From assembly GCF_002224125.1 (NCBI RefSeq), contig NZ_NCSM01000029.1, positions 62,392 through 126,391 of the forward strand: DNA of 64,000 nt, read 5' to 3'. A program made the translations under genes and the position numbers. Of the stretch, positions 1 to 64,000 are shown piece by piece (the stretch's first letter is position 1; every line of letters begins with the position of its first letter). Origin of the DNA: Streptomyces sp. NBS 14/10. Its GTDB lineage: Bacteria; Actinomycetota; Actinomycetes; Streptomycetales; Streptomycetaceae. The notes under the pieces were generated by a model, which worked only from the letters and a program-made list of their open reading frames with translations, was not told the origin of the DNA and ran no database searches.

Positions 1-55
1 ACCGCATCCGCGCGGCTAGAGTCAAGCAGTTGCTTTAAATTCCTCGCTGACGCCT

Positions 56-868
56 TCAAGCAGCGCCGCACCGCGGGGACGGCGGCTCCCCGTTGACGTC
101 GGCCAGCCGGCCGCTCACCAGCTCGCGCAGGGCGACGGTCGGCGGCCGCTCCTGGCACAGGAAGACATGGCCGCCGGCGAAGTCCCGTGGCTGGGGCGAG
201 GACGGTGTGCTCAGCCGCCACCGCTCCAGCTCCGCGGGGGACAGGCTCTCGTCGTCACGGCCGAACCACACGTGGTAGTCCGTGCCGCCACCCGCCGGCA
301 TGGCGGGCGGTTCGCGGTACGTATCCAGGAGATGCAGGTCCTGGCCGAGCATCGTGACCGCGACGTCGAGCATATGCGGATAGTCGAACAGCTCCGCGGG
401 GCAGCCGCCGTGCCGCCGCAGCTCCGTGACGAGTTCTTCCCGGGTCCTGGTCAGGAACGGCGCGCGCGGATGCGCCGCCAGCCGCGCGGTCGTCGCCGGG
501 GACCGGGCCCCCGACAGCACGACATCCCTGACGTGGCTCCGCCGTTCGCAGGGCAGCGCCGAGACCAGGGCGTGGGCGAGGAGGGCGCCCAGGCCGTGCC
601 CCACCACCACGGCGGGCCGGTCGACCCAGCTGCGGAACGCCGGGAGGAGCCGCTTGACCGCGTCGTCGAAGCTGCGCACCGGGGGAGCATCGGTCAGCTC
701 CCCCCGGCCGTCCAGCTCGAACGCGACCGCGGCACAGCCCGGCGGCAGGGCCCGCGCCAGCGGAAGCATGGACAGCGCGGTCGCGCCCGCGTAGTGGAAG
801 AAGAGCACCCTCAACGGCAATCGGGGGTCTCCGATCAGGAGGTGACCGTCAACCGTCCTGACACGCAT
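56..868 (-). CDS. Type II thioesterase-like protein with nucleophile Ser replaced by Gly
   Basis: 270 residues, the usual length of discrete type II thioesterases that clear blocked carrier proteins of polyketide or peptide synthetases. The alpha/beta-hydrolase layout is visible: an N-terminal LFFHYAGATALS segment, a nucleophile elbow near residues 90-94, a candidate acidic residue in WFGRDDESL, and a C-terminal GGHVFL carrying the expected catalytic His. The elbow reads GHGLG instead of GHSxG: residue 92 is Gly (codon GGC, plus-strand 593-595), one transition away from Ser AGC. The ATG at 868 has AGGGGGA seven bases upstream. The gene points away from the neighbouring regulator and may belong to a cluster to the left of the window. 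The fold call is fairly firm; whether the protein is inactive or has another role is open. Confidence 0.8.
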   Translation of the reverse strand: MRVRTVDGHLLIGDPRLPLRVLFFHYAGATALSMLPLARALPPGCAAVAFELDGRGELTDAPPVRSFDDAVKRLLPAFRSWVDRPAVVVGHGLGALLAHALVSALPCERRSHVRDVVLSGARSPATTARLAAHPRAPFLTRTREELVTELRRHGGCPAELFDYPHMLDVAVTMLGQDLHLLDTYREPPAMPAGGGTDYHVWFGRDDESLSPAELERWRLSTPSSPQPRDFAGGHVFLCQERPPTVALRELVSGRLADVNGEPPSPRCGAA

Positions 869-1255
869 GCCATTCCCCCTGTCTGCTGTGGCTGTCCGCT
901 TTTCCGGTCCCGGCTGTGCGACGGTCGGCCATTAATGGACGCGGGACTCCCGGAACGTACGCTTCTTGTCAGTGAATTCTCCTGGCGCGGGCCGCGGAAG
1001 AGCTCGTCCGGCGTCAAGGAAACTCCTTTACCGAAAAAACGGGTCTACTTGATCAGGAGTTGTGCTGAACCCAGGGTGTGTTGCGAGCGAGGAGATCCTG
1101 TAATACGTCCGTCGACACTGTCAACTAATTCAGCCGACCTCGGACACATCTTCCCCATATCGGGCAATCCAGGGCCGACCGGTCGCAGTTTTTTTTGGAT
1201 CCGGCGCGGATGAACTGGCAGTGGCCCGCTTACGGTTCGCTTAGGATCCACGGTT
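869..1255. other. 387-base intergenic region between divergent genes
   Basis: No convincing coding frame. It holds the leader of the leftward thioesterase gene and the promoter of the rightward XRE gene. A ten-base palindrome CGACCGGTCG (1176-1185) followed three bases later by eight consecutive T (1189-1196) is unusual in DNA this GC-rich. It resembles a weak terminator or an AT-rich upstream element; its function is unknown. Confidence 0.5.
1242..1247 (+). promoter_or_regulatory. -10 element TAGGAT of a probably leaderless XRE gene
   Basis: TAGGAT is a perfect match to the actinobacterial housekeeping -10 consensus. Its end lies eight bases before the ATG at 1256, and no Shine-Dalgarno sequence precedes that ATG. 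Transcription would therefore start at or next to the A of the start codon, implying a leaderless mRNA. No clear -35 hexamer is present. Confidence 0.6.
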
Positions 1256-1819
1256 ATGTCGCCCCCCCAGCACAACCCCGGAGAGCGTCCACGGATGTCA
1301 GGACGTCATGACGCGGCAGAGTGCTTCGCGCGGCGCTTCCAGCGCGTGCAAGAGGTCATCTACCCCGCCGACTTGGGCAGGCCGTACACGGAGCGGGAGA
1401 TCGCGGAAGCCGTCGGGATGTCCGTGAGCCAGATCAGCAATCTGCGCAACGGCCGCTCCGTCCCCCGGGCCGACCGGGCGGTCGCGCTGGCCACCTTGTT
1501 CGGGGTGCGCGTGGAGTACTTCTTCTCCCCGGACGAGGACCCCTACGCACGCGATGTCGAGCGGCACCTGCGGGCCATCGAACAAGAGCGGCGTGGCGAG
1601 CCCATCGGTCAACTGAACCGCGCCGCCGGCGGCTCGACCCTGCTCGTCGGCGGTCCGACACCGGCGAACGCCGGGCTGCTCGACGACGACCAGGTCCGTC
1701 AGATCGCCGAGGGCGTGGCCGTACTGCCCCACGACATGCGCGAGACCGTCTGCACCCTGGTGGACCAGCTGCGCCGCGTCGCCCGCCAGCACAAGAGCCG
1801 CGAGGGACAGCCACGGTGA
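1256..1819 (+). CDS. XRE-family helix-turn-helix regulator
   Basis: 187 residues. A Cro/C1-type helix-turn-helix lies at about residues 43-83 (YTEREIAEAVGMSVSQISNL, then RNGRSVPRADRAVALATLFGV, then EYFF). This is the usual arrangement of a soluble XRE DNA-binding domain that ends in a V-EYFF-like strand. The rest is a charged helical C-terminus without a recognised domain. The ATG at 1256 fits leaderless translation from the TAGGAT promoter; an internal ATG at 1295 is an alternative. It is followed by the ImmA/IrrE-like gene and the DUF6545-like membrane gene. That order recurs in streptomycetes by recollection, and suggests the metalloprotein modulates this regulator, as ImmA cleaves ImmR. 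Confidence 0.85.
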   Translation: MSPPQHNPGERPRMSGRHDAAECFARRFQRVQEVIYPADLGRPYTEREIAEAVGMSVSQISNLRNGRSVPRADRAVALATLFGVRVEYFFSPDEDPYARDVERHLRAIEQERRGEPIGQLNRAAGGSTLLVGGPTPANAGLLDDDQVRQIAEGVAVLPHDMRETVCTLVDQLRRVARQHKSREGQPR

Positions 1820-1887
1820 ACCGGCCCCGTCCGAAATCTGCGTGGGGACCGGCCTCCTGACAGCGCGCCGAAGGAAGGGACTACAGC

Positions 1888-2355
1888 GTGGGCATGCGGT
1901 CCGAACGGCGCAGGGTCCGGGCCTTGTTGAAGGACCTGGGGCTACCGCCGCATCCGACCCTCGCCGAGCTGCACGCCGCCTACGAGGCCCGTTTCCAGCG
2001 GGCGCTGCGACTGATCGAGCAGGACGTGGCACCCGGCGAGCCGACCGGACGGTACGAGCAGTACCTGACGCACGACCGCATCTACTACCCCATGCACACC
2101 AGTCGCGCCCATCAACTGCTGGTCGTCTGCCATGAACTCGCGCATCTGCTGCTCGGCCACCTCCCCCGGTACGACGCCATCGACCCCGCCGTGGTGCGCC
2201 GGGTGTTGGGGCGGTCCCACTACGACGACCCCACCGAGCACGAGGCCGAGACCATCGGCACGCTGCTGTACCAGCAGCTGAACCTCGCGCCCGAGGTCGG
2301 CCCGGCCGCCCGGCTCGCACCGTCCCTGGTCCACCGCGAGGGGCGCCATGTCTGA
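1888..2355 (+). CDS. ImmA/IrrE-type zinc metallopeptidase-like protein
   Basis: 155 residues. The segment VCHELAHLLLGH (near residue 80) contains the HExxH zinc motif of the ImmA/IrrE (COG2856-like) family, and the later EHEAE segment can supply the third ligand. Members often cleave a partner XRE repressor. The GTG at 1888 is preceded by AAGGAAGGGA; an ATG two codons downstream is an alternative. The gene sits 68 bases after the XRE gene and overlaps the next gene by eight bases, so the three are probably co-transcribed. The substrate is inferred only from gene order. Confidence 0.8.
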   Translation: MGMRSERRRVRALLKDLGLPPHPTLAELHAAYEARFQRALRLIEQDVAPGEPTGRYEQYLTHDRIYYPMHTSRAHQLLVVCHELAHLLLGHLPRYDAIDPAVVRRVLGRSHYDDPTEHEAETIGTLLYQQLNLAPEVGPAARLAPSLVHREGRHV

Positions 2356-3592
2356 GGCGGGTGACGTTCACACCCTCGCCTACACCACCGTGAGCGCCGT
2401 CATGTACGGGCTGGCCGGGTACAAGGCGCTGGCCTGGGCCGCCGAACGGATCCCCGCCCTGCTGCTGATGGCCATAGGGGCCCTGGCCGGCGGCGCCGCC
2501 TTCACCGCCGCCACCCCGGCGGTCTACCGGTGGCTCGGGGAGACCAGCGGAATCTCCGATCTCGCGACCCTCATCGGCTACACCCAGGTCATCGTGTGTT
2601 TCGCCTGCCTCCGCACGCTGGCGCTGCTGTGGTCACCACGGCGGCTCCCCGCTGGCAAAGGCAGCAAAGCCGGCAACGGCGGCCGGCCGCACCGGGGGAT
2701 CGGTATGCGCGGTGCCCTGCGCCGGGTCCTGCCGCGCTACGGCGCCGCCGTCGCCGTGATGTGGGCGCTGTTCCTCTCCGCCGACCTGCCCACCGGCGAA
2801 AGGCCCCTGACCTTCGACACCGCCTTCGCCGACCGCCCGCCCGTGTTCGCCTTTCTGCTGGTGTATCACGCGGCCTTCGGATGGGCGCTGTGGTCGATGG
2901 TGTACGTGTGCTGCGAACGTTTGAAGGATGTTCACGATCCGATCCTGCGGGGCAGTCTGCGCCTCCTGGTCATCGGCTGCACATTCATCGGCAGTTACGG
3001 CGTATGCAAACTCATCGCGATTTTCGGCGTGGTGCTCGGCTCCCACACCCTGGACGCCCTGTCCTCCCATGTGGCCACCGCGCTGTCCTCCCTCGGCGGG
3101 GTGATCACGGCCACCGGATGGACCCGTGCCGCGCTGCGCACCCGGCGACAGCGCCGACGTGACTTCTACGCCCTGGAGACCCTGTGGACCACCGTCACCC
3201 AGGCCGACCCCGGAGTCATCCTGCACAGTCCTCCCTCCGGCTCCGCCTGGGAGTTCCACACCCTGCGCCGGGCGCATGAAATCCGCGACGGACAGCTCGC
3301 ACTGCGCCCCTGGACCTCCCAGCACATCGTGAACGCGGCACGGCGCCTCACCGACGAACACGGCCTCGGCTCACCCGACCGCGACGCGCCGGAACACGAC
3401 GCGCTGGCCGCGGCGGCGGGCATCATGGGAGCTCTGGAAGCCCTGCGGTCCGGGCGGCCCCCGGGCATGCCCTGTGAGCGGCTGCCGGGCATCGACGTAC
3501 CGCCGCAGGCCGAGCGCCGCCATCTGGTCGCCGTCGCTCGTCAGCTCGACAGCCCACTCGTCGCGCGCGTGCTCGCGGAGGCGGAACAGTGA
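2348..3592 (+). CDS. DUF6545/MAB_1171c-like multi-pass membrane protein
   Basis: 414 residues with about six or seven hydrophobic segments in the first 260 residues (for example ALLLMAIGALAGGAAFTAA, YGAAVAVMWALFLSADLP, VFAFLLVYHAAFGWALW, LLVIGCTFIGSYGVCKLIAI). A soluble, arginine-rich C-terminal half of about 150 residues follows. It resembles the family annotated as MAB_1171c putative transporters (DUF6545), whose activity is unknown. The start codon overlaps the end of the ImmA-like gene, indicating translational coupling. The soluble tail could contact the regulator or protease; that is inference. Confidence 0.7.
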   Translation: MSEAGDVHTLAYTTVSAVMYGLAGYKALAWAAERIPALLLMAIGALAGGAAFTAATPAVYRWLGETSGISDLATLIGYTQVIVCFACLRTLALLWSPRRLPAGKGSKAGNGGRPHRGIGMRGALRRVLPRYGAAVAVMWALFLSADLPTGERPLTFDTAFADRPPVFAFLLVYHAAFGWALWSMVYVCCERLKDVHDPILRGSLRLLVIGCTFIGSYGVCKLIAIFGVVLGSHTLDALSSHVATALSSLGGVITATGWTRAALRTRRQRRRDFYALETLWTTVTQADPGVILHSPPSGSAWEFHTLRRAHEIRDGQLALRPWTSQHIVNAARRLTDEHGLGSPDRDAPEHDALAAAAGIMGALEALRSGRPPGMPCERLPGIDVPPQAERRHLVAVARQLDSPLVARVLAEAEQ

Positions 3593-3678
3593 ACTCCGCC
3601 TGACGCGCCGTATGGTGGGAGCGGTTCAGTGCCATCCGCGTTCGTTCCCCCCGACTCGTCCCCCAGCGTGAGGTTCCG

Positions 3679-5205
3679 GTGTACACACGGCTCGCTCTCG
3701 GCATGCCCGATCGCGCCTCCTGGTTGATCCTCCTCGGCTTCCTCGCCGCTTTGACCCTGCTGGTCTGGCTGATGGCGCGGTTGATCAGATCCCAGGGCGG
3801 CCTGCGGCCCACCTGCCGCCGTATCGTCTGGGAAGTGCGGATGACGCGACGGGCGTTCGCCGAGCCCTTCCGCGTCTTCAGCCGCCACCGCCGATGGGCC
3901 CGGATCCTCTCCGGCTATCTCGCCGATCCCGCCGCACCCGGCACGGCGCTGGCCGCGCTCGATCACGCCGACTCCACCACCGATGACGGCTGTTACGCCC
4001 TGGCGGTGCAGCTGAGCCCGGCCCGCGACCAGGTCCGCGTCGTCGTGGCCGGGCGCGATCCGCTGCCCCCCGCCGGGCCCTGGCAGAAGGCCACCGCCGA
4101 ACCGGGGGAGTGGTCCTGGTCGGCCCCCGCCGCCTCCGTCGACCCGTCCGATGGCCCGGAACGCATGCTGCTGGCCGTCGGCGTCGACCGACGGCAGCCC
4201 GGTGCCGTCCTCGTGGACTGGATGCGCGGCCCCGCCGCCCTCGCGGTCGAGGGCGACCCCCACGCGTCGCGCGGTGTGCTGCACGCCCTGGCCGCCCAGA
4301 TCGACCATCTGCCGGACGGCCCGCCGGTCCAGGTGGCCCGCGGTGTACACCCCCGGCACCCCGGCCCCGACCTCGACACCCTCCTCGACGCCCAACCCGA
4401 CCCTCTTTCCGGCCCCCTTCCCGACGGCGTGTGCGCCGAGCCCTCGCTGACACCGGTCGTCGTGTGCTGGTCCCCGACCCCGGAGCAGGCCGCCCGGATC
4501 TCCGAACTCTGCGCCGCGGGCCGCCTCCGGGCCCTCGTCGGCGGCCGTGTCCCCGGCGCCTCCTGGACGTTCCACGCCGAGCCCGGCGGCCGCCTCCTGG
4601 CCCCCGGCCTCCACCTCGATCTGGAGTCCGCCGCTCTGCCCCGGGCCATCGCCCGCACCATCCGCCGCGACCGCCGGCAGCCGCCCGCCGGGACCGCCGT
4701 CCTGCGCCCGGGCCCGGCCGCGCGGGCCACCGTGCCGGCCGACGCGGTGCCCGGACCCCGTACCGAGGCCGCGCCGCCACGGGACGCGCGCGCCGACGGG
4801 CAGCGGGACGCGGTGATCCCGGCCCAACCGGCCTACACCGACCCCGACTTCACGGCCGACTACGCAGCTGATTTCGACGCGGACTTCGCGGAGCCCGCCC
4901 CCGCGCCGGCCCTGGCTCCCGAACCGGCCCCGGCCCCCGCGCCGGCCCCGGCTTCGGAATCGGCCCCCGCCCCGTCCCCGCTCTTCTCTGTGACCCCATC
5001 CGGCGGAGGGGCCGCAGAAGAGAAGCCCGGGAAGGCCGAAACAGCCGCCCCGCCCGAGCACGCCGAGACGGACCCGGCCAGCCTCGAAGACTCCGGGGAC
5101 GACGGCGATCTCGCCGAACCCGCTCCCGCCGTGCCGCCGTCGCGGTCCGGCGGCATCTCCGCCGCATCCGGCACGACAAACGAACGGACTTCTTCGCAGC
5201 CGTGA
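3679..5205 (+). CDS. Membrane protein of the type VII secretion-like locus (EccE-like position)
   Basis: 508 residues. One strong transmembrane segment lies near residues 13-35 (WLILLGFLAALTLLVWLMA), followed by basic residues, a cytoplasmic domain of about 330 residues, and a Pro/Ala-rich acidic tail (EPAPAPA-type repeats near residues 405-440). No catalytic motif is recognised. Its GTGA overlap with the ATPase gene (the ATPase GTG is at 5202) strongly suggests a joint function in the secretion complex. EccE of mycobacterial systems is a similar-size membrane component, but sequence alone does not establish homology. The GTG start at 3679 follows a GTGAGG sequence. Confidence 0.6.
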   Translation: MYTRLALGMPDRASWLILLGFLAALTLLVWLMARLIRSQGGLRPTCRRIVWEVRMTRRAFAEPFRVFSRHRRWARILSGYLADPAAPGTALAALDHADSTTDDGCYALAVQLSPARDQVRVVVAGRDPLPPAGPWQKATAEPGEWSWSAPAASVDPSDGPERMLLAVGVDRRQPGAVLVDWMRGPAALAVEGDPHASRGVLHALAAQIDHLPDGPPVQVARGVHPRHPGPDLDTLLDAQPDPLSGPLPDGVCAEPSLTPVVVCWSPTPEQAARISELCAAGRLRALVGGRVPGASWTFHAEPGGRLLAPGLHLDLESAALPRAIARTIRRDRRQPPAGTAVLRPGPAARATVPADAVPGPRTEAAPPRDARADGQRDAVIPAQPAYTDPDFTADYAADFDADFAEPAPAPALAPEPAPAPAPAPASESAPAPSPLFSVTPSGGGAAEEKPGKAETAAPPEHAETDPASLEDSGDDGDLAEPAPAVPPSRSGGISAASGTTNERTSSQP

Positions 5206-8200
5206 GACTTTTTGTGAGCGTTGCCGAGAGCGACGTCATGCTCGATGTGAGCGGTACCACCACCGCCCGGGCCGTCGCCGTCCGGCTGGCCGAGATGGGC
5301 CATGCCACGGGTCCCCAGGGCGCCGAGCTGTTCCTCGGGGACCTGCCGCTGCCCGCCGGGCTGCCGCTGGCGGCGGCCGGGGTGCGGGACGGGGCACGGC
5401 TGGGGCTCGGTGGGCCGGCGCCCGGGGACGGGGGTGCGTACGGGCCCGGGCGCGAGGAGTTGCCGCCGCCCTCGCGGTCCGCCGACGGCGAGCGACTGCC
5501 GCGCGGCCCCCAGGTCGAGCTGCAGCTCGTGGGCGGGCGCGGCGCGGGGCGGGTATGGCTGCTGCGGCCCGGTACGTACACGGTGGGCCCCGAACCCGGC
5601 AGCGCGGTGCGGCTGGAGGGCCGTGACGTACCGCCCGCGGGGATCCGGGTGACGGTCCGGCCGGACGGCGGTGTGCTGCTGAACACCGGGCAGGCGGGCC
5701 CCGCCGTGGCGCTGTCGGTGCCCCAGCCGCCCCCGGAGCGGCCGCGCGCCGACGCGGCCCCGCTGCCGCCCGCGCCGCGGCCCCCGCTGCCGGATCCGGA
5801 CGCCGACCGGCACGAGCCGGTGCCGCGTGGCTGGACCGAGTGGCCGCTGGACGGCGAGTTGGTCTTCGGGGAGTACCTGCTGCGGGTCGCGGAGCCCACC
5901 GAGGCCGACGCGGCGGTGACGGTGTCGGCCGACGGCGCGTTTCTGGACTTCAACCGGCCGCCGAGGATCATCCCGCCGCTGACGCCGGAACGGTTTGTGC
6001 TGCCCGCGCCGCCGACCCCGCCGTCGCGGCGGTCGATCCCGGTGCTGGTGGTGGTGGCGCCGATGTTCCTCGGCATCGCCATGGTGACGTTCCTCGGGTC
6101 GTACTTCTACCTCATGTTCGCGGTCTTCAGCCCGTTCCTGGCCATCGCGAACTATGTGACCACCCGCCGCAGCGGCAAGCGCGAGTACCTGGCCGGCGTG
6201 GCGAGTTACCGTGCGCGCCGCGCCTCGCTGGAGGCCGACGTACGGGAGAAGGTCGACCGCGAGCGGCGGCTGAGGGTCGACGCGGGGCCCGATCCGGCCA
6301 CCGCCGGGCTGTGGGCGGTCGGTCCCGGGGCCAGGCTGTGGGAGCGGCGGCGCGGCCACCCGGACCACCTGGCGCTGCGGGTGGGGACGGTCGCCCAGTC
6401 CTCGCTGCTGACCATCGACGACAGCTCCCGCGAGGACAATCACCGCTCGGTGAACTGGCGGATCCCGGATATGCCGGTCCAGGTGGACCTGACCGCCGAC
6501 GGCGTGGTCGGCATCGCGGGGGAGCGTGAGGCGGCCCGGGCGCTGGCCCGCTGGGCGGTGGCGCAGGCGGCGGTCCTGCACAGCCCCCGGGACGTACGGG
6601 TGACCGTGCTGACGGACATGGCGGGGGCGTCCGCCTGGGAGTGGGTGCGCTGGCTGCCGCATGCCCGCCCGGGCCGCGGCGGGGTGGCGGCGGCGCGCTC
6701 CGGCGGCCCGTCGGTGACGGTCGGCAACGATCCCGAGACCGTCGCAAACCGGGTCTCCGAACTGGTCGCGGCCATCCGGTCGAGGATGCGCGCCCGGGAC
6801 TCCGCGATGAGCGGTGCCCTGCTGAGCGAGCCGGATCTGGTGGTGGTGCTCGACGGGGCGCGGCGGCTGCGCGATGTGCCCGGTGTGGTCCAGGTGCTCA
6901 AGGAGGGCCCGTCGGTACGGGTGTTCCTGATCTGCCTGGACCAGGAGGAGCGCATGCTCCCCGAGGAGTGCGTCACGGTCTGCGCGGTGGGCGCCCGTGA
7001 GCTTACGGTGCGCCGCACCGGCAGCGCCGATGTGACCGGTATCCGCCCCGACCAGGTGGACACCGAGTGGGGTGAGCGGATCGCCCGCTCGCTGGCGGCC
7101 GTACGGGACGTCACACCCGACGGCTCGGACGGGCTGCCCGACCAGGTGCGGCTGCTCGGGCTGCTGGACCTGGAGCCGCCGAAGGCCGAGGACCTGGTCC
7201 GCCGCTGGGGCAAGCGGCCCGCGTCCACCGGGGCGCTGCTGGGCGTCGGCTACACCGGACCGGTCACCTTCGACCTGGTCAAGGACGGCCCGCACGGGCT
7301 GATCGCGGGCACCACGGGCGCCGGTAAGTCGGAGCTGCTGCAGACCCTGGTGGCGTCGCTCGCGGCGGTGAACCGGCCGGACGAGCTGACGTTCGTGCTC
7401 ATCGACTACAAGGGCGGCAGCGCCTTCAAGGACTGCGTACGGCTGCCGCATGTGCTCGGCATGGTCACCGACCTCGACAGCCATCTGGTGGAGCGGGCGC
7501 TGGCCTCGCTGACCGCCGAACTGGTCCGCCGCGAGCGGGCGCTGGCGGAGGCCGGGGCGAAGGACCACGCCGAGTACCGGGCGATGCGGCGGCGCGATCC
7601 GGCGCTGCCCCCGCTGCCCCGGCTGCTGCTGGTCATCGACGAGTTCGCGACGCTGGCGCGCGACGTCCAGGAGTTCATCCCCGGTCTTGTCGGCATCGCC
7701 CAGCGCGGCCGCTCCCTGGGCCTGCATCTGCTGCTGGCCACGCAGCGGCCCGCCGGCGTGATCACCGCCGACATCCGGGCCAACACCAATCTGCGGATCG
7801 CGCTGCGCGTCACCGACGCGATGGACAGCCAGGACGTACTGGAGGTCAACGACGCGGTGACGATCTCCGGCGCCACCCCGGGCCGGGCCCTGGCCAGGAC
7901 CGGCCACCGCTCGGTGCTGCCGTTCCAGACGGCCTTCGTGGGCGCCCCGCGGCTGGACGAGGCCCCCGGGCCCGCCCCGGCCGAGGCGCCCGAAGCGACG
8001 GTCTGGGCCGCCGAGCTGACCTGGTCGCTGCTGGGCCGTACGGCGGTGGAGCCGGGCCCCGCGCACGAGGCCGAGGACGAACTGCCGCTGCTGGACGCCG
8101 ATGAGGTGCCCACCGATCTGACGGCGCTCGTGGAGTCCGTACGGGAGGCCGCGGCCTCGCTCGCCATCGCGGCGCAGCCCAGCCCGTGGCTGCCCCCGCT

Positions 8201-9800
8201 GCCGCAGACGATCACCCTGGAGGAGCTTCCGGACCGGCCGGATCAGCCGGGTGGCGGGCTCGCGCCGGTGCCCTGGGCGCTGGCCGACCTGCCGGGCGCC
8301 CAGCGCCAGGAGCCGCTGGAGCTGGACCTCTCCCGCTTCGGGCACCTCTACATCATCGGCACGCCGCGCTCGGGCCGCTCCCAGGCGCTGCGGACCATCG
8401 CGGGCGCGCTGGCCCGCCGTCACTCCTGCGCCGACGTCCACCTCTACGGCATCGACGCGGCGGGCGGCGCGCTGACGGCGGTGACCGATCTGCCGCACTG
8501 CGGCGCGGTGGTGCCCCGGGCCGACCTGGAGCGGCTGAACCGGCTGCTGGCGCGGCTCATCGCCGAGATGGGGCGCCGGCAGGAACTGCTCACCTCGCAC
8601 GGCGCGGCCAACTTGGCCGAACTGCGCTCCATCCTGCCGCCCGCCGAGCGCCCCGCCCACACGGTGCTGCTCATCGACGGCTGGGACTCGCTGACCGCGC
8701 TGCTCGGCGACCACGACGGCGGACGGCCGGTGCAGGAGCTCACCGCGCTCATTCGCGAGGGCGCCCCGATGGGCCTGCATGTGATCGCCACCTCCGAACG
8801 CGCCCTGCTGTCCGGGAAGGTGGCGTCGCTGAACGACGAGCGGCTGCTGCTGCGGCTGACCGACCGCAGCGAGTACATGCTGGCGCAGATCCCGTCCAAG
8901 CAGATCCCGGCCGTCGTACCGCAGGGGCGCGGCTGGCGCGGCGGCAGCGCCACCGAGGTGCAGGTGGCCATGTTGAGCGCCGTGGGCGCCGGGCGCGACC
9001 AGGCGGAGACGCTGCGGCGGATCGGCGCCGAGGCCGCCCGCCGGGACCTCGAGGTGCCCGCCGCGCTGCGCCCGGGGAAGGTGGCGAGCCTGCCGAAGCG
9101 GGTGACGTTCACCGACGCCTACGAGAAGGTGCCCGCCGGTTTGCGCCGCCCGCTGTGGGGGCTGCTCGGGGTGGGCGGCGACGACCTCGGCCCGGTCGGG
9201 GTGGACTTCGCGGCGGACGCCCCGTCGTTCATGATCAGCGGGCCGCCCGGCGCGGGCCGCTCCACGGCGCTGGCGAGCCTCGCGGTGTCGCTGCTCGCGG
9301 GCGGGGCGCGGGTGGTCGCGCTCACCCCGCGCGAATCGCCGCTGCGGGGCCTGGGCAGGCATCCGCGGGCCCAGGTCATCGAGACGCCCGACCCGGGCGC
9401 GGACGAGGTGCGGCAGGCGCTGGAGGCCGAGGCGGGCCCCGCGGTGGTGCTGGTGGACGACGCGGATCTGCTGGCCCAGATGCCGTCCGCCGACTCGGTG
9501 CTGCGGGAGATCGCCTCCACCGGCCGGGACCGCGGCCACGGGCTCGCGGTGGCGGCCACCGCCGAAACCCTCACCTCCGCGGGCATCGGCTGGCTCGGCC
9601 AGGTCCGCCGGGTCCGCAAGGGGCTGCTGTTGTCCCCGCAGTCGCCCGGCGAGGGCGATCTGCTGGGGGTGCGGGTCCCGTACGACCTGCTGCGCGGGCG
9701 GCCGGTGCCGGGGCGCGGGCTGACCGTCGACCCGGTCAGCGGCGCGCTGGTGTCGGTGCTGGTCCCGGAGACGGTGCTGCGGTCGGACGGTATGGGCTGA
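5202..9800 (+). CDS. eccC: Type VII secretion ATPase, EssC/EccC-like, three P-loop domains
   Basis: 1532 residues. The N-terminal 75 residues look ubiquitin-like (LPLPAGLPLAAAGVRDGARL). An FHA-like beta segment follows at about 110-165, then two transmembrane helices at about 279-320, then three FtsK/SpoIIIE-type ATPase domains. Domain 1 has an intact Walker A (GTTGAGKS, about 703-710) and Walker B (LLLVIDEF, about 808). Domain 2 (GTPRSGRS, about 1053) and domain 3 (GPPGAGRS, about 1346) have Arg in place of the P-loop Lys; their Walker B-like segments are TVLLIDGW and VVLVDDA. This is the motor that recognises and exports WXG100-type substrates. The N-terminal layout is closer to firmicute EssC than to mycobacterial EccC. 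The GTG start overlaps the upstream stop. Confidence 0.9.
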   Translation: MRLFVSVAESDVMLDVSGTTTARAVAVRLAEMGHATGPQGAELFLGDLPLPAGLPLAAAGVRDGARLGLGGPAPGDGGAYGPGREELPPPSRSADGERLPRGPQVELQLVGGRGAGRVWLLRPGTYTVGPEPGSAVRLEGRDVPPAGIRVTVRPDGGVLLNTGQAGPAVALSVPQPPPERPRADAAPLPPAPRPPLPDPDADRHEPVPRGWTEWPLDGELVFGEYLLRVAEPTEADAAVTVSADGAFLDFNRPPRIIPPLTPERFVLPAPPTPPSRRSIPVLVVVAPMFLGIAMVTFLGSYFYLMFAVFSPFLAIANYVTTRRSGKREYLAGVASYRARRASLEADVREKVDRERRLRVDAGPDPATAGLWAVGPGARLWERRRGHPDHLALRVGTVAQSSLLTIDDSSREDNHRSVNWRIPDMPVQVDLTADGVVGIAGEREAARALARWAVAQAAVLHSPRDVRVTVLTDMAGASAWEWVRWLPHARPGRGGVAAARSGGPSVTVGNDPETVANRVSELVAAIRSRMRARDSAMSGALLSEPDLVVVLDGARRLRDVPGVVQVLKEGPSVRVFLICLDQEERMLPEECVTVCAVGARELTVRRTGSADVTGIRPDQVDTEWGERIARSLAAVRDVTPDGSDGLPDQVRLLGLLDLEPPKAEDLVRRWGKRPASTGALLGVGYTGPVTFDLVKDGPHGLIAGTTGAGKSELLQTLVASLAAVNRPDELTFVLIDYKGGSAFKDCVRLPHVLGMVTDLDSHLVERALASLTAELVRRERALAEAGAKDHAEYRAMRRRDPALPPLPRLLLVIDEFATLARDVQEFIPGLVGIAQRGRSLGLHLLLATQRPAGVITADIRANTNLRIALRVTDAMDSQDVLEVNDAVTISGATPGRALARTGHRSVLPFQTAFVGAPRLDEAPGPAPAEAPEATVWAAELTWSLLGRTAVEPGPAHEAEDELPLLDADEVPTDLTALVESVREAAASLAIAAQPSPWLPPLPQTITLEELPDRPDQPGGGLAPVPWALADLPGAQRQEPLELDLSRFGHLYIIGTPRSGRSQALRTIAGALARRHSCADVHLYGIDAAGGALTAVTDLPHCGAVVPRADLERLNRLLARLIAEMGRRQELLTSHGAANLAELRSILPPAERPAHTVLLIDGWDSLTALLGDHDGGRPVQELTALIREGAPMGLHVIATSERALLSGKVASLNDERLLLRLTDRSEYMLAQIPSKQIPAVVPQGRGWRGGSATEVQVAMLSAVGAGRDQAETLRRIGAEAARRDLEVPAALRPGKVASLPKRVTFTDAYEKVPAGLRRPLWGLLGVGGDDLGPVGVDFAADAPSFMISGPPGAGRSTALASLAVSLLAGGARVVALTPRESPLRGLGRHPRAQVIETPDPGADEVRQALEAEAGPAVVLVDDADLLAQMPSADSVLREIASTGRDRGHGLAVAATAETLTSAGIGWLGQVRRVRKGLLLSPQSPGEGDLLGVRVPYDLLRGRPVPGRGLTVDPVSGALVSVLVPETVLRSDGMG

Positions 9801-9815
9801 CCCGACTGGATCGCC

Positions 9816-9850
9816 CCGGGCTCCCGCTCCGCGGTCAAGCGGGAGCCCGG
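9816..9850. terminator. Bidirectional hairpin terminator
   Basis: Perfect 13-base arms (CCGGGCTCCCGCT and AGCGGGAGCCCGG) with a nine-base loop, located between the convergent ATPase and small WXG100-like genes. No T-tract, as is common in high-GC actinobacteria. Confidence 0.8.
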
Positions 9851-9861
9851 TGGGCGCCAGG

Positions 9862-10167
9862 TCAGCCGTTGTTGGTGCTGGCGGCGATGTCCTTGTCCAT
9901 CTGCTCGACGGACTCCTTGATCTTGGTGAACTGGGTGGCGAAGCTGTTGATGCTCTCCACCGCCTGCTGCAGCGAGGCCGTCAGCTTCTCGTAGGCGGCC
10001 TTCATCGCCGGGCTGCTCTGCTGCATGAACAGGCCGTTGTCCAGCAGCCCCTCCACCGAGGTCTTGGTGGACAGCAGATGCGGGTTGATGTCGTTGACGG
10101 CCTGGTTCATGACCCCGGAAACGCGCATGATCTCGGCGTAGTCGAGGTTGATGTTGCCTGCGGGCAT
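9862..10167 (-). CDS. ESAT-6/WXG100-size helical protein lacking the WXG motif
   Basis: 101 residues, acidic and helical, with a central turn expected near LLDNGLFMQQSSP (about residues 41-53) where WXG100 proteins carry W-x-G. Only N-G is present there, so the signature tryptophan is missing. The size, hairpin-like pattern (heptads of I/L/V with Q/K/E) and position between the EssC-like ATPase and another exported candidate point to a type VII substrate or partner. The start ATG follows CAGGAAACCACACC. It lies 20 bases after the longer WXG-like gene on the same strand and is probably co-transcribed with it. Confidence 0.7.
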   Translation of the reverse strand: MPAGNINLDYAEIMRVSGVMNQAVNDINPHLLSTKTSVEGLLDNGLFMQQSSPAMKAAYEKLTASLQQAVESINSFATQFTKIKESVEQMDKDIAASTNNG

Positions 10168-10187
10168 GGTGTGGTTTCCTGCCTTGT

Positions 10188-11207
10188 CTAGTCGTCTTCT
10201 TTCGGGACCCAGCCGGAGTTCTGGTCAGCGTGGTCGCTGGTCCACTCCTCCTTGCGGCCGTCCGTCTCCACCGTGCGGGTGCCGCTGCCGTCCTCGTGGA
10301 CCTCGATCGTCTCGATCACCTCATGGCCGTTCACATCGAGCGAGGACGTGGTCGTGCCGTGCACGGTCTGTTCGTTGCCGTCGTCGTCGGGCCCCGTGGT
10401 CGTGTAGGTCGTGCTGGAGTCCCGGTGGCCGGTGGTGGAGTTGTAGTCCGAGGTGGTGGTCCCGGTGGTGGTGGACTGTTTGCCGTCCGGGGTCTTGGTG
10501 GTGCTGGAGAAGGTGTCCGTGGTGTTCTTGTGGTCCCCCGATTCGGTGGTCTGCGAGTTGCCGGTGGTGGTGGTGACGTTGCCGTAGACATCGGTGGCGG
10601 TCGAGTCGTACGTGCCGTCGGCGTGGTAGTTGGTGGTGTCGGTGGAGGTCAGCCCGCTGCTGGTGGTGATGGTGGTGGTGATTTTGGTGGGCTTTCCGTC
10701 CGGGCCGTACTCATAGGTCGTGGTGGTGGTGTTGCCATGGCCGTCGGTGGTGCTCCACTGGCTCTCGCGCTCGCCCGGCGGCTTCGGCGCATGTGGGTCG
10801 TTCGGGTCGACGTACCCCTTGGCAACCGCTTCCTGCCAGTCGTCCCAGATCTCCTTCTGCGTGCGATAGAGATCCGCGGCCAGCGACGCCTCCTGTTTGC
10901 CGGCCTCCCCGGCCAGCCGGAAGTCCCAGTCCGCCCAGCCCCGCGCGACGCCCTCGTACAGGTTGTGAAGCTGCTCCAGCTTCTCCTCGGAGCGCTTGAA
11001 GGAGCCCTTCCAGACCTCGTAGTACGCCTGGATGGCATAGGAGACGCCCCCGCCCACCTGCTCGGTGGTGTAGTTCTGATTGCTCTCCCGGGCCTGCTTG
11101 ACCTGCTCCTTGAGGCTGCTGGCCTTCTGCGCGACCTGGTTGAGCAGCTCGTAATCGACGACGATGTCAGGCACGGTCCCCCCTGGGTCGGCTCGCTGCG
11201 GGCTCAT
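10188..11207 (-). CDS. WXG100-like protein with Thr-rich YD/RHS-like tail
   Basis: 339 residues as drawn. The N-terminal 110 residues are helical and contain YYEVWKGSF, a W-x-G turn at the expected position of a WXG100 fold. The C-terminal 200 residues are extremely rich in Thr, Asp and Gly (TTTTYEYGPDGKPTKIT and similar), resembling YD/RHS-like beta strands of exported proteins. An internal GTG at 11174 (protein beginning VPDIVVDYELL) has a GGGGGGA directly upstream and is probably the true start; the ATG at 11207 has a weaker ribosome site. It is the likely substrate of the adjacent ATPase. The role of the tail is unknown. Confidence 0.7.
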   Translation of the reverse strand: MSPQRADPGGTVPDIVVDYELLNQVAQKASSLKEQVKQARESNQNYTTEQVGGGVSYAIQAYYEVWKGSFKRSEEKLEQLHNLYEGVARGWADWDFRLAGEAGKQEASLAADLYRTQKEIWDDWQEAVAKGYVDPNDPHAPKPPGERESQWSTTDGHGNTTTTTYEYGPDGKPTKITTTITTSSGLTSTDTTNYHADGTYDSTATDVYGNVTTTTGNSQTTESGDHKNTTDTFSSTTKTPDGKQSTTTGTTTSDYNSTTGHRDSSTTYTTTGPDDDGNEQTVHGTTTSSLDVNGHEVIETIEVHEDGSGTRTVETDGRKEEWTSDHADQNSGWVPKEDD

Positions 11208-11272
11208 ACTGCCCTACCGTGACCAACGGCCCAAAAGCGTGGTCCGGTTCAGGAATCAACCATGTCTGACGT

Positions 11273-11294
11273 ACCGTTCATTCCGATGAACGGT
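11273..11294. promoter_or_regulatory. Perfect inverted repeat between divergent secretion genes
   Basis: Arms ACCGTTCAT and ATGAACGGT are perfectly complementary and separated by four bases. The element lies in the 173-base gap between the leftward WXG-like pair and the rightward giant gene, which suits an operator controlling both directions. The regulator is unknown; the XRE protein at 1256 is a candidate by proximity only. Confidence 0.5.
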
Positions 11295-11380
11295 TCTCGC
11301 TCGTCGGCGCGTTACCCAAGTGTAGGTTCCCACCGGTGAAGCGCTTGTGCCACAACTGACCGTCAAGGGGGAGGAACAGC

Positions 11381-14300
11381 GTGCCGACCCGTCCCGGCGA
11401 CTGGAGCGCGCTCGGTCTCAGCGGTGACCCGGTCCCGGGTGACCCCGCCATGCTGAACACCATCGCCGACACGATGCGCGACCTGGCGACCTCCGCCGGG
11501 GTCATCAACACCGGACTGCGCGAACTGCAGACCACCGCGGGCGACGGACAGCGGTTCATCGGCGTCACCGCCGACCGGCTGCGCGAGATGGTGGACAGCC
11601 ATCTGTACAACTTCGTCGGGCATGTCGAGGAGTCCTTCCGCAAGGCCGAAAACGCCATTCGCGTCTACGCGACCGCCGTCGAGACCGCTCAGGGCGAGGC
11701 CGACCAGGCGCTCTCCACCGCCCAGGGGCTGCCCGAGGACGATCCGCAGCGGCAGCAGCTCACCCAGCGCGCCGAGGACGCCCGCACCGACGTGGCAGGC
11801 GCGGCGGGCGAGCTGCGCCGTCAGCTCCATGACGCGGGTGAGCTGATGGTCCAGCCGGTCAGCGACTGCGATCTGTTCTGGGAGGCGTTTCAGTGGCTGA
11901 CGATCATCATCTCGGTGATCGCGGTCTTCACCGGCGGCATCCTCGGCATCATCGCCTGGGGTATGAACGCCGTCCTGCTCATCAAGACCATCGTGGACTT
12001 CAGCCAGGGCAAGGCCAGCGGGCTCGAACTCGGCCTGGCCTTCCTCGGCGTGCTCTTCCCCACCACCAAGGCCATCAACGTCGGCGCCATCATCAAGGGC
12101 CTCGGCAACGGCCTCAAGGGCGTCGCGGGCGGCCTGACCGGCGCGGGACGTGGCCTTTTCGGCCAGATCAGCCACTTCTCCTCGCTCACCGGCCTGCCCA
12201 AGATCGTCGTGGCCCCGATGGTGATCGGCGCCCATCTCGCCCCGCTGGTCAAGATCGACGTCATCGCGCTGGGCAAGGGCTTCGGCAACGCCCTGAAGGG
12301 CGGCTGGAACAGCGCGATCGGCGCGATCGGCAGCGACTGGGCACGCGTCACCGCCTCCTCGACCGGCGCCTGGGCCAAGGCCGGCGCCTACTCACTGGCA
12401 AATCTGCAGCGCCTCGCCCGGCTCGGCGCCGCCACCCTCCTCCCGCTGAACTTCACCGAGCTCAGCGTCCTCGGCATCGGCGGCGCCGCCCGGCTCGCCT
12501 TCGGCGAGCGCGTCCTCGGCATCGCCCAGCCCGAGTTGCACGCTCTGCTGGCCAACGCGGGACGTACGGACGCGGCCCTGCACGGCATCCCCCCGGTGCG
12601 GACCGGCCCCGGCGCCCTGACGCCCACCGGGCTCATCCGGCCGCCCGGCGCGTTTCTGCCGGGGGGCGGCCTCCACCTCGGTGGCCTCGGTACGGGCACA
12701 TTGGGAGCCGTACCGCTGACCCCGCTGACCGAGCTGCCCACCGTCAACCTGGGTGCCCTGACGCCACAGGGGCTCGGCGCGTCCCACGGCCTGACCACCG
12801 CGCCGCTGCCCCACGGGATGACCACCAGTCCGGGCGGCCTGGTCGTCCCGGCCGCCCACGCGGCGCCCGGCGGGCAGGGCCTCCAGACGCTCCATCAGAT
12901 GGACTTCGCGGCGGGCCAGGTGCGGCTGGACAACAATCTGCTGCTGCCCGGCAACACCGCCATCGACCTGCTGCGCGACGCCCACACCTCGTCCGCGGTG
13001 TCCCACACCGGCCAAGGGTCCGTCCCCGGTGTCGCCTCGGCGGGCGGGGTGTCCGACAGGGTCACCATGGCCCGTGGCGCGGTGGGACACGCCGAGGCGC
13101 TGAACGATCTGACCTTTCCTGAGCTGAACGCCCTCGCCCACGGGGATGTCGCCGTCACCGCCATCCGGGGCGACGGCATCACCCTGCGGATCGGCGACGC
13201 GGCCCCCCGGACCGTCGACGCGCACACGGTCGCGGGCACCGCCCCGGTGCCCGCCGGAGCGGCAACGCCTCCGGCGTCCGCGGGCGCTCTGGCCGCGACC
13301 CCGCCGCCGGGGGTCGTCGGCGGGGCCGCGGCCACCTCTACGCCGGGGGTTGTCGGGGGCCACGCGCCGGGCGCCGCGGCGCACACGGCGCCGGCGGGCT
13401 CCGGGGCGCACGGCTCGGGTGCGGTGGCCCATGCGGACACGGGCGTTCACGCTGCCCCGGGTGCGGCGGCGGGCGTGGCGCCGGGCTCCCCGGCTCACGT
13501 CGGAGCGGGCGCGGCGCCCCCTGGTACGGCAGTGGCCGCGGCGCCGCAGGGCGGCGTCGCCCGCGTTTCGGCCGAGACCCCGTCCGCGGGTGTCGTCGGC
13601 AGCTCCGCGCCGGGGGCCGGGGCGCATGGCCCGGCACCGGCCGCCCATGCCGCCGCCGGCACGCCCGCGCCGAGCGTGCCGCCGGGCAGTACGGCCGCGG
13701 CCTCCGCGCCTCCGGGCGCCCCCGGGCGTGGTGGCGCGGTCGGTGCGGGCGCGGCACCGGTGGGTTCCGGGGCGCACGCTTCGGGTGCGGTGGCGCACGC
13801 GGACTCGGGCGTTCATGCTGCCCCGGGCACGCCCGCATCTGCGGGCGCGGCGAGCGCGCCGCCGGGCGGCCCGGCCCACGCCGCGCCGCCGGGCAGTACG
13901 GCCGCGGCCTCCGCGCCCCCGGGCGCCCCCGGGCGCGGCGGTGCGGCCGTGCCGCCGCCGGGCGGCGTTGTCCGTGCTCCGGAGCCGCTGTCCGCCGCGG
14001 CGGCGCATGACCTGGCCATGGATCTGTTGCGCGGCGAGCGCGCCGCGCCACCGCCGCCCTATTCGGCATCCGCATCCGCGTCCTCGGCGGGCGGCGTAGG
14101 CGCGCGGTCGGTGCCGCCCGCCGGCGGAGTGTCCGCGCGCGGTCCGCTCGACGCCGCGGGGAGCGGGGGCGCCAAGGGGGCGGGGGACGCGCTCGACCTC
14201 GTCGCGCACCCCGGCCGCCCGCCCGAGACCGCCGCACCGCACACCAAGCTCGTCAAGACGGGCGAGACGGCCGTGCAGCCGCCCCCGCCGTACCGGGAGG

Positions 14301-17300
14301 CGACGGCCGATATGCCGCCGCCGTACGCCTCGCCGCCCCCGGGCAAGGGCCGGTTCGGCGGGCTGTCCCCCATGGCCGCGATCAACCAGCGGATCCGGGA
14401 GACCCACCAGCTCATCATGGGCGGCACCACCGGCTCCGAGGCCGCCACGCGGCTCAACGCGTGGGCGTCGTACGAGCGCGCCCTGTCCGATCTCGGCAAG
14501 GCCGAGCGGCAGGTGGAGCTGACCACGCCCCCGCCGGGGCAGGGTGGCTCCCGGGGGCCGTCCGCCGCCCAGCTGGACGCGCTGGACAAGCTGGGCGCGG
14601 TCCGCGCCCGCGTCGGCGCGGCCGAGTCCCGGCTGGACGGTCTTGGCATCGACCCGCGCGGCACGCGCCGGCAAATGCAGGCCATCACCGTCCAGATGTT
14701 CCACGAGCGGGGCGGACTGCCGGGCGGCTCCCGGCACTCGCCCTCCCCGTCCGACACCTCCATGGCTGACACGCCGCCGCCGTCCCCGGAGACCCAGACC
14801 GCCGACGACGCCATGGACGACATCACCGACGGCGGCACGGACCCGGGCACGCCACGCGGCACCGCGCCCGACCAGACCCCCGAGCCGGGCGCGATGGACG
14901 TGGACCCGGCCCCGCCCGGCCAGGTCGTCACCGCCCCGACCGGCGGCTCCCACGTCTGGCCGCCGCCCGGCACCGTGCCGGGCGGCGCCACCCCGGCGCA
15001 CGCCATGGTGAACGACGCCTTCATGCAGCTGACGAACGGCGGCCACGCGGGCATGACGGGCGCGGACTATATGACCTGGGTCCGCGCCATCGAGACCCAG
15101 CCGCGGGAGCTCGGCTTCGTGGTCACCGCGATCGTCCGGTTCGACCAGCTCGGCGACGGCCTTCAGGGCTTCCTGGACGCCCTCACCCGCCAACTCAACG
15201 GCTTCGACGGCCGGATCGGCGTGGTGATCGGGGTCAACGGCCCCCACGCCCAACTGCCCTTGATTCGCCAGGCCATCGCGAACGCCCTCGGCCAGACCAC
15301 CTTCGGGCATCCGCTGGCCCTGGTGGCCACGCCGCTCGGCCCGTACCCGGCCGGCCACTTCATCTACGGGACCGCCCGCAACCTCACGCTCGACAGCCAG
15401 GCCACCCGCCACATGGTCCGCTCGATGATGGCCGACAATCTGCACCCGTACCACGCGATCATGGACTTCGACAACTATCCCCACCTGGTCCCCGGCGGCC
15501 AACACGTCTTCGAGTACTGGGAGGGCGCGCTGAAGGTCGTGGAGGACGGACACGAGGTGGCCAACCCGCTGCGGCCGCTGATGATGGCGGGCGGCTACCG
15601 GGCGCCCGAGCTCCCGCCCGTCGGCGGCGCCGACCGGCTGATCGACGACACCCAGGCCAGGCTCGAGAACCTGACGCTGAAGGAGCGGAAGAACCCTAGG
15701 CCCCCGCTGGAGGAGATGCGGCTGGAGTTCATCCGCCGGATCGAGCAGGACATGCGGATCCGCGACCGGCTCCGCGGCCTCCACCCGCAGTTGGCGTACG
15801 GCCCCGAACCCAACCTCTTCGTGGACGCCGCCGCGACCCTGCTCACCGACGATCTGATCCGGGTGCGGTTCGGTCTCGGCGGCGCCGAGTTCGGCGAGCT
15901 GAGCGAACGGCTCAACCGGCTGAACGCCTGGGAGCTCGACCAGTCGCTGCGCATCCCCTCGGGGAACATCGGGCAGCGGGCGCTCGATAATTTGCGCACC
16001 CTGCGCGAGATGCACGCCGCGAACAACACCTTGCCGCACCGGGGCGTGCCGTATCTGACGAGGTTCCGGGAGGCGTCCACCGAGACCGACCTGTCCCGGC
16101 TGATGAAGACCTGGTACGACGAGGGCAAGCTGCCGCAGGACCACGCCGGTCTCAAGAACCCCCTCGACCGGCTGTTCAGCCGCGACGAGCTCGGCGCGGG
16201 CCAGAACAGCCAGGCCGCCCGCGAGGGCATCGAGCTGAAGCCGGTTCGCGACACCTTCAAACAGACCATCAGGGAAGGCAATTGGAACGACCCCCTGTGG
16301 CCGCTCCACCACCCGCCCGGCGAACTGCCCAGCACCCGGATCGCCGCCGACCTGTCGGCGGCGCTGGACGACAGCCTGGGGATCGTGGGCAAGAACCGGG
16401 TGGGTCTCGCGGTGTCCGCCCGGGTGCCCGGCGACGGGCAGCGGCTGTTCGCGGGCATCGACCCCGAGCAGATGCGGCTTGCCGCGCAGTCTCTCGCGCT
16501 CAGCCACGACGAGGGCTATCTCGCCCGCCACCTGGCCTACTTCAACCATGAACACCTGGCGCGCGGACAGCTCCCCACGCCCGCCGGCACCTTCTTCCAC
16601 GCCCTCCGGCAGGCGGCCGACGCCTCCGGGGACCTCTCGCTGCACCCGCTCCAGATGATGCGCAACCTGGTCGGGCGCGCCTTCCAGGACCTGCGCCAGG
16701 GCGGCGCCAACTCGCTCGGCCGGATGCTGGACCAGCTCAACGCCGCCGGCATCGATGTCGAGAGGTTCTTGCCACGGCTGGTGGGCGGCAGGCTGCATCC
16801 GCCGACGGCCGACTTCGCGACGTTCCGCGCCTCAGGGGGCGCCCTCGCCCACGACCCGGCCCGGGGTGTCCTGCTGACCCAGTACGCGGCGGCGCTCGGC
16901 CGGGACATCCGGGTCACCGCCGGGGACGGCACCACCTTCACGGTCGAGGCCGTCGGGGTCGCGGCCAGAAACCGCCGACCGACCCTCGAGCTCACCTGGA
17001 ACTCCGGCCCCGACGGCAGCGGCTGGTCGGCGCACGTCCCCGACCAGCCACCCCCGAAGCGCGGGGGCGGCCGACGCGGCGCCGGGGGCGGACAGGACGG
17101 CGGCAACGCACCCACCCCGAAGGGCAAACGCCCGCGCGGCGCGGACACCTCGGGCTCCGTCGACGCGCCCGGGCCGTCCAAGCGCCCCCGCCCCACCCAG
17201 GACGGCTCCACCGACCCCGCGCCCACGGGCAAGGGGAAGGGCAAGGGCAAGGCGCGGGCCACCCGCGCCCCCGCGCAGCCCGCCCCGCCCATTCTGCAAC

Positions 17301-17608
17301 TCCCGCAACTCCCGCAACTTCCGCAGCTCCCGCCGCCCGTGGACCCGGCCGTACTGACCGCGGCCCACCAGGCCGTCGGGGCAGCCCAGACGGCGCTGCG
17401 CCGGGCGACCGAGTGGCGCGAGACGGTCGCGGCGCGCCCCGGTCGGGCGGCCGGGGGAAGTTCCGGGCCGAGCGAGCTCGAACGCGCCCTCGCCGCGGAG
17501 CAAGAGGCCTTGGCCAGGCTCCAGGAGGCCCAGAGGAACCTGGACCGGCTTCAGCACCCAGGCCCCGGAAACCCCCGGCCGCCCGGCTCGTTCGGAGGTA
17601 GCGCATGA
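11381..17608 (+). CDS. Giant type VII secretion-associated multidomain protein, possible glycosyltransferase-type effector
   Basis: 2075 residues. Residues about 1-165 are helical and resemble the N-terminal secretion-signal domain of WXG/CpnT-like proteins. A hydrophobic stretch (about 168-205) and glycine-rich helices follow, then a long Ala/Pro/Gly/His linker (about 610-980) with internal duplications. A folded region from about 1205 shows strand-like segments in the order of a GT-A fold: VVTAIVRFD, IGVVIGVNG, LALVATPLG, GTARNLTL, and AIMDFDNYP with D-x-D at 1362-1364. The remaining helical region (about 1430-1890) is unrecognised. A basic segment with KRPRG and KRPRP clusters and a QLP-repeat end the protein. 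The GTG at 11381 has GGGGAGGA upstream. It overlaps the next gene by ATGA. Export and the transferase role are inference. Confidence 0.6.
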   Translation: MPTRPGDWSALGLSGDPVPGDPAMLNTIADTMRDLATSAGVINTGLRELQTTAGDGQRFIGVTADRLREMVDSHLYNFVGHVEESFRKAENAIRVYATAVETAQGEADQALSTAQGLPEDDPQRQQLTQRAEDARTDVAGAAGELRRQLHDAGELMVQPVSDCDLFWEAFQWLTIIISVIAVFTGGILGIIAWGMNAVLLIKTIVDFSQGKASGLELGLAFLGVLFPTTKAINVGAIIKGLGNGLKGVAGGLTGAGRGLFGQISHFSSLTGLPKIVVAPMVIGAHLAPLVKIDVIALGKGFGNALKGGWNSAIGAIGSDWARVTASSTGAWAKAGAYSLANLQRLARLGAATLLPLNFTELSVLGIGGAARLAFGERVLGIAQPELHALLANAGRTDAALHGIPPVRTGPGALTPTGLIRPPGAFLPGGGLHLGGLGTGTLGAVPLTPLTELPTVNLGALTPQGLGASHGLTTAPLPHGMTTSPGGLVVPAAHAAPGGQGLQTLHQMDFAAGQVRLDNNLLLPGNTAIDLLRDAHTSSAVSHTGQGSVPGVASAGGVSDRVTMARGAVGHAEALNDLTFPELNALAHGDVAVTAIRGDGITLRIGDAAPRTVDAHTVAGTAPVPAGAATPPASAGALAATPPPGVVGGAAATSTPGVVGGHAPGAAAHTAPAGSGAHGSGAVAHADTGVHAAPGAAAGVAPGSPAHVGAGAAPPGTAVAAAPQGGVARVSAETPSAGVVGSSAPGAGAHGPAPAAHAAAGTPAPSVPPGSTAAASAPPGAPGRGGAVGAGAAPVGSGAHASGAVAHADSGVHAAPGTPASAGAASAPPGGPAHAAPPGSTAAASAPPGAPGRGGAAVPPPGGVVRAPEPLSAAAAHDLAMDLLRGERAAPPPPYSASASASSAGGVGARSVPPAGGVSARGPLDAAGSGGAKGAGDALDLVAHPGRPPETAAPHTKLVKTGETAVQPPPPYREATADMPPPYASPPPGKGRFGGLSPMAAINQRIRETHQLIMGGTTGSEAATRLNAWASYERALSDLGKAERQVELTTPPPGQGGSRGPSAAQLDALDKLGAVRARVGAAESRLDGLGIDPRGTRRQMQAITVQMFHERGGLPGGSRHSPSPSDTSMADTPPPSPETQTADDAMDDITDGGTDPGTPRGTAPDQTPEPGAMDVDPAPPGQVVTAPTGGSHVWPPPGTVPGGATPAHAMVNDAFMQLTNGGHAGMTGADYMTWVRAIETQPRELGFVVTAIVRFDQLGDGLQGFLDALTRQLNGFDGRIGVVIGVNGPHAQLPLIRQAIANALGQTTFGHPLALVATPLGPYPAGHFIYGTARNLTLDSQATRHMVRSMMADNLHPYHAIMDFDNYPHLVPGGQHVFEYWEGALKVVEDGHEVANPLRPLMMAGGYRAPELPPVGGADRLIDDTQARLENLTLKERKNPRPPLEEMRLEFIRRIEQDMRIRDRLRGLHPQLAYGPEPNLFVDAAATLLTDDLIRVRFGLGGAEFGELSERLNRLNAWELDQSLRIPSGNIGQRALDNLRTLREMHAANNTLPHRGVPYLTRFREASTETDLSRLMKTWYDEGKLPQDHAGLKNPLDRLFSRDELGAGQNSQAAREGIELKPVRDTFKQTIREGNWNDPLWPLHHPPGELPSTRIAADLSAALDDSLGIVGKNRVGLAVSARVPGDGQRLFAGIDPEQMRLAAQSLALSHDEGYLARHLAYFNHEHLARGQLPTPAGTFFHALRQAADASGDLSLHPLQMMRNLVGRAFQDLRQGGANSLGRMLDQLNAAGIDVERFLPRLVGGRLHPPTADFATFRASGGALAHDPARGVLLTQYAAALGRDIRVTAGDGTTFTVEAVGVAARNRRPTLELTWNSGPDGSGWSAHVPDQPPPKRGGGRRGAGGGQDGGNAPTPKGKRPRGADTSGSVDAPGPSKRPRPTQDGSTDPAPTGKGKGKGKARATRAPAQPAPPILQLPQLPQLPQLPPPVDPAVLTAAHQAVGAAQTALRRATEWRETVAARPGRAAGGSSGPSELERALAAEQEALARLQEAQRNLDRLQHPGPGNPRPPGSFGGSA
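13397..13945 (+). repeat. Two families of duplicated segments in the Ala/Pro-rich linker
   Basis: About 64 bases at 13397-13461 recur near 13763-13826 (GSGAH..SGAVAHAD type). About 60 bases at 13679-13738 recur near 13886-13945 (PPGSTAAASAPPGAPGRGGA). The copies are close to identical and in frame, so the linker probably expands and contracts by recombination. Confidence 0.75.
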
Positions 17609-20373
17609 CGCCCATCGGCCTCGACGCCCCGGTGCGCCTGGTCTCGGCGCATGGGCACCAGCCGTACGGGACCATCGCCGCGGCGCTGCGGGACGCGGCG
17701 GACGGCGACGAGATCCGTATCGCCCCCGGCCGTTACGAGGAGACTGTGCGCATCGCCGGCCAGGTGACGCTGGTCGCGGCGGACCCGGACGGCGGCGACA
17801 TGCCCGCGCCCGAAGGTCCGCCGCCGGGCGCCGCCGTGACGCTCGCCGCGCCCGCGCCCGGCCGGCCCGCCCTGGAGGTGCTGCCCGGCGCTCGGCCGAC
17901 GCTGCGCGGGGTGACCGTGCGCGGCGCGGCCGCGGACCAGCCCGCCGCCCTGCTCGCGGGCGGCGCCACCGATTGGACGGGCGGCGGGGTGCGGTACGGG
18001 CGGCTGGAGGTGCGCGGCGACGCCGCGCTGCGGATGGCCGACGCCGTGCTGTCCGGGGCCGCGCTGGCCGGGGTGCTGCTCCGTACCACCGGCGCCGTCC
18101 ACTTCACCGGCTGTCTGCTGACGGACATCGACGGCACGGGACTGGTGGTCGGCGGCACCACCCGTGTGGAGCTGGTGCGCACCGAGATCCGGGCCGCGGC
18201 GGGCTCGGGCATACGGGTGCGCGAGGACGCCCGCGCGGTGTTGCGCGGGTGCCTGGTCGACCGCCCGGGCCGCAGTGGACTGCTCACCGAGGACCGGGCC
18301 GCCGCGCTGCTGACGGACTGCCAGATCCGGGACACCGGGGGTGAGGCGGTCCGCGCGCTGGGCAGTTCACCGCTGCCGGAGCCCGGAACCCCCGACTCCG
18401 CCGACGCGACGGGCGGGGTCGTACTGCGCGGCTGTGAGCTGACCGGCCCGGCGGCCGACGCGATCGGCGTCACGGGCCCCGCGCAGCTCCAGGTCACCGC
18501 GTCCGTGCTGCGCGACTGCGCGGGCTCCGGTGTGGCGGCGGGCGACGGCGCCCGGGTGCTGCTGGCCGCCGTCGCGGTCGTACGCACCGGGGCCACGGCG
18601 CTGGTCGCGCACGGCTCCGCCGCGCTGACCGCGCGCGAGGTGACCGTACGGGACTCGGCCGCCAACGGGCTGCTGGCCACCGGCACCGCGGCCGTCGACC
18701 TCACCGACAGCGAGCTGACCGGCTGCCGCTACAGCGCGGTCCACCTCGGTGAGCGGACAACGACCGCGCTCACCCGGGTGCGGGTGGGCGCCACCCCCGA
18801 ACACGGGGTGCACGCCGTCGACGAGGCCACCGTGACGCTGACCGACGCCCGCCTCGCCGACTGTGGCATGTCGGGCCTGGACCTGGCGGGCGCCGCGCGC
18901 GCCGAGGCGTCCGGGCTCGCCGTGACTCGCTGCCTGGCGGGCGTCACGGCCGGGGCGGACGGCGCGCTGCGGCTCACCGACTGCGAGGTGACCGACGCCG
19001 AGCGGGCCGGGATCACCCTCGGCCGCGGCGACGCCGAGGTGTCCGGCGGCCGGATCCTGCGGCCGGGCACCGCGGGTCTGGTGTGCACCACGGGCGCCAC
19101 CCCGCGCGTCACCGACACCGAGATCCGCGAGGCCACCGGCTCAGGACTGGTCGTGGCGGGCGAGGCCGCGCCACGCGTGACCGGCGTACGGATCGTCAGA
19201 CCCGGTAAGAACGGCCTGATCCTGGACGGGGGCGCCGCCGGGGTCTTCGAGGACCTGGACATCGTCCGGCCCGGCTTCCCGGCGGTGCACCTGGCCGACC
19301 GGGCGGCGCCCACGCTGCGCCGGATCCGGGTCCGGGACGCCGCGGAGGACCTGAGCGCCGAGCCCGGGGCCCGGCCGGAGGTGGTGGACTGCGTCTCGAT
19401 CCGGGTGAAGTCCGCGCGGTGGCCCGCGCCGGAGACCCCCGGGGGCGTACCGGGGCCGAAGCCGGCGGGGCCCGGAGCCGGGCAGTCCTCCGGGGCCGAG
19501 GGGGCCTCCAGATCCGAAGGGTCGGCGGAGTCACCCGCCTCGGAGGAGACCCTTGAGGAGCTGCTGGGCGAACTCGACCGGCTGGTGGGCCTCGCCCGGG
19601 TCAAGCAGGACGTCGCGTCGCTGGTCAAGCTGATGCGTACGGTCCAGCGCCGGGAGAGCGCCGGGCTCGCGGCCCCGCCGCTGAGCCGCCATCTGGTGTT
19701 CGCGGGCAACCCGGGCACCGGCAAGACCACCGTCGCCCGGCTGTACGGCCGGATCCTGGCCGCCGTGGGGCTGCTGGAGCGCGGCCATCTGGTGGAGGCC
19801 GACCGCTCCTCGCTGGTGGGCGAGTACGTCGGCCACACGGGCCCCAAGACCCAGCGGGTGTTCCAGGAGGCCATGGGCGGGGTGCTGTTCATCGACGAGG
19901 CGTACTCGCTGGCCCCGGCCCAGGGCGGGGGCGGCAACGACTTCGCGCAGGAGGCCATCGCCACCCTGGTCAAGCTGATGGAGGACCACCGGGACTCGGT
20001 GGTGGTCATCGTGGCGGGCTATCCGAACGAGATGGAGCACTTCATCGACTCCAACCCCGGTCTGTCCTCCCGGTTCAACCGCACGCTGATGTTCGAGGAC
20101 TACGACACCGAGGAACTGCTGCGCATCGTGGAGCGGCACGCCACCTCGCACCAGTACGATCTGACCGACGCCGCCCGCGCCTCCCTCACCGGCTACTTCG
20201 AACTCCTGCCCAGGGACGGCCGGTTCGGCAACGGCCGCTCCGCCCGGCAGGTGTTCCAGGCCATGACGGAGCGGCAGGCCTACCGGGTGTCGGAGATCGA
20301 AACCCCCTCGGAGAGCGAGCTGATGACGCTCTCGGAACTCGATGTGCCCGAGCTGCCGGAGCCACCGCGGTGA
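17605..20373 (+). CDS. Right-handed beta-helix protein fused to a CbxX/EccA-type AAA+ ATPase
   Basis: 922 residues. Residues about 1-600 consist of repeated beta-helix coils (recurring patterns such as G..V.LTDCEI and SG..V...A..R). Residues about 650-922 form a CbxX/CfqX AAA+ domain: Walker A FAGNPGTGKTT, Walker B VLFIDEAYSL, then SRFNRTLMFEDY and a GNGRSAR sensor-2-like segment. EccA of mycobacterial type VII systems has the same AAA+ type, but with a TPR N-terminus instead of a beta-helix. The ATG overlaps the upstream stop and has GGAGG nearby. It is probably a cytoplasmic chaperone or disassembly factor for the secreted proteins. Confidence 0.75.
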   Translation: MTPIGLDAPVRLVSAHGHQPYGTIAAALRDAADGDEIRIAPGRYEETVRIAGQVTLVAADPDGGDMPAPEGPPPGAAVTLAAPAPGRPALEVLPGARPTLRGVTVRGAAADQPAALLAGGATDWTGGGVRYGRLEVRGDAALRMADAVLSGAALAGVLLRTTGAVHFTGCLLTDIDGTGLVVGGTTRVELVRTEIRAAAGSGIRVREDARAVLRGCLVDRPGRSGLLTEDRAAALLTDCQIRDTGGEAVRALGSSPLPEPGTPDSADATGGVVLRGCELTGPAADAIGVTGPAQLQVTASVLRDCAGSGVAAGDGARVLLAAVAVVRTGATALVAHGSAALTAREVTVRDSAANGLLATGTAAVDLTDSELTGCRYSAVHLGERTTTALTRVRVGATPEHGVHAVDEATVTLTDARLADCGMSGLDLAGAARAEASGLAVTRCLAGVTAGADGALRLTDCEVTDAERAGITLGRGDAEVSGGRILRPGTAGLVCTTGATPRVTDTEIREATGSGLVVAGEAAPRVTGVRIVRPGKNGLILDGGAAGVFEDLDIVRPGFPAVHLADRAAPTLRRIRVRDAAEDLSAEPGARPEVVDCVSIRVKSARWPAPETPGGVPGPKPAGPGAGQSSGAEGASRSEGSAESPASEETLEELLGELDRLVGLARVKQDVASLVKLMRTVQRRESAGLAAPPLSRHLVFAGNPGTGKTTVARLYGRILAAVGLLERGHLVEADRSSLVGEYVGHTGPKTQRVFQEAMGGVLFIDEAYSLAPAQGGGGNDFAQEAIATLVKLMEDHRDSVVVIVAGYPNEMEHFIDSNPGLSSRFNRTLMFEDYDTEELLRIVERHATSHQYDLTDAARASLTGYFELLPRDGRFGNGRSARQVFQAMTERQAYRVSEIETPSESELMTLSELDVPELPEPPR

Positions 20374-20423
20374 CCGCGGCAACACCCCGATCGACGAACA
20401 ACAGCTCTCAGAAGGAGGCCGCG

Positions 20424-21527
20424 GTGTCCGAGCCGAGCGGCGAGGAACAGGGCAACACACAGGGCAGGGAGCGGACGGCACAGCGCGGGTTCGCGGACAC
20501 CTTCGCCCGGCGGACCCGGGTGCCGCTGCGCGGTCTGGCGCCGGGCCGCCGGGTGTGGTCCACGGTGGTCGGGCTGCCGGTGACCGCCGGGCTCGCGGTC
20601 GGCGCGGTGGTGCTGGTCTCCACGGGCGTGTCCCAGCTGCACTTCGAAGACGACGGGGACAGCGCCAAGACCGTCGCCGCGCAGCACAGGGCCGCGGACA
20701 AGGCCAAGGGCACCTCCTCCGCCCAGAAGCCGGACGGCGGGGCCGAGGACGGCGGCGAGGCACCCTCCACCGGCGACAAGGGCGCTCCGGGCGGGACCAA
20801 CGGCGGGGGCGGCTCCGGCGGTGGCAGTGGCAGCGGCGGCGGAAGCGGCAGTGGTGGCGGCGGTGGCGGCGGCAGCGACACGGGGGCGCCGTCCTCCTCC
20901 GGGGGCGCCGGTTCCGGCGGGTCGAAGAGTGGCGGCGCCGACACCCCGGCCACGAGCGGCGGCGGGGGCGGGGGCGGGGGCGGAGCGCCCAAGCCGGCGG
21001 GCAGCAAGGTGATCTACACCGACTACGCCGGGCCGAGCTGCCCCACCCCGCCGAAGGGCGGCTACTACGAACAGAACCGCTTCACCGACGGCGACGGCGG
21101 CTGGTACTCCCTCGGCGGTGGCGGCTATGTGGGCCACGGCTGCAACGGCGTGTTCGCCTCCGTGCCCATGTCCGGCGACCCGGCCAAGGACGCCAACAGC
21201 CGGGTGATGTGGTGGTGGGAGCCGGGCACCTCGGCCAAGAGCTGCCAGCTGTCGGTGTACGTCCCCAAGGGCCCCAACGACCGCGATGTCGCCGGCCACC
21301 CCACCACGTACCACGTCCTCACCGACCCGTTCGACCGGACCACGAAGTACGACTCCTTCACCATCAACCAGGCCGGCCACCGCGCCCAGTGGGTGAACGC
21401 GGGCAGCTTCGCGGTGAAGCAGGGCAAGATCGGCATCAAGCTGCTCGACCGCGGTGACGACTGGTCGGCCGGCTGGAACCTGGCCCATCACGCCGCCGCC
21501 CAGATGAAGGTCACCTGCCGGACCTGA
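20424..21527 (+). CDS. Membrane-anchored secreted protein with Gly/Ser linker and C-terminal beta domain
   Basis: 367 residues from the GTG at 20424, chosen because AGAAGGAGG lies just upstream; an in-frame GTG at 20370 overlapping the previous stop has no such site. A transmembrane segment (VVGLPVTAGLAVGAVVLVSTG) near residues 48-68 is followed by a long Gly/Ser/Ala-rich linker. A C-terminal domain of about 170 residues rich in W, Y and G has paired Cys (SCPTP, HGCNG, KSCQL, VTCRT) that could form disulfides outside the cell. The pattern resembles carbohydrate- or wall-binding beta sandwiches, but no family is recognised. It is the last gene of the secretion locus before a terminator. Confidence 0.65.
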   Translation: MSEPSGEEQGNTQGRERTAQRGFADTFARRTRVPLRGLAPGRRVWSTVVGLPVTAGLAVGAVVLVSTGVSQLHFEDDGDSAKTVAAQHRAADKAKGTSSAQKPDGGAEDGGEAPSTGDKGAPGGTNGGGGSGGGSGSGGGSGSGGGGGGGSDTGAPSSSGGAGSGGSKSGGADTPATSGGGGGGGGGAPKPAGSKVIYTDYAGPSCPTPPKGGYYEQNRFTDGDGGWYSLGGGGYVGHGCNGVFASVPMSGDPAKDANSRVMWWWEPGTSAKSCQLSVYVPKGPNDRDVAGHPTTYHVLTDPFDRTTKYDSFTINQAGHRAQWVNAGSFAVKQGKIGIKLLDRGDDWSAGWNLAHHAAAQMKVTCRT

Positions 21528-21566
21528 CCCCGGGGCCGGCCGGGCCAGGAGCTGCTGATGGCCGGA

Positions 21567-21595
21567 CGGCCCCGCCCGGATCAGGGGCGGGGCCG
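21567..21595. terminator. Bidirectional hairpin terminator
   Basis: Arms CGGCCCCGCCC and GGGCGGGGCCG pair over 11 bases with a seven-base loop, between the convergent secreted-protein gene and the EF-G-like gene. Confidence 0.8.
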
Positions 21596-21603
21596 CCGAC
21601 GGG

Positions 21604-23736
21604 CTACCGGGGCGGTGTCCCGGCGGTCGCCGCGTCGGGCGCCGGGGCGTAACCCGCGGGCCGGGTGGTGAAGGTGCCCCGGCCCTGGGTCCGGCTGCGC
21701 AGCCTGGTCGCGTAGCCGAACAGCTCGGCCAGCGGCACGGTCGCCGTGATGACCGCCGTGCCCGTTCGCGCGACCGTGCCCGAGACCCGGCCGCGCCGCG
21801 CCGCCAGATCGCCGAGCACCGCGCCCACCGCGTCCTCCGGCACGGTGACCGTGACCTCGGCCACCGGCTCCAGGAGCACCATCGCACCCGCGCGCAGCGC
21901 CGCTTGCAGCGCGAGCCGCCCGGCCGTACGGAACGCCATCTCCGAGGAGTCCTTGGAATGCGTGGCCCCGTCGGTCAGGGTGACTCGTACGCCGGTCACC
22001 GGGTGGCCGCCGAGCGGCCCCTCGGCCAGCGCGTCCCGGCAGCCGGCCTCGACCGCCCGTACGTACTCCTGCGGCACCCGTCCGCCGACGACGGTCGAAC
22101 GGAACGCGAAGGTCGTGCCCCCGGCGGCTGGTGCGGCGTCGGGCGCTGCCTCCAGCGGCTCCGTGTCGAGCACGACATGGGCGAACTGCCCGGCGCCGCC
22201 GTCCTGTTTGACATGCCGGTACACCAGCCCGGACACCCCGCGGACGACGGTCTCCCGGTAGGCCACCCGCGGCCGTCCGACGGCCACGTCAAGACCCTGG
22301 GCGCGGCGCAGCTTCTCCACCGCCACCTCCAGATGGAGCTCGCCCATCCCCGACAGCACCGTCTGCCCGGTCTCGGAGTCGGTCCTCACCGTGAGCGAGG
22401 GATCCTCCTCCACCAGCCGCGCCAACGCCGTGGCCAGCCGGTCGGCGTCGGCGCGCCCGCGGGCCTCGACCGCCACCGAGACCACCGGGTCGGCGACCGT
22501 GGGCGGTTCGAGGAGCAGCGGAGCCGACGGCGCGCACAGCGTGGCCCCGGCGCGGGCGGCCTTCGGCCCGACCACCGCGACGATGTCCCCGGCCACCGCC
22601 CGGTCCACCTCCGAGTGCCGGTCGGCCTGGACCCGCAGAATGCGGCCGATCCGCTCGGTGCGCCGCGCGCCCACGTCCAACACCGCCTCTCCCTTGTCGA
22701 CCGTCCCCGAATACACCCGCAGATACGTCAGCCGCCCGGTGGCGGTCGCCGTCACCTTGAACACCAGCGCCGCGAACGGCCCGTTGGGGTCGGCGGCCCG
22801 CTCCTCCACCGCATCGCCCCGGGTGCCGCGCACCGCCGGTACGTCCAGTGGCGAGGGCAGATACGCCACGGCGGCGTCCAGCAGCGGCTCGATACCGCGG
22901 TTGCGGTACGCCGAACCGCACAGCACCACCACACCCTCGCCGCCACGAGTCAGCTCGCGCAGCGCGGCGGCCAGGGTCGGTGTGGAGACCGCCGAGTCCG
23001 CGCAGAACTCCTCCAGCGCGCCCGGGTGGAGTTCCGCCACCGCCTCCTCCAGCAGCCGGCGCCGCCGCAGCGCCTCCTCCCGCAGGGCGTCGGGCACCGG
23101 GCCCTCCTCGTACGTGTCCTCGCCCGTGCCGTGGCCGTCGGGCCACACCAGCGCGCGCATCCGCAGCAGATCCACCACCCCGGTGAAACCGTCCTCCCTG
23201 CCGATCGGCAACTGGACGACCAGCGGCGCCGGATGCAGCCGCTCCCGGATCGACTCGACCGCCGTGTCCAGATCGGCACCGGCACGGTCCATCTTGTTGA
23301 CGAAGGCGATCCGCGGCACGCCGTGCCGGTCGCACTGCCGCCACACCGACTCGCTCTGCGGTTCGACCCCCGCGACGGCGTCGAACACCGCGATCGCCCC
23401 GTCGAGCACCCGCAGCGAGCGTTCCACCTCGTCCGAGAAGTCGACGTGGCCGGGGGTGTCGATGAGATTGATCCGGTGGCCGTCCCAGGCGCAGCTCACG
23501 GCGGCCGCGAAGATGGTGATGCCACGGTCGCGCTCCTGGGAGTCGAAGTCGGTGACGGTGGTGCCGTCGTGGACCTCGCCACGCTTGTGGGTGGTCCCGG
23601 TGAGGTACAGGATCCGCTCGGTGACGGTGGTCTTGCCCGCGTCCACATGGGCGAGGATGCCCAGGTTGCGGACCGTGGCAAGCGGGTGAGCAAGCGCGGT
23701 GGCGAGATGGCGGTGGCGGTTGAAGTCGGTACGCAC
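21604..23736 (-). CDS. Elongation factor G-like translational GTPase (EF-G paralogue)
   Basis: 710 residues, full length for the EF-G/TetM superfamily. GTPase motifs are intact: AHVDAGKTT (G1), RGITI (G2), DTPGHVDF (G3), NKMD (G4), followed by domains II to V and a C-terminal [15 protein letters not shown] region typical of EF-G domain IV/V. It resembles the EF-G-like paralogues common in Streptomyces beside the main fusA, which is normally in a ribosomal-protein operon. Roles could be ribosome rescue, stress translation, or protection from an EF-G or ribosome inhibitor. GTG start at 23736. It lies between the secretion locus and the peptide cluster, transcribed toward the former; membership of the cluster is not shown. 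Confidence 0.85.
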
Positions 23737-24103
23737 GGCCCAGGGCCTTTCAGGGTGATCCAGAAAAGGGCGGCGCGATTCCCGGACGACATGGCCTGTG
23801 CTCAGGCCAGGCGGAACTCCCAGGGAGCCGTCATACGTTCGTCACGGGCATCCGGAACCGGCCGCGCAGCCGGCACCGGGCGCCCGAAGACACCAGGATC
23901 ACCTCGTACTGTGACGGGAAAACGACAACAGGGGTACCAGCGGTGTGGTCACACACGGCCGACTCCCCTCATACGTCACGTCATACGTCACGGTGCGCGC
24001 CCTCATGCGGTGGTGGCGCGCGGTTCGTGGCGAGTGTAGGGAATGCGGCGCGGGCGGGGCACCCGGTTTTTCGTCCTCGTGTTCCAGGCCGTGGTCCCGT
24101 GGG
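23737..24103. other. 367-base intergenic region with a perfect 12-base tandem repeat
   Basis: No gene is seen. The region carries the EF-G-like promoter and the 3' end of the leftward amidinotransferase transcript. A 12-base unit, TCATACGTCACG, is repeated head to tail at 23969-23980 and 23981-23992, and the related TCATACGT recurs at 23831-23838. A short palindrome with GTGTG and CACAC arms lies near 23942-23955. These could be operator sites for the EF-G-like gene. Confidence 0.45.
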
Positions 24104-25240
24104 TCAGACCAGGGGCTCGTAGCGGAGGGCGGGGAAGTAGTCCTCGCAGGTGCCCTCGCGGCGCACATCCCAGGTGGCGCAGTGCAGCGAGCCCCCGTAC
24201 TCGAAAACGTGGCGGAACGGCACCGTGAACACCTCGAAGTCGAGCTTGGCCAGCAGGTCCTGGAGCGGCTTCTCCCGCTCCTCACAGATCACCTTGGTCG
24301 GCGACATGCTGAGCACGTTCATCGAAAGCCACTTGGAGGACTGGCAGTACTTGGGCATCTCGTCATTGCCCAGCACGGGTTGCGGGGCGTCGACCAGCTC
24401 CCAGTCGTTCGCGAGGAACATCTTCTCCTCGCCTTCGCGCAGCGGCCGCTCGGGGTTGGTGAGGACCAGGCCCGGGCGCAGCGGCACAAAGGTGCAGTCG
24501 ATGTGCGAGGGGAAGAAGTCCAGCGGGAAGTGGACCGTGTGGACCCGGAAGCCGCGCGGCTCCAGATGCCGCCTCAGCCAGCGGATGCCCGCCCGGTTGG
24601 TGGTCATCGACTCCTGGACCAGGATATCGCGCCCCAGCCGGCTCATATCGGCGGCGTCGAAGACCACCTCGTCCTGGCCCACGCAGAACTCGAAGGAATG
24701 CATCCGGGCATGCCGCTGCTCCAGCGGCCACTCCCAGAACTCCTCGCGGTACATACCGTCGCGCATCGACGGCTTGGGTGCGGTCGTCCACTCGACGCGC
24801 GGATCGGCGTTCCAGTACTCGTACACCAGCTTGCGATAGGGCTCGTACTCAAAGTATCGGGCCCGGCGCGACATGGTGGCCTCGATGATCTCGTTGCCCA
24901 TCGTGATCATCACATCGCGCGGACAGACCGCGCAGTACTGGTTCTCGACCTCGAAGCCGGGGGTGCGGACGGGGGCCGAGAAGTCATGCGGTTCCGGGCG
25001 GCGCACGGTGATGCCCTGGGACTCCAACAGAGCTGCCAGACCGGCCAGTTCCTCGTTGGCCCGCTCGATGGCTTCCTGGGATTTCGGTCCGGTGGGGAAC
25101 GGTGTGTCGGGGGAGTCGCGGATCGCGGGGCGGCTGCCCGGCTCCGTCGGTTCGAAGCAGGCGTTGTCGGCGGAGCCGACCACGATCTCCTGGAGCGGGT
25201 CCCATTCGTTCCATGAATTGACGACCGCCGAATATCGCAT
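24104..25240 (-). CDS. Glycine/inosamine amidinotransferase-family enzyme
   Basis: 378 residues from the ATG at 25240, which has an AGGTGG site nine bases upstream; longer starts would run into the upstream NRPS gene. The family (AGAT, StrB1, CyrA) moves the amidino group of arginine to an amine acceptor through a covalent Cys adduct. Signature parts are present: the N-terminal WNEWDPLQEIVVGS, the catalytic His in FPSHIDCTF, and the catalytic Cys in GGSLHCATWDVRR (Cys354). It lies 34 bases after the NRPS gene and is the last gene of a leftward operon, so it probably makes a guanidino building block or modifies the peptide. The acceptor cannot be told from sequence. Confidence 0.88.
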   Translation of the reverse strand: MRYSAVVNSWNEWDPLQEIVVGSADNACFEPTEPGSRPAIRDSPDTPFPTGPKSQEAIERANEELAGLAALLESQGITVRRPEPHDFSAPVRTPGFEVENQYCAVCPRDVMITMGNEIIEATMSRRARYFEYEPYRKLVYEYWNADPRVEWTTAPKPSMRDGMYREEFWEWPLEQRHARMHSFEFCVGQDEVVFDAADMSRLGRDILVQESMTTNRAGIRWLRRHLEPRGFRVHTVHFPLDFFPSHIDCTFVPLRPGLVLTNPERPLREGEEKMFLANDWELVDAPQPVLGNDEMPKYCQSSKWLSMNVLSMSPTKVICEEREKPLQDLLAKLDFEVFTVPFRHVFEYGGSLHCATWDVRREGTCEDYFPALRYEPLV

Positions 25241-25274
25241 ATGCGGGTCCACCTGCCTGTTCCGTAAGACGTGG

Positions 25275-28200
25275 TCAGAGTGCGTCGCCGAGGGACCGCG
25301 CGGTGCGGCAGCGGAACACGGTCGCGACATCGACGGTCCGACCCAGCTCCGCTTCGATCCGGCCCGCCAGGCGCAGCGCGGTCAGCGAGTCGCCGCCGAG
25401 GGCGAACACATCGTCGTCCGCCCCGACGGACCCGCGTCCCAGCACCTCGGCGATCAGCTCGCACAGCCGCCGCACCGCGGGTTCGACGGCCGGTGTGGTG
25501 ACATCAGTGACATCGGTGAGTAGGTGTCCGGTCGGGACCGTCAGGGCCGCCGGCAGGTCGGTCAGGAGTTCCCGCAGCCGCGCCACCACCTGCCGGCCGT
25601 CCTCGGCGTCGAACAGGTCGGGGCGGTAGCTGACCTCGAGGAGCAGCCGTCGGCCGGGCGCGACCATCAGCTTGAGGGGGTAGTGGTACGCGTCGTGCCC
25701 GGCCACATCCGTCAGCCGCAGACCGTCCTCCGGGCTGGGCAGGGCCTCGGCGGTCGGGAAGTTCTCGAAGACGACGCAGGTGTCGAACAGGGTGCCGAGG
25801 CCCGCCGCCCGCTGGATGTCCGTCAGGGCGAGGTGGTGGTACGGGAGGAGTTCGGCGTGCTCGTCCTGTAGCCGCGCCAGCAACTCGGCCACCGGCTCGG
25901 CCGCGTCCAGACGCACCCGTACCGGCACGGTGTTGACGAACAGCCCCACCATCTCCTCGACGTTCGGGAGCTCGGCCACTCTCCCGGAGACCGTGGCCCC
26001 GAAGACGATGTCCCGGTGTCCGGTCCGGCGGTGCAGACACAGCGCCCACGCGGCGCGCAGCAGTGTGTTCAGCGTGACACCGGCTCGGCGCGACGCGTCG
26101 AGCAGCGCGGCGGTGTCCGGTTCGGACAGCTCGACGGCGATGCGCTCCGGCAGGACGCGGATCCGTGCGGTGTCCTGGTCCGGGCAGACCAGGGTGGGGT
26201 CTGCCAGGCCCGCCAACGCGCCGCTCCAGGCGGCGTGCGCCTCCTCGCGGTCCTGCGCGGCCAGCCACCGCAGATAGTCGGGGTAGTGTCCGGGGGTCGG
26301 CAGACCGGTGTCCTCGCCATGGTCGAAGAGCGCGAGCAGATCGCGCAGCAGCAGCGACGTGGTCCAGCCGTCCACCAGCAGATGGTGCATGCTCAGGGCC
26401 AGTGTCTGCCGGTCCTCGGCGAGCGTGATCAGGGTGCAGCGGGCCAGCGGAGGCCGGGCCACATCGAAGCGTTGCCGCCGGTCGGCATCGAGCAGCGCCT
26501 CCAGTCGCGCGTCCCGCTCCTGTGCGTCGAGGCCGGTCAGGTCATGGGTGTACCAGTCCATCCGGACCTGTTCCGGGATGGCCTGCACCGGTTCCCCCGA
26601 CCGCCGCTGGAGAAAGGCCGCGCGCAGCATCGGGTGGCGGCGCAGCAGCGCGTCACACGCGCCCCGGAACCGCTCGGCGTCGAGCCTGCCCCCCACCTCC
26701 AGGGTGATCTGCACGTTGTAGACGTCCAGGTCACCGCTGTCGTACCGGGCGTGGAAGAGCAGCCCCTCCTGCGTCGGGGTGAGCGGCAGCAACTCGGCGA
26801 CCGGCATGCCGATCCGGGCGCCGAGCCGGGCCAACTCCGCCGCGTCCTGCTCCCCGGCGTCCTCGACGGGTTGTGCGCGCACGGGCGCGCGCTTGGGGGC
26901 CTCCGCGCTCGTTCCGTACGCCACCAGGGCGCGCAGCGCGGCGAACCAGAGCCGGGCCAGCTCACCGACGTCGCCCTCGGTCAGCAGACGAGGGGCCCAC
27001 AGCCAGTGGGCGGCCAGCCGTGGCCCCGCCGGGCCGTCCTCGACCGCCGCGTTCACCTCGACGACATGCGCCATCGGCATCCGCGGATCGGCTCCGCTCG
27101 GCAACGCGTCCGACTCGGGCGCCACGCTCCAGTCCCCGTCGGCGGAACCGTCCTGCCGGCCCAGGTAGTTGAACCCGAGCTGCGGGGCCGGGTAGGCCGC
27201 CAACTCGTCGGCCGTGTCCCGGTTCAGATGGCGCAGCAGGCCGAAGCCGATGCCGCGCCGCGGGATCTCCCGGACCTGGTCCGTGACCCGGCGTACGGCC
27301 TCGCCGAGGCGCGCGGGCGCCGGATCACCGTCCGGGTCCCAGCCGGCGAACCCGGCGTCGAGCCGCACCGGATAGAGGGAGGTGAGCCAGCCGACGGTGC
27401 CCGACAGGTCGATGTCCTCGCCGATGGGTTCACGGCCGTGTCCCTCCACATCCACCAGCACCCCGGTGTCGGCGCCGGGGCGCCGCCAGGCGGCGACGGC
27501 GAGCGCCAGGCCGGTGAGCAGCACCTCCCTGGTGTCGCTGGACAGGGCGGCCGGCACGGTGGTGAGCAGCGGCGCGGTCAGGTCCTCCGGGAGGGTGAGG
27601 GTGAGTTCCCCGGCCGTGGCGTGGATGTCCCGGGACGGCGAGAGCCGGGCCTCGGCGAGCGCGACCCCGCCCGTGCGCAGGATCCGCCGCCACAGGGGGA
27701 GTTCGTCCAGCACGGTGTCTGCCTTCGCCGCGGCGTACAGCCGGTGGCTCCACTCCCGCAGCGGCACGGGCACCGGGTCCGCCACCGAGGCGGCGTCGGC
27801 CGCCGTACGACCCGTACGTTTCTGGCAGGCGGTGTACAGATCGGTCAGCAGGATGTGCCACGAGACCGCGTCGACGGCCAGGTGATGGACGGTGACGAGC
27901 AGCCGCCCCGGTCGGCTCGCGCCGCCGTCGAACCAGGTGGCCCGCAGCATCACGCCGTCGCGCGGGGCGAGAGCGTCGGCGTCCTCGCCGGCGCAGTCGG
28001 AAATCCGGCGGCGGAGGTCGCCCGAGGCCAGCCCGGAGACATCGACCCGCCGGACCGCCGCGCGCAGCCCGCGCGGGTCCACCGGGGTCAGCGCGAGGGA
28101 GCCGTCGTCGCGCAGGCGGGCGCGGAGCGCCTGGTGGCGCTCCACCACGGCTCGTACGGCGGTGGCCAGCCGGTCCGTGCCGAGCCCTGGCGCCACGCGC

Positions 28201-31200
28201 AGCAGCGTCGACTGGTGGAAGGCGTCGATCGCGCCACCGTGTTCCAGCAGCCACCGAGTGATCGGCGTGGCGGGGACGGTGGCGGACGCCTCGTCGGGGG
28301 CGGGGGAGCCGGCCGCCGGGGCCGGGGTCGGCCGCGCCTCCTGCCGCAGGAACGCTGCCAGGGCGTCGGCCGTGCGATGGGTGAAGACCTGCTTGGGGGT
28401 GAACCGCAGCCCCGCCTCGCGCGCCCGCGCCACCAGTTGGATCACGGTGATGGAATCGCCGCCGAGGGAGAAGAAGTCATCCGAGGCCCCGACCTTGTCC
28501 GCGCCGAGGACCTGCCCGAAGAGCCCGGTGAGCGTGGCCACGGCGTCTTGCTGAGCCTCCGGACCCGCCTCCGGCTGGGTCCCCACGGTCTCCTGTCGTG
28601 GCGGTGTTGTCGGCTCCGCCGGGTCCGGTTCGGGCAGCGCCGCCCGGTCGACCTTGCCGTTGGGGCTCAGCGGCAGTGCGGGCAGGGTGACGAAGGCCGA
28701 GGGGAGCATGTACGCGGGCAGCTTGGCCGCGATCCGTTCGGCAAGCGTGGCCAGTTCGCCGTCGCGTCCGGGCGCCGCCACGACGTACGCCACCAGGCGC
28801 GGCGCACCGGGGCGGTCCTCCCGTACCGCCGCGGCCACCTGGGCGACGGCGGGGTCGCTGCCGACCACGGCCTCGATCTCGCCCAGTTCGATCCGGTAGC
28901 CACGGACCTTGACCTGGTCGTCGGCCCGGCCGCCGTAGACCACGGTGCCGTCGGGCCGCCACCAGGCGATGTCTCCGGTCCGGTACATCCGGCCGCCGGG
29001 CGCGCCGAAGGGGTCGGCGACGAAGCGGCCCGCGGTGAGCCCCGGCCGCCCGACATAGCCGCGGGCCAGCACCTCGCCACCGATGTACAGCTCGCCGGGG
29101 ACACCCGCCGGGACCGGGCGCAGCCACGGGTCCAGGACATAGATCCGGGCGCCGGGGACGGGACGGCCGATCGGCACCGCACCCCGAGGCAGCGGGTCCC
29201 CGGGCTCCAGGCGGTGTTCCACACAGCCCACGGTCGCCTCGGTGGGGCCGTACTCGTTCACGACCGTCACCTGTGGGTGGCGGGCCCGCCACGCGGCCAG
29301 CGCCTCCCCGGTCAGCTGCTCGCCGCCGATGATGAGTTCGCTGCTCGGCGAGTACCACGCGTCGGAGGCGACCAGCACCGGCAGATGGCTGGGCGTGGCC
29401 TTGACGAACGCGGGTCCGTCGCCCTCGGCCCCGGGCGGGGCGTCGAAGTCGTCCAGATCGACCACGCGTACCAGGCCGCCCGACGTCAGCGGGCCGAAGA
29501 TACCGGTGACGGTGAGGTCGAAGGACGGCGGCGAGTGCACGAGCGCCTGGGTGGCCAGGCCCGGGTAGGCGGCGCGGGCGAAGGCCAGGTAGTTGTCGAC
29601 CGTGCGGTGTTCCACCGCCACCCCTTTGGGGCGGCCGGTCGACCCCGAGGTGTAGATGACGTACGCGCGGTCGGCGGGGCGGATCGGCGCACCGCGTTCG
29701 GCGTCGTCCACCCCGTGTCCCGGCAGCTCCGCCAGCTCAGCGCGCACGGCGGGGTCGCCGAGCGGGACCGCCGACGGGTGTGCGGCGAGCGCGGGATGGC
29801 CGGTGTCCGCGCAGACGACGGCGGACGGGGCGGCGTCGGCGAGCATGAACGACACGCGCTCCGGCGGATATCCGGGGTCGACCGGCAGATATCCGGCCCC
29901 CGCCTTCAGGGCTCCCAGCAGCGCCACGATCAGATCGACACCGCGCGGCAGCGCCACGGCGACGAGGTCTCCCGGCCGTACGCCGCGCCGCAGCAGGAGC
30001 CGGGCCAGCCGGTTGGCGGCCTCGTCGAGCTGCCGGTAGCTGAGGGTGTTCGCCCCTTCCGCCACGGCCGGGGCGTCGGGGGTGCGGCGCACCTGGGCCT
30101 CGAAGCGCTGGGGGAGCGTCACCCGATCGCGTCCGTACGCCTCGGGCGACGGTGCCTCCGAGCGGTGGGCCCACGCGCCCAGCACCTGCTCACGCTCCCG
30201 GTCGGTCAGCAGCGGAAGGTGTGCGACGGGGGTGGTGGGGGAGCGGACGAAGGCGTCCAGCAGCAGCCGCAGCCGGGTGCGGATCAGCTCCAGGCGGGCG
30301 TCGTCGAACAGACACCGGCGGTAGCTGATGTGCAGGCTCAGCCGGGGGCCGGGGATGGCCACCACGCTCAGCGGGTAGTGGGTGGCGCCGGTGATCTCCT
30401 GCTGACCACTGGCCTCAGTGTCCGCCCCGTCCGGCGCGTCGGCGGAGTCTTCGGCGAGCGGGGCGATCCGCAGGCCCGGCACGGTGTCCCGTACGGACGC
30501 CCAGTCGAAGGGCGCGTCGCCGAAGCCGGTCGAGGTGTCGTACAGCGTGTCAAGACCGGACAGCCGCCGCACCTCGGTCAGCCCGAGGTGCTGATGCGGA
30601 GCCAGCGCGAACTGCTCGTCCTGGACCCGGGCGAACAGGTCGGCCATCGGTTCCGCCGGGTCGATCCGCACCCGGACCGGGAGCGCGTTCATCAGCAGGC
30701 CCACCACCGAGTCGGCGCCGGGCAGCTGCGGCGGGCGGCCGTGCACGGTCTGGCCGAACACCACGTCGTCCCGCCCGGTCAGCAGGGACAGCAGCAGCGA
30801 CCAGACGCCCTGCACCACCGTGTTGAGGGTCAGCCCGTGTTTCCGGGCGGTGGCTGTCAGCGCCTCGGTGGCGTCCTCGGGAAGTGTGACCAGGGTCAGG
30901 CCGGGCATCTCCCCGTCGCCCGCCACGGGCGCGCCGGCGGCGACGAGCGTCGGCTCGGACAGCCCCTGGAGGGCCGACCGCCACGCCTCCTCGGCAGCCG
31001 GGCGGTCCTGCCGGGAGAGCCACCGCAGGAAGTCGGAGAACGGCGTGACCGGCCGAAGCCCCGCCTCGCCGGCGCCGTCGTCCCCCTCCGCCGCCTCCGT
31101 TTTCCGGTGGTAGAAGGTGAACAGATCCTCCAGCACCAGCGGCAGTGACCAGCCGTCGAGCAGGATGTGATGGTACGTCAGGACGAACACGTACTGGCTC

Positions 31201-31610
31201 TCGGCCAGCCGGACGAGCGCGAACCGCATCAGCGGCGGGGCCGTCATGTCGAAGCGGCGCGACCGCTCCTCCTCGAGGAAGGCCAGCAGCTTCTTCCGGC
31301 GTACGGACTCGGGGTCCGTGGAGAGGTCGAGCTCGGTCCACGGTGTCCGTACGGTCCGCCGGATCAGCTGCACCGCCTGCCCGTTCCCCCGCTGGCGGAA
31401 ACCGGCGCGCAGCACGGCGTGGCGGGCGAGGGTGGCGGCGCAGGCCGCGCGCAGCGCCTTCGCCGAGACGTCTCCGAGCAGTTCGAGGGGGGCCTGGATG
31501 GTGTAGACGTCCGCAGCCTCGGAGTCGTACAGAGCGTGGAAGAGCATGCCCTCCTGGAGCGGAGTGAGGGGCAGCACGGACTCGATCGGCGACTTGGACA
31601 CTTCGTTCAC
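25275..31610 (-). CDS. NRPS, C-A(Asn-like)-T-E-C-T
   Basis: 2111 residues. Order: condensation (HHILLDGWS, His about 146), adenylation ([11 protein letters not shown]; about 500-1010), carrier (LGGDSITV, Ser about 1052), epimerization ([10 protein letters not shown], His about 1240), second condensation (HHLLVDGWT, His about 1741), and a terminal carrier (LGGDSLTA, Ser about 2075). My manual reading of the A-domain pocket is D-L-T-K-I-G-E-V-G, matching published Asn codes. The protein would add Asn and invert it to D. The last C-T pair has no A domain and no thioesterase, so its substrate must be loaded in trans. GTG start at 31610 with a weak ribosome site. The repeat motif at 31643-31661 lies just upstream. 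Confidence 0.92.
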
Positions 31611-31642
31611 GCGACGATGGTGTCGCGCGGCCGATCCGCGGG

Positions 31643-31661
31643 CCAGGCAGCCGACCGGCAG
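31643..31661 (-). promoter_or_regulatory. Cluster direct-repeat motif upstream of NRPS (25275-31610)
   Basis: Read on the minus strand, this is CTGCC, then 11 bases from its start another CTGCC followed by TGG. It lies 32 bases upstream of the NRPS GTG and is one of seven copies described in the findings. Confidence 0.6.
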
Positions 31662-31727
31662 CTTCCCTGCCCGCCGACGGCCCTGCCCACGTACGGCATT
31701 GCCGGTGTGCAGCTCAGCGGCAGCAAC

Positions 31728-32687
31728 TCACCCGCGCAGGGCGGGCTGTGCCAGGTCGGCCCTGCTGATCAGGTCGGACATGGACACCAGCACCCGGCGC
31801 TCCCCGGTGAACGCCTCCCGGCCGTGCGACCAGCGCATGTTGTCGATCACCAGCAGGTCGTGGCGGTGCCAGTCGAAGCGCTGCGCACGGCGCTCGAAGG
31901 CCGTACGGACCGCGGCGACCGTCTCGTCGGGGATCGGGGTCCCGTCGCCGAACAACACGTCGTTGGGCAGCCCGCCCTCGCCGAACAGCGCCACCAGGTC
32001 CCCCCGCAGCCCCTGCGGCAGCGAGGACTGGTGGAACAGCACCAGGTGGTTGAACCACGCCCGGCGCCCGGTGCGGGGGTGCGCCACGGTCGCGGGCGCC
32101 CTGCGCACCGTACGCAGCCGGTCGTCCTCCAGCCACTCCCACTCCAGGCCGCCCGCCGCGCAGAACCGGGCCACCTCGGCGCGGCTGTCGGTCTGGAACG
32201 CCTCGCGCCAGTCGAGGCCGACCCCGCTGCCGTAGTTGCGCACATAGCGCAGCCCTCGCGCCTCCACGGCCCGCACCACCTCGTCCGGGATGTCCTCCAG
32301 CACCCGCGCCACATCCGTGATCGGGGTGGCACCGCCGGTGGCCGCCGGGGTGGCGCAGAAGAAGGCCAGCCGGCCTGGCCAGGCACCGGCGTACGACGAC
32401 TCGCAGTGCTGCGGGATCACCTCGCGCGCCGGGTACTCGGTGGAGGTGAAGACACCGCCGCCCACCTCGCTGCGCGGCGTGGAGCGCTCGGTGTACTCCA
32501 GTGGCTTGAACCCGAGCCCGTCCAGGGCCTGTTGGAAATCCTCGACGCCCTCGGCGCCGGCCCCGCGGATCAGCGCGGCCCCGGTCCCGGCGACGGCCTC
32601 GTCGATCGCCGTGACCTGCCGGTGCACAAAGGACCCCAGCCGCTCGCCGTCCGCCTCCAACACGGTGATGCCGGTCAGCTCGTCCAC
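31728..32687 (-). CDS. TauD/SyrP-like Fe(II)/2-oxoglutarate oxygenase
   Basis: 319 residues. The facial triad is visible as H-x-E in IPQHCESSYAG and a distal His in MRWSHGREAF, with the 2-oxoglutarate-binding Arg in GERRVLVSM. The same layout occurs in SyrP-type hydroxylases that act on carrier-bound amino acids such as aspartyl-T. GTG start at 32687 with AGGGAG upstream. It lies between the thioesterase and the NRPS in one leftward operon. A beta-hydroxylase acting on the Asn-derived residue of the adjacent NRPS is plausible but unproven. Confidence 0.85.
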   Translation of the reverse strand: MDELTGITVLEADGERLGSFVHRQVTAIDEAVAGTGAALIRGAGAEGVEDFQQALDGLGFKPLEYTERSTPRSEVGGGVFTSTEYPAREVIPQHCESSYAGAWPGRLAFFCATPAATGGATPITDVARVLEDIPDEVVRAVEARGLRYVRNYGSGVGLDWREAFQTDSRAEVARFCAAGGLEWEWLEDDRLRTVRRAPATVAHPRTGRRAWFNHLVLFHQSSLPQGLRGDLVALFGEGGLPNDVLFGDGTPIPDETVAAVRTAFERRAQRFDWHRHDLLVIDNMRWSHGREAFTGERRVLVSMSDLISRADLAQPALRG

Positions 32688-32752
32688 GCGTCACAACTCC
32701 CTGGGGAAGGGGCCCGGTGTCGGTGCCCCGGTATCGGTGAGAACACCACCGG

Positions 32753-33538
32753 TCAGCCGAGCACCGCCGTGACGGCGTCGAGTACGGTCGGAGCACCGGT
32801 GAAGAGGTAGTCGTGCCCGCCGGGCAGCAGCTGGAGGGTGAAACCGGCCGAGGCACACGACCGCCACCGTTCCAGCTCGGCCCTGCCCACCAGCGGGTCC
32901 TGGGCGCCGCCGAACACGTGCAGCGGGCAGCCCACCGGCACCGGCCCGGGGCTGCGGTACGCCTCGGTGAGCGCGAGGTCGCCCCGTACCGTGCGCAGCG
33001 CGTACCGCAGATACGCCGGATACTCCCGGAGGTCGGGCGGGAAACCGCCGAACCCCTCCAGCCAGGCGAGCAGTTTCTCGTCGTCCCGGTCCGAGATCCG
33101 CTTCGGCACCGGGGTGTGCGGCGCCCGGGACGCGGAGACCAGCAGCGCGCGGGGCGCGGGCAGGCCACGCCGGACGGCGCGGACGGCGATCTCGTAGCCC
33201 AGGAGCGCGCCGAAGCTGTGGCCGAAGAGCGCGTACGGCAGGTCGAACTCGCCCGCGATGCCGTCGAGCACCGCGTCGGCCAGCTCCTCCAGGGTGTCCG
33301 GTACGGGCTCCCCGGCGCGCACACCACGGCCGGGGAGCTCCACCGTCGCCAGTTCGATGTCGTCGGGCGGGGTGAGCCGCCAGGGGGCGAACGACCCGGC
33401 GCTGCCGCCCGCCTGGGGCAGACAGAACAGCCGCAGCCGGGGGCTGGGCGCGGTCACCCGGCCGACGATCCACGGAGTGTCCACGCCACGCGGTGTGCCG
33501 GCGGAGTGGGAGGGTGGTACGGCGGCATGGGTTCGCAT
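32753..33538 (-). CDS. Type II thioesterase
   Basis: 261 residues from the ATG at 33538, preceded by AAAGGAG; a longer frame to 33562 lacks a comparable site. It has the intact family signature: LFCLPQAGGSAGSF, nucleophile elbow GHSFG, VFGGAQDPLV with the catalytic Asp, and GGHDYLF with the His. It normally hydrolyses misprimed carriers; here, with no TE domain on the assembly line, it could also release the product. First gene of the leftward operon with the TauD-like, NRPS and amidinotransferase genes. Confidence 0.9.
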   Translation of the reverse strand: MRTHAAVPPSHSAGTPRGVDTPWIVGRVTAPSPRLRLFCLPQAGGSAGSFAPWRLTPPDDIELATVELPGRGVRAGEPVPDTLEELADAVLDGIAGEFDLPYALFGHSFGALLGYEIAVRAVRRGLPAPRALLVSASRAPHTPVPKRISDRDDEKLLAWLEGFGGFPPDLREYPAYLRYALRTVRGDLALTEAYRSPGPVPVGCPLHVFGGAQDPLVGRAELERWRSCASAGFTLQLLPGGHDYLFTGAPTVLDAVTAVLG

Positions 33539-33673
33539 CCCGCTCCTTTCGTCGCCCGGCACTCCTCGGGGCGGTGGCCCTCGCGGCTCCGGGTGGTCGC
33601 CCTCGCGGTTCGGGGAGGTGGCCTGGTGGCTCGGGGTCGCTTAGGCCATCGTGGCCCGGTGGCGGCGCCCGGA

Positions 33674-33693
33674 CCAGGCACGGGGACCGGCAA
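33674..33693 (-). promoter_or_regulatory. Cluster direct-repeat motif upstream of thioesterase operon
   Basis: On the minus strand TTGCC is followed, 12 bases from its start, by GTGCCTGG. It lies about 135 bases upstream of the thioesterase start, and a matching plus-strand copy (33710-33729) serves the divergent gene. Confidence 0.55.
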
Positions 33694-33709
33694 CCGGTCT
33701 GCCGCGAAG

Positions 33710-33729
33710 TTGCCCCCGGGCCTGCCTGG
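33710..33729 (+). promoter_or_regulatory. Cluster direct-repeat motif upstream of di-iron oxygenase gene
   Basis: TTGCC followed, 12 bases from its start, by CTGCCTGG; 70 bases upstream of the ATG at 33800 and in the direction of transcription. Confidence 0.6.
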
Positions 33730-33799
33730 CCGGTGGTGGCCGGGCCCGGTGAGGATCGTGGCGACCGTCCGCCCTTGTGCCCGAGGGGATCGCACTCCC

Positions 33800-34816
33800 A
33801 TGACCGCTCCTCCTGACGAGGCAGCCGACTCGCCCTTCTTCGTTCTGGACGCCGTGACGGCGGACCTGATGAAGGTCGAATCCCTCACCCAGGCGTGCCT
33901 GAACTGGGACTACGGCAAGCGCGACAGCCGAGTGTGGCGCCTGTACGAGAAGAACAAGGCCGGGCAGTGGAACGCCGCCACCGATATCGACTGGGACCAC
34001 GATGTCCGGTTCGGGGCCGAGCTGACGGAGGAGAACGGGGCGCGGCTCGCCGGCTTCGTGGTCGGCGAGGGCAGCCCGGTGCCACGCGAACTGCTCACCC
34101 AGTTCCGCTGGGAGTACCAGGCCTGGATGTGCAGCCAGTTCCTGCACGGCGAGCAGGGCGCGCTGGTGACCACGGCCCGGCTGGTGGAGACCGTGCCCGA
34201 CATGGACGCCAAGACGTACGCCGCCTCCCAGGTCGCCGACGAGGCGCGGCATGTCGAGGCCTTCGCGCGCTACATGGACGAGAAGCTGGGCACCGTCTAC
34301 CCGGTCAACCCCGGCCTCGGCACACTGCTCCACGATGTGCTCTCGGAGTCCCGGTGGGACATCGTCTACCTCGGTATGCAGGTCGTCATGGAGGGCCTGG
34401 CGATCACCGGGCTGCGGCTCGCCAGCAGCGGCTTCGGCGATCCGCTGATCCGGCAGATCACCAAGATGGTGGCGAGTGACGAGGCCCGCCACATCGCGTT
34501 CGGCGTCACCTCCCTCACCGGCATGTACGAGCAGGCCACCTCGGCCGAAATGCGCGAGCGCGAGGACTTCCTGCTGGAGTCCATCCGGCTGATGTCCCGC
34601 CGTTTCATGCTCCGCGAGGTGTGGGAGCGGATGGAGCTCGACGTGGCCAAGGGGCTGCACTTCGCCCGCACCAACCCGATGATGGCCACCTACCGGCAGC
34701 TGCTGTTCCAGCAGGTCATCCATGTGCTGCGGCAGCTGGGCCTGTTGTCGGAGCGGGTGAAGGGGCTGCTGCTCGCGGAGAACCTGGTACGTCCGGAGAT
34801 GATGACGAGCCGCTGA
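33800..34816 (+). CDS. Ferritin-like di-iron oxygenase (AurF/R2-type helical bundle)
   Basis: 338 residues from the ATG at 33800; the open frame extends upstream, but codon use and the regulatory motif mark this start. Helical, with two DEARH motifs (QVADEARHVEAF and VASDEARHIAFG) plus Glu in WEYQ/HGEQ and in VVMEGLAI. These can supply the carboxylates and histidines of a di-iron site. Relatives hydroxylate, desaturate or N-oxygenate small molecules or carrier-bound substrates. It stands alone between the divergent thioesterase operon and a terminator. The substrate is unknown; an amine N-oxygenation or acyl-chain oxidation would both fit the cluster. Confidence 0.8.
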   Translation: MTAPPDEAADSPFFVLDAVTADLMKVESLTQACLNWDYGKRDSRVWRLYEKNKAGQWNAATDIDWDHDVRFGAELTEENGARLAGFVVGEGSPVPRELLTQFRWEYQAWMCSQFLHGEQGALVTTARLVETVPDMDAKTYAASQVADEARHVEAFARYMDEKLGTVYPVNPGLGTLLHDVLSESRWDIVYLGMQVVMEGLAITGLRLASSGFGDPLIRQITKMVASDEARHIAFGVTSLTGMYEQATSAEMREREDFLLESIRLMSRRFMLREVWERMELDVAKGLHFARTNPMMATYRQLLFQQVIHVLRQLGLLSERVKGLLLAENLVRPEMMTSR

Positions 34817-34863
34817 CCGCGGCCCCGCCTCCGGCTACTGCCTGCGGCCCCCGACCCCGGCCA

Positions 34864-34893
34864 CTGCCCGGCGCGCACCAGCGCGCCGGGCAG
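34864..34893. terminator. Bidirectional hairpin terminator
   Basis: Perfect 13-base arms CTGCCCGGCGCGC and GCGCGCCGGGCAG with a four-base loop between two convergent genes. Confidence 0.85.
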
Positions 34894-34920
34894 CCGTATG
34901 TCCGCGCCGGGAGCGTCGGG

Positions 34921-36579
34921 TCAGTCCGCGGTCAGCGGCTGGGTGGCCGCCTCGTACGCACCGGAGCACACCGCCTGCCAGATGACGCGCCGCCGGGGCT
35001 TGCCGCTGGAGGTGACCGCGATCCCGCCCTGGGGCACCTCGACGGACAGCAACTCGGCGTCGCCCAGCCATTCGGACAACACCTCATGGGCGATCCGCCG
35101 CCACTCCGGCCGCACCCCCGCGAACACGACCACCCCGATGGGTGTGGCATCGCGGACCCCGAGGAGGACGGCGACCCGGCGCTCGGGGACACCGCGCTGA
35201 TGCAGCAGGGTCTCCAGGCTCTCCGCGAACACCATCTTCCCGCTGACCTTGAGCCCGTCGCCCAGCCGGCCGATCACGAACAGCTGCCCGTCGCGCAGGA
35301 ACCCCGCGTCTCCGGTGCGCAGCCCTTCCTCGCCGAGGCTGGTGCCGGAGGCGGAGCCGGTGTCGCCGAGGTATCCGCTCGCGATCGACACCCCGCTGAC
35401 GACGATCTCGCCGACCCGCCCGTCGGGTAGCCGCCCCCCGTCCTCGGACACGACGGTCACCGTACGGCCCGGCAGCGGCCGGCCGCAGCCGACCACCGCC
35501 GTCCCGGCCAGGGCAGTGGCGTCGCCACTGCCCTCAGCGTTGTCGTCGGGTCGCCCCGTCGTCCAGCCCTCGCCAGGGGGCAGACCGGTCACCGCGAGGG
35601 TGGCCTCCGCGCTTCCGTACGCGGGGACCAGCGCGCCGCGGTCGAGGCCGTACGGGCCCAGCAGCGCGTGGAAGTCGCGCAGCACCCGCGGGTCGACCCG
35701 CTCCGCGCCGATGATCACGGCCTGGAGTGCATCGAAGCGCAGCCCCTCCAGATCGGCGGGCCTGACGCGGCGCAGGATGTACGACAGGCCGAAGTTGGGC
35801 ATGGCCGTCATGACGATGCGCCGCTCGCTGAGGCAGCGCAGATAGCGCAGTGGCGAACGGATGAAGTCGTCGGGCTGGAGCATCCACCCGTCGAAGCCGG
35901 TGACGACGACGTTCAGCAGAAAGCCGACCAGGCCCATGTCGTGGTGGACCGGCAGCCAGCTGGCCGCGGGGCGGTGCGGGGCGCAGCCCAGCCAGGTGCC
36001 CATCCCGCCGATGTTGGTGCGCAGCGCCTCGGCGGAGATCCGCACCCCGCGCGAGAAACCACTCGACCCCGAGGTGAACTGGAGCAGCGCGGTCTCGGGA
36101 GGTGGCAGTGGCCGTTCCAGCGGCTCGGTGTCCGCGATGAGCTGGTCGAACGCCACCGGTTCGTCGATGCCCAGGTCGGCGGCGATCTTACGCAGCCGCT
36201 CCAGCGACTCGTCGTCGCAGACGACGGCTGCCGGGCGCACGGTCCGCAGCAGATGGGCGGCGTGCACCTCGTACTCGTCGGCCCGCTGGTAGGCGAACGG
36301 CGGGGCGATGGCGCACGGTGTCGCACCGGCGGCCAGAGCGCCGAAGAACCCGGCGACGAAGCCCGGGCTCGAGCGCTGCACCAGCGCCACCACCTCGCCC
36401 CGTCCGACCCCGTTCGCCCGCAGCGCGGCGGCGGTGGTGAGCACCAGCCGGCCCAGGTCGCGGTAGGACCAGAAGTCCCAGCCGTCGTCGTGGTTCGCGT
36501 AGTACAGGCCGCGCTCGGTGGACGCCTCGTCCAGCCAGTCGAGCAGGCCCCGGTCCGGGTTTCCCAACGTCCCCGTCAC
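34921..36579 (-). CDS. Fatty acyl-AMP ligase-like enzyme
   Basis: 552 residues of the ANL superfamily. The P-loop region reads [14 protein letters not shown], followed by [15 protein letters not shown], the DMGL motif typical of fatty acyl-AMP ligases. AYGSAEATL and the C-terminal catalytic Lys in SSGKPRRR are also present. Such ligases activate fatty acids and load them onto a carrier to start lipopeptides. GTG start with GAAAGGAC upstream. It is transcribed divergently from the first NRPS gene across a shared control region, which supports a lipo-initiation role. The acceptor carrier may be the ACP at 56489, the P450-linked carrier, or an NRPS domain. Confidence 0.85.
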
Positions 36580-36681
36580 GTCCCCGTCCTTTCAGGAGTG
36601 CACGGGCCACGCCCGTACGTCCTTCGGGGCGCGACCGCGTGCCCGGCTGTCGCACAGCATCGCCACGAGGCCACACCGCCA

Positions 36682-36700
36682 CCAGGCAACCGGCCGGTAA
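36682..36700 (-). promoter_or_regulatory. Cluster direct-repeat motif upstream of acyl-AMP ligase
   Basis: On the minus strand TTACC is followed, 11 bases from its start, by TTGCCTGG; about 105 bases upstream of the ligase start. Confidence 0.6.
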
Positions 36701-36740
36701 CTTGCCCGGGCCCGGGCGGCATTTCGACCAGCAACCGCGA

Positions 36741-36759
36741 TTGCCGGTCGATTGCCTGG
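36741..36759 (+). promoter_or_regulatory. Cluster direct-repeat motif upstream of first NRPS gene
   Basis: TTGCC followed, 11 bases from its start, by TTGCCTGG; the cleanest copy in the cluster, about 120 bases upstream of the NRPS ATG at 36877. Confidence 0.65.
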
Positions 36760-36876
36760 AAAGCGGCCGCGCCACCGATGCAGCATCGACCGAGATTGCG
36801 AGCCCTTGGTGAGTCCGGCAGCCCGGCAGTCCGGCGGAGCGGTCCGTCGAGCGCAGGAGAGAGCGGTTACGACCCG

Positions 36877-39800
36877 ATGACTTCACGCGACACCGAGCTG
36901 CTTCCGCTCACGGCCGCCCAGCGGGGCGTGTTCCACGCCCAGCGCCTCCAGCCCGACAACCCGGCCTACAACACGGTGGCCGCCATGGAGCTCCGGGGGC
37001 CGGTGGACGGGGAGCTGCTGCGGCGGGCGATCCGCCGCGCGGAGGGGGAGAGCGGCAGCTGGGACGTCGAGCTGGTGGAGCGGCCGGACGGGCTGTACCA
37101 GCGGCCGGTCGGGCCCGGCTGCTCGACGTGGCGGGAGATCGACCTCAGTGGCGAGCCGGATCCGCTCGCCACGGCCCACGCGCTGATCGACCGCGACCGC
37201 GCCACCCCGCGCGATCTGTTCCAGGACGCGCTGTCCGGCCACGTCCTCATGCGGATCGGCGCCGACCACCACGTCTGGTACCAGCGCAGCCACCACATCC
37301 TGTCCGACGCCTTCGGCTCCGTACTGCACTCGCGCCGGATCGCGGCCCACTACGAGGCCCTGGCCGCCGGGGCGGAGCCGGCGGGCGAGCCGCTGGGCCG
37401 CCTGGAGGAGCTGCTGGCGGAGGAGGCGGACTATCGCGCGTCGGACGACTACGCCACCGACCAGGAGTACTGGAACGAGGTCTACGCCGAGCGGCCCGAG
37501 GCCGTGTCACTCGCGCCGGGGGTGCCGACCGGCGCCACGGGGCGCGCGCTGTCGGTGACGACGGCGTTGTCGGCGGCCGAACTGCGGGCGCTGGGGGCCG
37601 CGGGGCGGGACGCCCGCGCCCCGTGGACGGTGGCGATGCTGGCGGGCGTCGCCGCGTATCTGCAGGGCATGACCGGGGCCCAGGACATCACCGTGGGCGT
37701 CCCGGTCACCGCGCGTGTCGGGACTCGCACGCGCAACGTGCCCGGCATGCTGTCGAACACCCTCCCGCTGCGGCTCACCGTCAGCCCGGCGGCAGGCCGG
37801 ACCGCGCTGGTCCGGCAGGTCGCACGGCGGCTCGGCGAACTCCTCACCCACCAGCGCTACCCGTACGACGAACTCCGCCGCGACCTGCGGCTCCTGGGCA
37901 CCGACGAGCAGCTTTTCGGCGTGCTGGTGAACATCGTGCCGGCGGGCTCCGAGACCGCGTTCACCGGGCTCGAGGCCCGCCTCACCGCGCTGTCCGGCGG
38001 ACCGGTCACCGACCTCAACATCACCTGCCACCCCGGGCCCGACGGGCAGGGCGCGCGCGTCGAGTTCGAGGCCAACCCCGACCGGTACACCGCGGCCGAA
38101 CTGGCCGCGCATCAGGCCCGGTTCACCGCATTCCTCGCCCGGTTCCTCGCCGCCCCGCCGGACCTCCCGCTCGCCCGCGTGGACGTCCTGACGACTGCCG
38201 AGCGCGTCCAGGCGCTGGCCGTCGGCCGGCCGCCGGGGCCGGCGCGGGACATCGCGCCACGGACCTTCCCGGAGCTGTTCGAGGAGCAGGTCCGCCGGAC
38301 ACCGGACGCCCCCGCGGTGCTCACCCCCGACGCCGTCCTCGACTACGCCGAGCTGAACTCCCGCGCCAACCGCCTCGCCAGGGCCCTGGTCGCACGCGGC
38401 GCCGGCCCCGAGCGCCTGGTGGCTGTCGCCCTGCCACGCGGCATCGCGGCGCTGACGGCCGTGATCGCGGTGATGAAGGCGGGCGCCGCGTACCTCCCCG
38501 TCGACCTCGGCTATCCGCGGGCGCGGATCACCGCCATGCTCGACGACACCGAGCCGCTGCTCCTGCTGACCACCCGGGCGGCCGACGACACCACAACAGC
38601 CCCCAACGTGCCGCGGCTGTATCTGGACGAGGCCCCCAGCGACCAGTTGGCAGGACCACCGGACACCAACACCAACACCAACACCGACGCCGATCTCGAC
38701 GACCGCGACCGCCGGGCGCCGCTGCGGCCGGGCCACCCGGCGTATGTCATCTACACCTCCGGTTCGACCGGCCGCCCCAAAGGTGTCCTCGTCACCCATA
38801 CGGGCCTGGCTGCCCTGCTGCGCCACCAACAAAACCAACTCCGGCTGACCCCGGACACCCGGGTGCTGCAGTTCGCGTCGCCGAGCTTCGACGCCTCCGT
38901 GTGGGAGCTGTGCGTGGCGCTGCTCACCGGCGCCGCCGCGGTGGTCGCCCCGCCCGAACGGCTGGTGCCCGGGCCGCCGCTGGCCGAGCTCGTGGCCGAA
39001 CTGGGGGTCGACTGTCTGCTGCTGGCCCCCTCGGCGCTCTCCGCCATGCCACCGGACAGCCTGCCCCGGGGCATCAACCTGGTCGTCGGCGCCGAGGCAT
39101 GCTCGCCGGAGCTGGTCGCCCGCTGGTCCCCGGGGCGGCACATGGTCAACGCGTACGGGCCCACTGAGGCGACCGTCATCGCCACCCAGACCGGGGCGTT
39201 GTCCGGCCGTACCGTCCCGCCCATGGGGCACTCGGTCCCCGGCGGCCGGATCCGGCTGCTCGACTCCGCGCTGCGGCCGGTGCCACCCGGGGTCGCGGGC
39301 GAGGTGTATCTGAGCGGCGACGGGCTCGCCCGCGGCTACCTCGGCCGCCCCAAGGTCACCGCCGAGCGGTTCGTCGCCGACCCGTTCGGCCCGCCCGGCG
39401 CGCGGATGTACCGGACCGGCGATCTGGCCCGGTGGACCGCGGACGGCGAGCTGACTTACCTCGGCCGCGCCGACAGCCAGGTCAAACTGCGCGGCCATCG
39501 CATCGAGCCGGGCGAGGTCGAGGCCGTACTCGCGCAGGCGCCCGGGGTCGGCGCGGCTGTCGCGGTCGTCCGCGAGGACCGGCCGGGGATCCGGCACCTG
39601 GTCGCGTACGCCGTCGCCGCCGGGGACACCGACCCCGGCGGGTTGCGCGAGTTCGTGGCGCGGCGGCTGCCGGCGTACATGGTCCCGGCGGTCGTGGTGG
39701 TGGTCGACGCCCTGCCGCTCACGCCAAACGGCAAGCTGGACCACGCGGCGCTGCCCGCCCCGCGGTTCCAGGCCACGAGTGCGTACCGCGCCCCGACGAG

Positions 39801-40110
39801 CGAGCGGGAGCGGGTGCTGCACGAGGTGTTCAGCGATGTGCTCGGCGGGGAGCGGATCGGCATGGACGACAGCTTCTTCGACCTGGGCGGCGACTCGGTC
39901 GTCGCCATGCAGCTGGCGGCCCGCGCCCATGCGGCGGGGCTCGCCGTCACCAGCAACGACGTCTTCCGCCACAAAACCATCGCCCGGCTCGCCGAAGTGG
40001 CCCAGGACACCGTCCCCGAACCCGGGGCACCGCGGGACGCCGGGAGCCTGCTGCACCTCGACGCGGAAGAACTCGACGAGCTCGAAGCCCAGTGGGAGAC
40101 AACACGGTGA
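36877..40110 (+). CDS. NRPS, C-A(Leu-like)-T, probable initiating module
   Basis: 1077 residues from the ATG at 36877 (CAGGAGAGAG upstream). The condensation domain starts [17 protein letters not shown] with active site HHILSDAFG (His about 139). It resembles C domains that accept an acyl group from a stand-alone carrier, with Ala where Gly usually follows the Asp. The A domain ([29 protein letters not shown]) has a pocket I read as D-A-W-L-V-G-A-V-I, close to published Leu codes. The carrier LGGDSVVAM has its Ser near 1007. Its stop overlaps the GTG of the next NRPS gene, indicating coupled translation and direct hand-over. Confidence 0.9.
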
Positions 40111-43100
40111 AACAGACATCCCTGGAAGCGGTGCTGCCGCTCTCGCCGTTGCAACAGGGCATCCTCTTCCACGCCCTCTTCGACGAGGGGGACACCGAGC
40201 GTGGCCCAAGTGGGCCGGTTGACTTCTACACCGTGCAGACCCCCCTGGAGCTGGTCGGGCCGCTCGACACCGAGGCGCTGCGCCGCTCCTGCCTCGCCCT
40301 GCCGGCCCGCCACGCCAGCCTGCGCGCGGGGTTTCTGCGGCGCCGCTCGGGCGAGGCCGTCCAGGCCATCGCCCGAGCGGTCGAGCCACCGTGGGAGGAG
40401 GCCGACCTCTCCGGCCACGGCGCCGAGGAGCCCCGGGCGCGGCTCGCCCGGCTGCTGGCCGAGGACCGCGCCCGGCGCTTCGAGATGACGAAGCCGCCGC
40501 TGCTGCGCTTCACCCTGGTGCGGCTGGCACCCGACCGCCATGTCCTCGTGCTCACCAACCACCACATCCTGCTGGACGGCTGGTCGCTGCCCCTGGTCCT
40601 CGCCGACCTGTTCCGTATCTACCGGGACGGCGGCACCGCCGAACGACTGGAGGCGGCCCCGTCGTTCGGCGAATACCTCGGCTGGCTCTCCGAACAGGAC
40701 CACGCCGAGGCCGAGCGCGCCTGGCAGACCGCGCTGTCCGGGCTCGACGGCGCGACGCTGGTGGGCGGCGGAGCGGGCACCGGCACCTCCGACCGCGGCC
40801 AGCAGCGCGTCGTCGCGGAGCTGTCCGAGGCCGATACGGCACGGCTCAGCGACGCGGCCCGCGCGCGCGATCTCACCACCAACACCATGGTCCAGGGAGC
40901 GTGGGCGCTGCTGCTGACGGCGCTCACCGGGCGGCGGGACGTCGTCTACGGAAACACCGTCGCCGGGCGCCCGCCCCAGCTCCCGGGCAGCGAGCGCATG
41001 GTGGGCCTGATGATGAACACGGTGCCCGCCCGGGTACGGGTCGACCCGGTTGAGCCCGTGGCGGAGCTGCTGGCCCGTATCCAGCGCGAGCAGGCGGCCC
41101 TGACCAGGCATGAGTACCTGGGACTCGCCGATATCCAGCGCGCCGTCGGCGCCACCGAACTCTTCGACACCACCGTCGCCTTCGAGAACGTCCCCGTCGA
41201 CGAGGCCGTCCAGGGGTCCTCGGTGGCGGGGCTCACCGTCGCCCTGCTGCGGGACGCCGTCGAGGACGCCTTCGAGGGCACCCACTATCCATTGAGCCTG
41301 GCCGTCCACCCCGGCGCCCGGCTCCGCTTCGAACTCAACTACCGCGAGGACGTCTTCAGCGGCGAGGCGGCGGCCGAGGTGCTGCGACGCCTGTGCGCCC
41401 TGATCCGGGACATCGCCGACCGGCCCGAGGCTCCGGCCGGGCGGCTGCCGCGGTGCTCCGACGCCGAGCGGCGGCGGATCCTGGGCGCGGCGAGCGGCCG
41501 GACGGTGGCGTACCCGGACCAGACCCTGCCCGAGTTGTTCGAGGCGCAGGCCCGTACGACCCCGCACGCGATCGCCGTCACCGACGCCACGACCAGTCTC
41601 ACCTTCGAGCGGCTGGACGCCGACGCCACCCGGCTCGCCCGGCTGCTCGTGGCCCACGGCGCCGGCCCGGACCGCCTCGTGGGCGTCGCGCTGCCCCGTA
41701 CCGCGGCCGCCGTGACGGCGATCTGGGCGGTGTGGAAGTCGGGGGCCGGATATCTGCCGCTCGACACCGAACACCCCCCGGAGCGGATCGCGGCGATCTG
41801 CGCCGAGGCCGGACCGGCCCTCGTGCTGGCCACAGCCGAGACCGCGCACGCCGTGCCCGAAGGGGTGGCGACGCTGCGGGTCGACGAGGCCACGCCGCCC
41901 GAAGCCACGGACCTGGACACCGCTGGGAGCTTCGGCGCGCCGCTGCCCGGCCACCTGGCGTATGTGATCTACACCTCCGGCTCCACCGGACGGCCCAAGG
42001 GGGTCGCCGTCGACCACCGCAACCTGGCCAATATGTTCCACAGCCACCGGGCGAACTTCTTCGACCCGGAGCGGACACGGGCGGGCGGCCGGCCGCTGCG
42101 GGCGGCGCTCACCAACTCCCTCGGCTTCGACGCCTCCTTCAGCCAGCTGCTGTGGATGGTCGCAGGACATGAACTGCACATCGTCGACGACACCGTGCGC
42201 AAGGACGCCCTGGCGCTGGTCGACCGTGCCGTGGCGGCCGAGGTCGACGTCCTCGACACCACGCCGTCCGTCGCCCGCCAGATGCTGGCCGCCGGCATGT
42301 TCCAGGCGTCGGAGGAGCGGCACCGGGTGAGTGTTCTGGCGCTCGGTGGCGAGGAGGTCGCGGACGACCTGTGGGCCGAACTGCACGCGGTGCCGGGCCT
42401 GTCGGTGTACAACCTCTACGGCCCCGCCGAGTGCACCGTCGACGCGATGCTCTGGCACGGCGAGGGCCGGCCCGCCATCGGCCACCCCGCCGACAACGCC
42501 CGGGTGTATGTGCTCGACCCGTTCCTGCGGCCGGTGCCGGACGGGGTGGTCGGCGAGCTGTACATCGCCGGTGCCGGGGTCTCCCGGGGCTACCTGGGGC
42601 GCCCGGGCCCGACGGCGGAGCGTTTCGTGGCCGATGTGTTCGGCCCGCCGGGCGCCCGGATGTATCGCACCGGTGACCTGGGGCGCCGCGGTCCGGACGG
42701 GGCCGTGGAGTACTGCGGGCGAGCGGACTCCCAGGTCAAGATACGCGGCCACCGCGTCGAACTGGGCGAGATCGAAGCCGCGCTGGCGGCGGAGCCCGCG
42801 GTGGCGGCGGAGCCCGCGGTGGCGCGGGCGGTGGCGGCGGTGTCCACCGACCCGTCCGGTGTACGGCGCGTCGTGGGCTACGTATGCCCCTCGCCCGGCG
42901 CCCGGCCCGACCCCGTCGCGCTGCGCGACGCGGTGGCGCGCCGGCTGCCGGCGTATATGGTTCCGGCAGTCGTCATGGTGGTCGACACCGTGCCGCTCAC
43001 GCCGAACGGCAAGGTGGACCGGGCGGCGCTGCCCGCGCCGAGCTTCCAGGCCACGGGCGAGTACCGGGCCCCCTCCTCCGAGCGGGAGCGGGCGCTGCAC

Positions 43101-46100
43101 GAGGTGTTCGCCGATGTGCTCGGCCGCCCCCGGATCGGCGTGGACGACAGCTTCTTCGACCTCGGCGGCGACTCCATCATCGCCATGCAGCTGGCGGCCC
43201 GCGCCCACCGTGCCCGACTGGCCATCACCACCAAGGACATCTTCCTCCACCCGACCATCGCCCGGCTCGCCGAAGTGGCCGAGGACACCGGCGTACGGGA
43301 CGAACCGCCAGGTCAGGACCGTGCGCCCGCGGGCCCGCTGGTCACGCTCTCCGACGCCGAGCGGGCGGAACTGGCCCAGGACGGGCTGCGGATAGCCGAG
43401 GTGCTGCCGCTGACGCCCCTCCAGCAGGGCATGCACTTCCACGCGGTGCTCGCCGCTGACGGCGTCGACGTGTATACGGCCCAGGCCCCCGTACGGCTGA
43501 CCGGCCCGCTGACACCGGACGCGCTGCGCGAGGCCGTCGGGGCAGCCGTCGCCCGCCACAGCGCCCTGCGGGTCTCCTTCACCCTGCTGAGCTCCGGCCG
43601 TCTGGTCCAGCTGGTGCACGAGGAGATGAGCGTGCCCTGGCGGGAGGCCGATCTCTCGGGGCTCGCCGAGGACGAGCGCCGCCACCGCCTCGCCGAGCTG
43701 ATCGACGAGGACCGGCTGCGCCGTTTCGACCTCGCTGAGCCGCCGCTGCTGCGGGCCACCCTGGTCCGGCTCGCGGCCGACGACCACCTGCTGCTGGTGT
43801 CGTACCACCACGGGCTGCTGGACGGCTGGTCGCTGCCGCTGTTCTTCCGCGACCTGTTCGCCCTCTACGCGGGCGGCGCCGCCGCGGCGGCCCCTCCGCC
43901 CGTGCAGTTCGCCGACTTCCTGCGCTGGCTCGCCGCCCAGGACGCGGAGCGGGCGGCGCGGGCCTGGGCCGAGGAACTGGCCGGCCTGGACGAGCCGACC
44001 CTCGTCGCCCCCGACGCCGAGGCCGCCTCCGCCACCGTGCCGCACCTGGTGACCGAACTCCTCGACCCCGAGCGGACCACCGCGCTGGCCACCGCGGCAC
44101 GGCGCGCGGGCCTCACCCTCAACACCGTAATCCAGGGCGCCTGGGCGGTGGCGCTCGGCCAGCTGCTGGGCCGCGACGACATCGTGTTCGGCGCGACCTG
44201 CGCCGGACGCCCGCCGGAGCTGCCGGGCTCCGAGGACATCGTCGGCCTGCTCATGAACACCGTGGCTGTCCGGGTGCGACTCGACCCGGCACGGCCACTC
44301 GTCCAGCTCCTGGCCGACCTCCAGCGCCGACAGGCCGAGCTGGGCCCGTACCAGCACCTGGGCCTCGCTGAACTGCAGCGGACCCTGGGCCTCGGGGAAC
44401 TCTTCGACACCGTCGTCGGATTCGAGAACACCCCGGTCGACGGCGAAGCCGTCCAGAAGCACATCCCCGGCCTGCGGATCTCCGTCGACGACCGGCCCGT
44501 GCCCGGCGCCACCCACTATCCGCTCAGCCTGGTCGTGGTGCCGGACGAGCGCCTGAGCCTCGAACTCAGCTACCGCGCCGACCTGTTCACCGCCGAGGCA
44601 TCCCAGGCCCTGCTGACCCGGGTGAGCAAGGTCCTCGACGGCTTCGTGGCCGATCCGGCGGCGCCGCTGGGCCGTATCGACCTGCTCACGGCGGGGGAGC
44701 ACAAGCGGTTCCGCGCCGCCGCCGACGGCCCGTCGCACCCCGTCGCGCGGACGTTCCCCGAGCTCTTCGAGGAGCGGGTCCGGGCCCGGCCCGAGGCCGT
44801 CGCGGTGTACGAAGGGCCGCTGGCCGTCAGCTACGCCGACCTCAACGCCCGGGCCAACCGGCTGGCCCGGGCGCTGGTGGCGCAGGGCATCGGCCCCGAG
44901 GACACCGTCGCGGTCGCCATACCCAAGTCGGCCCGCTCCGTGCTCGCCGCCGTCGCCGTACTCAAAGCGGGCGCCGCCTATCTGCCGCTGGACCTCGGAT
45001 ACCCGCCGGAGCGGCTGCGCCAGGTCATCGCCGATGCTCGGCCCGCCCTCGTCCTGACCACCGCCGAGGCGGCCGGGCCGATGGCCGAGGCGGGCGCCGG
45101 GCGGACCCTGTGCCTGGACGACACGAACACCCAACTGTCCCGGATAGACGAGGAGTTGATCGACGGCCTGTCGGGCGAGGACCTGGCCGACGCCGACCGG
45201 GTGGCGCCGCTGCGGCCCGAGAACACCGCGTATCTCATCTACACCTCCGGGTCGACCGGCCGCCCCAAGGGTGTGCTGGTGCCCCACCGCGGCCTCGCCG
45301 CCCTGGTCGCCCAGCAGCGCACCGGCCTGGCCCTGCGCACGGACGAGCGGGTGCTGTTGTTCGCCTCGCCGAGCTTCGACGCCTCGGTGTGGGAGCTGAC
45401 GACCGCCCTGCTGACCGGGGCGAGCGCGGTCGTCGCGCCCGCCGACCAGCTGCTGCCGGGTCTGGCCCTGGCGGCCACCGTGGCCCGCCACGGCGTGACC
45501 ACGCTGCTGCTCCCGCCGTCCTCGCTCGCCGTGCTGCCCGAGGACGGTCTGCCGCCGGGTGTCACCCTCGTCGTGGGCGGTGAGGCATGCCCGCCCGAGC
45601 TGGTCGAACGCTGGTCGTCCGGGCGCCGCATGGTCAACGCCTACGGGCCGACCGAGGCGACCGTCATGGCCACGATGAGCCGCCCGCTGGCGGGCCGGAC
45701 CAGACCGCCGCTCGGCCACCCGGTGGCGGGGGCGCGGGTCCATCTGCTGGACGGCGCGCTGCGGCCGGTGCCGGTGGGGGCGCCGGGTGAGCTGTATCTG
45801 GCGGGCGAGGGGCTGGCGCGCGGCTACTTGGGCCGGGCCCGGCTCACCGCGGAGCGGTTCGTGGCCGACCCGTACGGCCCGGCCGGCTCGCGGATGTACC
45901 GCACCGGCGATCTGGCGCGCCGTACGCCGCACGGCGCCCTGGAGTATCTGGGCCGGGCGGACCAGCAGGTCAAGGTGCGTGGCTTCCGGATCGAGCCCGG
46001 CGAGATCGAGACAGTGTTGGCCGACGACCCCGCGGTCGCCCAGGCGGTCGTGGTCGCCCGCGAGGACCCGGCCGGCCGGCGGCTGGTGGCGTACGTGTCC

Positions 46101-46625
46101 CCGGCCGCCGACGCCCGGCCGGATCCGGCGGCCCTGCGCGGCCGGGCCGCCGCCGCCCTGCCGGACCATATGGTGCCCGCGGCCGTGGTCGTCCTGGACC
46201 GGCTGCCGGTCACGCCGAGCGGCAAGCTCGACCGGGCGGCCCTGCCCGCGCCCGACTTCTCCGGCACCCCCGCCTCCCGGGCGCCCCGTACCGCCCTCGA
46301 GGAGCGGCTGTGCGCGCTGTTCGCGCAGGCCCTCAATGTCGAGCGGGTCGGTATCGACGACAGCTTCTTCGACCTCGGCGGCGACTCGATCAGCTCGGTC
46401 AAACTCGTCACCCTGGCCCATGCGGACGGCCTGGACATGGCGCCGCGCGATGTGTTCACCCGCAAGACGGTGGCCGCGCTCGCCGACGCGGTGAAGGAAC
46501 TCGCTCCGGACACCGACATGGCCACCGGCACGGCCACCGACGCGGACGAACCGGAAGAGCCGCTGATCACCCTGTCCCAGCACGAACTCGACGCCTTCGC
46601 CGAGGACTGGCAGGAGCCGGTCTGA
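40107..46625 (+). CDS. NRPS, C-A(basic/Arg-like)-T-C-A(Leu-like)-T
   Basis: 2172 residues from the GTG at 40107, which overlaps the upstream stop. Module 1: C (HHILLDGWS, His about 152), A, T (Ser about 1022). Module 2: C (HHGLLDGWS, about 1234), A, T (Ser about 2093). Pocket of the first A domain read by eye: D-A-S-D-A-G-L-V-D. The acids at the third-variable and last positions match Arg-type codes, so a guanidine- or amine-bearing substrate is likely. Second pocket: D-A-W-L-V-G-A-V-M, close to Leu codes. A nine-residue acidic/Ala repeat ([13 protein letters not shown]) lies in the first A domain. No epimerization or thioesterase domain. Confidence 0.92.
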
Positions 46626-46798
46626 CCGTCGGCGACGGCCGGACACTTCCATCGCACGACCACTGGGCCGATACGGCCGGGACCCTGCTCGGCCGGCCCC
46701 GTGAGGCACCACCACGCGGCCCGGCAGCGGTGCGCGGGCCGCACAGGACCGAACGACGGACGACCCGAGCGGTCACGACCCGGTGGAGGACCATCGAC

Positions 46799-47902
46799 AT
46801 GACAAGCACGTACCCCGCTGCCCGCGCCCTCCGCCCGGGAGCGGCCGATCCAGTCCCCGGCGGTCCGGTCCCCGGCGGCCCCGACACCCCCGATACCCCT
46901 CTCGAATACCACCTCGACGCTCGCGAGGCCGCCGAACTGCGGGCCGTCGCGGCCCGGTTCGCGGACACCCAACCCGCCCCCGACCAGCCGGAGTTCTACG
47001 ACGGCGACCACGCGGCCGAGGAGCTGCTGCCCGCCGGGCTGCGCGCCTTCCTCCTTTCCTATCGCCGCACCGAGAGCACCGCCGCGTGCCTGGTGCACGG
47101 CTTCCCGGTGGACGACGCCCGGCTCGGCCCCACCCCCGGCCACTGGCGCGAGGCCATCGGCGGCCGGGCGGCCAGGGCGCAGGAGCTGTGGCTGGCGATG
47201 TGCGGTCTCGCGCTGGGCGATCCGTTCGGCTGGGTGACCCTCCAGGAGGGCAGCATCATCCAGAACATCCTGCCGATCCGCGGCGACGAGCGGCGCCAGA
47301 GCGGCTACGGCAGCGAGAGCCTGCTGGAGTTCCACACCGAGGACGGTTTCCACCCCAACCGCTGCGACTATCTGCTGCTGTTCGGGCTGCGCAACCGGGA
47401 CCGGGTGCCGACCGTCGTGTCCTCCGTCCGCGACGTCCGGCTGAGCGATCACGACCGTACGGTGCTCGCCGAGGAGCGCTTCCACATCCTGCCGGACACC
47501 GAACACATCCGGCAGCTGGAGGCGTCCGCGCCCCGCCACCCCGCGCTGCCCAGGCTGTACGCCATGACGGACCGGCCGGTGCCCAGCGCGGTGCTCTTCG
47601 GCGACCGGCTCAATCCGTATCTGCGCATCGACCGCCCCTTCATGCGCGTGGGTCCCGGGGACACCGAGGCGGCGGCCGCGCTGGACCGGCTCATGGACGA
47701 ACTGCGGCGCGTCCAGCGGGAGATCGCGGTGGGCCCCGGCTCGCTGCTGATCGTGGACAACTACCGCGCCGTTCACGGCCGCCGCGCCTTCACCCCGCGG
47801 TACGACGGGACCGACCGCTGGCTGAAGAAGCTGACCGTCAGCCGCAATCTACGGCGTAACCTCAGCGGATACGCCCTGGAGCACCCCCGTGTCATCGTCT
47901 GA
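46799..47902 (+). CDS. VioC/AsnO-family Fe(II)/2-oxoglutarate amino-acid beta-hydroxylase
   Basis: 367 residues from the ATG at 46799 (GGTGGAGGA upstream). The motif EFHTEDGFHPNRCDYLLL contains the H-x-E iron ligands in the arrangement of the clavaminate-synthase-like group. That group includes VioC (Arg), MppO/GntD (enduracididine) and AsnO (Asn). The distal His is in NYRAVHGRRAF and the 2-oxoglutarate-binding Arg in the TPRYDGTDRW region. Placed directly after the NRPS whose first module has an Arg-like pocket, it probably makes 3-hydroxy-Arg or a related free amino acid. AsnO-type activity on Asn is the main alternative, as the third NRPS activates Asn. Confidence 0.85.
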   Translation: MTSTYPAARALRPGAADPVPGGPVPGGPDTPDTPLEYHLDAREAAELRAVAARFADTQPAPDQPEFYDGDHAAEELLPAGLRAFLLSYRRTESTAACLVHGFPVDDARLGPTPGHWREAIGGRAARAQELWLAMCGLALGDPFGWVTLQEGSIIQNILPIRGDERRQSGYGSESLLEFHTEDGFHPNRCDYLLLFGLRNRDRVPTVVSSVRDVRLSDHDRTVLAEERFHILPDTEHIRQLEASAPRHPALPRLYAMTDRPVPSAVLFGDRLNPYLRIDRPFMRVGPGDTEAAAALDRLMDELRRVQREIAVGPGSLLIVDNYRAVHGRRAFTPRYDGTDRWLKKLTVSRNLRRNLSGYALEHPRVIV

Positions 47903-47954
47903 ACCCGGCCCCGACACCACCCTGCCGACTCCCGAGGAAAGGCGGCAACACCCC

Positions 47955-48725
47955 ATGCGCACCGTCATCGTGTCCGGCGCGTCCAGCGGAATCGGCCACG
48001 CCACCGCCGAGAGGTTCGCCCGCGGTGGCGACTACGTGGTCAACCTCGACCACCAACCGCCCGCCCCTGGCACGGTGGAGGGCCCTCGCGAGGGCGGGGG
48101 CCAGGTCCGCTGGGTCGAGCTGGACGTCGCCGACTGGTCGGGCGTCCGCGCCGTGGTCGATCAGGTGCACGCCGAGCGGGGCCGGATCGATGTCGTCATC
48201 GCCAACGCCGGTATCAGTGTCCGGCACGGCATCCTCGACCTCACCGAGGAGGAGGCGCGGCGCACCCTGGACGTCAATCTGATGGGTGTCCTCGCGCTGT
48301 GGCGCCACGCCGTCCCGCATATGCTGCGCCGCGGCGAGGGCGTGCTGCTCGCCACCGCGTCCGTGAACGGCTCCCGTGGCTATCCGCTGTACGCGGACTA
48401 CAACGCCAGCAAGGCGGGGGTGGCCTCGCTGTGCCAGACCTTCGCCATCGAGCTGGCCCCCCTCATCAGGACCGCCTGTGTGGCGCCCGGCGCCGTGCTC
48501 ACGCCCATGCAGCGCGCCGAGTACACCGACGCCATGCTCGACGAGGTCAACGAGCGCATCCCGGCCCGCCGCCACGCCCTCCCCGAGGAGATCGCGGACA
48601 TGTTCCACTTTCTGGCCTCCCCGCAGGCGTCGTTCGTATCGGGCCAGCAGTTCGTGGTGGACGGGGCCGAGACAGCCGGGGCGACCACCGCGTTCTTCCC
48701 CGGCCCGACCAAGCCCCTGGGCTGA
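47955..48725 (+). CDS. Short-chain dehydrogenase/reductase
   Basis: 256 residues from the ATG at 47955, the standard classical-SDR length; an in-frame GTG at 47889 overlapping the previous gene is less likely. It has the cofactor loop SGASSGIG, the NAGIS strand, catalytic Ser in ATASVNGS, and Y-x-x-x-K in YNASKAG. An acidic residue at the end of the second strand (VVNLD) favours NAD(H). It probably oxidises or reduces a hydroxy or keto group made by the neighbouring oxygenases, or acts on an acyl chain. Confidence 0.88.
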   Translation: MRTVIVSGASSGIGHATAERFARGGDYVVNLDHQPPAPGTVEGPREGGGQVRWVELDVADWSGVRAVVDQVHAERGRIDVVIANAGISVRHGILDLTEEEARRTLDVNLMGVLALWRHAVPHMLRRGEGVLLATASVNGSRGYPLYADYNASKAGVASLCQTFAIELAPLIRTACVAPGAVLTPMQRAEYTDAMLDEVNERIPARRHALPEEIADMFHFLASPQASFVSGQQFVVDGAETAGATTAFFPGPTKPLG

Positions 48726-48779
48726 GCGCCCCCATACCCCGTACCGCAGCGTCCCGCCACCACGACTGAGGAAACCGCC

Positions 48780-50411
48780 ATGGACACCCGCCGGGCCCTC
48801 GCCCCACAACCGCTCGACCAGCTGGATCTCGCCGATCCGCTGCTGCACGCCCACCACGACCTGGGACCGCTGTGGCGTCGGCTGCGCGCCGAGGCCCCTG
48901 TGCACTGGCAGCCCGAGACCGCGCGCGGCCCCGGGTTCTGGGCGGTGAGCGGCTACGCCGATGTGGTCTCGGTGCTCAACGACAGCGAGACCTTCACCTC
49001 AGAGCGCGGCAATGTGCTCGACACCCTGCTGGCGGGCGGCGATTCGGCAGCCGGGCAGATGCTCGCCGTCACCGACGGCAGACCGCATCAGGCGCTGCGC
49101 AGCGCCCTGCTGAAGCCGTTCTCGCCGCGCTCCCTCGAGGTGGTGGTCGAGAGCGTCAGGCGTGGCACCCACGCGCTGGTCGAGGAGGCGGTGGAGCGCG
49201 GCGAGGTGGACTTCGCCGCCGAGGTGGCCGCGCATATCCCGCTCGCCGCCATCTGCGATCTGCTCGGTGTCCCGGCCGCCGAGCGGCAGCACATCATCGA
49301 CCTCACCTCCGGCGCGCTGTCCTCGGCGGACGGCGCGCCCACCGAGGAGGCCACCTGGGCGTCCCGGAACGGCCTGTTGCTCTACTTCTCGGAGCTGGCC
49401 GCACAGCGCCGCGCCAAACCGTACGACGACGTGGTCAGCCTCCTGGTGACCAAGGAGATCGACGGCCGGCCGCTGACCCACGAGGAGATCGTCTTCAACT
49501 GCTACAGCATCATCATGGGCGGCCATGAGACGACCCGCTTCGCGATGGTCGGCGGCCTGCGGGCGCTGATGGAGCACGAGGACCAGTGGCAGGCCCTCAA
49601 GTCCGGCCGGGTCGCCACCGCCTCGGCCGTCGAGGAGGTGCTGCGCTGGACCACCCCGGCCCTGCACAGCGGCCGGACGGCGACCCGGGACGTCCTCCTC
49701 GACGACCGGTTCGTCGAGGCGGGGGACATCGTGGTCACCTGGCTGGCCTCCGCCAACCGCGACGAGCGGGTCTTCGAGCGGCCGGACGAGTTCGACCTGT
49801 CCCGCACCCCCAACAAACACCTGTCGTTCGCGCACGGTTCGCACTTCTGCCTCGGCGCCTTCCTGGCCCGCGCCGAGCTGACGGCCCTGCTGGAGAGCTT
49901 GCGGGAGCTGGTCGACAAGGCCGAGCCCGCGGGCCAGCCGCGCTATGTGTACTCCAACTTCCTGAGCGGCATGTCGGCGCTGCCGGTGTCCCTCACGCCG
50001 AGTTGCCGTGTGCTTGCCGGGCCAGTTGCCTGGGAGGGTCCCCCGGCTGGGCTTACCGTCGGAAACATGACTCACACTCCTGCCGCCGTCGGCGCCGAAG
50101 CCGTCTCCGCCGTGGTGTGCGGCATGGTCCGGCTGGTCGCCCCGCGCAAACTCGACCAGGTCGAGCTCGACCACCGGCTCGTCGGCGATCTCGGCTTCCA
50201 CTCCCTCGTACTCGCGGAACTCGGCTACAACCTGGAGGATCTGTACGGCCTCCGGGCGCTGACCCCGGAGGAGACCATGAAACTGGAGCGCGTCAAGGAC
50301 GTGATCGAGTTCGTCTCCACCGAAGTGGCGAGCGGCCGGGCGCAGCTTCCCGACGAGGAGGAGCTGTCCGACCTCTTCGCCCGCTACGGCGCCGACGCCC
50401 CCACGGCATGA
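48780..50411 (+). CDS. Cytochrome P450 joined in frame to a C-terminal acyl carrier domain
   Basis: 543 residues. Residues 1-405 are a complete bacterial P450: I-helix GGHETT, ExxR in EEVLR, and heme ligand in FAHGSHFCLGAF. A linker of about 25 residues follows, then a carrier domain (about 430-543). Its phosphopantetheine Ser would lie in GDLGFHSLVLAEL, with His instead of the common Asp before Ser. Stand-alone P450s usually end near ALPVSLTP, as at residue 402 here. The linker DNA carries the cluster repeat motif, and an ATG at 50067 would give a free 114-residue carrier. The gene may therefore be a true fusion or a read-through of two former genes. GAGGAAA precedes the start. Confidence 0.85.
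   Translation: MDTRRALAPQPLDQLDLADPLLHAHHDLGPLWRRLRAEAPVHWQPETARGPGFWAVSGYADVVSVLNDSETFTSERGNVLDTLLAGGDSAAGQMLAVTDGRPHQALRSALLKPFSPRSLEVVVESVRRGTHALVEEAVERGEVDFAAEVAAHIPLAAICDLLGVPAAERQHIIDLTSGALSSADGAPTEEATWASRNGLLLYFSELAAQRRAKPYDDVVSLLVTKEIDGRPLTHEEIVFNCYSIIMGGHETTRFAMVGGLRALMEHEDQWQALKSGRVATASAVEEVLRWTTPALHSGRTATRDVLLDDRFVEAGDIVVTWLASANRDERVFERPDEFDLSRTPNKHLSFAHGSHFCLGAFLARAELTALLESLRELVDKAEPAGQPRYVYSNFLSGMSALPVSLTPSCRVLAGPVAWEGPPAGLTVGNMTHTPAAVGAEAVSAVVCGMVRLVAPRKLDQVELDHRLVGDLGFHSLVLAELGYNLEDLYGLRALTPEETMKLERVKDVIEFVSTEVASGRAQLPDEEELSDLFARYGADAPTA
50004..50034 (+). promoter_or_regulatory. Cluster direct-repeat motif (three repeats) inside the P450-carrier gene
   Basis: TTGCC at 50004, 50015 and 50027 (steps of 11 and 12 bases), the last followed by TGG. 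A -10-like TACCGT at 50054-50059 ends seven bases before the in-frame ATG at 50067. This suggests an internal promoter driving a leaderless carrier-protein mRNA. Confidence 0.5.
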
Positions 50412-50462
50412 CGGGCGAGGTGTCCGACCGCCCCCACGGCATGACCGGCGAGGTGTCCGGCC
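50397..50462 (+). repeat. 33-base tandem duplication across the dehydrogenase start codon
   Basis: Units at 50397-50429 and 50430-50462 differ at two positions. Each contains an ATG (50408 and 50441) in the same frame, giving an 11-residue duplicated N-terminus of the type MTGEVS.RP. Confidence 0.8.
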
Positions 50463-52189
50463 GCCCCTCGTACGCGCTGGCCGCGGACTTCGAGCGGGTG
50501 CTCGGCGACCCGGCGGCGAGCGGCGGTCCGTTCAGCCACCCGGAGACGGTCGAGCACGAGGAGCTGGGCGCGCTGCCCCCCGGGGCGGTGGACCTGGTCC
50601 GCTCCTGGGGGTTCAGCCGGTATCTGGTGCCCGAGCACTTCGGCGGCGGGCTGCGCAACCTGGAGCAGCTGGTCCTGCTGACCCGTGCGCTCTCGCGCCG
50701 CAATCTGACCGTCGCGGTGATGTTCGGCTCGGCGCTGCTCGGCGTCAACCCGGTGTGGCTGTGGGGCGACGAGGAGCAGCGGGCCCTGGTGGCGCGGGGC
50801 GTCCTCGACGGGGATCTGGCGTGTTTCGCGGTGTCCGAACCGGACCACGGCAGCGATCTGGGGACCAACGAGACGACGGCGTCGACGGACGGTGACGGAT
50901 ATGTCCTCACCGGGGAGAAGTGGCCGGTGGGCAACGCCACCCGGGGCCGGTTCCTCAGCGTCTACGCGGCCGTCGAGGGCGTCGGCCCGTCCCTGCTGCT
51001 GGTCGACAAGCGGCAGCTCGCGCCCGGGAGTTGGGACAACCACCCCTTCGTCCGGACGGTGGGCCTGCGCGGCCACGATCTGAGCGGGATCACCTTCCGG
51101 GACACCGAGGTGCCTGCCGGCGCGCTGCTCGGCCGCCCCGGCGCGGGCCTGGCCCAGATTCTTCAGGTGCTGCAGATCACCCGCACCGCCATCGGCGCGC
51201 TGTCGCTCGGCACCATGGACTCGGTGCTGCGGATCGCGCTGCGCCACGCACGCGAGCGGGTGCTGTACGGGCAGGAGATCTACCGCATCCCCGTCATCCG
51301 GCGGCACTTGGTGCACGCGCATCTCGACCTGCTGATCGCCGAGTGCACCACGCTGCCGGTGGCACGCGCGCTGTCGGTCGCCCCGTCCCGGCTCAGCCTG
51401 TGGTCCTCCGTGGTCAAGTACCTCGTACCGACGCTGGGCGAGGAGGTCGTGCAGGAGTCCGCCCGGGTCCTGGGGGCCCGTGGCTATCTGCGCGAGGGCG
51501 TGGCCTCCGGTGTCTTCCAGAAGCTCCAGCGCGACCACGCGATCGCGAGCGTCTTCGAGGGCACCACCCATGTCAACCTCCATGGCATCGCCTCGCAGCT
51601 GCCCACCGTGGCCCAGGTGGCCGACCGCCCCGCGCCCGGCCAGGACGGGGTGCTGCGGCAGCTCTTCGACTGGTCCGAGGAGGCCCCGGTGTGGCACCCC
51701 TCGGGCCGGGCGCTGCGGCTGACCAACGCCACCGAGGACGAGATCACCCGGGGGTGGGGCCCGGCGGTGGCCGAGGCCCGCCTGATCGCGGAGCGCGAGC
51801 TGCCGGTATCCGAGGCCGATGCGCTGCTGAAGGTCCTCGACGCGCTGTCGGCCCGCCGGGCGGCCTTCTACACGCGGATCGCCGCCGAGTCGCTGGACGC
51901 GGCGACGACCGAGGGGCAGGACCGGGCCGCGGAGCACTGCGTCCACCACGCGGCCGCCTCATGCCTGTACACCTGGCTGTACTCCTTCGCGGGGGAGCGG
52001 GCCTCGGCCGGGGGTACGGGATGGCTGGTCCTCGTACTGCAACGGCTGCTCGCCCGGCTCGACCCCACGGCCGGTCTTGAGGAGAGCCTGCTGCCCTGGC
52101 TGGAGGAGCTGATGTTCGGCTGCCTCGACGGCCCGGAGTACTTCTCGCTCCGGGCCGTCAAGGCAGCCGCCGGAACGGCGGAGGGCTGA
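50408..52189 (+). CDS. Acyl-CoA dehydrogenase-like flavoenzyme with C-terminal extension
   Basis: 593 residues from the ATG at 50408, which overlaps the upstream stop; a duplicated ATG at 50441 is equally possible. Acyl-CoA dehydrogenase parts are visible: ACFAVSEPDHGSDLG in the flavin/substrate-binding middle domain, and the catalytic Glu in VFEGTTHVNLHG. The family is normally near 380-400 residues; about 150 extra C-terminal helical residues are present. It would form an alpha,beta double bond in an acyl group, perhaps held on the adjacent carrier domain instead of CoA. Its coupling to the carrier gene supports that. Confidence 0.82.
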   Translation: MTGEVSDRPHGMTGEVSGRPSYALAADFERVLGDPAASGGPFSHPETVEHEELGALPPGAVDLVRSWGFSRYLVPEHFGGGLRNLEQLVLLTRALSRRNLTVAVMFGSALLGVNPVWLWGDEEQRALVARGVLDGDLACFAVSEPDHGSDLGTNETTASTDGDGYVLTGEKWPVGNATRGRFLSVYAAVEGVGPSLLLVDKRQLAPGSWDNHPFVRTVGLRGHDLSGITFRDTEVPAGALLGRPGAGLAQILQVLQITRTAIGALSLGTMDSVLRIALRHARERVLYGQEIYRIPVIRRHLVHAHLDLLIAECTTLPVARALSVAPSRLSLWSSVVKYLVPTLGEEVVQESARVLGARGYLREGVASGVFQKLQRDHAIASVFEGTTHVNLHGIASQLPTVAQVADRPAPGQDGVLRQLFDWSEEAPVWHPSGRALRLTNATEDEITRGWGPAVAEARLIAERELPVSEADALLKVLDALSARRAAFYTRIAAESLDAATTEGQDRAAEHCVHHAAASCLYTWLYSFAGERASAGGTGWLVLVLQRLLARLDPTAGLEESLLPWLEELMFGCLDGPEYFSLRAVKAAAGTAEG

Positions 52190-52210
52190 GCGGGGGCCGG
52201 CCGCCGCTCA
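52187..52210. terminator. Short hairpin built from the stop codons of two convergent genes
   Basis: Arms TGAGCGG and CCGCTCA with a ten-base GC-rich loop; each arm contains the TGA of one gene. Probably a bidirectional terminator in the 18-base gap. Confidence 0.5.
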
Positions 52211-53557
52211 GGCGGCGGTGTTCTGGGAGTGGCGTGCCAGCTGTGTCACGACATGCCGCACCAGGGCATGGACGCGATAGGTGTACTGCCGCTCCCGGTG
52301 GGTCTGGACCAGCGAGGCGTCCGCGAGCTCGGCCAGTAGATGGGCCACCCGCACCATCTCGGGGCGGCGGCTCGGTTGGGCGGTCAGTACGTCGTCGAGC
52401 GAGAAGCCGTCGGGCAGGGCGACCAGGTCGTGCAGCAGTTCACGGTGTGGCGCGGGGAGCAGATCGTAGCTCCATCGCACGCTGTCGGACAGTGTGCGAT
52501 GCGCGCTCAGGCCCCCCGTATCGGCCTGGCCGAGCAGATGGAAGAGCGTGTCTTCCTGGAGGAGAGAGGTCAGCGGGAGCGATCGGAGCCGCTGTGCGGC
52601 GATCTCGATGGCCAGCGGCACCCCGTCCAGGAGTTGGCACAACGTGGTGACCAGCGGGAGGTGATGGGCGAGATCCAAGGTCGGCAGGGCGGCCTGCACC
52701 CGGCGCAGCAGGAGCTCAACGGCGCTCGGCACCGGCATGTCACGGCCCTTGGGGCCGTCCACGCGCAGCGGTTCGACCTCCCAGGTCTCGGCTGCGCTGG
52801 CGGCCAGGGCGCGGCGCGAGGTCACCAGCAGATGGAGCCCGGGATGCTCGTCGAGCAACTGCCGCGCGGCGCGGGCCGTCTGCTGCGCGACATGTTCGGC
52901 GCCGTCGAGCACCAGCAGCCGTCGGCCGCCGCGCGCGCCCGCGAGAGAATGTCCGGTTACGCCGGTGAACTCCCGTGTGACGCGCGTCAACTCGGCACGT
53001 GCGTGTGCCGGGTCGAGATGTTCGGGCGGGCAGTCGCGCAACTCGACGACGGCGACTCCACCGCGGAACAGCGGGCGCAGCCGGGACGCCGCCGCGAGGG
53101 CCAGCCGTGTCTTGCCCACCCCGCCAGGACCGGTGAGTACGACCAGTCGGCTGCGCTGGGCGGAGGCCAGGACGTGGCGCATATCGAGCTGTCTGCCCAC
53201 TAACGGATCGCCGAGCGGCCGTGGGCCGTGCCACGGCGAGGGCTCCGACGAGCGGCCGCGGTGCGCCTCCGGGCGCTGTTCGGGCAGCGCCGCCATGTCG
53301 TCCGCGCCCCACGGCGCCGTCTCAGGTGGCGCCGCGGGCGCCGCGCCCAAGGCGCTGAGCAGCAGGGCCACCGAGGTTCTGCGCGGGTTGGTGTTGGAGC
53401 CCGTCTCCAGATTACGGATCGTCCGCACGCTCACCCCGGAGCGCTCGGAGAGCTCTTCTTGGGTCCAGCCGGAGATTCGGCGTTGGCTGAGCAGAAAGTC
53501 GCGCAACTGATGAATGTCGGTCCCGTCGAACGACATGAATTCATTTGGAATCACCAT
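52208..53557 (-). CDS. XRE-type HTH regulator with NB-ARC ATPase domain
   Basis: 449 residues from the ATG at 53557, which has AAGGGGGA upstream. Residues about 10-70 are an XRE helix-turn-helix (LRDFLLSQRRISGWTQEELS, then ERSGVSVRTIRNLETG). An NB-ARC/AfsR-like ATPase follows at about 120-380: Walker A LTGPGGVGKTRLA, Walker B RRLLVLDGAEH, and GVPLAIEIAAQRL, the GLPL-like motif. The protein ends without TPR repeats, so it is shorter than AfsR. Similar proteins regulate antibiotic clusters in streptomycetes. It lies between the dehydrogenase and the exporter, divergent from the latter, and is the only recognisable regulator inside the cluster. Confidence 0.85.
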   Translation of the reverse strand: MVIPNEFMSFDGTDIHQLRDFLLSQRRISGWTQEELSERSGVSVRTIRNLETGSNTNPRRTSVALLLSALGAAPAAPPETAPWGADDMAALPEQRPEAHRGRSSEPSPWHGPRPLGDPLVGRQLDMRHVLASAQRSRLVVLTGPGGVGKTRLALAAASRLRPLFRGGVAVVELRDCPPEHLDPAHARAELTRVTREFTGVTGHSLAGARGGRRLLVLDGAEHVAQQTARAARQLLDEHPGLHLLVTSRRALAASAAETWEVEPLRVDGPKGRDMPVPSAVELLLRRVQAALPTLDLAHHLPLVTTLCQLLDGVPLAIEIAAQRLRSLPLTSLLQEDTLFHLLGQADTGGLSAHRTLSDSVRWSYDLLPAPHRELLHDLVALPDGFSLDDVLTAQPSRRPEMVRVAHLLAELADASLVQTHRERQYTYRVHALVRHVVTQLARHSQNTAA

Positions 53558-53691
53558 GGAGTGAATCCCCCTTGCTTCCCCGCTTGTGCATGCTCCAGAA
53601 CCCGAAAAGTCATGTGCACGCAATGACAATGTCCCCGTAGAACAGCAAGAAGACCGAGGTGTGACGGTGTGGCAAGAACCGGACCCTACTC

Positions 53692-53759
53692 GACAACTCG
53701 GCCGAGTGGGAGTGGTAGTCTTGACATGAAAGCGCCAAGTGTCCACTAGTTGACAACTC
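53692..53759. promoter_or_regulatory. Palindromes and a direct repeat, candidate operators of the NB-ARC regulator
   Basis: Perfect palindrome ACTCGGCCGAGT at 53696-53707; near-palindrome GTCCACTAGTTGAC (12 of 14 bases symmetric) at 53741-53754; GACAACTC at 53692-53699 and again exactly 60 bases on at 53752-53759. A TTGACA hexamer lies between the palindromes. Autoregulation is plausible. Confidence 0.45.
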
Positions 53760-53864
53760 CGCCAATGCGGCCCGAAGTGGACATCCCGACATTACGCGCT
53801 CTTGAAACATTCTTTCTTCGTCACCCGACCACTCCCCTCGGTGAGCGGCAAATCTCCCCGTGAA

Positions 53865-53883
53865 TTGCCGGTGCACTGCCTGG
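53865..53883 (+). promoter_or_regulatory. Cluster direct-repeat motif upstream of exporter
   Basis: TTGCC followed, 11 bases from its start, by CTGCCTGG; 100 bases upstream of the MFS start and in its direction. Confidence 0.6.
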
Positions 53884-53982
53884 CCCGGGTCAACGCGCAT
53901 CGACCAGCATGCTGCGCGGGATCCACGCGGGGCCCGGAGCCCCAACGGGCGAGACGGCGAAGGAACAGGGGGGGCGCAGTCG

Positions 53983-55383
53983 ATGGCGCGGTCACGTCCC
54001 GAGGAGTTCGAGGAGTCCGAGGAGTCCGAGGAGTCCGAGGAGACACAGGGCGCTCAAGGGAAGCGACCGTCGCTCTGGCGCAACCGCGACTACCTGTACT
54101 GGTGGTCCGGAAACGGTCTGTCCACCCTGGGCACCAGCGTCTCCACGCTCGCCTTCCCGCTGCTCATGCTCTACGCCACCGGGTCCGCGACCCAGGCCGG
54201 CACCATCACCGTGCTGCATATGCTCGGCAAACTCGGCACCCTCGCGGTGGGCGGAGCGCTCGCGGACCGCGTGTCACGCCGCGCCATCCTGTGCCTGGTC
54301 CCCCTGGTCGAGGCGGTGGCGATGGCCGCCGTCGCCCTGCTGGTGTACCGGGGCGACCCGCCGGTCCTGGGGCTCGACGCACTGGCGCTGGTCAGCGGAT
54401 TGGCCGCCGGGCTGAAGGTCGGCGTCTCGACACCGGTGCTGCGCCGGATCGTCCCCAAGGAGCAGATCGCCACCGCGACGGCGCAGGGCATGGGCCGCGA
54501 CATGGTCGTACAGCTCGTCGGCGCCCCCCTCGGCGGGCTGCTGTATTCCATGGCCCGCTGGATCCCGTTCCTCTTCGACGCGGTCTCCTTCGTCTTCATC
54601 ACCCTGAGCTCGCTGTTCATCCGCCGCCCCCTCGGCCCGGACCGGCACACCGACGGTGAGCGGCACACCGGCCTGGCCGAGGACATGAAGGACGGTCTCC
54701 GGCTGATCAGACGCAGCGACTATCTCGTGTTCACCCTCGCGTGGGGAGCCCTGCTCAACACCGTGGCGCAAGGGCTCACCCTGCTGTTCGTCGTGCTGGT
54801 GCGGCACCGCGGTGGCGGGCCGACCGAGGTCGGCGTCGCGACCTCGCTCGCGGTCGTCGGCGGTGTCATCGGGGCCGTCGCCGGACCGTCGCTGATGCGC
54901 AGCCTCGGCGCGCGGCGGGTGCTGCTGTTCTCCGCCTGGGTGTTCGTGGCCTCCTTCGCCGTGGTGGCGCTGGTGCCCGAGCCGTGGCAGATCGGCCTGG
55001 TCCTGATGGCCGGCATGATCAGCATGGTGCCGATGAACGTCGTCATCGAGTCGTACGAGGTCCGGCTGGTCCCGGACGCGTATCTGGGCAGAACCGCCGC
55101 GACCAGCCAGTTCTTCTTCCAGGCACTGCAGTGGATCGGTCCGCTGGCGGCCGGTGTCCTCGCCGACGCCCTGGGGGTGGAGACGGCCGTGCTGATCCTG
55201 GCCGTGGCCATGGCCCTGCTGGCGCTCACCCTGCACACCGCCCGGCGCCAACTGAGCGTCCTGGACATCCCGCTGGCCGAGGTGCCCGAGCTTCCGGCCC
55301 CGCCCCCGGCGGCGGGCCGTCCGTCCGAAACCGAACCCGAACCCGTTCCCCCGCACGCCGGGGGCTCGACCCTGAAGCGGTGA
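53983..55383 (+). CDS. MFS exporter
   Basis: 466 residues from the ATG at 53983 (AGGAACAGGG upstream). An acidic N-terminus with a nine-base tandem repeat (EESEESEESEE) is followed by about 12 hydrophobic segments. The cytoplasmic-loop motif GGALADRVSRRAI between helices 2 and 3 is the MFS signature, as in enterobactin-exporter-like (MFS_3) proteins. A Pro-rich C-terminal tail follows. It is probably the product exporter, giving self-protection, and is the first gene of a rightward set that also encodes the KAS III-like protein, carrier and ligase. Confidence 0.85.
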   Translation: MARSRPEEFEESEESEESEETQGAQGKRPSLWRNRDYLYWWSGNGLSTLGTSVSTLAFPLLMLYATGSATQAGTITVLHMLGKLGTLAVGGALADRVSRRAILCLVPLVEAVAMAAVALLVYRGDPPVLGLDALALVSGLAAGLKVGVSTPVLRRIVPKEQIATATAQGMGRDMVVQLVGAPLGGLLYSMARWIPFLFDAVSFVFITLSSLFIRRPLGPDRHTDGERHTGLAEDMKDGLRLIRRSDYLVFTLAWGALLNTVAQGLTLLFVVLVRHRGGGPTEVGVATSLAVVGGVIGAVAGPSLMRSLGARRVLLFSAWVFVASFAVVALVPEPWQIGLVLMAGMISMVPMNVVIESYEVRLVPDAYLGRTAATSQFFFQALQWIGPLAAGVLADALGVETAVLILAVAMALLALTLHTARRQLSVLDIPLAEVPELPAPPPAAGRPSETEPEPVPPHAGGSTLKR

Positions 55384-55413
55384 ACACCCACCGTGGGAGC
55401 GAAGGGACAACAC

Positions 55414-56442
55414 GTGGCCACTTCAGTGGAGATGGGCATCGTCGCGACGGGCACGTCCTTCGGTGAACAGCGCGGTGTGGCCGAGACGGCCGGTGCGTAT
55501 GTGCCCGACCCCGAGGCCGTCGGCGGCCTGGGGTACTGGACCTACCACCGGGTGGCCGACGGTGTCACCGCCACCGACCTCGCCGCCGAGGCGGCTCGCG
55601 AGGCGCTGGCGAACGCGGACCTCGACATCGTCGACATCGACCTGATCGTCGTCGGCCACTCCGACGTTCCCGAGTATCTGGGCTGGGACTCCTCGGCGGC
55701 CGTGGCCCGGGCGTTGGGCGCGTACGGCACCCCCACGGTGCTGTGCACGCAGGTGTGCGCCGCCTGGTCGGTGGCGCTGGACCACGCGGCCGGTGCGATG
55801 GCGCTCTCGGCCGACACCGAGACCGTACTGGTGGTCCTGGTCAACGCGGCCAGTGAGGCGCACACCAACAGGATGGACTTCAACGGGGCCATCGCCAGCG
55901 ACGGCGCCGTCGCCGCCGTGCTGCGGCGCGGACACCCACGCCTGCGCCGGCTCTCCTCCGCCCACTTCACCAACCCCGAGTACGCGGACTTCTTCCGCGT
56001 CGAGTTCGGCGGTTCCGCCGCTCCCGTACCGCCCGCGGGCCGCGCCGATCTGCACGCGGACCCGATGGTCGGCATCTTCCGCCACTTCGACCGCGACCCC
56101 GGGCGCTTCCAGGCGTTCATGAAGGAGATCAGCGGGCGGATCGCGGACGTCGTCGACCAGGCCCTCTCGCGCGCCGGCAAGGACCGGACCCAACTGGCCC
56201 GGCTCATCTACCTCAACGACAACCAGCAGGCGATCCGCGAGGCCGCCGACGCCGTCGGCCTCCCCATCGAGCGCACCAACGCCGAACTCGCCCGCGAACT
56301 GGGCCATATGGGCGCCGCCGACCAGCTGATCTGTCTGCGGCGCCATATCGAGGACGGCGAGCTGGCGCCGGGGGATCTCGTGGCACTGGTGGGCGTCGCA
56401 GCGCCGGGCATGCACTGGTTCTGCACGCTCATCGAGGCGTGA
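55414..56442 (+). CDS. Ketoacyl-ACP synthase III-like protein with altered active site
   Basis: 342 residues from the GTG at 55414, chosen for AAGGGA six bases upstream. Thiolase-fold KAS III. The nucleophile Cys is kept in LCTQVCAAWSVALDHA. The region aligning with FabH HQAN reads NDNQQAI, and the one aligning with GNTSAAS reads GHMGAAD. By eye the usual Cys-His-Asn set becomes Cys-Asn-His. Such variants in secondary metabolism often transfer or esterify acyl groups instead of decarboxylative condensation (CerJ-like enzymes). It precedes the carrier and ligase genes, so it probably acts on an acyl-carrier pair. Confidence 0.75.
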   Translation: MATSVEMGIVATGTSFGEQRGVAETAGAYVPDPEAVGGLGYWTYHRVADGVTATDLAAEAAREALANADLDIVDIDLIVVGHSDVPEYLGWDSSAAVARALGAYGTPTVLCTQVCAAWSVALDHAAGAMALSADTETVLVVLVNAASEAHTNRMDFNGAIASDGAVAAVLRRGHPRLRRLSSAHFTNPEYADFFRVEFGGSAAPVPPAGRADLHADPMVGIFRHFDRDPGRFQAFMKEISGRIADVVDQALSRAGKDRTQLARLIYLNDNQQAIREAADAVGLPIERTNAELARELGHMGAADQLICLRRHIEDGELAPGDLVALVGVAAPGMHWFCTLIEA

Positions 56443-56488
56443 GCCCACCGATGTGCGATGACGTCAGGAACCAGTGGAGGGAAACAGC

Positions 56489-56803
56489 ATGCCCGCACAG
56501 CCCCACACCGCACCGCCGGCCACTCCCGCCGTCTCCGAGGAGGACATCGCGGCCTTCGTCGTCGAGCGGTTTCTGCCCGGCGTCGACGTGGCCGAGCTCG
56601 ATGCGGAGTACGACCTGCTGGCCACCGCCGTGATCGACAGCCTCGGTGTGCTGCGGATCGCCGAATGGCTGGCGGACCGCCATCGCATCGTCGTCCCCGA
56701 CACGGAGCTGACCAGCAGGAACTTCCGCTCGGTGAGCGCCATCCGGACCACGGCCGAGCGCGCGGCGGCCGGAGCGGGACCGGCCGGAGAGGGACACGTA
56801 TGA
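56489..56803 (+). CDS. Free-standing acyl carrier protein
   Basis: 104 residues from the ATG at 56489, with GGAGGGA seven bases upstream. Four-helix carrier pattern with the phosphopantetheine Ser in TAVIDSLGVLRIAEWL. Its stop overlaps the ATG of the downstream AMP ligase, so the two are almost certainly partners. The likely role is to hold an acyl or amino-acyl starter for the NRPS or for the neighbouring P450, dehydrogenase or KAS III-like enzymes. Confidence 0.88.
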   Translation: MPAQPHTAPPATPAVSEEDIAAFVVERFLPGVDVAELDAEYDLLATAVIDSLGVLRIAEWLADRHRIVVPDTELTSRNFRSVSAIRTTAERAAAGAGPAGEGHV

Positions 56804-58377
56804 CGGACACGTTCGTCACGAGGTTCGCCCAGCACGCGGCCACCCGGCCCGCCGCGCCCGCGCTCATCTGGGAGGACCGCGCGATCGGCTACGCCGAGCT
56901 GTGCGCCATGGCCTGCCGGGCCCGCGCCCAGGTGGAGACCGCGGCCCCGGACGCCTCCCGCCCGGTGGGCCTGCGGATGCGTAAATCTCCCGAGGCGGTG
57001 GCCCTGGTGCTGGGCGCCCTGATGGCCGGGCGCCGCATTCTGCTGCCGTCCCATGAACTGCCCGACACTCCCGCGAAGGAGCTGTACGAGCAGGCGGGAT
57101 GCGGCGTCGTACTCGGCCTGGCCGCCGGTCCGCTGATCGACCAGGTGGTGGACCCGCACATGGACCCGCACATGGACCCGCACATGGACCCGTACATGGA
57201 CCCGCACATGGACCCGTACATGGTGTCCGGGAGCGCCGGAGGGCCGCCGCCGACACCGGTCGCTGACGACGCCATCGGCTTTATGCTCACCACCTCCGGC
57301 TCGACCGGCCTCCCGAAGATCGTCCCGCTGTCGTTCGGGGCCGTCACCCGGTTCACCGCGTGGGGTGCCGAGACCTTCGGGATCACGCCGGGCACGGCCG
57401 TACTCAACTACGCGCCGCTCAACTTCGATCTGTGTCTGCTGGATGTGTGGACCACCCTCGCGTACGGCGGCACGGTCGTCCTGGTCGACCCCGACCGGGG
57501 CGCCTCGGCCGGCTATCTGCGCGATCTGGTGGTCGACCACCGCGTCTCGCTCATCCAGGGCGTACCGCTGCTGTTCCAGCTGCTCGTGGAGGCGGCGGCC
57601 GGCGAAGAGCCGCCGGCCGGGCCCGAACACCTCGTCTTCGCCGGTGACAGCATGCCCGCACGGGTGCTGGCCGGGCTCTTCACGGTCTTCCCCAAGGCCC
57701 GCTGGTACAACAACTACGGCTGCACCGAGACGAACAACAGCTTTCTCCACGAGGTGGACCGCGCCCACCCGGTCCGCACCCCGCTGCCGATCGGCCGCCC
57801 CCTGCCGGGTGTCAGCTGGCTGATTGTCGGCGGGAACGGGCGCGCGCTGACCGGCCCAGGACAGGGCGAGCTGCTGGTCAACACGCCCTTCCAGAGCACC
57901 GGTTACGCGAATGTGCCGAGCGAGGAGAAGTTCGGCCCGCACCCGGACGGCGTCCCCGGCCTCGTCTATTACCACAGCGGCGATATCGCCACCCGGCACG
58001 AGGACGGCTCCCTCAGCATCCTCGGGCGCACCGATTTCATGGTGAAGGTCCGGGGCTTCCAGGTGAGCACCCAGCAGGTCGAGGGCATCCTGCTGGACCA
58101 CCCGGCGGTCGTCGAGGCCGCCGTCGTCGCGATCCCCGACCCGGTGGCCGGACACCGGCTGCACGCCCGGCTGCGCCTCGCCGAACCGGGCTCGGTGGGG
58201 GTGCTGGCCCTGCGGCAGTACTGCGCGGAGCGCACGGTGCGGGCGGCCATCCCCGGGGTGATCGAGACGGTGGCGGATCCGCTGCCCAGGACCTCCACCG
58301 GCAAGATCGACCGGAACCGGATCAGGGAGTCCCTGGCCGGGGCGAGCGTCACCCACGCGCCGCGCGGAAGCTCTTGA
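56800..58377 (+). CDS. AMP-forming acyl/amino-acyl ligase with an inserted tetrapeptide repeat
   Basis: 525 residues from the ATG at 56800, which overlaps the carrier stop. ANL features: TTSGSTGLPKIVPLS, NNYGCTETNNS, YYHSGDIA, and catalytic Lys in RTSTGKIDR. It should activate an acid and load the adjacent carrier. A run of six Asp-Pro-(His/Tyr)-Met units (57151-57222) sits just before the core P-loop, in a loop where length changes are tolerable. The substrate is unknown; it does not carry the DMGL motif of the fatty acyl-AMP ligase at 34921. Its 3' end overlaps the convergent membrane gene by 29 bases. Confidence 0.85.
   Translation: MTDTFVTRFAQHAATRPAAPALIWEDRAIGYAELCAMACRARAQVETAAPDASRPVGLRMRKSPEAVALVLGALMAGRRILLPSHELPDTPAKELYEQAGCGVVLGLAAGPLIDQVVDPHMDPHMDPHMDPYMDPHMDPYMVSGSAGGPPPTPVADDAIGFMLTTSGSTGLPKIVPLSFGAVTRFTAWGAETFGITPGTAVLNYAPLNFDLCLLDVWTTLAYGGTVVLVDPDRGASAGYLRDLVVDHRVSLIQGVPLLFQLLVEAAAGEEPPAGPEHLVFAGDSMPARVLAGLFTVFPKARWYNNYGCTETNNSFLHEVDRAHPVRTPLPIGRPLPGVSWLIVGGNGRALTGPGQGELLVNTPFQSTGYANVPSEEKFGPHPDGVPGLVYYHSGDIATRHEDGSLSILGRTDFMVKVRGFQVSTQQVEGILLDHPAVVEAAVVAIPDPVAGHRLHARLRLAEPGSVGVLALRQYCAERTVRAAIPGVIETVADPLPRTSTGKIDRNRIRESLAGASVTHAPRGSS
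57151..57222 (+). repeat. Six perfect or near-perfect 12-base tandem repeats, in frame
   Basis: Unit GACCCG(C/T)ACATG repeated six times, coding Asp-Pro-His-Met or Asp-Pro-Tyr-Met. The only variation is C/T at one position, implying recent slippage expansion. Confidence 0.95.
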
Positions 58378-59302
58378 ACACCGCGCTCACGCCCAGGGCG
58401 AGCACGATGAGTGCCGTGCCGGCATAGGCCTGGTCTGTTGACGACCACAGGGTCTCGGCGTCCTCGAGGAAGTCCGGGTTGAAGACGGACTTTTCGTTGA
58501 ACACCCAGGCCAGCGGAAGCACGAACATCGCCTGGGCCACGGCGTTCCCAGCGGCCAGCGGGACCGTCCAGCCGCGCGCGGCCACCCGGGCCAGCTGGAC
58601 CACCACAAGCCCCGCGAGCCCGGCGAGCATCGGCCAGACCCAGCCCGACCACAGCTGCGGATCCAGCACCTCGATCCGCTTGCCGTCGCCGCCCGCGCCG
58701 TCCACCCGGTAGGGCTCGGCGGTGTGCTGCCAGATGATCAGCCCGAACAGCAGCCCGTACCACACCGCCGCCGCGCAGGCCGCCACGCCGCCCTTGTCCG
58801 GCTGCCGGACCTCGGGCAGATCGTCGGGTGTCCACGTGGCGGCATCGACCACGCCCTTGCGGTGCCGGACCCGCTCCATCACGCCGAACACCACGGTGAG
58901 CACGGCGATCATCTCGCAACCGAGCGTGAACAACGTGCCGATGCCGGAGCCTATGGCCGAGCCGAGGTTGTCGTCGTCCAGCACGTCCAGCACGACGAGC
59001 CCGAAGGTGACCGCCGGCAGTAACGTGCACAGCAGGGTGACGAGCAGTCGGATGTACGTCGGATAGAGGTCGGGGCCGATCAACGCGAGCGGCCGCTCCG
59101 TATAACGAGCGGCGTACCGGACCGGATCGCCCAGTTCGCTCAGCACCTCGCGCTCCGCCACCCGCGGATCGGCCGAGCCGCGCCCCTCGACGGTGTCGGC
59201 GATGGTGGTGCGCAGCTCCTCGGCGATATCGTCGCGCTGCTCGGCCGGGAGCCGCCGGACCACCTCGTGCACATATCGCTCAGTGAGCACGCTCGTACTC
59301 AT
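58349..59302 (-). CDS. Multi-pass membrane protein with N-terminal permease-prefix-like domain, PadR partner
   Basis: 317 residues from the ATG at 59302 (AAGGAG six bases upstream). The N-terminal 80 residues are helical and soluble (VHEVVRRLPAEQRDDIAEEL, then LSELGDPVRYAARY), like the HAAS/permease-prefix domains found next to PadR regulators. About six transmembrane segments follow. Its start overlaps the PadR stop (ATGA), the typical PadR plus membrane-protein pair whose physiological role is mostly unknown. Probably not part of the peptide cluster. Confidence 0.8.
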   Translation of the reverse strand: MSTSVLTERYVHEVVRRLPAEQRDDIAEELRTTIADTVEGRGSADPRVAEREVLSELGDPVRYAARYTERPLALIGPDLYPTYIRLLVTLLCTLLPAVTFGLVVLDVLDDDNLGSAIGSGIGTLFTLGCEMIAVLTVVFGVMERVRHRKGVVDAATWTPDDLPEVRQPDKGGVAACAAAVWYGLLFGLIIWQHTAEPYRVDGAGGDGKRIEVLDPQLWSGWVWPMLAGLAGLVVVQLARVAARGWTVPLAAGNAVAQAMFVLPLAWVFNEKSVFNPDFLEDAETLWSSTDQAYAGTALIVLALGVSAVFKSFRAARG

Positions 59303-59661
59303 CCGCTCTCCTTGGTAAGTCGTGAAATCGAGGAGACAAGGTCCTGCCACTCGCGCACCAGACCGGTGCGGACCCGGGAGCCGTCGGGGCTGACCTGGTA
59401 GAACTTCCGTGGCCTGGACTCGTCGGTGTTCCACTCGCTGGTCAGCAGGCCCTGCTTCTCCAGCCGGCGCAGCAGGGGGTACAAGGTGTTGCCGTCGACG
59501 GTAACCCCCGCGTCGTTCAGCGTCTCCAGGAGCGCATAGCCGTAACTCGGCTTCCGGAGCAGCGCCAGACAGGCCAGTACGACCGTCCCGCGGCGAAGCT
59601 CCTGAGCCTGGGCAAGGGTCAGTTCTTCTACGGACACACGTCGCACGATACTGTGCGGCAC
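59299..59661 (-). CDS. PadR-family transcriptional regulator
   Basis: 120 residues; winged-helix PadR features in VVLACLALLRKPSYGYALLE, GNTLYPLLRRLEKQGLL and RKFYQVSPDG. The GTG at 59661 begins nine bases after the kdpD stop. A later GTG at 59637, directly after VRR, is a good alternative: TATCGT lies about eight bases upstream of it, which could be a -10 for a leaderless start. It probably represses itself and the downstream membrane gene. Confidence 0.88.
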   Translation of the reverse strand: MPHSIVRRVSVEELTLAQAQELRRGTVVLACLALLRKPSYGYALLETLNDAGVTVDGNTLYPLLRRLEKQGLLTSEWNTDESRPRKFYQVSPDGSRVRTGLVREWQDLVSSISRLTKESG

Positions 59662-59670
59662 ACACTAATG

Positions 59671-61962
59671 TCACCCCTCGGGGTCGGGGTGGTATGCCTC
59701 AGGGTGATATGCCACGGTCGGGAGCGTGATCGTCACCGACGCCGCCCCGCCGCCGGCGGCGTGTTCCACGGTGCCGCCCATGGCCTCGGTGAGGTCGCGG
59801 GACAGCCGCAGCGACGGGCTCTCGCGCTCGCCGTCCACCGCCGCGCCGGTGGTGTCGCCCGCGATCCGGACCGTCAGCCGGTCCGGCAGCGCCTCGGCCG
59901 TGAGGGTCGGCGGGGCGTCGGGCGGGCTGTGGCGCAGGGCGTCGGCCACCAGCGTGGCCAGCACCCGGGCGAGGAGGGCGGCGTCGGCGATGACATCGGG
60001 CAGCCGCTCCGGAAGTCGCAGCGAGATGGAGTGGCCGCCGGGGCCGAGGTCGTCGAGGGCCGCGGTCAGCGCCTCGTCCAGGTCGACCGGGCGCAGATAG
60101 AGCGCTCCGGCACGCGGTCGGACCTGCTCGTCGAGCTCCGTCCCCGCACCGCGCCGGGCGAGTCCGCCCCGGGTGTGGGCGACGCCGATCTGCGCCGCAC
60201 ACGCGGTGAGGATGCGGCGGTCGTCGCCGCTGAGGCCCCGGCCGCGGGCGGCCAGGGTGAGGCGGTCGTCGATGGGCGCCTCCACATCCGCGTCGTACGG
60301 TCGCTCGGGTGGCCGGACACCGGTGCTGGCGACGACGTACCAGCGGGGTTCCGGGCCGTGGCCCGTATCGCGTTCCAGCAGGCTGACCGCGGTGAGGGAG
60401 AAGTTCTCCCGCACCTGCTCCAGCAGGGTCGGCAGGGGCTCCCCGCGCATCATGGCCGCCGCCATCCGGCTCAGCGCCCGGGCCTCGGACGTCGCGCGGA
60501 CGGCCTGGTGCGTACGGCGGGCGGCCGTCCCCGCCACGGTGCCCACCAGCCACGCGGCGGCGAGGAACACGACCAGCCCGACGACGTCGACGCCCCGTTC
60601 GACCTTGAAGGAGTGCGGCGGCGGGGTGAAGTAGTAGTCGGCGAGCAGACCCGCCGCGACCGCGGTGAGCAGCGCGGGGAGACGTCCGCCGACGAGCCCG
60701 GCCAGCACGACGGCGAGCATGTAGAGCACCAGGGCGCCGGACAGACCGACGCCGGTGCGCAGCCCGGTGAGTACGAGCGTCAGCAGGGGCAGCAGCAGCG
60801 CGGCTCCCACCAGCGCGGACCAGTACCGCACCGGTCCGGTGCCGCCGTGGCCGGGCCGGGGCAGCCGGGGCGCGGAGGCGCCCGCCGCCGCCTCGTGGGT
60901 GACGATATGGACGTCGATGGGGCCCGAGTCATGGATGGTCCGCTGTCCCACACCCGCGTGCAGCAGCAAGGAGAACCTGCCGCGCCGGCTGGCGCCGAGC
61001 ACGACCTGGGTGATGTTCTCGGCCTCCGCGAACTGCAGCAGCGCCTCGGGGATGTCCTCGCCGGTCATCTGGTGGTAGCTGCCGCCCAGCGACTCCACCA
61101 GGGAGCGCTGGCCGGACAGCGCGGCCGGATCGCCCCGCGCGAGCCCGTCGCCGGGCACGACATGGAGGGCCAGCAGCTCACTGCCGGGCGTACGGGCGGT
61201 GATCCGGGCGGCGCGGCGGATCAGCGTCTCGCCCTCCGGGCCGCCGGTCAGGCCCACCAGAATGCGCTCCCGGGTCTCCCACGGGGCGGTGATGCCGTGT
61301 TCGGCGCGATAGCGCTGCAGACCCTCCTCCACCCGGTCGGCCAGCCACAGCAGGGCCAGCTCGCGCAGCGCGGTGAGGTTGCCGACCCGGAAGTAGTGGG
61401 TCAGCGCCGCCTCGATCCGGTCCGGGGGATAGACGTCGCCATGCACAAGGCGTCGGCGCAGCGTCTCGGGCAGGAGATCCACCAGCTCGATCTGGTCGGC
61501 GCGGCGCGCCACCTCGTCGGGCAGGGTCTCGTGCTGGGTGACACCGGTGATCTGGCGTACGACGTCGTTCAGGGACTCCAGGTGCTGGACGTTGAGCGTG
61601 GTGACCACGTCGATGCCCGCCTCCAGCAGCTCCTCGACGTCCTGCCACCGCTTCGCGTTGCGCGACCCCGGCACATTGGTGTGCGCCAACTCGTCGACCA
61701 GCGCGACCTGCGGGCGGCGGGCCAGCACCGCGTCGAGGTCCATCTCCGTGAAGGACACCCCGCGGTGGACCAGAGTGTGGCGGGGGATGGTCTCAAGCCC
61801 CTCCGCCAGCGCCGCGGTCGGGCGCCGCCCGTGCGGTTCGACCAGGCCGATGACCACCTCGGTGCCCAGGGAGCGCAGCCGCTGGCCCTCTTGGAGCATG
61901 GCGTACGTCTTGCCGACCCCGGGGGCCGCCCCGAGATAGATCCGCAACCGTCCACGGGCCAT
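59671..61962 (-). CDS. kdpD: KdpD-like potassium/turgor sensor lacking a functional histidine-kinase core
   Basis: 763 residues. The N-terminal KdpD domain is intact (IYLGAAPGVGKTYAML P-loop, VDELAHTNVPGSRN). A USP-like domain, four transmembrane helices (about 380-480, DUF4118) and a GAF-like segment follow. The dimerisation/phosphoacceptor region expected after GAF is missing: no SHDLRTPL H-box can be found. The ATPase-like tail is degenerate (N-box reads ATLVADALRHSP, and the GLGL box reads SPSLRL before SRDLTEAMGGTV). Length is about 100 residues below typical KdpD. It may act as a kinase-dead sensor or partner another kinase. Start ATG with AGGAG upstream. It is divergent from kdpFA. Confidence 0.85.
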   Translation of the reverse strand: MARGRLRIYLGAAPGVGKTYAMLQEGQRLRSLGTEVVIGLVEPHGRRPTAALAEGLETIPRHTLVHRGVSFTEMDLDAVLARRPQVALVDELAHTNVPGSRNAKRWQDVEELLEAGIDVVTTLNVQHLESLNDVVRQITGVTQHETLPDEVARRADQIELVDLLPETLRRRLVHGDVYPPDRIEAALTHYFRVGNLTALRELALLWLADRVEEGLQRYRAEHGITAPWETRERILVGLTGGPEGETLIRRAARITARTPGSELLALHVVPGDGLARGDPAALSGQRSLVESLGGSYHQMTGEDIPEALLQFAEAENITQVVLGASRRGRFSLLLHAGVGQRTIHDSGPIDVHIVTHEAAAGASAPRLPRPGHGGTGPVRYWSALVGAALLLPLLTLVLTGLRTGVGLSGALVLYMLAVVLAGLVGGRLPALLTAVAAGLLADYYFTPPPHSFKVERGVDVVGLVVFLAAAWLVGTVAGTAARRTHQAVRATSEARALSRMAAAMMRGEPLPTLLEQVRENFSLTAVSLLERDTGHGPEPRWYVVASTGVRPPERPYDADVEAPIDDRLTLAARGRGLSGDDRRILTACAAQIGVAHTRGGLARRGAGTELDEQVRPRAGALYLRPVDLDEALTAALDDLGPGGHSISLRLPERLPDVIADAALLARVLATLVADALRHSPPDAPPTLTAEALPDRLTVRIAGDTTGAAVDGERESPSLRLSRDLTEAMGGTVEHAAGGGAASVTITLPTVAYHPEAYHPDPEG

Positions 61963-62375
61963 CGGCGGACTCCTGTCCCTGCGCGACGCGACGCGACGCG
62001 ATCACGCGCTCCGCACTTCCATGGTGCGCTCGCGGAAACGGCCCGGCCGCCGCGCGCCGGCCCGGGCGGCACCAGCTCACCGCGGCACAGGGCCTGGCGG
62101 CGCTCTCACTGGACGCGATGGCGTCCGTCGCCTACGGCCTGCGCTTCCGGCCGCCGACGGTGGGCTGAGGGGCGCGCGCGGCACGGCACACTCACTCGAT
62201 CGGTCCGATTTGAGGCAAGACACGCCGACGTCCCCGGACCAGGAGGCACCGGCGCGCTAACAAGGGGCGTCGGCGGTGGCGTCCGGCGCTTGGGCGAGGG
62301 CGCCGGTCACCGCCGACAACCGCCCACCCCGCCGGGGGGAGCGGTCCCCTCACGACCTGTCGGGGTGCTGCCCAT
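61963..62375. other. 413-base divergent region between kdpD and the kdp small genes
   Basis: It holds the promoters of kdpD and kdpFA and the remnant described at 62067-62168. No intact gene is present; open frames here lack ribosome sites and family resemblance. Confidence 0.6.
62067..62168 (+). pseudogene. Remnant of the N-terminus of an APC-type permease
   Basis: The frame translates as RHQLTAAQGLAALSLDAM then ASVAYGL, followed by unrelated residues and a stop. The LSLDA.ASVAYG segment is the characteristic first-helix region of APC amino-acid permeases, which I recall being encoded beside kdp in actinobacteria. No start codon or downstream permease sequence remains. The short length makes this tentative. 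Confidence 0.55.
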
Positions 62376-62459
62376 ATGCCGGATCTGCTGTTCATCGCGG
62401 TGACCGTCGTGGTGTTCGCCGTCATCGGCCTGTTGGCGAAGGGGGCCGGGCGACTGTGA
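62376..62459 (+). CDS. 27-residue single-span membrane peptide upstream of kdpF
   Basis: ATG at 62376; [16 protein letters not shown] then [11 protein letters not shown], one hydrophobic helix with a basic end. The stop overlaps the GTG of kdpF (GTGA), so it is translated with the kdp operon. Similar short membrane ORFs precede kdpF in other actinobacteria by recollection. No function is known; a regulatory or accessory subunit is possible. Confidence 0.65.
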
Positions 62460-62548
62460 GCGTCGACAACGTCGTCGGGCTCGTGGTGGCCGTGGCTCTG
62501 CTCGGCTATCTCGTGCTGGCCCTGATCTTCCCGGAGAAGTTCTCGTGA
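62456..62548 (+). CDS. kdpF: KdpF, small subunit of the K+-transporting P-type ATPase
   Basis: 30 residues from the GTG at 62456: [16 protein letters not shown] then [14 protein letters not shown]. The N-x-x-G-L start, single hydrophobic helix and P-E-K-F end are the KdpF pattern. It stabilises the KdpABC complex in the membrane. Its stop overlaps the GTG of kdpA. Confidence 0.9.
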
Positions 62549-64000
62549 CCGGCGCCCTCGCGGGCTGGCTGCAGATCCTCGCGCTGGTGGCCGCGCTGGC
62601 CCTGTCGTACCGGCCGCTGGGCGACCACCTCGCGCACACCCTGACCACCACCCGGCATCTCGCCGCCGAGCGGCTGGTCTACCGGCTCGGCGGCGTGGAC
62701 GGCGACGCCGACCAGGGGTGGTCGGCCTATCTGCGCGGGGTGCTCGCGTTCTCCGCGGTGTCCGTCCTCTTCCTGTACGGATTCCTGCGACTGCAGAACC
62801 ATCTGCTGCTCTCGCTCGGCAACCGGCCGATGCCCGCGGACCAGGCCTTCAACACCGCGGTGTCCTTCGCCACCAACACCAACTGGCAGTCATACTCGGG
62901 CGAGTCGGTGCTGGGCCATCTGGTGCAGATGGCCGGGCTCGCGGTGCAGAACTTCGTCTCCGCGGCTGTGGGCATCGCCGTCGTCGCCGCCCTGATCCGC
63001 GGTTTCACCCGGGAGCGCACCGAGCAGGTCGGCAACTTCTGGGTGGACCTCACCCGGATCGTGCTGCGGGTGCTGCTACCCATCGCCTTCGTCTTCGCGA
63101 TCGTGCTGGTCGCGGGCGGGGTGATCCAGAACTTCCACGGCGTCGAGTCGATCCGGACCGTCGCCGGGGGCCATCAGAACCTCATCGGCGGCCCGGTGGC
63201 CTCACAGGAGGCGATCAAGGAGCTGGGCACCAATGGCGGAGGCTTCTACAACGCCAACTCCGCCCACCCCTTCGAGAACCCCAACCCCTTCACCAACTGG
63301 CTGGAGATCTACCTCCTGCTGGTGATCTCGTTCTCCCTGCCGCGCACCTTCGGGCGGATGGTCGGCGACCACCGCCAGGGCTATGCGATCGTCACGGTCA
63401 TGGCCGTGATCTGGTCCGCCTCGATCGCCGTCGTGACCGTGGACGAGCTCCACAGCGTCAGCAGCCAGGCGGGCCATGCGGCGGGCGGAATGATGGAGGG
63501 CAAGGAGCAGCGCTTCGGCATCTGGGCCTCGGCCCTGTTCGCCGCGTCCACCACCCTCACCTCCTGCGGAGCGGTCAACTCCTTCCATGACTCGTACTCG
63601 CCGTTCGGCGGCGGGATGACGATCTTCAACATGATGCTGGGCGAGATCGCGCCCGGCGGCACCGGCTCCGGCCTCTACGGAATCCTCATCCTGGCGATCA
63701 TCGCGGTCTTCGTGGCCGGGCTGATGGTCGGCCGCACCCCCGAGTACCTGGGCAAGAAGCTCGGCAGCCGGGAGATCAAGTTCGCGTCCCTGTACATCCT
63801 GACCACACCGGCGATCGTGCTGGTGGGCGCGGGTCTGGCCATGGCGCTGCCGGGCGAGCGTGCCGCCATGCGGGGCCATGGGCCGCACGGCTTCTCCGAG
63901 GTGCTGTACGCCTTCACCTCGGCCGCCAACAACAACGGCTCCGCCTTCGCCGGGCTCGGCGCGAACACCACCTGGTACAACACCGCGCTCGGCCTGGTCA
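62545..64000 (+). CDS. kdpA: KdpA, K+-channel-like subunit (3' end beyond window)
   Basis: First 485 codons of about 550. GTG start at 62545 overlapping kdpF. KdpA selectivity-loop motifs are present in order: [42 protein letters not shown] and [12 protein letters not shown], between transmembrane segments. It binds and passes K+ in the KdpFABC pump, used under K+ limitation. kdpB and kdpC presumably follow outside the window. Confidence 0.97.

Follow-up and report, generated by a model that had tools for sequence, protein, structure and literature searches.

A peptide cluster of Streptomyces sp. NBS 14/10 carries recurrent copies of a short direct repeat, which raises the question of whether these copies mark promoters and which protein reads them. 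We addressed this question in a window (the whole stretch of DNA that was analysed) of 64,000 nt, corresponding to positions 62,392-126,391 of the forward strand of NZ_NCSM01000029.1. No name for the product of the cluster was found in the literature searched. The reading that we favour from sequence comparison, with a probability of roughly three in four, is that a single pathway-specific activator, most likely the XRE-STAND protein (gene at 52208-53557), uses the seven motif sites as its operators.

Motif sites and target genes

Seven copies of the motif had been listed in the first-pass annotation. Re-reading of the letters confirmed six of them and moved the triple copy from 50004-50034 to 50003-50033. 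The sites, with the spacing of their repeats in bp, are as follows.

31643-31661, minus strand: CTGCC-11-CTGCCTGG, before the NRPS gene 25275-31610; -10-like hexamer CACCAT (31617-31622)
33674-33693, minus strand: TTGCC-12-GTGCCTGG, before the thioesterase gene; -10-like hexamer CACGAT (33648-33653)
33710-33729, plus strand: TTGCC-12-CTGCCTGG, before the AurF-like di-iron oxygenase; -10-like hexamer GAGGAT (33751-33756)
36682-36700, minus strand: TTACC-11-TTGCCTGG (TTACC variant), before the AMP ligase; -10-like hexamer GATGCT (36656-36661)
36741-36759, plus strand: TTGCC-11-TTGCCTGG, before the first NRPS; -10-like hexamer CAGCAT (36781-36786)
50003-50033, plus strand: triple TTGCC-11-TTGCCGGG-12-TTGCCTGG, before the carrier-protein and acyl-CoA dehydrogenase (ACAD) genes; -10-like hexamer TACCGT (50054-50059)
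53865-53883, plus strand: TTGCC-11-CTGCCTGG, before the MFS exporter; -10-like hexamer CAGCAT (53905-53910)

The site at 33710 carries an extra CTGCC at 33699, 11 nt upstream, and is thus also a triple (CTGCC-11-TTGCC-12-CTGCCTGG; full extent 33699-33729, plus strand), divergent to the thioesterase site (33674-33693, minus strand). Among 126 distinct composite sites, 88 have a repeat spacing of 11 bp and 38 one of 12 bp. The genes concerned are as follows.

25275-31610, minus strand: NRPS with three condensation, one adenylation and two carrier stretches, downstream of site 31643
32753-33538, minus strand: thioesterase, first gene downstream of site 33674 (domain scan used 32753-33640)
33800-34816, plus strand: AurF-like di-iron oxygenase, downstream of site 33710
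34921-36579, minus strand: AMP ligase, downstream of site 36682
36877-40110, plus strand: NRPS (C-A-T), downstream of site 36741 (scan used 36817-40110)
48780-50411, plus strand: P450 reading frame that continues across the triple site and joins the carrier-protein frame
50408-52189, plus strand: acyl-CoA dehydrogenase, downstream of the carrier protein (scan used 50297-52189)
52208-53557, minus strand: XRE-STAND regulator of 449 aa, proposed reader of the sites
53983-55383, plus strand: MFS exporter, downstream of site 53865 (scan used 53845-55383)

The TauD2 reading frame is the frame of 46310-47902.

The triple at 50003 had been placed within a P450-carrier gene. It appears intragenic because the P450 gene has lost its stop; its counterpart in relatives belongs to the promoter of a stand-alone carrier-protein gene, and a motif inside a working coding gene was therefore rejected. 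The triple is probably outside the working coding region, with the carrier gene proper probably beginning at ATG 50067, a probable leaderless start.

Occurrence in the window and genome

The window contains five copies of the exact core, compared with a mean of 0.01-0.02 and a maximum of 1 in Markov simulations (200 per order), and seven matches with at most one mismatch and a -10 hexamer compare with a simulated mean of 0.02-0.035 (maximum 1) and with at most 2 for any of 1000 letter-scrambled motifs on the real window. The controls weaken as the pattern is loosened, such that the signal depends on the strict motif together with its -10. When the hexamer is dropped, eight matches with at most one mismatch face a simulated mean of 0.6-0.8 (maximum 5) and a best scrambled motif of 9 (mean 1.2), and with two mismatches the window count is not above chance (10 versus 7.2; 9 versus 6.8). 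Retaining the hexamer and allowing up to two mismatches recovers only the seven promoters and a register-shifted duplicate at 33711.

The exact core, TTGCC-N7/8-TGCCTGG, is concentrated in the peptide cluster, which holds five of the eight copies in the 12.1 Mb genome; the reversed pattern likewise has eight matches genome-wide. Another 866,391 bases of the genome contain no exact core and four copies with one mismatch, one of which has a -10. A chance origin of the motif is rejected by the simulations, scrambled motifs and genome counts.

Conservation in related loci

In 11 related loci the orthologous promoters retain the sites while much of the flanking DNA differs, as in a phylogenetic footprint, and they do so even where the genes are rearranged (L075). 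The thioesterase (33674), first NRPS (36741) and exporter (53865) sites are conserved in relatives, and the site before the NRPS at 31643 is present before the same gene in L069, L074, L078 and L130. A link between this last site and the adjacent TauD gene was dropped as a rule, as L130 has the site and lacks the TauD gene. Finer features are also preserved: the AurF promoter has a third unit 11 nt upstream in all 11 AurF rows, the TTACC variant is found in 13 of 13 AMP-ligase rows and the carrier-protein promoter has a triple in all eight rows (in two of these rows the last two units contain a mismatch). This conservation and the -10-like hexamer at a fixed distance strongly support the earlier proposal that the motif marks the promoters of the cluster.

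Promoter geometry

A -10-like hexamer (NANNNT) lies 20 or 21 nt downstream of all seven window sites and is present in 83 of 85 tabulated rows (gap 20 in 45, gap 21 in 38), which were hand-picked from related loci and are not independent, with several promoters per genome and some near-identical species. Among the sites omitted from the table are that of the L077 thioesterase and the weaker ones at AurF in L075 and L078. No NANNNT is found at gaps 19 or 22 in the 83 hexamer-bearing rows or at gaps 8-16 in those tabulated rows; the two rows that lack the hexamer are the second-thioesterase-like row of L075 and that of L094. The rule holds less strictly in the later loci L116-L129, where the hexamer accompanies 28 of 36 core sites (at most one mismatch), or 12 of 20 after removal of the 16 sites preselected by the composite pattern, and where two NANNNT occur at gap 22. 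A third unit is placed exactly 11 nt upstream in 22 of the 85 rows, at 12 nt in none and at 10 and 13 nt in one each.

An ATG follows 6-7 nt past the hexamer in all 14 carrier-protein and second-thioesterase rows (the aligned ATG was used for L103). If transcription begins at these ATGs, the operator centre would be at about -43 (class II reference, -41.5). With 20-21 nt between its end and the hexamer, the operator would occupy a class II activator position, abutting or overlapping the -35 region.

The first-pass annotation had compared the layout to SARP-type sites, while noting that no SARP was visible; the latter stands, as BTAD (PF03704) was not found in the window. The likeness is real in part: as for AfsR, ActII-4 and DnrI, or PimR, SanG and PolR on CGGCAAG repeats, direct repeats one helical turn apart occupy the -35 region, their 11 bp agrees with the 11 or 22 bp spacing expected of SARP repeats, and the half-site is similar to the SARP-LAL heptamer read on the opposite strand, CGGCAAG being the reverse complement of CTTGCCG (in a passage of PMC5930380). 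TTGCAGT-N10-TTGCAGT has also been termed SARP-like (so worded in part of PMC12224297). However, the last repeat is 20-21 nt away from the -10 instead of the 8 bp given for the 3' SARP repeat in passages of PMC10936776 and PMC4393881, the operator would be centred near -43 rather than -29.5, and no further repeat is seen by eye between TGCCTGG and the -10 in the tabulated rows. Nor was a BTAD gene found in nine relative genomes within about 45 kb of the cluster on its contigs (those of G153, G155 and G158 are short). On this geometry and gene content a SARP site was rejected. A SARP encoded elsewhere could still bind the repeats, with the XRE-STAND protein a mere neighbour: the genome has 36 BTAD matches, the nearest on this contig (C50:21073-21501) lying some 65 kb away from the cluster. 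We consider this unlikely, because the site tracks the XRE-STAND family across other clusters (see below).

The constant distance to the hexamer could also be read as that of a -35 box recognized by a dedicated alternative sigma factor. This is very improbable given the two or three repeats at 11/12-bp spacing, NANNNT hexamers of the housekeeping type and the scan of the cluster genes, which showed no sigma factor domain.

The candidate regulator

The XRE-STAND protein joins a Cro/CI-type HTH to an NB-ARC-like STAND ATPase. Its only Pfam matches are HTH_3 (E = 1.3e-8), HTH_31 (E = 2e-8), AAA_16, nSTAND_NTPase5 and AAA_22, those to AAA_16 and nSTAND_NTPase5 falling below the Pfam curated cut-offs; BTAD, Trans_reg_C and TPR have no Pfam match in its 449 residues. 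Walker A and B motifs are present, the former as the P-loop GPGGVGKT, and Gly143, Gly146, Gly148, Lys149 and Asp218 are invariant across the 74 sequences aligned of 120 homologues listed. The listed homologues are 317-498 aa long, from a search that admits only 0.55-1.75 times the query length. The nearest solved chains by sequence, the HigA and HipB antitoxins, are weak matches (E 0.005-0.024). An orthologue (68-87% identical) is present in all nine relative genomes examined. No paper linking an XRE-STAND or NB-ARC regulator to such repeats was found among open-licence PMC papers.

Many XRE proteins are repressors or autoregulators. The XRE-STAND protein might therefore bind the sites as a repressor that is released by a signal, since occupancy near -43 could obstruct RNA polymerase and XRE autoregulation is described in part of PMC12565409. 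The fixed 20/21-nt phasing and the non-consensus -10 hexamers suit an activator better, and no motif site precedes the regulator's own gene in the window; repression is thus quite unlikely. A further in-cluster regulator of the TrmB/GerE type, found beside the exporter in some relatives (a Pfam match in L106 and L107; recognised in L109 from its position and N-terminal sequence), was rejected as the reader of the sites and is scarcely credible: it is absent from the window, where there is no room for it between the regulator and the exporter, and L098 has no coding frame at that place and keeps its sites intact.

Association of regulator and sites across genomes

Of 150 genomes screened for regulator and composite site alike, nine carry the XRE-STAND family (E <= 1e-40) and seven of these have the site, versus four of the 141 that lack the family (Fisher p = 3.8e-8). 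In the reverse test the composite site occurs in 23 of 295 genomes, and all nine with two or more sites also carry the family. Regulator and site also occur together in G104, G001 and G639, where the stretches retrieved show no AurF, ACAD or P450 homologue; the family is thus found with the motif elsewhere, also in unrelated clusters. The association is partly due to common descent, as the clusters of G116, G623 and G146/G646 share several genes with that of the window. G082 and G147 have homologues 39-44% identical and no composite site was found in them; G082 has one diverged candidate (L094, 9225-9243; two mismatches, with GACGAT). In G062 sites are present and no close regulator homologue was found, in a cluster that looks like a remnant. 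Where the first-pass annotation had left the choice between a regulator outside the window and the NB-ARC/XRE protein, the comparative evidence favours the latter.

Proposed mechanism

Building on the observed sites, spacing, conservation and regulator-site co-occurrence, we propose that each operator consists of two half-sites, typically TTGCCGG and TTGCCTGG, arranged head-to-tail at a distance of 11 or 12 bp, and that the AurF and carrier-protein promoters have one more half-site another 11 bp upstream. On a presumed triggering signal, the ATP-bound STAND domain would multimerise and the Cro/CI-type HTH domains would occupy the two or three repeats from one face of the helix. The promoter-proximal HTH would then keep sigma region 4 in place at a poor -35 region, and the synthetases, tailoring genes and exporter would be switched on together.

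Several known systems share parts of this scheme. Like MalT of E. coli, the candidate joins a STAND ATPase to an HTH. The MalT HTH is C-terminal and of the LuxR type, unlike the N-terminal XRE-type HTH here. MalT binds several boxes cooperatively after multimerisation (in passages of PMC4381067 and PMC10427625), which for the present protein is only a proposal, and has a superhelical-repeat sensor (a passage of PMC4381067), whereas no sensor repeat was matched here. An NB-ARC ATPase is likewise part of medium and large SARPs (stated in part of PMC10972967), but the candidate has no BTAD or Trans_reg_C match. The HTH_3/HTH_31 domain is shared with XRE regulators such as HipB and MltR/MmyB. Those regulators bind palindromes or pseudo-palindromes as dimers in the portions of PMC12565409 and PMC3406030 consulted, unlike the direct repeats here, a difference relevant only if the XRE-STAND protein binds them.

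Implications

We think it somewhat probable that the candidate represents a sparse, taxonomically broad and uncharacterised actinobacterial activator family parallel to the SARPs, in which a short XRE-HTH and STAND ATPase protein lacking BTAD and TPR reads class II TTGCC direct repeats as head-to-tail oligomers and controls unrelated biosynthetic clusters. Many of its operators would then be findable from DNA by TTGCC-N7/8-TGCCTGG-N21/22-ANNNT, a search that led to further clusters with the same regulator family (G646, G623 and G639). For the cluster family, of unnamed product, the regulator would be named, its operator readable and its set of promoters predicted, and the cluster might be activated by expressing one 449-residue protein. 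More broadly, an XRE-type STAND activator that reads direct repeats and has no TPR sensor would be added to the known pathway regulators.

Motif occurrence

All seven copies of the direct repeat (core TTGCC-N7/8-TGCCTGG, with variants) claimed by the first-pass annotation were found in the window, six at the positions given there and the triple copy one base further left, at 50003–50033. The exact core occurs five times, compared with a mean of 0.01–0.02 in Markov simulations. With at most one mismatch and a −10-like hexamer the count is seven, against a maximum of one in the simulations and of two among 1000 letter-scrambled motifs; when the hexamer is not required the contrast is weaker (eight in the window, at most five in the simulations and nine for the best scrambled motif), and with two mismatches and no hexamer the window count is not above chance. 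The annotation had named equal density in unrelated DNA as a possible refutation, and this comparison favours the motif: elsewhere in this genome, 866,391 bases contain no exact core and a single one-mismatch site with a −10 hexamer. Genome-wide (12.1 Mb) there are eight exact cores, five of them in the peptide cluster, and the backward-read pattern likewise occurs eight times; the excess is thus local.

Promoter geometry

Spacing was compared in 85 hand-chosen promoter sites, which are not independent (several per genome, some from near-identical species). The −10-like hexamer NANNNT lies 20 or 21 nt downstream of the site in 83 of the 85 rows, and in none at a gap of 19 or 22. It is present at all seven window sites, with a chance probability of ∼2e-11 from base composition, the gaps having been picked after looking. 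Among core sites in later loci the hexamer is found at 28 of 36, two sites having NANNNT at a gap of 22; of the 20 picked without the composite pattern (TTGCC-N7/8-TGCCTGG-N21/22-ANNNT), 12 carry it. In 22 of the 85 rows the first repeat is preceded, at a distance of exactly 11 nt, by an extra NTGCC, namely at 11/11 AurF promoters, 8/8 carrier-protein promoters and 3/7 sites in distant clusters; such a unit occurs once at 10 nt, once at 13 nt and never at 12 nt. Two window operators are therefore triples.

33699–33703: CTGCC, a third unit preceding the AurF site by 11 nt, conserved in 11/11 AurF rows and unlisted by the first-pass annotation
33699–33729: triple operator of the AurF promoter
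50003–50033: triple operator in the P450–carrier frame
52208–53557 (−): XRE-STAND regulator

At the carrier-protein and second-thioesterase promoters, 13 of 14 rows have, by computation, an ATG 6–7 nt after the hexamer; in the exception, locus L103, the first ATG string is 2 nt and the aligned ATG 7 nt after the hexamer. This suggests leaderless transcripts, with a predicted operator centre at about −43. According to PMC10936776 and PMC4393881, the AfsR box is centred at −29.5, SARP sites place their 3′ repeat 8 bp from the −10, and class II sites are positioned at −41.5. By these published positions, the predicted centre near −43 and the gap of 20–21 nt resemble a class II layout and are unlike the SARP-type layout suggested in the annotation. 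A distant SARP might still read the repeats, as the SARP-LAL heptamer CGGCAAG reads CTTGCCG on the opposite strand and so resembles the half-site letters; we consider such a reader improbable.

Related clusters

Pfam scans place in the cluster an NRPS, a TauD-type dioxygenase, a thioesterase, an AurF-like oxygenase, an AMP ligase, a further NRPS, a second TauD-type gene, an SDR, a P450 plus carrier protein, an acyl-CoA dehydrogenase, the XRE-STAND regulator, an MFS exporter, a KAS III and a second AMP ligase. The gene at 24104–25240, which we take to be amidinotransferase-like, was matched by no family in the domain scans. An elongation factor G-like gene (21604–23841) adjoins the cluster without an operator and may either serve in resistance or simply lie next to it. 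At 4872–9800, adjoining what the annotation called secretion genes, is a large FtsK/SpoIIIE protein that also contains AAA/NACHT-like stretches.

The AurF-like protein located 12 related loci, with identities of 78–93% in 11 actinobacterial loci and 41% in L080. Motif sites recur before the same genes in the 11 actinobacterial loci, and in the thioesterase/AurF and AMP ligase/NRPS intergenic alignments few blocks are as well conserved as the repeats. Locus L075, in which gene order is rearranged, keeps sites at the exporter and thioesterase. In its genome (S. diastatochromogenes) the rearranged cluster is split over three contigs (L099, L100 and L101), and the same exporter-type site is found on two of them (L099 12386 and L100 14020), possibly reflecting two cluster copies. 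Across the window and loci L069–L074 and L076–L079, the operator before the NRPS (window 31643–31661) is present in four loci with an adjoining TauD gene and missing from seven without it; L130 keeps it though the adjoining TauD gene is absent.

The annotation put the triple at 50003 inside the P450–carrier gene of the window, but it probably does not fall within a functional coding region; in relatives it precedes a separate carrier-protein gene. In five loci (L097, L103, L106, L107 and L109) a divergent second thioesterase separates the P450 gene from the carrier-protein gene, and the triple lies upstream of the latter. In L105, from the Streptomyces sparsogenes genome that also contains L069, a stop ends the P450 at 417 residues, with the triple downstream of it. 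Comparison of window 48780–50411 with L105 11301–12804 indicates that this stop codon and the following stretch are absent from the window, where the P450 frame stays open across the operator and joins that of the carrier protein, either as a young gene fusion or as an assembly matter. Since the hexamer TACCGT (50054–50059) and the ATG at 50067 are intact, the site has probably kept its promoter function.

Co-occurrence of the regulator and the sites

The XRE-STAND protein (449 residues) has an orthologue of 68–87% identity in all nine relative genomes searched, a count that covers genomes other than those of L071 and L079. BTAD genes are present somewhere in 9/9 of these genomes and within ∼45 kb on the cluster contigs in none, the contigs being short in G153, G155 and G158. 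A TrmB/GerE-type regulator adjoins the exporter in L106 (6606–7592) and L107 (8975–10018), probably also in L109 (7238–8245), and is absent from this position in the window and L098.

The family (E ≤ 1e-40) was searched in 150 genus genomes and the composite pattern in 295 that include them. Among the 150, the pattern is present in 7/9 genomes with the family versus 4/141 without (Fisher p = 3.8e-8). It was found in 23 of the 295: all nine genomes with at least two matches carry the family, as do G001, G104 and G639 with one match each, and the other 11 have a single match and no homologue at this cut-off. In the twelve genomes with both family and pattern, the regulator and site share a contig, with the nearest site 0.1–19 kb away (with one mismatch in G116). 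The backward pattern gave single matches in 25 genomes and never two in one. Two genomes (G082 and G147) carry the family without a composite site, and G062, whose cluster looks like a remnant, has sites without the family and only residues 163–333 of AurF. Class-wide, 7/394 genomes have the family, three of them (other genera) only in longer proteins whose match starts no earlier than residue 103.

Several genes of this cluster, AurF, the carrier protein and the thioesterase among them, have relatives in G116, G623, G146 and G646, and common descent therefore accounts for part of the association in these genomes. Sites in G146 also lie upstream of an FkbM-type methyltransferase, a ketosynthase and a gene named from its sequence only as 3-hydroxyacyl-CoA-dehydrogenase-like. 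In G104, G001 and G639 the retrieved stretches contain no such relatives in a comparison that left out NRPS queries, showing only weak general similarity to the AMP ligase, SDR, thioesterase or exporter; near their sites are a luciferase-like monooxygenase, a methylaspartate mutase E chain and a condensation-domain protein.

Proposed mechanism

The XRE-STAND protein combines HTH_3/HTH_31 with a P-loop ATPase core whose Walker residues are invariant over 74 aligned homologues; Pfam gave no BTAD or TPR match in it. STAND activators such as MalT are described as multimerizing and then binding cooperatively to several boxes. By analogy, an XRE-STAND oligomer would occupy the head-to-tail repeats one turn apart, an arrangement that may suit an oligomer better than a twofold dimer, and we infer that this protein activates the cluster promoters. 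Database names of the family are generic (e.g. 'helix-turn-helix domain-containing protein'), and searches of open-licence PMC papers turned up none that describes it together with repeats of this type. STAND-type pathway activators are a known kind, of which this protein would be a variant with an XRE HTH and direct-repeat operators.
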